This document shows, in pieces, positions 1-20,620 of a stretch of DNA of 20,620 nucleotides. The notes below the pieces were generated by a model that searched no databases, was not told where the DNA came from, and saw only the letters and a list, made by a program, of their open reading frames with translations. The DNA is from a virus, in IMG/VR virus record IMGVR_UViG_3300015204_000321, positions 1 to 20,620 of that record; one strand, 5' to 3'. Position 1 is the first letter of the stretch; every line of letters starts with the position of its first letter. A program made the position numbers and the translations under genes.

Positions 1-33
1 GCCAAACGGCACAGGTGCTGCATTGCCTCCAAT

Positions 34-210
34 TTAGGCATCCCGATGCGAAGGATTGTAACATGCTGCTATGATTGGCAAACTTTCGGATCGGACTCTT
101 AGCCCTGCAACGAGCCTTTCGGGGTCGTCAGCACGAATAAACGCCCGGACATCGTACTGACTGTTTGGATTTCCGCGCCGGCCTTCGATGCGCCATTCAC
201 CAGGCCTCAC
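34..210 (-). CDS. possible small hypothetical protein (58 aa)
   Basis: This reading frame starts at GTG (208-210) and ends at TAA (34-36). It begins MRPGEWRIEGRR and ends YNPSHRDA, with a mixed, soluble-looking composition, no membrane segment and no motif I recognise. A purine-rich GGAG lies only two bases before the GTG, which is a poor ribosome-binding distance, and an in-frame stop sits four codons upstream. It lies downstream of the tRNA-Val gene on the same strand, where foreign DNA often integrates, so it could be the remnant of a longer gene. It could also be a chance frame. The case for a gene rests only on the natural-looking residue composition. Confidence 0.3.
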   Translation of the reverse strand: MRPGEWRIEGRRGNPNSQYDVRAFIRADDPERLVAGLRVRSESLPIIAACYNPSHRDA

Positions 211-311
211 CGCTCCGACTCATCGGGATACACGGCGGATACACAGGACCCGGCTTACTTTCCACGCCGCTGGCCTTATGACCCAAAAATGGCGTTTTTT
301 CGTGATCTGTA

Positions 312-387
312 TGGTGGGCGGTAACGGGCTCGAACCGCTGACCCTCTCGGTGTAAACGAGATGCTCTACCAACTGAGCTAACCGCCC
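312..387 (-). tRNA. tRNA-Val (anticodon UAC)
   Basis: Read on the minus strand, this 76-base stretch folds as a complete cloverleaf. The acceptor arm GGGCGGT pairs with the 3' side ending ACCGCCC. A D-arm carries AGCTCAGTTGGTAGAGC, and the anticodon stem TCTCG/CGAGA encloses the loop TTTACAC, which gives anticodon TAC. The T-arm contains GGTTCGAGCC. The CCA tail is encoded at 312-314. The tRNA reads valine GUA codons and wobble partners. It lies downstream of the PerM-family gene on the same strand. Confidence 0.96.
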
Positions 388-481
388 GGCGCGCCGGTGG
401 CCGCGCAATTGCAGGGTTTTTGTATGCGGTCAACCTTGTGGTTTGTGTGCGGCGGCGTGGGCGGTTGCATAGCGCGGGGGT

Positions 482-1630
482 TTAGGGATCGGGTTGCGGG
501 CCAGGTGTTTGGCGTTCCGGGTTTAGCGGGCCTTTTTGCGAGCCGACCCATTCGCGCCAGAGCAGCATAAGCACGGCCATTAACGCCGGGCCGATCACGA
601 GCCCGATCAGGCCGAGTGCCTCGATCCCGCCCAGGATGCCGAGCAGCACGACCATGAATGGCAGCCGGGTGGCATCGCCGATCATGACCGGGCGCACGAA
701 GTGATCGGCGATGAAGATGACCACCGCAGCGACCACGGCGACAACGCCGGCGGCCAGCATCTTTCCCGCGCCGGCGAGCAAGGCGGCGGCCGCCGCGGCG
801 GCCAGCACCGCGCCGAAGGGCACCGCCGACAGCAGACCGGTCAACAATCCGAGCAGCGCGGCGTGGGGCGCACCACACAAGGCATAGACCACCCCGAGCA
901 GGACGCCTTCGCCAAAACCGACCACGACCAAACCATTTACCGTGCCGCGCACCGCGCGCAAGGCCTGCATCGCGACATTGACGCCCGCTTTGCCGAAGGC
1001 GCGTTCACATCCGACATAGAGGCTGCTGGCCACGTTTTCGCCATCGCGCAGCAGAAAAAACAGGATGAGCAGCAGGAATACGGCCAGCACCAGCTGGTGG
1101 AGCACCAGCCCCAGCAGATGTTCTTCATTGCCGAGTGGCGATAATCCGGTTGTGCCGGGCAGGCCCAGACTGGCGAGTTCGCCGGGCTGTGCCAAGTGTG
1201 CCTGCCACCATGCGCCGATGGCCGAGCCACCCGGCAATTGCGCGACAAAATCGGGCACCGGCACACCGTGGGCGCGCGCATCGGCAAACCATTGCAGCGC
1301 GAAGCTGCCATCGGCGGTGACCGCATGCGCCACCGACACCAGTGGCAGAACAAAAAACAGCGCCACGGTGAACGTGAACAACGCCGGCCAAGTGAAGTTT
1401 TCACCGGCCGGCCAGAACGCGATCGCGCGCTTTAACCACGGCCACAGCGAGACCGCCAGAATGATCGCCCAGCCGAGCGCCGGCAGGAACACGTGCAGCG
1501 TCCACAGGCCGAGCAGGCCAAACAGCGCCAGCGCGACCAGGCTTGCCCGGCGCTGTGCCGAGGTCCAGGGATCATCATGATCGCGCAAATATGTTCCGGG
1601 GGGCTGCAGGGGGCCGGGCGTTTCAGTCAT
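482..1630 (-). CDS. AI-2E/PerM-family membrane protein
   Basis: This is a 382-residue inner-membrane protein of the AI-2E transporter (PerM, formerly UPF0118) family. Family members are proposed to export small molecules, but the substrate cannot be read from the sequence. The pattern fits the family: two hydrophobic segments at about residues 28-65, another near 80-100, a soluble middle part at about 105-175, and then a long run of membrane helices. These include LVLAVFLLLILFFLLRDGE and an Ala/Val-rich stretch. The family-type signature FIADHFVRPVMIGDATRLPF precedes the last helices, and the tail is Pro-rich. The frame extends 33 codons further upstream, but I chose the ATG at 1628-1630 (MTETPGPL) because the added residues are Cys/Arg-rich and unlike a family N-terminus. 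The ribosome-binding site is weak. It is divergent from the GGDEF/EAL gene. Confidence 0.9.
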   Translation of the reverse strand: MTETPGPLQPPGTYLRDHDDPWTSAQRRASLVALALFGLLGLWTLHVFLPALGWAIILAVSLWPWLKRAIAFWPAGENFTWPALFTFTVALFFVLPLVSVAHAVTADGSFALQWFADARAHGVPVPDFVAQLPGGSAIGAWWQAHLAQPGELASLGLPGTTGLSPLGNEEHLLGLVLHQLVLAVFLLLILFFLLRDGENVASSLYVGCERAFGKAGVNVAMQALRAVRGTVNGLVVVGFGEGVLLGVVYALCGAPHAALLGLLTGLLSAVPFGAVLAAAAAAALLAGAGKMLAAGVVAVVAAVVIFIADHFVRPVMIGDATRLPFMVVLLGILGGIEALGLIGLVIGPALMAVLMLLWREWVGSQKGPLNPERQTPGPQPDP

Positions 1631-1804
1631 CGCAATGAAGGTTACGCGAAAGCTGCGGATATTGCCAGTTCGCCGGGACAAACGGCAGACGAAATTGCCC
1701 GAGCAAATTGGGCAAAGGCATCTTAGCAAAAGGTTAGGTTGCTGTGGCTATAGTGGCAACCATTGGGATTTTGATCGGGTTGGCAACAGGGGCCTGTGGA
1801 CTAG
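1631..1804. promoter_or_regulatory. divergent intergenic region with possible promoter
   Basis: This 174-base gap separates two divergent genes, so promoters for both should lie here. A TATAGT hexamer at 1749-1754 could be the -10 box of the rightward gene, but no good -35 box lies 16-18 bases upstream. The hexamer sits in the loop of a 6-base inverted repeat, GGTTGC at 1737-1742 and GCAACC at 1756-1761. A second short inverted repeat, TTGCCC/GGGCAA, lies near 1695-1714. No regulator can be assigned. Confidence 0.25.
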
Positions 1805-4027
1805 ATGGGTGTGAGAACCATCATCATCGAAAAATCGCGCAAACGGCAACTTTTGCTGCCGATTGCGGCGATGACGCTAGGAGTGCTTGCACTTTTGGCG
1901 GTGGTGGCGATTTTTCTGGTGGACCGGTTTAACGTCACTGCGATCGAGCGTGAACAGCACATGGTCGAAAGCGGATTTGCCCAGCAACTGCGCCAGCTGA
2001 ATGAAATCGTCGTGCCGCAAGTCGATTGGGACAATACCGTAGCCAAAATCGACCGTAAAATGGATCTGGCGTTTGCCGACCTCGATTTTGGCCACCAACT
2101 ATACGAGTTTGACGGCTTTACCCATAGCTTTTTCATCGATGGCGAGGGCAAGGTAACGTATGCATATGTGCAGGGCAACCATCCCCCAGCCAGCGTATTC
2201 GAGCCGTTTCGACCGGTTGTTCGGCAACTGTTGCGCCCGATTCGCGTGGCAGAGGCGCGCCGCGGCGCGATCAGGCCCCATGCGCGGGGGCAAGGCGAGA
2301 TCACGCGGCCGATCCAAGCCAATGGCATCGCGCGGGTCGGTGGCAAAGTCTATGTGGTGATGGCCAGTCTGGTGCAGCCCGATCTTGGCCTGATACAGCC
2401 AAAGGGGCCGCAGGCGGCGGTTTCGATCAATGCCATCCCGATCGACAACGCGATGCTCAAGGCCTTTGCCGCGCGCTATCTGCTGGATGATCTGACACTG
2501 GTGACCACACCGGGCGTTGGCCGCGATCGCGCGGTTTTGCCATTGCGCGCGCCCGATGGCACGTTTGTCGCAGCGCTGAACTGGGCACCGAGCCAGCCGG
2601 GCGCGGTGCTGTTGCGCGGGATGATGATGCCCCTGCTGGGCGCCCTGGCTTTGCTGTTACTAGTCGGCTGGACCATCGTGCGCCGCAGTGGTGTGGTGGT
2701 GGACGAGTTGCTGGCGAGCGAGATGCGGGCGCGGCATCTGGCGTATCATGACACGCTGACTTCGCTGCCCAATCGTGCCCTGCTGTTTGATCGGTTGCGC
2801 GTGATGCTGGCCGCCCTGTCGCCGCATCGACCAATGCTGGGAATGCTGTGCATCGATCTCGACCGGTTCAAGGAAGTGAACGATACGCTTGGCCACCATG
2901 CCGGCGATGAATTGCTGAAAGTGATGGCGGACCGATTGCGGATGCTGGCGCACGCCGAACCCGACGCTTTTTCCGCGCGGTTGGGCGGGGACGAATTCGT
3001 GCTGGTGGCGCTGACTGCGGATCGCGAAGCGATTGCGGCGCTGGCGCAGCGCTGCCTTGGGGCGCTGTTGACCCCGATTGACAGCGAATTCGGGCGGCTG
3101 GACGTCGGGTGTTCGATTGGCGTTGCGGTGATCGACGGGACGGTGCGCGAACCATCGCTGGCGCTGCGACAGGCTGATCTGGCGTTGTATCGCGCCAAGG
3201 CCCGCGGCCGAGGCTGCATTACCTTTTATGAGCACGAGATGGAGGCGGCGTTTCAGACCCGGCGGATGCTTCAGGCCAAATTGCGCAACGCAATCGACCA
3301 GGGTGCGTTTCTTATGGTCTATCAGCCGCAAGTCGATACCGCCGGATCGATCCGCGGCTATGAAGCGCTGTTGCGGTGGAACGACCCGGAGCTGGGCGCG
3401 ATTTCACCGGGCACATTTATCCCGTTGGCCGAAGAATGCGGCTTGATTCTGGGGATTGGCGAATTTGTGTTGCGCCGGGTGTTTGCCGAAACCCGCGACT
3501 GGCCAAAAGTGCGCGTGGCAATCAATATTTCGGCCATCCAGATGCGCGCGCCGGGGTTTGCCACGCGGGTGATCCAGATTGCCGCAGCGGCCAAGATCAA
3601 TCCGGCGCAGTACGATATCGAGCTGACCGAAACCGCGCTGCTGACCGATTCACCGGCGACGATGGAGAACTTTGCTGCCCTGAAACGCGTGGGTTTTGCC
3701 ATTGTGCTCGATGATTTTGGTACCGGCTATTCGTCGTTGCGCCTGCTCCACCGGTTTCGTGTCGACAAAATCAAGATCGACCGCAGTTTTGTGGCCGATC
3801 TGGGGCAGAGCGTCGAGGCCGAAACTTTGGTCGGGGCGATCGTGAAGCTGGCCCGCAGTTTTCACCTTGGGGTGATTGCCGAAGGGGTCGAGACCGAATT
3901 GCAGAAAGATCTGCTGATTGCCGCCGGATGCCATGAGTTTCAGGGCTATTTGACCGGCCGGCCGATTTCAGTTGAAGCGGTTGCCGCGCGATTTGCCCCG
4001 GGCACGACTTTGCAACTGCGGGCGTGA
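1805..4027 (+). CDS. CHASE4-GGDEF-EAL cyclic-di-GMP enzyme
   Basis: This 740-residue inner-membrane protein should make and/or break down cyclic di-GMP. A membrane helix at about 16-40 is followed by a periplasmic CHASE4-type sensor (about 45-265, with QVDWDNTVAKID and VDxxGKVTYAYV-like stretches). A second helix lies at about 273-292. The GGDEF domain starts at HDTLTSLPNR, contains DLDRFKEVNDTLGHHAGDE and has an intact GGDEF at 394-398. The RxxD inhibitory-site position reads AEPDAFSARL, so a canonical I-site seems absent. The EAL domain has E520-A521-L522, NISAIQ, ELTETALL, DDFGTGYSS (636 on), KIDRSFV and EGVETE, so both catalytic sets look complete. Which activity dominates cannot be told from sequence. 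ATG 1805 directly follows a TAG and the ribosome-binding site is weak. It converges on the next gene with a 13-base gap. Confidence 0.95.
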   Translation: MGVRTIIIEKSRKRQLLLPIAAMTLGVLALLAVVAIFLVDRFNVTAIEREQHMVESGFAQQLRQLNEIVVPQVDWDNTVAKIDRKMDLAFADLDFGHQLYEFDGFTHSFFIDGEGKVTYAYVQGNHPPASVFEPFRPVVRQLLRPIRVAEARRGAIRPHARGQGEITRPIQANGIARVGGKVYVVMASLVQPDLGLIQPKGPQAAVSINAIPIDNAMLKAFAARYLLDDLTLVTTPGVGRDRAVLPLRAPDGTFVAALNWAPSQPGAVLLRGMMMPLLGALALLLLVGWTIVRRSGVVVDELLASEMRARHLAYHDTLTSLPNRALLFDRLRVMLAALSPHRPMLGMLCIDLDRFKEVNDTLGHHAGDELLKVMADRLRMLAHAEPDAFSARLGGDEFVLVALTADREAIAALAQRCLGALLTPIDSEFGRLDVGCSIGVAVIDGTVREPSLALRQADLALYRAKARGRGCITFYEHEMEAAFQTRRMLQAKLRNAIDQGAFLMVYQPQVDTAGSIRGYEALLRWNDPELGAISPGTFIPLAEECGLILGIGEFVLRRVFAETRDWPKVRVAINISAIQMRAPGFATRVIQIAAAAKINPAQYDIELTETALLTDSPATMENFAALKRVGFAIVLDDFGTGYSSLRLLHRFRVDKIKIDRSFVADLGQSVEAETLVGAIVKLARSFHLGVIAEGVETELQKDLLIAAGCHEFQGYLTGRPISVEAVAARFAPGTTLQLRA

Positions 4028-4040
4028 TAACGGCCGCCGC

Positions 4041-4418
4041 TCAGCGCCAGTTGGCGCGGAAGCGGCGCGTTGCTTCATGCGGGCCGAAACCAAGCCAGCG
4101 AGCGGGATCACCGAACCGGCTGGCGACTGTGGCCGCCACGGTTGGCGCGCGTTGGGCGGCGGCAAGTGCGGCCGTACGCACGAAATCATCGGGTGCCATG
4201 GCGTAGGCTGGGCCCACGGCGCGTTGGCGCAAGCTTTCGAGTGCGCCGAACGTGGCTGCGCCGTGATCATTGTCCGGGTGCCAGGCGAGGTGATCGGTCC
4301 CGGGGCCGCCGCGATTCAAAGTGAGGCGCAAGTCGTACGGGGCCAGAGCGGCGAGCAGGTTTTGCGCGGCGCGGGTGAGGTGCCAGTGGCTGGGCGGCAT
4401 GATGGAGCGATGCGGCAT
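4041..4418 (-). CDS. hypothetical protein (125 aa)
   Basis: This 125-residue soluble protein is of no family I can name. It begins MPHRSIMPPSHWHLT and ends RRFRANWR. The middle holds TLNRGGPGTDHLAWHPDNDH followed by Ala-rich helical sequence. Residue use is natural, unlike the Arg/Gly-rich frame on the opposite strand. AAGGA lies 10 bases before the chosen ATG, and a second ATG is six codons further in. It is convergent with the cyclic-di-GMP gene and probably belongs to the host rather than to the prophage. A small palindrome (4459-4473) lies upstream and could be a control site. Confidence 0.55.
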   Translation of the reverse strand: MPHRSIMPPSHWHLTRAAQNLLAALAPYDLRLTLNRGGPGTDHLAWHPDNDHGAATFGALESLRQRAVGPAYAMAPDDFVRTAALAAAQRAPTVAATVASRFGDPARWLGFGPHEATRRFRANWR

Positions 4419-4540
4419 GCCAAGGGCGTCCTTGCGGAATCAACAATTGGCGTAAATTATCTGATATTCAGATTATTAGGATCGCGGGTTGGGAGTGCGG
4501 TGCGTAGTTTGACCAATCTGGTGTGGGGCGAAGGAAGAAA

Positions 4541-4590
4541 CTGGATTCCAGCCTGCGCTGGAATGACGAAATGGAGGGATTGGAATGACG
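4541..4590. repeat. short hairpin repeat with TGGAATGACG direct copies
   Basis: ATTCCAGC (4545-4552) and GCTGGAAT (4557-4564) form a perfect 8-base-pair hairpin with a 4-base loop. TGGAATGACG occurs at 4559-4568 and again at 4581-4590. The pattern resembles the dispersed hairpin repeat ending GGAATGAC that is common between genes in sphingomonads and other proteobacteria. That family link is from memory and cannot be tested with one copy in view. Confidence 0.6.
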
Positions 4591-4603
4591 GGTAAAAGGA
4601 TTT

Positions 4604-4709
4604 CTAGAGCCTGATGCGATAAGAAAGAATCGCATCAGGCTCTAGGAGTCTCTGTTTACGCGTGATTTTTTGCGAAAAACCGGTGCCCACTTTTTCGCAT
4701 CACGCTCTA
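4604..4709. repeat. palindromic MITE/REP-like intergenic element
   Basis: This element of about 106 bases is built of two nested palindromes. The left one has perfect 17-base arms (4604-4620 and 4629-4645) around the 8-base loop AAGAAAGA. The right one has outer arms GCGTGAT (4660-4666) and ATCACGC (4699-4705) and inner arms GCGAAAAA (4672-4679) and TTTTTCGC (4691-4698). The outer ends TAGAGC (4605-4610) and GCTCTA (4704-4709) are also inverted copies of each other. The stretch AAACCGGTGCCCACTTTTT resembles a dispersed intergenic repeat of many alphaproteobacteria. It encodes nothing. Confidence 0.7.
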
Positions 4710-4767
4710 ATGGCGAGCAGAAGGGTTGGGATAGCGAGCAATTTGGTTTTGATCGGGTGCTGATGGG

Positions 4768-5421
4768 TTAGATTACCGGTGCGCTTTTCCAGACGACTTT
4801 ACCGAGGACCGAGAAATCATCTTCGCTGATCAGGAAGGGTTGGTGGGCGCGGTTGCTGGAACAGGGTTCGAACCGGGCGGGGTCGCGGCGGTAACGCTTG
4901 ACGGTTGCTTCGCCGCGGCTGTTGGCGATGAGATAGACGCCGCCAGGGGCCAGTTCTTTCTGGCCGGCATCGACCAGGATCAGGCCGCCGTCTTCGATCA
5001 GCAGATCCATCGAATCGCCACAGACCTCGATCCCGAACACCGACCGCCCGGCGAGGCGGCCAGGTACAGGCATGTGCCCCAACGGCATTTCAACCGCTTC
5101 GCGCCAGCGACCGGCGCCGGCGATGCCGATGACCGGGACGACGCCATAATCGGGCACAAGCCCGGTGGCACCGGTTTCGCGCAGCCGCGCGCTGGCGGAT
5201 TCGGCAGGGAAAGGCGGTGTTTCACTGCCCTGCCCCGGCGCATCAAGGCCAAGCGTGGCGTAAATTGCGGCTGCTTCATCCACGGTAACGCGGCGCTTGC
5301 CCGCCAGCAGGGCAGACACGGCCGACTGGCTGGCAAAGCCCAGATCGTGGGCGAGTTGCGCCTGGCTGAGTGAGCGCGCCTTCATCGTCTGGCGCACAAG
5401 CATGGCATCAAAAGCACGCAT
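4768..5421 (-). CDS. LexA/CI-like phage repressor (HTH + S24 peptidase)
   Basis: This 217-residue transcription repressor should keep the phage operon silent and cleave itself when RecA is activated by DNA damage. An HTH domain lies at about residues 12-60 (SQAQLAHDLGFASQSAVSALLAGKRRVT). The S24 peptidase follows, with catalytic Ser137 in CGDSM and Lys175 in EATVKRY. An Ala-Gly bond in GIAGAG (101-104) lies 33-36 residues before the serine, matching the LexA spacing for the self-cleavage site. AAGGGG stands seven bases before ATG 5421; a second ATG six codons in is less well placed. It is transcribed away from the late genes. The intergenic inverted repeats at 5444-5501 are its likely operators, and one overlaps a possible -10 box for its own gene. 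Confidence 0.93.
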   Translation of the reverse strand: MRAFDAMLVRQTMKARSLSQAQLAHDLGFASQSAVSALLAGKRRVTVDEAAAIYATLGLDAPGQGSETPPFPAESASARLRETGATGLVPDYGVVPVIGIAGAGRWREAVEMPLGHMPVPGRLAGRSVFGIEVCGDSMDLLIEDGGLILVDAGQKELAPGGVYLIANSRGEATVKRYRRDPARFEPCSSNRAHQPFLISEDDFSVLGKVVWKSAPVI

Positions 5422-5527
5422 CAGGCGCCCCTTGCAAGAGTGAGGATCAACCTATTATCAGATTAACCTTGATCCGAAAACTAAATTATATCCATTTTCG
5501 GGCAGTCTCAACTATCATAATATCCGA
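5422..5527. promoter_or_regulatory. phage control region with overlapping operator-like inverted repeats
   Basis: This is the only clearly AT-rich stretch of the prophage and lies between repressor and late operon. GGATCAA (5444-5450) and TTGATCC (5469-5475) form one inverted repeat with an 18-base spacer. CCGAAAA (5474-5480) and TTTTCGG (5495-5501) form a second with a 14-base spacer, and the two overlap by two bases. GATAAT on the minus strand (5454-5459), a possible -10 box of the repressor gene, lies inside the first repeat. TATCAT (5513-5518) and CATAAT (5516-5521) are possible rightward -10 boxes. No good -35 box was found, so exact promoters are uncertain. Confidence 0.5.
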
Positions 5528-5737
5528 TTTTTAGATAGATCGGCGAAATGCAGACCGAACCGCTGAGTCGCCCCCCTCCTCTCCCCGCTGGCGACGGTGA
5601 CGAACGGGCCTGACCCTCGTTGTGCCGGTGGCATCGCTGCTGGCCCCGGCTGCATCGCAAACGACCGTTTCCCCTGACGGCGCATGCGACCTCTGGCGGT
5701 GGGTGCGCCCTTGCGGCGCACCCACCGCCTTTTCCTT
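5528..5737 (+). ncRNA. candidate leader RNA or small RNA ending at the hairpin
   Basis: Together with the control region to its left this forms a gene-free stretch of about 346 bases. GTCGCC (5567-5572) and GGCGAC (5590-5595) can pair and present a 17-base loop made almost wholly of C and T, containing CCCTCCTCTCCCC. Such a loop could pair with ribosome-binding sites. The short palindrome AAACGACCGTTT lies at about 5669-5680, and a strong terminator-like hairpin closes the region. Small RNAs with C/U-rich loops are known in alphaproteobacteria, but I cannot show membership. The start point is a guess. It could instead simply be a 5' leader with an attenuator. Confidence 0.25.
5695..5733 (+). 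terminator. Rho-independent terminator or attenuator
   Basis: GGCGGTGGGTGCGC (5695-5708) pairs perfectly with GCGCACCCACCGCC (5716-5729) around a 7-base loop, and TTTT follows at once, then CCTTT. This is the strongest hairpin I found. It stands upstream of the first rightward phage gene, so it would stop transcripts from the control region unless they read through. Confidence 0.75.
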
Positions 5738-5767
5738 TGGCCACCACAACAGGAGCGCGACAACGTG

Positions 5768-6193
5768 ATGAAAATGGCCAGCAGCAGCCTTGACGCTTAT
5801 TGGGATGGCGAAGTCTTGCGCACGCATCAGCCGTTGCCGATGCCGCCGCACGTGACCGCCGATGCGCTGGGCATGGCCGAGCGCATCGCGTACCGATTGA
5901 TCAATCATGCGGCGGAAAACGACCAGCCTTGCCCGGTCAATATCGATCTGGAGGTGGCCGCCGGGTTCAATTCGAGTTCCATGGGGCCAAAGCTGGTGCG
6001 GAAGCTGGAAAGCCGGGGCCTGATCCGGGTCAGCCGGTTTCAGCGATTTCGGCTGGTTGAAATTGTCGCCACCGGCAAGCAGACCGCGCGGCACCCATCG
6101 ATGCATGGGGAGCGTCCGCTGGTGCGGCGTGGGGCGCGTTCGGCCGCAGCGATGGGATTGCCGAGCGATCGCAAGCCATATGCCGCGCGCTGA
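5768..6193 (+). CDS. winged-helix DNA-binding-like phage protein
   Basis: This 141-residue protein is the first gene of the rightward operon. Residues about 35-103 look like a winged helix: a helix around MAERIAYRLINHAAEN, then a recognition-like GFNSSSMGPKLVRKLESRG and a beta wing LIRVSRFQRFRLVEIV. The last 35 residues are Arg-rich and probably disordered. Possible roles are recognition of phage DNA for packaging, or regulation of the operon; neither is proven. ATG 5768 follows AGGAG by 12 bases. A GTG directly before it (5765) has 9-base spacing and ATG 5774 is a third option. The frame continues open upstream to 5684, across the terminator hairpin, which argues against the longer form. It overlaps the next gene by 14 bases. 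Confidence 0.72.
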   Translation: MKMASSSLDAYWDGEVLRTHQPLPMPPHVTADALGMAERIAYRLINHAAENDQPCPVNIDLEVAAGFNSSSMGPKLVRKLESRGLIRVSRFQRFRLVEIVATGKQTARHPSMHGERPLVRRGARSAAAMGLPSDRKPYAAR

Positions 6194-6515
6194 AACGGTT
6201 GTGCGCAGACCGCGCAAAGTAGCGCCTGTGACGGCGCGGTGTGGCCGCAGCGATGCGGCGGTGGCGCGTACGCATACGGCCGAGGCGCTGGCCACGCTGG
6301 TGGCGATCATGACCAATGGCGATGCCCCCGCGACGGCGCGGGTGAGCGCGGCCAACGCCGTGCTTGACCGGGCATGGGGCAAGCCGCGTCAGGATTTCGA
6401 ATTGTCGAGCGCGGGTGATCCAGTGGCGGCGATCGAGCGGGCGCGGCGGCGGGTGCATCATGAAGATGCGGGCCAGCGGCCACGCGAGGCGGAAGTTGCC
6501 ACCGACCATGGGTAA
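6180..6515 (+). CDS. terminase small subunit-like / packaging protein
   Basis: This 111-residue protein lies directly before the large terminase, the normal place for the small subunit that recognises phage DNA and hands it to the motor. The core HTAEALATLVAIMTNGDAPATARVSAANAVLDRAWGKP is a helical repeat pattern I associate with small packaging proteins of alphaproteobacterial prophages. The N-terminus is basic (MPRAETVVRRPRK) and the C-terminus Arg/His/Glu-rich. I start at ATG 6180, which overlaps the end of the winged-helix gene; the frame is open further left to 6057, but that part reads as shadow sequence. The ribosome-binding site is weak, so translation may be coupled. It overlaps the large terminase start by eight bases. 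Confidence 0.6.
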   Translation: MPRAETVVRRPRKVAPVTARCGRSDAAVARTHTAEALATLVAIMTNGDAPATARVSAANAVLDRAWGKPRQDFELSSAGDPVAAIERARRRVHHEDAGQRPREAEVATDHG

Positions 6516-8034
6516 GGCAAAATTACCAGCCGGCGCCGACCCGGTCGTGACGCTGGCCGAAGACATTGGCGCGTTTACCGCCGATCCATTGGGTTATGCG
6601 ATGTATGCGTTTGGCTGGGGCGAGGGCGATCTGGCGCAAATGGATGGGCCGCGTGCGTGGCAGCGGGCGGTGATGGCGCAGATTGGCGCGCATTTGTCTG
6701 ACCCGGGGCAGAGGTTTCAGCCGCTGCGGATTGCGCGGGCGTCGGGGCATGGCATCGGCAAATCGGCGCTGATCGGGATGCTGGTCAAATGGGCGCTGGA
6801 TACCTGCCCCGATACGCGGGTGATCGTGACCGCCAACACCGAGGCGCAATTGCGCACCAAGACCGCGCCCGAACTGGCCAAGTGGGCGCGGCTGGCGCTG
6901 ACTTCGGACTGGTTTCGCGATTCGGCGACGGCGATGGTTTCGACGATGGGCGGCCATGACAAATCGTGGCGTTGCGATCTGGTGACGTGGAGCGAGTACA
7001 ACACCGAGGCGTTTGCGGGCCTTCACAACCAGGGCAAGCGCATTGTGCTGGTGTTTGATGAAGCATCGGGGATTGCCGACAAGGTCTGGGAAGTGGCGCT
7101 GGGGGCGCTGACCGATGCGGACACCGAAATCATCTGGCTGGCATTTGGCAATCCGACCCATGCCAGCGGCGCGTTTCGCGAATGTTTTGGCCGGTACCGG
7201 GCGCTGTGGTGCGCCGCACAGATCGATGCGCGCGAGGTCGAAGGGACCAACAAGCGCTATCTCGATGAGCTGGTGCGGACGTTTGGCGTGGATTCGGACA
7301 TTGTGCGGGTGCGGGTGCGTGGCCAGTTTCCTTCGGCCAGTGCCATGCAATTTATCGGCCAGACCGAGATTGAAGGCGCGCAGGCGCGCGAGATCGCGCT
7401 GATGGCGGGCGGCGAGCCAGTGATCTTTGGCGTGGATTGTGCGCGCTATGGCGATGATGAGAGCGTTTTGGCGATCCGTTGCGGCGTGGATGCGCGGTCG
7501 CGGCCGTGGCAGGCGTGGCGCGGTACCGATGCGATGAGCCTGGCGGGCGATATCGCGCTGGCCGCGCAAAGGTGGCAGCCCGATGCGATCATGGTCGATG
7601 CCGGGAATATCGGCGCGGCGATCGTCGACCGATTGCGCCAGTTGGTTGGCGATGTGCCGGTGATCGAGGTGTGGTTTGGTGGCGCAGGGCGCGATGCCGA
7701 GCTGGAGCCGGGGGTGGCCGTACATACTGCCAACAAGCGTGCCGAAATCTGGGCGCGGATGCGCGCGTGGCTGCGGCGCGGGGCGATACCCGACCACCCG
7801 CGGCTGCGCGATGATCTGGCCGGGCCAACGTATGGTTTTGCCGCGGACGACACCCGTGTGCGGCTGGAGCGCAAGGTCGACATGAAAAAACGCGGGCTGC
7901 CCAGCCCCGACTGGGCCGATGCGTTGGCCTGTACATTTGCCGAGGCCGTGCTGCCACGACGGGTGCCGAACTGGCTCGACCCCGAGCGGGTGGCGGCGTT
8001 GCGGGACGAGGATCGGTACACCGAACTCGATTGA
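6508..8034 (+). CDS. terL: terminase large subunit
   Basis: This 508-residue motor ATPase and nuclease pumps phage DNA into the prohead and cuts it. The ATPase domain has Walker A SGHGIGKS at 79-86 and Walker B IVLVFDEA at 179-186. The C-terminal RNase H-like nuclease has acidic residues in IFGVDCARYGDDES (D310, D316/317), in IMVDAGNIG (D364) and in PSPDWADAL (D468/D471), as in active enzymes. Length is normal for the family. I chose ATG 6508 because it overlaps the TAA of the preceding gene (ATGGGTAA) and because KLPAGADPVVTLAEDI starts soon after. ATG 6460 is in frame and would add 16 residues. A gap of 73 bases follows. Confidence 0.95.
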   Translation: MGKAKLPAGADPVVTLAEDIGAFTADPLGYAMYAFGWGEGDLAQMDGPRAWQRAVMAQIGAHLSDPGQRFQPLRIARASGHGIGKSALIGMLVKWALDTCPDTRVIVTANTEAQLRTKTAPELAKWARLALTSDWFRDSATAMVSTMGGHDKSWRCDLVTWSEYNTEAFAGLHNQGKRIVLVFDEASGIADKVWEVALGALTDADTEIIWLAFGNPTHASGAFRECFGRYRALWCAAQIDAREVEGTNKRYLDELVRTFGVDSDIVRVRVRGQFPSASAMQFIGQTEIEGAQAREIALMAGGEPVIFGVDCARYGDDESVLAIRCGVDARSRPWQAWRGTDAMSLAGDIALAAQRWQPDAIMVDAGNIGAAIVDRLRQLVGDVPVIEVWFGGAGRDAELEPGVAVHTANKRAEIWARMRAWLRRGAIPDHPRLRDDLAGPTYGFAADDTRVRLERKVDMKKRGLPSPDWADALACTFAEAVLPRRVPNWLDPERVAALRDEDRYTELD

Positions 8035-8107
8035 ACAATCTTGCCTCCCGCGATCCAAACCAGCGCACAGGCGCACTAAACCGTGATTAACCAGACAGGA
8101 GCCAAAC

Positions 8108-8290
8108 ATGTGCAGCACCCCGACGATCCCGACCGTGCCGGTGCGCCAGCCGATGCAATTGCCCGACCAGGGCGGCGCGGCGCGTACTGTTAATCCGCAA
8201 GCGTGGCAGCGCACGGTGCTGGCCGGAATGGTGACCGGGCCGCAAGGCGTGCTGGGATCGCCGACCGTTTCCAATCCCACGCTGGGTTGA
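8108..8290 (+). CDS. small conserved-type phage protein (60 aa)
   Basis: This 60-residue protein sits between large terminase and portal. It begins MCSTPTIPTVPV and is rich in Pro, Gly, Gln and Val, with no membrane segment or known motif. AGGAG lies seven bases before the ATG, one of the best ribosome-binding sites of the operon, which supports it as a real gene. The function is unknown. Its position suggests a minor head or packaging role, but that is inference. Its MC-P start resembles that of the internal virion protein at 16458, which is probably coincidence. Confidence 0.65.
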   Translation: MCSTPTIPTVPVRQPMQLPDQGGAARTVNPQAWQRTVLAGMVTGPQGVLGSPTVSNPTLG

Positions 8291-8304
8291 GGGGCACGCA
8301 CCGC

Positions 8305-9972
8305 ATGAACCGACAAGAGACCCTTCGCAGCCATTGCGAACAGCGACTGGCGCTGATGAAAAATGTGCGGGGCGATTATGAGGCGGAGGCCGAACAGATC
8401 GCCCGCTTTGCCCAACCGGCGCGATCGCGTTTTTTGCGGGGCGGCAAGGACCAGAACGGCGGGCGGCGGCGAATGTGGAACCGCACACTGTTCGACCCGC
8501 ACGGGATCGAGGCGTTTCGCACGTTGACCAATGGCATGACCAGCGGGCTGTCGAGTGCATCGCGACCGTGGTTTACGCTGAAGCTGGCCGATGACCGGCT
8601 GATGGACGCCAATGGCGTGCGGCCCTGGCTATCTGACGTCGAGCGGCGGCTTTATGCGTTTTTTGCGAGTACCAATTTTTATGCGGCGGCCAAATCGGGC
8701 TATGGCGAGATGGGGCTGTTTGGCACCGAAGGCTGTGTCATGGTCGAGCATCGGACCGCCGGCGCGGTGTGCCATGCGCTGACATTCGGCGAATACTGGA
8801 TCGGGCTGTCGGACGCGCTGGTGCCTGATACGCTGTATCGGGTGTGCCCAATGAGCGTGAAGCAGGCGATCGACACCTTTGGCGACGCCTGTTCGCCGGT
8901 GATCCGAGCGTTGTATGATCGCAGCCAGTACGAGGCGGCGGTCGAGATCTATCACGCGATCGAGCCCGATCCCGATTATGACCCGGCGCAATTCGGGGCA
9001 AAGCCGTGGCGGTCGGTCTATTGGGATGCTGCCGATCGATCGGACAGTCTGTTGCGAGTGGCCGGTTATCATGAGCAGCCGTTCTGGGCGCCGCGCTGGG
9101 ATGTGGTGGGCGGTGACACGTATGGCGTTTCGCCGGGGATGGAAGCGCTGCCGGCGCTGCGCGAATTGCAGATGCAGGCCAAGCGGCGCAACGAGGCGAT
9201 CGACCAGATGGTGCGGCCCGAAAAGATCGCGCCGCCCAATGTACGCCTGACCGGGGAGCCGGGGCGGGTCGTCGTTGCAGCCGGGGTCGATCGCGACCAG
9301 ATATTTATTCCGTATCCAATGCCGTATCAGGCGGTGGCGGCGATCGGGCAGGAAATGGACAAGTGCCGGGGGCAGATCGATTCGCTGGCGTTTGCCGATC
9401 TGTTCAACGCGATTACCAACATGGCCGGCATTCAGCCGCGCACGGTAGAGGAAATCGCCGCGCGCAACGAGGAAAAGCTGACCCAGCTGGGCCCGGTGAT
9501 CGAACGCGTGGCCAACGAAAAGCTGCAAGTGGCGATCGAGCGGGCGTTTGGCATCCTGCACCGTGGCGGGATGCTGCCGCCGGTGCCGGTGGCGCTGGCA
9601 AACAGGCCGCTGAATGTCGAATTCGTATCGATACTGCAGCAGATGCAGCGGATGGTAGGCCTTGGCCAGATCGAGCGAGTGGTCGGGTTTGTCGGCAATC
9701 TGGCGGCGGTGCATCCCGACGCGCTGGACATGATCGATTTTGACCAGGCGGTTGATGAATATGGCTATCGCGCCGGGGCGCCGGCGCGGCTGATCCGGCC
9801 GGCCCGCGAAGTTGCGGCCTTGCGCAAGGCGCGCGCGACGCAAGCGGCGACAGCGCAGGCGCTGGCCGCGATGCCGGCGATGAAGGCGGGTGCCGATGCC
9901 GCGCGGCTGCTGGCGGCGACCGATACCGGCAACGGCGACAGCCTGTTGGCGCGGCTGTTGCCACCCGCCTGA
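8305..9972 (+). CDS. portal (head-to-tail connector) protein
   Basis: This 555-residue protein belongs to the podovirus head-to-tail connector family (T7 gp8/BPP-1 type). Twelve copies form the ring at one head vertex through which DNA passes, and it docks terminase and then the tail. Typical stretches are NRTLFDPHGIEAFRTLTNGM and SGLSSASRPWFTLKL near the N-terminus. In the middle lie GYGEMGLFGTEGCVMVE and YGVSPGMEALPALRELQMQA, and the C-terminal part has NMAGIQPRTVEEIAARNEEK followed by PVIERVANEKLQVAIERAFGIL. The tail is Ala-rich. Length is normal. The start is ATG 8305, 14 bases after the previous stop; the open frame to its left (to 8203) overlaps the small gene and is rejected. Confidence 0.93.
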   Translation: MNRQETLRSHCEQRLALMKNVRGDYEAEAEQIARFAQPARSRFLRGGKDQNGGRRRMWNRTLFDPHGIEAFRTLTNGMTSGLSSASRPWFTLKLADDRLMDANGVRPWLSDVERRLYAFFASTNFYAAAKSGYGEMGLFGTEGCVMVEHRTAGAVCHALTFGEYWIGLSDALVPDTLYRVCPMSVKQAIDTFGDACSPVIRALYDRSQYEAAVEIYHAIEPDPDYDPAQFGAKPWRSVYWDAADRSDSLLRVAGYHEQPFWAPRWDVVGGDTYGVSPGMEALPALRELQMQAKRRNEAIDQMVRPEKIAPPNVRLTGEPGRVVVAAGVDRDQIFIPYPMPYQAVAAIGQEMDKCRGQIDSLAFADLFNAITNMAGIQPRTVEEIAARNEEKLTQLGPVIERVANEKLQVAIERAFGILHRGGMLPPVPVALANRPLNVEFVSILQQMQRMVGLGQIERVVGFVGNLAAVHPDALDMIDFDQAVDEYGYRAGAPARLIRPAREVAALRKARATQAATAQALAAMPAMKAGADAARLLAATDTGNGDSLLARLLPPA

Positions 9973-10000
9973 GTGGCGCGTTCTGCATGGGAAATTGTCT

Positions 10001-10345
10001 ATGGGGTTTGACCCGAAGGACGCCGAGTTCCTGCTGACCCGGCCTGAATTTCGCCGGTTTTTGTTTGCCGCGATCCAAAGCGCGGGGATCCTGGGGCAGA
10101 CAGTATCGGCCAGCACGGCACCGATGCGCGATCTGGCCCACCTCGAAGGACGCCGCGCGCTAGGCTTTGATCTGCTGATGCTGGCGCATTCCGGGCAGAG
10201 CGAAGCGGTGCGCAGTGCCGACCCCGATGGGATCACAACGCTAGGGCTCGGCCTGACCGAGGCGCTCAATTACAAGGAAAACCAACGTGAACGAAGCCGT
10301 TCCCGCGACCACACCCGTTACGACGAGATCCCTGACGCCAGCTGA
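10001..10345 (+). CDS. Bbp19-like phage protein
   Basis: This 114-residue protein lies between portal and scaffold. EFLLTRPEFRRFLFAAIQSAGIL followed by LAHLEGRRALGFDLLMLAH matches my memory of the Bbp19-type phage domain (named from Bordetella phage BPP-1): a short repeat-like helical protein with an RR-GL pattern after an early FL-TPE/RP-FRR element. Its exact role is not known to me. The start is ATG 10001, with a weak GGGAA upstream. The last 19 codons overlap the scaffold gene in another frame (59 bases), so the C-terminus, rich in Arg, Asp and Ser, may be dictated by that overlap. Confidence 0.58.
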   Translation: MGFDPKDAEFLLTRPEFRRFLFAAIQSAGILGQTVSASTAPMRDLAHLEGRRALGFDLLMLAHSGQSEAVRSADPDGITTLGLGLTEALNYKENQRERSRSRDHTRYDEIPDAS

Positions 10346-10925
10346 TTCAGCGACGCCGAGCCAGGGTTTGACCGACGCGCCGGCCATTGACCAGCCTGCC
10401 GTGGCACCAGCGCCGCCGCTGTTGCCGCTCGCTGCGCTGACCCCCGAGCGTTATGACCTGACGCTCGAAGGGTTTTCAATCGATCCTGCGCTGATCCAGA
10501 ACGCCGACCCGGTGTTGCGCGATATCGGGCTGAGCAACGATGCAGCCAACAAATTGCTGCCGGTGGCGCGCGATATTATGGCACGCACCCAGGAAAGCGT
10601 TAGGCGGCAGTTTGAGGACGCCGCCGCGGTGCAGAAGCAGAGCTGGCACGCGGCGTATATGGCCGATCCTGAAATCGGTGGCGCGCGGCGGACCGAGACC
10701 GAGCACTTTGCCGCCAAAGGGCTGGATGCGCTGGGTTATGCGCAAGGGCATCCGTTTCGCGCGGCGCTGGATACCAGTGGATTTGGCAACCACCCGGACA
10801 TGATCAGAGCGTTTCGCCGATTGGGCGAGCTGGTTGGCGAGGATGGCAGCTTTGTACGCCCGACGACCGCGCCCAGCCGTAACCAGCCCGTATGGGAACG
10901 GCTCTATCCCAACGAAACACGCTGA
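10287..10925 (+). CDS. capsid scaffolding protein
   Basis: This 212-residue protein stands directly before the major capsid gene, where phages encode the scaffold that guides prohead assembly and leaves before DNA fills the head. About 60 N-terminal residues are Ala/Pro/Thr-rich and probably disordered. The rest is helical, with VQKQSWHAAYMADPEIGG and LGYAQGHPFRAALDTSGFGN before HPDMIRAFRRLGELVGEDG. This D-EIGG ... SGFGNHP-IRAF ... ED pattern is typical of scaffold-type proteins in alphaproteobacterial and BPP-1-like phages. It starts at GTG 10287 with AAGGA eight bases upstream, inside the previous gene. No protease motif is visible. Confidence 0.72.
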   Translation: MNEAVPATTPVTTRSLTPADSATPSQGLTDAPAIDQPAVAPAPPLLPLAALTPERYDLTLEGFSIDPALIQNADPVLRDIGLSNDAANKLLPVARDIMARTQESVRRQFEDAAAVQKQSWHAAYMADPEIGGARRTETEHFAAKGLDALGYAQGHPFRAALDTSGFGNHPDMIRAFRRLGELVGEDGSFVRPTTAPSRNQPVWERLYPNETR

Positions 10926-10972
10926 ATTGCCTTCGCTGCCCGACCGGTAGCGACGCCAGGCAGAGCGCATCC

Positions 10973-11013
10973 TGCCGGCTGCATCGCGCCCGTTTTTGGC
11001 GGGTTTGCCGGCA
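10973..11013 (+). other. stem-loop before the capsid gene
   Basis: TGCCGGC (10973-10979) and GCCGGCA (11007-11013) are inverted copies, and CCCG/CGGG can pair inside around TTTTTGG. A further small hairpin, CCCGC (11023-11027) with GCGGG (11035-11039), stands just before the AAGGAG site of the capsid gene. These could act as a weak terminator, RNA-processing site or stabiliser of the capsid mRNA. No T-run follows, so a simple terminator is not well supported. Confidence 0.3.
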
Positions 11014-11061
11014 TCATCCGTACCCGCCGGTTACGCGGGATATCCATAAGGAGACCAAACA

Positions 11062-12078
11062 ATGGCCATTCTTGGCAGTTCATACTGGAATCTGATCGAC
11101 GTTTTGAAATCCAGCAGCGATGGCATCGGCGATGTCGTCGAGGCGCTGACCCAACTGACCCCGTTCATGAAAGACGCCAACGTCGTTTCCTGCAACAGCG
11201 GCACCGAGCATCGATCGTCGATCCGCACCGGATTGCCATCGGTGTCGTGGGGCGCGCTGTACCAGGGCATTGCCCAATCGAAGGGCAATTACACCGAAGT
11301 GAAAGACACCACCGGCTTTGTCGAAGGCCTGTCGAGTGTCGATGAGCGGCTGTTGAACCTGAAACCTGCTGAGTCTGCCAAGCTGCGGCTGGTGGAAGGC
11401 CAGGGCTTTCTTGAAGCCATTGCGCAGACCATCGAGAGCGCGATCTGGTATTCGGACGTGAAAGTGAACGGCAAGCAATTCCACGGCATGGGTCCGCGGT
11501 TCAATTCGCATCTCAATCCCAATGTGGTTAATGCGGGCGGGACCGGATCCAACAACGCATCAATCTGGTTTGTGACCCACGGCGACATGCAGACTTCGGC
11601 GATCGTGCCCGACAATATTCCCGGCGGGATCCAGCGCGAAGACATGGGCCGCCAGCGTGTGCTGGATGGCAATGGCAATCCGTTTTATGTCAAAGAGGAA
11701 AAATTTACCCAGCATATCGGGCTGTGCGTCAAGGACTGGCGGTACAACGCGCGGATTGCCAACATCGATGTGCCCAGCGTGGTCGCCGGCACGATCGCGC
11801 TCAACCCCCTGTTGCGTCATGCTTATTACAAGCTGCAGGGCCGCCGTGCATACCGGGTCGAAGCCCAGGGCCAGATCAGCATGGGCCGAACGGTGATTTA
11901 TATGAACCGCACCCTGCTCGAGGCGCTGGACGCCGAAGGCACCAACGCCCGGTCAGGCGTTGACAACTTTGTGCGCCTGACGCCGATGGAAATCCAGGGC
12001 GAGGAAGTGATGACCTGGCGCGGCATGCCGATCCGCGAAACCGATGCGCTGCTGAGCACCGAAACCGTTGTTTCGTAA
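11062..12078 (+). CDS. major capsid protein
   Basis: This 338-residue protein is the head shell subunit, expected to have the HK97 fold. Its place after the scaffold and before the cement protein, its length and its composition fit BPP-1-like major capsid proteins. Characteristic stretches are SSSDGIGDVVEALTQLTPFMKD, TEHRSSIRTGLPSVSWGALYQG, a central IWFVTHGDMQTS, and QHIGLCVKDWRYNARIANID. The C-terminal part has MGRTVIYMNRTLLEAL and MTWRGMPIRETDAL. AAGGAG with eight-base spacing gives it the strongest ribosome-binding site in the window, as expected for the most abundant virion protein. It has untranslated gaps with stem-loops on both sides. Confidence 0.9.
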   Translation: MAILGSSYWNLIDVLKSSSDGIGDVVEALTQLTPFMKDANVVSCNSGTEHRSSIRTGLPSVSWGALYQGIAQSKGNYTEVKDTTGFVEGLSSVDERLLNLKPAESAKLRLVEGQGFLEAIAQTIESAIWYSDVKVNGKQFHGMGPRFNSHLNPNVVNAGGTGSNNASIWFVTHGDMQTSAIVPDNIPGGIQREDMGRQRVLDGNGNPFYVKEEKFTQHIGLCVKDWRYNARIANIDVPSVVAGTIALNPLLRHAYYKLQGRRAYRVEAQGQISMGRTVIYMNRTLLEALDAEGTNARSGVDNFVRLTPMEIQGEEVMTWRGMPIRETDALLSTETVVS

Positions 12079-12080
12079 GC

Positions 12081-12148
12081 GCGCCACCTGAACCAATCTG
12101 GTTTTTCCGTCGATCGGGTGGCGCCACCCCCCGGCCAGCCCGATCGAC
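12081..12148 (+). promoter_or_regulatory. mutually exclusive hairpins between capsid and cement genes
   Basis: The 92-base gap holds two alternative stems. GCGCCACC (12081-12088) can pair with GGTGGCGC (12117-12124) around a loop containing TTTTT. GTCGATCGGG (12109-12118) can instead pair with CCCGATCGAC (12139-12148), enclosing the palindrome GGTGGCGCCACC (12117-12128). Both stems use 12117-12118, so only one can form at a time. The layout recalls attenuators or RNA-processing sites that set the ratio of neighbouring proteins. Function is inferred only. Confidence 0.4.
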
Positions 12149-12170
12149 CCGGATACAAGGATATTCCTTC

Positions 12171-12608
12171 ATGATCATCGATACTTCGCTTGTTTTCAGC
12201 AACCAGCAGGCGGTCACCGCTTCGGCGCCGTCGACCAATGTTCTTGATCTTGGTGTGACCGGCACGCCGTTTGGCGCGACGTTGCCCCTGACCCGCGATC
12301 TTGGCGAGGGCGAGAAAATTCCGCTGGCGGTGTCGGTGGGCCAGGGTTTTGCCGGGCTAACTTCGATGCAGGTGGTAGTGCAAACGTCGGCCGATAACGT
12401 CAATTGGACGACGGTTGACAGCGGTGCGGTTGTTCCGGCGGCAGCGCTGGTTTCAGGCTATATGTTTGCGGTGCCGCGGATCGTGCAGGCCACCAATAGC
12501 CGGTATATCCAGCTATATTACAATGTGGTCGGGACCGCGACTGCGGGCACGATCAACGCGGCGATTGTCGCCAGCCGCCAGAGCAATATCAATTGCGGCG
12601 GGGTGTGA
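12171..12608 (+). CDS. Bbp16-like capsid cement (decoration) protein
   Basis: This 145-residue beta-rich protein is of the Bbp16 family, known from Bordetella phage BPP-1 as the cement protein that binds between capsid subunits and steadies the head. The start MIIDTSLVFSNQQAVTA is close to the family's typical N-terminus. It continues with STNVLDLG and then a beta-sandwich region with VVVQTSADNVNWTTVDSG. It ends with RYIQLYYNVVGTATAGTINAAIV, again typical. AAGGA lies nine bases before the ATG. It directly follows the capsid gene, as expected, and its stop overlaps the start of the next gene (TGATG). Confidence 0.8.
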   Translation: MIIDTSLVFSNQQAVTASAPSTNVLDLGVTGTPFGATLPLTRDLGEGEKIPLAVSVGQGFAGLTSMQVVVQTSADNVNWTTVDSGAVVPAAALVSGYMFAVPRIVQATNSRYIQLYYNVVGTATAGTINAAIVASRQSNINCGGV

Positions 12609-12790
12609 TGGCGCAATATCGCGCGCGTAAGCCGATCTACCTCAACAACGAGGGGCGGCTGATTGATACAGGCGAGGTGTTTTCGAGCGAAGAAACGCCT
12701 GACCTGGCGTGGATTGCGCTGACGCTATCGCCGCATGCAGCGGGCGAAACGCCCGGGATCGCCCGTAGCGGCAAAATGATCGTGCGGTGA
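12608..12790 (+). CDS. small phage protein after the cement gene (60 aa)
   Basis: This 60-residue basic protein begins MAQYRARKPIYLNNEGRLID and contains FSSEETPDLAWIAL. The pattern of an early lysine/arginine patch, 'EGRLIDTGEVF' and then 'E-PD-AW' is one I have seen in small head proteins of related phages, where F-S-E-P-W is the usual motif. No function is established. The ATG overlaps the TGA of the cement gene by one base, so translation is probably coupled, which supports it as real. It ends at a 105-base gap with an inverted repeat. Confidence 0.6.
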   Translation: MAQYRARKPIYLNNEGRLIDTGEVFSSEETPDLAWIALTLSPHAAGETPGIARSGKMIVR

Positions 12791-12799
12791 TGCTGGTGC

Positions 12800-12853
12800 A
12801 GGGCGTCGGGCCCGGTTGGAATGGCTTTTTTCCACGATCGGCCCCGACGCCCT
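12800..12853 (+). terminator. long inverted repeat, possible terminator or processing site
   Basis: AGGGCGTCGGG (12800-12810) is perfectly inverted at CCCGACGCCCT (12843-12853), an 11-base-pair stem with a 32-base loop that contains TTTTTT. No T-run follows the stem, so a classic Rho-independent terminator is not supported. It separates head genes from tail genes and may lower or adjust transcription into the tail block. Confidence 0.35.
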
Positions 12854-12895
12854 CTGGCCAATAAGTACGTAGCTGTTTTTACAGGATTATCCGGC

Positions 12896-13537
12896 ATGAT
12901 GACGCTTGACGATATCTGCAACATGGCTTTGGCGGAGATTGCTGCCGGGCCGATCATGGCGGTGACGGACAATTCAATCGAGGCGCGTGAAGTCAGCCGG
13001 TTTGCAGCGCCGCTGCTTGCCGAAGTTGCGACATGGTCGGACTGGAGCTTTGCGATTGCGCGCGCTGTCCTGATCGCAACCGCCAACGATCGGCCGGCCG
13101 AGTGGATGCAGGCTTATTTTACCCCGGCAAATTGTGTTCGGCCGCTGGCGATCCGTGCGCAGCAGGATGACGCCATGTGCCTGCCGACTGGAGGCCCGTT
13201 TCCGTTTCCGATGCAGGAGGCGGCGCCCCTGGCATTTATGCATGAAGGTGGGCTGGTTTATACCAATGTGGCCAATGCTTCGTTGGTCTTTGCCGCTGCG
13301 CTGACTGATCCGGGTGCCCTGCCGCCTTTGCTGCAGCGGGCGTTTGCGTTGGAACTGGCCGCGCGTGTGGCCATTCCGATCCGCAAGGATACCGCGCTGG
13401 CGCGCGGACTGGCGCAGGCTGCGGAAATCGCGCGGGCGCGGGCGATTGCCGACGATTATAACCAGCGCGTGCGGCGTCCGTCGGGCTATACCAGCGAAGT
13501 GGCATTTGCCCGCGCCGGGATCGGAGCCGGGCTGTGA
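12896..13537 (+). CDS. tail adaptor (tail tubular protein A-like)
   Basis: This 213-residue protein is at the position of the adaptor ring that joins portal to nozzle in podoviruses (T7 gp11-like). The N-terminus MMTLDDICNMALAEIAAGPI matches the usual 'ICN-AL--IG' start. EVSRFAAPLLAEVATWSDWSFAIARAVLI follows, typical of the family (a helix ending in W-FA---). The C-terminal half has LLQRAFALELAARVAIPIRKD and a helix AEIARARAIADDYNQRV. I start at ATG 12896, with AGGA nine bases upstream; ATG 12899 is equally possible. The open frame to the left (12821) crosses the inverted repeat and is rejected. Its TGA overlaps the GTG of the next gene (GTGA). Confidence 0.77.
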   Translation: MMTLDDICNMALAEIAAGPIMAVTDNSIEAREVSRFAAPLLAEVATWSDWSFAIARAVLIATANDRPAEWMQAYFTPANCVRPLAIRAQQDDAMCLPTGGPFPFPMQEAAPLAFMHEGGLVYTNVANASLVFAAALTDPGALPPLLQRAFALELAARVAIPIRKDTALARGLAQAAEIARARAIADDYNQRVRRPSGYTSEVAFARAGIGAGL

Positions 13538-14178
13538 CACCGCGCATCCCCCAGGTCAATTTCAGCAAAGGCGAGCTGGGCCCGCAGCTGTATGGTCGGT
13601 TTGATGTCGATGCGTGGCAATCGGCGCTGCGCCGGGCGCGCAATGTGATCATCATGAAATACGGGGGGGTGACCAAGCGGCCGGGCACTCGTCTGGTTGG
13701 GCCGGTGCTCAATGCGGCGCAGCCGTCCAGGCTGGTGCCTTTTCAGTTTTCCATGACGCAGACTTATGCGCTGGAAATGGGCCAGGGTTATATGGCGCCG
13801 TGCGCGCTGGGCGGGCGCATTCTGGAGAGCGAGCAAGCGGTCACCGCGATCAGCAATGCCACCAATGCGCAAGTGGCGATTGCCTGGCACGGCTATGCGG
13901 CAGGTGACCTGATCTATTTCAGCGGGATCGCCGGCGGCATGGGCGCGCTGATGAATTACCGATCGTGGACAGTGGTTGCGGTTATCGATGCGAACACTTT
14001 GACGATCAGCGCCGACACTTCGGCTTGCCCGACGTTTTCCGGGTGCACCGGGGGCACTGTCAACACCGCACCGCCAGTGGTTATCGCGCCACCTGCTGTG
14101 CCAGTCCCTGCCCCGCCCCCACCGGTGTTGCCGGTGTTCTATGGCGGCGGGCTTGGCGGATTTCGTTTGAAGGATTGA
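13534..14178 (+). CDS. tail nozzle protein, N-terminal part with FCCH-like domain
   Basis: This 214-residue protein has the N-terminus of large podovirus nozzle-type proteins (T7 gp12-like): VNFSKGELGPQLYGRFDVDAW, then RRARNVIIMKYGGVTKRPGTRLVG and LVPFQFSMTQTYALEMGQGY. The strand region that normally runs on into the rest is followed here by an insert (about 101-175) like the FCCH-type domain of phage proteins, with AWHGYAAGDLIYFSGI and WTVVAVIDANTLTIS. It ends in a Pro-rich stretch (180-200) and GGGLGGFRLKD. The missing remainder is the next gene. The start is GTG 13534, which overlaps the adaptor stop, with GGAG upstream. The last codons AAG GAT carry the AAGGA site of the next gene, so both are made separately and probably assemble together. 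Confidence 0.75.
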   Translation: MTPRIPQVNFSKGELGPQLYGRFDVDAWQSALRRARNVIIMKYGGVTKRPGTRLVGPVLNAAQPSRLVPFQFSMTQTYALEMGQGYMAPCALGGRILESEQAVTAISNATNAQVAIAWHGYAAGDLIYFSGIAGGMGALMNYRSWTVVAVIDANTLTISADTSACPTFSGCTGGTVNTAPPVVIAPPAVPVPAPPPPVLPVFYGGGLGGFRLKD

Positions 14179-14182
14179 GCCG

Positions 14183-15985
14183 ATGGGAGCCGCACGCATC
14201 TACAAGGCGGGATCGCCCTATAATGGGGCCGATCTGGCCGAGATCGATTATGAACAGACCAGCGACACGCTGTATATCGCGCACTTGGACTATCCGCCGA
14301 CCAAGCTGGTGCGGGCGGGCAATACCAGCTGGACATTTGCAACGGTGCGGTTTGCGCCGGCGATCTTGCCACCGGGCGGATGCGCGGTGCAGAGCACGAT
14401 TGGCGATACCGATACGGCCAACAACGGGCTGAATTATTTTCCGCAATCGGCGATGTATTGCGTGACGGCGGTGGATGACAACACCACCGAGGAAAGCACT
14501 GCATCACCCGCGGCGAGCGCGTTCAACGATCTGACGCTGAAGCGCAATTGCAACCATCTGTCGTGGCCCGCCGCGCCCCGAGCCACGCGGTATAATGTGT
14601 ATAAAGCCGACAACACCAAGTTTTATGGTTATATCGGCACGACCCGGGCGCTGACGTTTGTCGACGACAACATTGGCCCGGCATATGGCCAGGCACCACC
14701 CTTGGCAAACAATCCGTTTGCCGGTGCGGGCAATTACCCTTCGACCGTTACCTTGTTTCAGCAACGATCGGTCTGGGCCCGTTCGACCCATGTGCCGCAC
14801 GGGATCTGGACATCCAAATCAGGGCTGATCGAGAACCTGGATTATTCAACGCCGTTGCGTGCCAACGACGCCATGAGTTTTGCGATCATGGCCGGGCGGG
14901 TCAATTCGGTGAACCAGTTGACATCGACAAAGGCTTTGCTGGCATTGACCAGCGACGGCGTGTTCAAGATCGACGGTGATGGCGCGGGCAGCCCGATCGA
15001 TGGCGCGCGCCCGCCGGTGATCCAGCGCGAAGTTGGCCGCGGATCAGCGCGATTACCGCCGCTGGTGGTTGATAACGTGGTGTTTTACGTTCCATCAGCC
15101 GGGGCGTCGATCCGCAGCCTCGGGTTTGATTTTGCCATCAATGGCCTGCGCGCGAATGATGTGACGATATTTTCGCCGCACTTTTTTCAGGGCCACACGA
15201 TTGTTTCGTGGTGTTACAGCCAGGAGCCGCGATCGCTGATCTGGGCGGCGCGCAATGACGGCGTCCTGCTGTGCTTTACCTGGGAACAGGAACAGAAAGT
15301 CTGGGGCTGGACCCGGTGCGAGACCAGCGGCAAAGTTTTGTCGGTTTGTTCGATTACCGAGAATGGCGAGGACCGGGTCTATCTGATCGTTGAACGCACG
15401 ATCGCGGGGCAGACCAACCGTTTTATCGAGCGGATGGCATCGCATTTCTGGAACTCGCTGGCCGACTGCTGCTTTGTCGATTGCGCGGTTTCGGCCAGTT
15501 TTGCCACGCCGCAAGCGACCTTTACCGGCCTGTGGCATCTGGAAGGGGCGACCAATGTTGCCGGGCTGGTGGATGGTGTGCCGGTTAGCGGGCTGACGGT
15601 GACCAATGGCACGATTACTTTGCCGGCATCGATCGGCGCCGGGTCGGTGGTTTCGTTCGGCCTGCCTTATGCGGTTGATGTCGAGACCCTGCCGCTGCGC
15701 ATCAACCCGCCCGGAACGGGATCAAACCTTGGCCGGGTGCAGAACCCGGCGCTGGCAGTGCTGACGTTGAGCGCGACTGGCCCGATCAATGCCGGGATTG
15801 GCAGCGAGCAGCTGTTTGCGGTGCGGCCGCGCCCGACCGATCCGGCAGGTGCGTTGCTGGAAGGCGCTTATCCAGTATCGATGGACAACAAGGTGCGCGA
15901 TGAATGCACCGTCTGGATCAACCAGATTGCGCCCTTGCCGTTTACCCTGCTGGGCGTTGCAATCGATCCGGTGATCGGCGGATGA
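14183..15985 (+). CDS. tail nozzle protein, main part
   Basis: This 600-residue protein continues the nozzle where the preceding gene stops. Its start ARIYKAGSPYNGADLAEIDYEQTSDTLYIAHLDYPPTKLVR corresponds to the internal 'YEIATPY-EADL--L-Y-QSAD-LYI-HP-YPP-KL-R' of single-chain homologues. A fibronectin-like part (about 95-165, LSWPAAPRATRYNVYKA) is followed by YPSTVTLFQQRSVWARSTHVPHGIWTSKSG and VNQLTSTKALLALTSDGVFKI. Next come QEPRSLIWAARNDGVLLCFTWEQEQKVWGWTR and the NRFIERM region, and the C-terminus is beta-rich. ATG 14183 has AAGGA eight bases upstream and lies four bases after the previous stop. A stop in this frame at 14168-14170 rules out a simple extension. It overlaps the next gene by four bases (ATGA). 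Confidence 0.77.
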   Translation: MGAARIYKAGSPYNGADLAEIDYEQTSDTLYIAHLDYPPTKLVRAGNTSWTFATVRFAPAILPPGGCAVQSTIGDTDTANNGLNYFPQSAMYCVTAVDDNTTEESTASPAASAFNDLTLKRNCNHLSWPAAPRATRYNVYKADNTKFYGYIGTTRALTFVDDNIGPAYGQAPPLANNPFAGAGNYPSTVTLFQQRSVWARSTHVPHGIWTSKSGLIENLDYSTPLRANDAMSFAIMAGRVNSVNQLTSTKALLALTSDGVFKIDGDGAGSPIDGARPPVIQREVGRGSARLPPLVVDNVVFYVPSAGASIRSLGFDFAINGLRANDVTIFSPHFFQGHTIVSWCYSQEPRSLIWAARNDGVLLCFTWEQEQKVWGWTRCETSGKVLSVCSITENGEDRVYLIVERTIAGQTNRFIERMASHFWNSLADCCFVDCAVSASFATPQATFTGLWHLEGATNVAGLVDGVPVSGLTVTNGTITLPASIGAGSVVSFGLPYAVDVETLPLRINPPGTGSNLGRVQNPALAVLTLSATGPINAGIGSEQLFAVRPRPTDPAGALLEGAYPVSMDNKVRDECTVWINQIAPLPFTLLGVAIDPVIGG

Positions 15986-16458
15986 GCCGGGCCCGTGTGG
16001 CGGTGGCTGTGCGACTGGTTCCCGCGCGGGCCGAGCATGTGCCCGACCTGGCGAGGCGGATGCGGGCAATCGATCGCCTGGAATGTGAAGCGATGGGGCT
16101 GTGTGCCGAGTCAGCGTTGCGCCGCGGGCTGGCGACGAGTGCCCGGACGTGGACCGCGCTGTCAGGTAACGAGGTGCAGGCGATGTTTGGAGTGATTGTC
16201 GTGTCGGCGGCTGATGGCGATGGCATCGCGTGGTTTCTGGGCAGCGATCAGGTTGGCCGCCATGCCCGCCTGATGATTGCCGGGGGGCCGGCTGTCCTGG
16301 CTGAAATGCATCGCTACGCCCGGTGCTTGCGCAATTTCGTGTCCGCAGAAAACCGGCAGGCCATCCGCCTGCTCGAACACTGGGGATTTACCGTGGAACA
16401 GAGGCTTGTCGTGGTGCGTTCGGTCGCGTTTCGGCGTTTCATCCGGGAGACAAAGTGA
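15982..16458 (+). CDS. Gp13-like phage protein with acetyltransferase-type fold
   Basis: This 158-residue protein resembles the T7 Gp13-type family, which has a GNAT-like (acetyltransferase) fold and acts in virion assembly rather than clearly as an enzyme. VRLVPARAEHVPDLARRMRAIDRLECEAMG is the usual start, followed by ALRRGLATSARTWTALSGNEVQAMFGVIVV, then IAWFLGSDQV and a C-terminal RNFVSAENRQAIRLLEHWGFTVEQ. The last segment is the typical 'N-A-IR-L--LGF' motif of GNAT proteins. No acetyl-CoA loop (Q/RxxGxG/A) is obvious, so catalysis is doubtful. It starts with a four-base overlap with the nozzle stop and ends with a one-base overlap with the next gene. Confidence 0.7.
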   Translation: MSRARVAVAVRLVPARAEHVPDLARRMRAIDRLECEAMGLCAESALRRGLATSARTWTALSGNEVQAMFGVIVVSAADGDGIAWFLGSDQVGRHARLMIAGGPAVLAEMHRYARCLRNFVSAENRQAIRLLEHWGFTVEQRLVVVRSVAFRRFIRETK

Positions 16459-17018
16459 TGTGTGCGCCCCTTATTCCGCTGATTGCGACAGGGATCGGTG
16501 CCATTGGTTCCGGCGTCAGCATGGCGGCCCAAATGAGCCAGGCCAGAGCGCAAGCACAAGCGGCCAATGCCAATGCCGCCGCGCAAAGCAATGCTGCGCA
16601 AATCGGCCAGCAGAACATGCGCCAGGCCGCGCTGCAGCAATATCGGCAGATGGCCGATGTGAGCGGTGAGCAGACGATGCTGGCTGCGGCCAGCGGCAAT
16701 GCAACGGGTTATGGCACGGCAGCCAATGCGCTGAACGACACCCGGATTTTGGGCCAGGAAAACGTGGCGCGAATTTATGCGCAGGGTAACCAGAACCTGA
16801 TGGGATCCGACATCGGCGTGGCCAACGATCTGGCCCAGGCATCCGCCGCCAACAGCCGGCGCGACGCTGCGCTGGTGGGAGGACTGTTCAACATTGGTTC
16901 TGGCCTGATTGGCAGCGGGCAAGGCGGCGGTTTGTCATCGCTTTCGCAGGGTGCCGGCGGATCGGCATTGGGTAGCGCAAGCCAGTATGGCCCGTTCAGA
17001 GCGGGGTTGGGGCTGTGA
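16458..17018 (+). CDS. internal virion protein (gp14-like)
   Basis: This 186-residue protein is of the podovirus ejection-core type (T7 gp14 position). It starts MCAPLIPLIATGIGAIGSGVS, a hydrophobic segment (about 4-22) that could enter the membrane of the infected cell. An Ala/Gln/Asn-rich coiled coil follows (about 25-75, SQARAQAQAANANAAAQSNA). The middle has SGNATGYGTAANALNDTRILGQENVARIYAQGNQN. The C-terminal third is Gly/Ser-rich and probably flexible. In T7-type phages such proteins are ejected to form a channel through the cell envelope. GGGAGA lies seven bases before the ATG. One-base overlaps (TGATG) link it to genes on both sides. Confidence 0.7.
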   Translation: MCAPLIPLIATGIGAIGSGVSMAAQMSQARAQAQAANANAAAQSNAAQIGQQNMRQAALQQYRQMADVSGEQTMLAAASGNATGYGTAANALNDTRILGQENVARIYAQGNQNLMGSDIGVANDLAQASAANSRRDAALVGGLFNIGSGLIGSGQGGGLSSLSQGAGGSALGSASQYGPFRAGLGL

Positions 17019-18847
17019 TGCGCGCACCCGGCCTTAACCCCGGTGTGGTGCCGACGCAGCCGTACACGGCACGCTTTTCTGCGCCAAATGGACCCAGTAT
17101 GGCCAATGCCATCGGTGGTGCGCTGGTGGCGGGTGGGGCCGATCTTGGCAGATTGAACGACTGGCGATCGGTTATGGTGGCGCTGGGCGAGGATACCGCC
17201 GGGCGCGCCCGTGCATTGCAGGATCGTGCAACGCTTGACCATTTGATTGCCACCCACGCGGGCCTGCAAGGGGGCGACGCGGTGGCTGCGCAGCCGCAAG
17301 CGATTGACGAGATCGACCGGATCAGGGCGCTGGGGCAAGCAAGCCTTGGATCGCCGGGAATGGTGGCCGCGTATGACCAGCACCTTGACCCGGCGATCGA
17401 ATATGCCACGTCGCGGATTACCGGCCATGCCCTGCAACAAATGGGCGTGGAACGGCAAGCGGTGGCTGACCAGACCATGACCGCTGCGCAGCAATCTGCC
17501 GCGGCGGCGTGGCAGGACCCATCCCGGTTTGTGCAGGGGCTGGGGCAGGTTCATGCACTGGCGATCGGCCAGGCAAGCCCGGAAGCTGGCGATGCAGAGC
17601 GAACAGCGGTTGCGCGATCTGCGGTTGGTGCGACGGTTGCCAAGGCCATCGGACAGGCGCTTGGCGCCGGAGAGCCGGATTTTGCCGCGCATATCGTTGA
17701 CGGCTGGGGCGATACGCTGACACCGGCGGCATATCAGGTGGCGGTGGCGCGGCTTGGGCAATCCGCACAGGCGCAGCGCATGCAATCGATCTTTGCCCAA
17801 GCCGCCGGGGGCAATCCGGCACCAGGCCCGGGTAATGCGCAGACCCTGCCGCCACTGCCTGACATGCTGGTGATGGATGCACCGGCCGGGGCTGCAATTC
17901 ACCCGGTTGCAGGCGGCGTGGTAAGCGCGATCGAGGGCGCGCCGGACAATGCCACGGTGCGCATTTTGCATCCCGATGGCAGCAGCACGGCCTATGGCGG
18001 ACTGGGGCTTGGCGCAGTGACGCCGGGCGATCTGGTAACGCCGTCACATGCGATCGGCAGCGCCGGACCGCAGGTGACGATGACTGCGACCACGCCGACC
18101 GGCGAGCCCGCCGATGCCCTGACCCTGCTGAGCAAGGCCGGTGGGCCCGCAGCACTGATTGGCACAGCGCAAACCGCGCGCAACTGGGACGAGCCGACAA
18201 TGCTAGATCGCATAGCCCAGCGACAGGATATTTCATCCGCCGATCGGGCGTTGGCCGCAAATCTGGCGCAACGACGCATGGCGGCCGACCGGGCACAACA
18301 GACCCTGCAGGATCTGGCCGCAGGCAGGGCAGTGGTGGCCCTGGCAGCAGCTGTGCCGGGTACAGCGATGCAAGCTGCCGATCTGCCGCACGATCTTGTC
18401 GCACAAATGACACCGGCGACGCTTGCCAGCATCGACGGCGCGATGCGCGGTGCGGCCCAGACTGCAACCTTGCCTGCGCCGGACAATGCCACTGCGCTGC
18501 GGCTCGAATTGTTGCAGCGGCAGGCGCCGGCCCAGTTTTCGCAGATCAACCTGGCCCCGTTGATCGGTTTGGTGCATCCGGCAGACTTGTCGAAGCTGGC
18601 CGACAACCAGGCGCGTATTGCCGCTGGGCAGCCTGCCGAGCCGGGTATCGACGTCCGATCGGCAATCCTTGATGCCATGGCGCATCATGAATTCGGCAAT
18701 AGCGCCAGCCTGCCCGATCAGGCGCTACCGGCGATAACGACCCAGGCCGAAACGCTGTTGCGACTGGGCCGGGTCAATCTTGCCGACCGCCCGCTGATCG
18801 ACAGCGCCGTGGCCGATGCGATCCAAACCCACGGTGATTCTGCGTAG
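17018..18847 (+). CDS. internal virion/ejection protein with degenerate M23-like domain
   Basis: This 609-residue protein is at the place of the large core protein (T7 gp15/gp16). It is mostly helical and Ala/Gln-rich. A section at about 293-372 reads like an M23 (lysostaphin-type) peptidase fold: IHPVAGGVVSAIEG, then VRILHPDGSSTAYGGLGLG and VTPGDLVTPSHAIGSAGP. The metal-binding H-x-H before the end is replaced by QVTMTA, and the usual YxHL reads YGGL, so peptidase activity looks lost. No lytic transglycosylase domain is visible. The C-terminal part (about 380-609) is again helical. ATG 17018 overlaps the stop of the preceding gene; a GTG one codon upstream is possible. It is shorter than T7 gp15 plus gp16, so cell-wall opening may rely on other proteins. 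Confidence 0.62.
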   Translation: MRAPGLNPGVVPTQPYTARFSAPNGPSMANAIGGALVAGGADLGRLNDWRSVMVALGEDTAGRARALQDRATLDHLIATHAGLQGGDAVAAQPQAIDEIDRIRALGQASLGSPGMVAAYDQHLDPAIEYATSRITGHALQQMGVERQAVADQTMTAAQQSAAAAWQDPSRFVQGLGQVHALAIGQASPEAGDAERTAVARSAVGATVAKAIGQALGAGEPDFAAHIVDGWGDTLTPAAYQVAVARLGQSAQAQRMQSIFAQAAGGNPAPGPGNAQTLPPLPDMLVMDAPAGAAIHPVAGGVVSAIEGAPDNATVRILHPDGSSTAYGGLGLGAVTPGDLVTPSHAIGSAGPQVTMTATTPTGEPADALTLLSKAGGPAALIGTAQTARNWDEPTMLDRIAQRQDISSADRALAANLAQRRMAADRAQQTLQDLAAGRAVVALAAAVPGTAMQAADLPHDLVAQMTPATLASIDGAMRGAAQTATLPAPDNATALRLELLQRQAPAQFSQINLAPLIGLVHPADLSKLADNQARIAAGQPAEPGIDVRSAILDAMAHHEFGNSASLPDQALPAITTQAETLLRLGRVNLADRPLIDSAVADAIQTHGDSA

Positions 18848-18948
18848 ATCGATCTGGCAGGTTCGCCTGGCGCTGCAACAGCGCAATGCCCCTTTCCCCC
18901 GCCAGCAACCGCGCCAATCCGGATGGGATTGCGCGCAAGGAGTGACGC
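18848..18948 (+). other. intergenic gap with small hairpin
   Basis: The 101-base gap holds a perfect small hairpin, GCGCTG-CAA-CAGCGC (18870-18884), followed by a C/T-rich stretch with little T-run. A second imperfect stem (GCGCCAATCC with GGATTGCGC, about 18910-18937) precedes the AAGGAG site of the next gene. Neither is a clear terminator. No gene is seen. Confidence 0.3.
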
Positions 18949-19512
18949 ATGGTCGATATCAAGACCCCCAACCTTTTGCCTGGCCTGTCTGGCAATATGG
19001 TTGAAAGACGCCTTGTGGACATGGGCGATGGCACGTTTGCGCCAATGACCGTAACCACGCTGGCCGCGAGCACCAACATTGTCGGTACGGTCAACATCGG
19101 CGCAGTGGGCGGCGCCGCCACCTCGGCCAATCAGGCGATCGGCAATGCTGCGCTGGCCGCAATTGCTGCGCTGTTCGGTGCGGCCACTTCGGCGCCGCTG
19201 ACCGCTGTGATCGGCGATACTGCGGCCCACATTCTGGGGCCATTTTCACCGCAATTGTCGCGGCGGATCTGGTTGACCGTTAATGCCACATCCGCCGCTA
19301 CAGGAACAGCGCAACTGCTGCGATCGAATGATGGTGGCACCACCCGGATCGGGGTGACCCAAAGTGGCAGCATTGCCGGGTCCTATCGTTTTTCCGCGGT
19401 GGCCGGCGCGATCGTCAACGAACCGGTCCTGACTGAAACCGATGCCGGTGCGACCTACTATCTGTCGATAACGCTAACCGCCGGTAGCGTGACCGTGCGC
19501 CTGGCGCAGTGA
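18949..19512 (+). CDS. beta-rich phage surface protein (possible host-contact protein)
   Basis: This 187-residue protein has an N-terminal part rich in Ala, Thr and Gly (about 1-95). The C-terminal beta domain is about 105-187: RRIWLTVNATSAATGTAQLLRSNDGGTTRIGV, then SGSYRF-type strands and PVLTETDAGATYYLSITLTAGSVTVRLAQ. This tail resembles a domain common in prophage proteins of alphaproteobacteria, with the pattern 'G-vqL-RS-DGG' and 'E-GATY-L--T-G-v--R--Q'. Placed after the tail core and before lysis, it is a plausible small appendage or host-contact protein, but no receptor or enzyme function can be assigned. AAGGAG lies seven bases before the ATG. No separate large tail fibre gene is seen in the window. 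Confidence 0.6.
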   Translation: MVDIKTPNLLPGLSGNMVERRLVDMGDGTFAPMTVTTLAASTNIVGTVNIGAVGGAATSANQAIGNAALAAIAALFGAATSAPLTAVIGDTAAHILGPFSPQLSRRIWLTVNATSAATGTAQLLRSNDGGTTRIGVTQSGSIAGSYRFSAVAGAIVNEPVLTETDAGATYYLSITLTAGSVTVRLAQ

Positions 19513-19519
19513 GCGCCCC

Positions 19520-19837
19520 ATGAGTGACTTTGCCCGACCACCCGCCCATGATGCGCACATCACACAGGCGCTCGAACGCGCGGATGCCGCACGACGCGAT
19601 ATCAACCGGGTGGAAGCCGCGCTTGGCGATGGCATCGAGGCCCTGCGCATCGAAATGCAGCTGGGTTTCCACAAACTGACCGAGGAGATCATCAAGCTGC
19701 GGCTGGAAAATGCCAAGCGATCCGGCGCGGAACGGTTGTTCAAATGGCTGTTTACCGCTGCCGTCACGCTAGTTGGCATTCTGTTGACTTTGTTTGCGGC
19801 GGGTTGGGGCGAAATACACCCCCAAGCCCACCCATGA
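19520..19837 (+). CDS. coiled-coil membrane protein of the lysis cassette
   Basis: This 105-residue protein has a long charged helical stretch (about 12-70, probable coiled coil) followed by a single membrane helix at about 76-94 (LFTAAVTLVGILLTLFAAGW) and a short tail. This layout fits membrane proteins near phage lysis genes, for example an antiholin or a spanin-like or pinholin-like helper. None of these can be singled out. The start ATG 19520 lies seven bases after the previous stop with a weak ribosome-binding site. Its stop overlaps the lysozyme start (ATGA), which supports joint expression. Confidence 0.7.
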   Translation: MSDFARPPAHDAHITQALERADAARRDINRVEAALGDGIEALRIEMQLGFHKLTEEIIKLRLENAKRSGAERLFKWLFTAAVTLVGILLTLFAAGWGEIHPQAHP

Positions 19838-20367
19838 GGCCGGTTATGCCCACATTCACCGATGCGCTGGGCATCGTGTTGCGCGAAGAGGGCGGGTTTG
19901 TCGATGATGCCCGCGATCCCGGCGGGGCGACCAACCTGGGCGTGACAGCACGGACATGGCACGCCTGGAGCGGAAAGTGCCCGACCAACGATGCGATGCG
20001 GGCGCTGACGCCGGCTAAAGTTGCGGCCCTGTACAAAAGCTGGTTCTGGGACCGGGTCGCAGGTGACAAATTGCCAACCGCGCTTTCACTCGCCCTGTTC
20101 GATTTTGCGATCAACTGCGGCCCCGGCACTGCGATCAGGACGCTGCAGGCAGTGGTAGGCGCGCCGAAGGATGGCGTGCCCGGCCCAGCCACCCTTGCCG
20201 CGGCGCAAACTTACACCAGCAGGATCGGATTGGCCAAGCTGATTGTCCGATTTAATGATGCGCGTCGCGACCATTATCGCACGCTGCCGACGTTTTGCGT
20301 GTTTGGCAAAGGGTGGTTGGCACGCGTCGACCGGGTCGAGCAGGAGGCACTGACATGGGCTGGATGA
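19834..20367 (+). CDS. endolysin, GH108 lysozyme (muramidase)
   Basis: This 177-residue enzyme should cut peptidoglycan at the end of the phage cycle. The N-terminal domain carries the glycoside hydrolase family 108 signature EEGGFVDDARDPGGATNLGVT, with the likely catalytic Glu19 in EGG. ALYKSWFWDRVAGDKLP follows, and then ALFDFAINCGPGTAIRTLQ. The C-terminal part, with KLIVRFNDARRDHYRTLPTF and FGKGWLARVDRV, is the usual peptidoglycan-binding partner (PG_binding_3 type). No signal peptide is visible, so it needs a holin to leave the cytoplasm. ATG 19834 overlaps the previous stop (ATGA); ATG 19846, with GAGG upstream, is an alternative that would drop four residues. It overlaps the next gene by 13 bases. 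Confidence 0.9.
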   Translation: MRPVMPTFTDALGIVLREEGGFVDDARDPGGATNLGVTARTWHAWSGKCPTNDAMRALTPAKVAALYKSWFWDRVAGDKLPTALSLALFDFAINCGPGTAIRTLQAVVGAPKDGVPGPATLAAAQTYTSRIGLAKLIVRFNDARRDHYRTLPTFCVFGKGWLARVDRVEQEALTWAG

Positions 20368-20620
20368 TGCAGGCGCTGACCGGCGCGGACAACCGGACTG
20401 TTGCAATCGGGCGCCTGATCGGTTTTGCCATCGCCCTGGTCTTGCTGATCGGCCTGCCGATAACCGCGGCGGCAACGATCATCGCCGGACTGGTCAAAGT
20501 AGAAGTGTGGGCAGCGTTCATGGCTGCATTGCAAGTTTACACGCCGCTGGTGGTCGCCGCGATCGGCGGCCTGGTGTGGGGCACCAGTTCGACCGAACCG
20601 CGCCCCGACTGCGACAACGC
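20355..20620 (+). CDS. holin-like membrane protein (partial, cut by window end)
   Basis: Eighty-eight codons are visible and the frame is still open at the window end. The protein has two hydrophobic segments, about 17-46 (AIGRLIGFAIALVLLIGLPI) and 52-76 (WAAFMAALQVYTPLVVAAI), separated by a short charged turn KVE. The end seen is hydrophilic (TSSTEPRPD). Small size, two helices and overlap with the lysozyme gene fit a holin that opens the inner membrane, but other phage membrane proteins look alike. AGGAGG lies eight bases before ATG 20355, which makes the start very likely. Confidence 0.7.
   Translation, partial: MGWMMQALTGADNRTVAIGRLIGFAIALVLLIGLPITAAATIIAGLVKVEVWAAFMAALQVYTPLVVAAIGGLVWGTSSTEPRPDCDN

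Follow-up and report, generated by a model that had tools for sequence, protein, structure and literature searches.

The stretch of DNA analysed here (the window) is an IMG/VR virus record of 20,620 bases whose first 4 kb are host DNA, comprising a tRNA-Val, an AI-2E transporter and a GGDEF-EAL gene, and whose right end truncates the element of interest inside its holin gene. The element itself begins with a gene of 125 aa on the minus strand (4041-4418) and extends to this truncated right end (Table 1). An earlier note on this DNA had taken the repressor as the start of the unit, which needs correcting given that the 125-aa gene, confined to element carriers, lies before it. The gene order proposed there, a repressor, a leader, a DNA-binding-like gene and then terminase, was recovered as an S24 repressor, a 346-base leader and a protein of predicted winged-helix fold (DBP), but a TerS-like gene that overlaps the DBP gene intervenes before the large terminase gene (TerL). 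Full phages likewise have the DBP gene ahead of TerL. Every structural frame of the window is open and its homologues are intact as well, as that note had supposed, and family searches of the window proteins tested gave no match to integration, excision, Cro, recombination or replication families, in agreement with its reading that such genes are absent. The tail tubular B-like protein is split into two genes in every relative mapped. A fold search of the 125-aa protein against the PDB returned no match; its family, known only alongside the elements termed type A below, has an invariant EATRRFRA motif near the C-terminus and an operator in the upstream region of the gene.

Table 1. Features of the window, with the support for each assignment (DBP, DNA-binding-like protein; TerS and TerL, small and large terminase).
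Feature	Position	Strand	Support
tRNA-Val(TAC), host left flank	312..387	-	ARAGORN; Rfam
AI-2E family transporter, host left flank	482..1729	-	Pfam PF01594; syntenic in G001, G005, G012, G177
CHASE4-GGDEF-EAL gene, host left flank	1805..4027	+	Pfam; syntenic in relatives
Small gene, 125 aa, new family	4041..4418	-	intact only in five element carriers of 196 Novosphingobium genomes; AF2 pLDDT 85.5
Operator-like palindrome ATCTGATATTCAGAT, upstream of small gene	4459..4473	.	expected 0.07 matches; conserved
S24 (LexA/CI-type) repressor	4768..5421	-	Peptidase_S24 + HTH, phrog_4
Operator-like array (5454-5467, 5472-5501, 5522-5536)	5454..5536	.	conserved in relatives
Structured leader RNA	5549..5738	+	terminator-like hairpin 5695-5729 and U run at end
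Winged-helix DNA-binding-like protein (DBP), 141 aa	5768..6193	+	AF2 pLDDT 80; weak MarR/LexA-like matches
TerS-like small protein	6180..6515	+	phrog_15261; homologous to a DUF5681 protein in full phage L033
Large terminase (TerL)	6448..8034	+	phrog_2; ATPase and nuclease motifs conserved
Conserved small ORF	8108..8290	+	conservation in mapped relatives
Portal / head-tail adaptor	8302..9972	+	phrog_332; PDB 8ck0 portal, E 7e-106
Conserved ORF, portal-scaffold interval	9926..10345	+	conservation in mapped relatives
Scaffold/protease-position gene	10287..10925	+	phrog_458
Major capsid protein, GP7 family	11062..12078	+	PF20911, E 5e-110; PDB 8cjz, 3j4u, 3j40
Conserved virion-position gene	12171..12608	+	phrog_427
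Small conserved ORF	12593..12790	+	conservation in mapped relatives
Tail tubular A-like protein	12821..13537	+	phrog_394, phrog_9239
Tail tubular B-like, N-terminal gene	13534..14178	+	phrog_376 positions 3-109
Tail tubular B-like, main gene	14183..15985	+	phrog_376 positions 102-707
Internal virion protein	15982..16458	+	phrog_308
Internal virion protein	16455..17018	+	phrog_418
Large virion-position protein, M23-like stretch below Pfam cut-off	17015..18847	+	dN/dS ~0.2
Conserved tail-region gene	18949..19512	+	conservation in relatives; dN/dS
Small gene 5' of endolysin (lysis-accessory position)	19520..19837	+	sequence reading
Endolysin, glycosyl hydrolase 108	19744..20367	+	PF05838, phrog_315
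Holin-like gene, truncated by record end	20355..20620	+	sequence; G001 homologue complete

The Ala-Gly pair, Ser137 and Lys175 of the repressor are kept in 13 of 13 copies and the stretch that holds them aligns to the LexA catalytic domain; the locus is probably SOS induced. Conserved operator-like palindromes lie on either side of the repressor gene, and the operator pattern, searched with at most one mismatch, gave five matches in the five carrier genomes, all of them at the element, whilst the reversed control gave none. The leader folds far better than its shuffles (MFE z -5.0), with changes on both sides in 8 of the 33 pairs of its consensus; it matched no Rfam family and, among the sequences compared, occurs in type A only. 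Since a terminator-like hairpin stands before the DBP gene, attenuation or antitermination is suggested as its mode of action. Together the element-specific operator and leader RNA offer a simple handle on control of the locus.

Searches with the capsid protein matched 59 viral contigs and 18 genome loci, and type A was defined as a compact set with a capsid identity of 88-95% and the same repressor. A capsid match was found in 18 of 196 Novosphingobium genomes and the type A repressor in five, the same five that hold the small gene intact; their clade includes the sequenced isolates Novosphingobium sp. FSW06-99 and Fuku2-ISO-50. In G001, G004 and G005, which are assembled on either side of the cluster (the G004 contig beginning at the small gene), it lies between the same host genes, AI-2E/GGDEF-EAL to the left and an intron-bearing tRNA-Leu, a LOV regulator and folE to the right. 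The left pair adjoins the element in the window, G001, G005 and G177, whilst the right flank of G001, G004 and G005 reads, in order, tRNA-Leu(TAA) with a group I intron, LOV regulator, folE, a FAD gene and purA; the G004 intron scored 49.4 bits, slightly below the Rfam cut-off of 50, and the tRNA was called by ARAGORN. The intron-split tRNA-Leu(TAA) lies where the element ends on the right in L207 (2932-3262) and L223 (1385-1705). In G012 (L210 3506-5033) the small gene and AI-2E are present with no GGDEF-EAL match between them. A tRNA-adjacent site recalls ordinary prophage attachment and so counts against domestication, although a comparison of the left intergenic region with the right boundary yielded no convincing attachment repeats.

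Because the window is truncated on the right, the locus could be an ordinary temperate phage with early genes immediately outside it, as the earlier note had allowed. The relatives with complete right ends contradict this in their own case and make it very improbable for the window, as they pass from lysis and tail-spike genes to tRNA-Leu and host genes. In G001 the holin and tail-spike are followed by host genes and G004 and G005 likewise run into host genes, so the integrase or replication module that might have been sought to the right is absent in all three. Tail-spike and spanin genes, rather than early genes, are what come after the holin in relatives. Integrase matches in G004 and G005, as in G002 and G003, lie on other contigs, and the nearest in G001 is ~145 kb away on the same contig. 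Full-length relatives of 42-47 kb (G204-G207), in contrast, have an integrase match near one end of the record, that of G207 falling below the family cut-off, and the full prophage of N. capsulatus (G025d), the only one read in detail, carries an integrase, repressor, primosomal protein, helicase and primase upstream of DBP. Type A thus lacks the integrase and replication genes alongside structural genes by which a functional temperate phage is recognised.

Synonymous difference between pairs of carriers was similar for the element (pS 0.47-0.54) and its flanks (0.52-0.64), and purifying selection acts on every gene that gave a reliable estimate, a set without TerS (dN/dS ~0.05-0.34). Where a few genes seemed to contain stops, this was ascribed by eye to alignments overrunning gene starts. 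Trees of the right flank and of the element share the split {G004, G005, G012} versus {G001, G177} and disagree inside the first group. The similar pS, the dN/dS values and the trees together argue that the cluster was passed down as part of the chromosome and retained. The comparison of synteny and dN/dS in related genomes, which had been proposed as a check, thus yielded the same host neighbours and constrained genes, and the suggestion of a maintained prophage or domesticated particle gains support from the fixed synteny, the purifying selection and a divergence like that of host genes. Vertical transmission within the host genome, seen here as a shared site, similar divergence and compatible trees, and structural and packaging genes kept under purifying selection in the absence of an integration or replication module are both properties by which gene transfer agents (GTAs) and other viriforms are defined (PMC9662315). 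We regard a maintained, domesticated particle as very likely.

Two further readings were weighed against these data. A defective prophage decaying towards loss would account for G176, where the element is absent and AI-2E, GGDEF-EAL and what is left of the small gene (31 aa) are followed by tRNA-Leu and LOV, with a scar of 77 bases weakly resembling the right end of the element (71% identity). As the small gene is elsewhere intact only alongside the element, G176 is best read as a deletion. No gene is clearly disabled in the assembled copies despite high synonymous divergence, and dN/dS of the packaging and lysis genes is well below 1, so that general decay is improbable. We give no more credence to a helper-dependent element, still mobile, for which another phage would supply integration and replication functions in trans: the lineage does include full phages, and one of these shares its genome with the type B cluster described below, but the site is fixed and orthologous, element and flanks have diverged alike, and no homologue of the G025d helicase was found at E 1e-10 in G001, G004, G005 or G177, G012 having a 34% match elsewhere in its genome.

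Capsid and portal have solved structural relatives in the PDB, those of the capsid with 7 chains per entry, whilst TerL gave chance-level matches only against solved structures. The 7-chain capsid entries and the likeness of the type A capsid to that of the 42-47 kb phages point towards a larger head, which may hold more than the element's own length. As packaging genes are kept without a replicating phage genome, the particles would most likely package host DNA. In the TerS-like protein the core is conserved and the ends vary; the protein matched no HTH family and lacks the DUF5681 N-terminus of its L033 homologue; the want of an HTH was considered as a mark of domestication and is weakened as such, since the homologous protein of the full phage L033 is also HTH-less. 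A lower amino-acid carbon cost of types A and B relative to full phages was small and uncorrected for ancestry, and was set aside.

What such particles do is the point on which the main rival differs. PBSX of Bacillus subtilis, a long-tailed particle, combines SOS-type repressor control with packaging and lysis genes and tail adhesins. By analogy, type A could yield SOS-induced short-tailed particles that carry host DNA and kill competitors, DNA delivery being incidental. The SOS-type repressor and the intact packaging and lysis genes resemble PBSX, a likeness drawn from description, and the tail-spike genes vary in sequence and position among carriers whilst the head genes are conserved, as a killing role would predict. 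Killing without a long tail tube would be unusual, however, and the internal virion proteins, with an expected role in DNA delivery, are under purifying selection, which leaves this alternative unlikely though worth keeping in view. GTA-like delivery of DNA is on balance the probable function.

Our preferred explanation, which we hold to be rather more probable than all its rivals together, is that type A is a particle system of podovirus type which one Novosphingobium clade has domesticated and inherits vertically, SOS-controlled and delivering host DNA to kin in the manner of a GTA. Its ancestor would have been an epsilon15-like temperate phage adjoining the intron-bearing tRNA-Leu gene that lost its integrase and replication genes, selection thereafter retaining the packaging, particle and lysis genes. 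The S24 repressor, bound to operators flanking its own gene, would silence both the small gene to its left and the operon to its right until DNA damage led to its cleavage; transcription would then pass the structured leader, a presumed attenuation or antitermination step, into the genes for DBP, terminase, head, tail and lysis. Lacking phage replication genes, the element would supply no amplified phage genome, the terminase would fill heads with host DNA, and lysis would free short-tailed particles, most likely delivering that DNA to kin. The sequences themselves show that the cluster is inherited, lacks early genes and is under selection, that its catalytic motifs are intact, that the operators are confined to it and that the leader is conserved, whilst SOS induction, the function of the leader, host-DNA cargo and transfer are the conjectural steps of this scheme.

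Type A is not the only such cluster in the genus. Type B, a second cluster without early genes, is fixed in four Novosphingobium genomes (G002, G003, G062 and G025; L103/L105/L112/L116), at a syntenic site between HD-GYP and gloA/mtgA-like genes (names from sequence reading); its TerS is of the Sf6 type, and it lacks the type A repressor. N. capsulatus G025 holds a full prophage and a type B cluster together, with assembly breaks inside both capsid genes (contigs C10/C33 and C25/C22). A tree of four proteins recovered each type as monophyletic, A joining the full phage L033 and B joining other full phages with a support of only 0.62. Early genes were likely lost twice, separately, in the two types. 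More tentatively, and with rather less confidence than we place in type A itself, Novosphingobium may twice independently have made one lineage of epsilon15-like phages into host-owned DNA-delivering particles, which would make these the first GTAs of podovirus type known from Alphaproteobacteria, perhaps carrying phage-sized cargo. No earlier report of the type A locus, or of such an element in Alphaproteobacteria, was found in the literature searched, which covered few subscription journals. The records used here also show that virus catalogues list host-owned loci of this kind as viruses.

The closest known systems are epsilon15/phiV10-like podoviruses with a GP7 capsid, including the 42-47 kb sphingomonad prophages L023, L033 and L037, together with G025d; they share with type A, in matching order, the PF20911 capsid, portal, TerL (48% identity to phiV10-like phages), tail tubular and internal virion genes. 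Neither an integrase nor the helicase, primase and primosomal genes seen in G025d occur in type A, which stays at a single site and has a small gene, operators and a leader RNA of its own. Since the cluster is fixed in a clade that has isolates, full phage relatives and two lineages without early genes, the transition from phage to GTA becomes directly comparable and testable. Among GTAs, which are characterised by vertical inheritance, partial self-packaging and transfer of host DNA packaged largely at random (PMC9662315), RcGTA and RcGTA-like elements (Rhodogtaviriformidae; PMC9662315) are likewise vertically inherited structural clusters under selection; type A differs in its GP7 capsid family, short-tail genes and own phage repressor, RcGTA answering to host regulators, and the RcGTA-type marker GTA_TIM (PF13547) was found in none of 11 genomes whilst the Caulobacter control was positive. 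The type A heads, unlike those of classic small-headed GTAs, may exceed the element's own length; this and the retained phage-type repressor count against the preferred explanation. The one podovirus-like GTA reported so far in the literature searched is FpGTA of Faecalibacterium, called the first of its kind by its authors in 2026, with two operons, ~8.5-9 kb of packaged DNA, ~40 nm heads, a TerS described without an obvious DNA-binding domain and particle production shown (PMC12946183). Like type A it retains short-tailed-phage structural and lysis genes, in its case throughout a genus (PMC12946183), whereas type A, likened to it by description, is a single locus with an S24 repressor.
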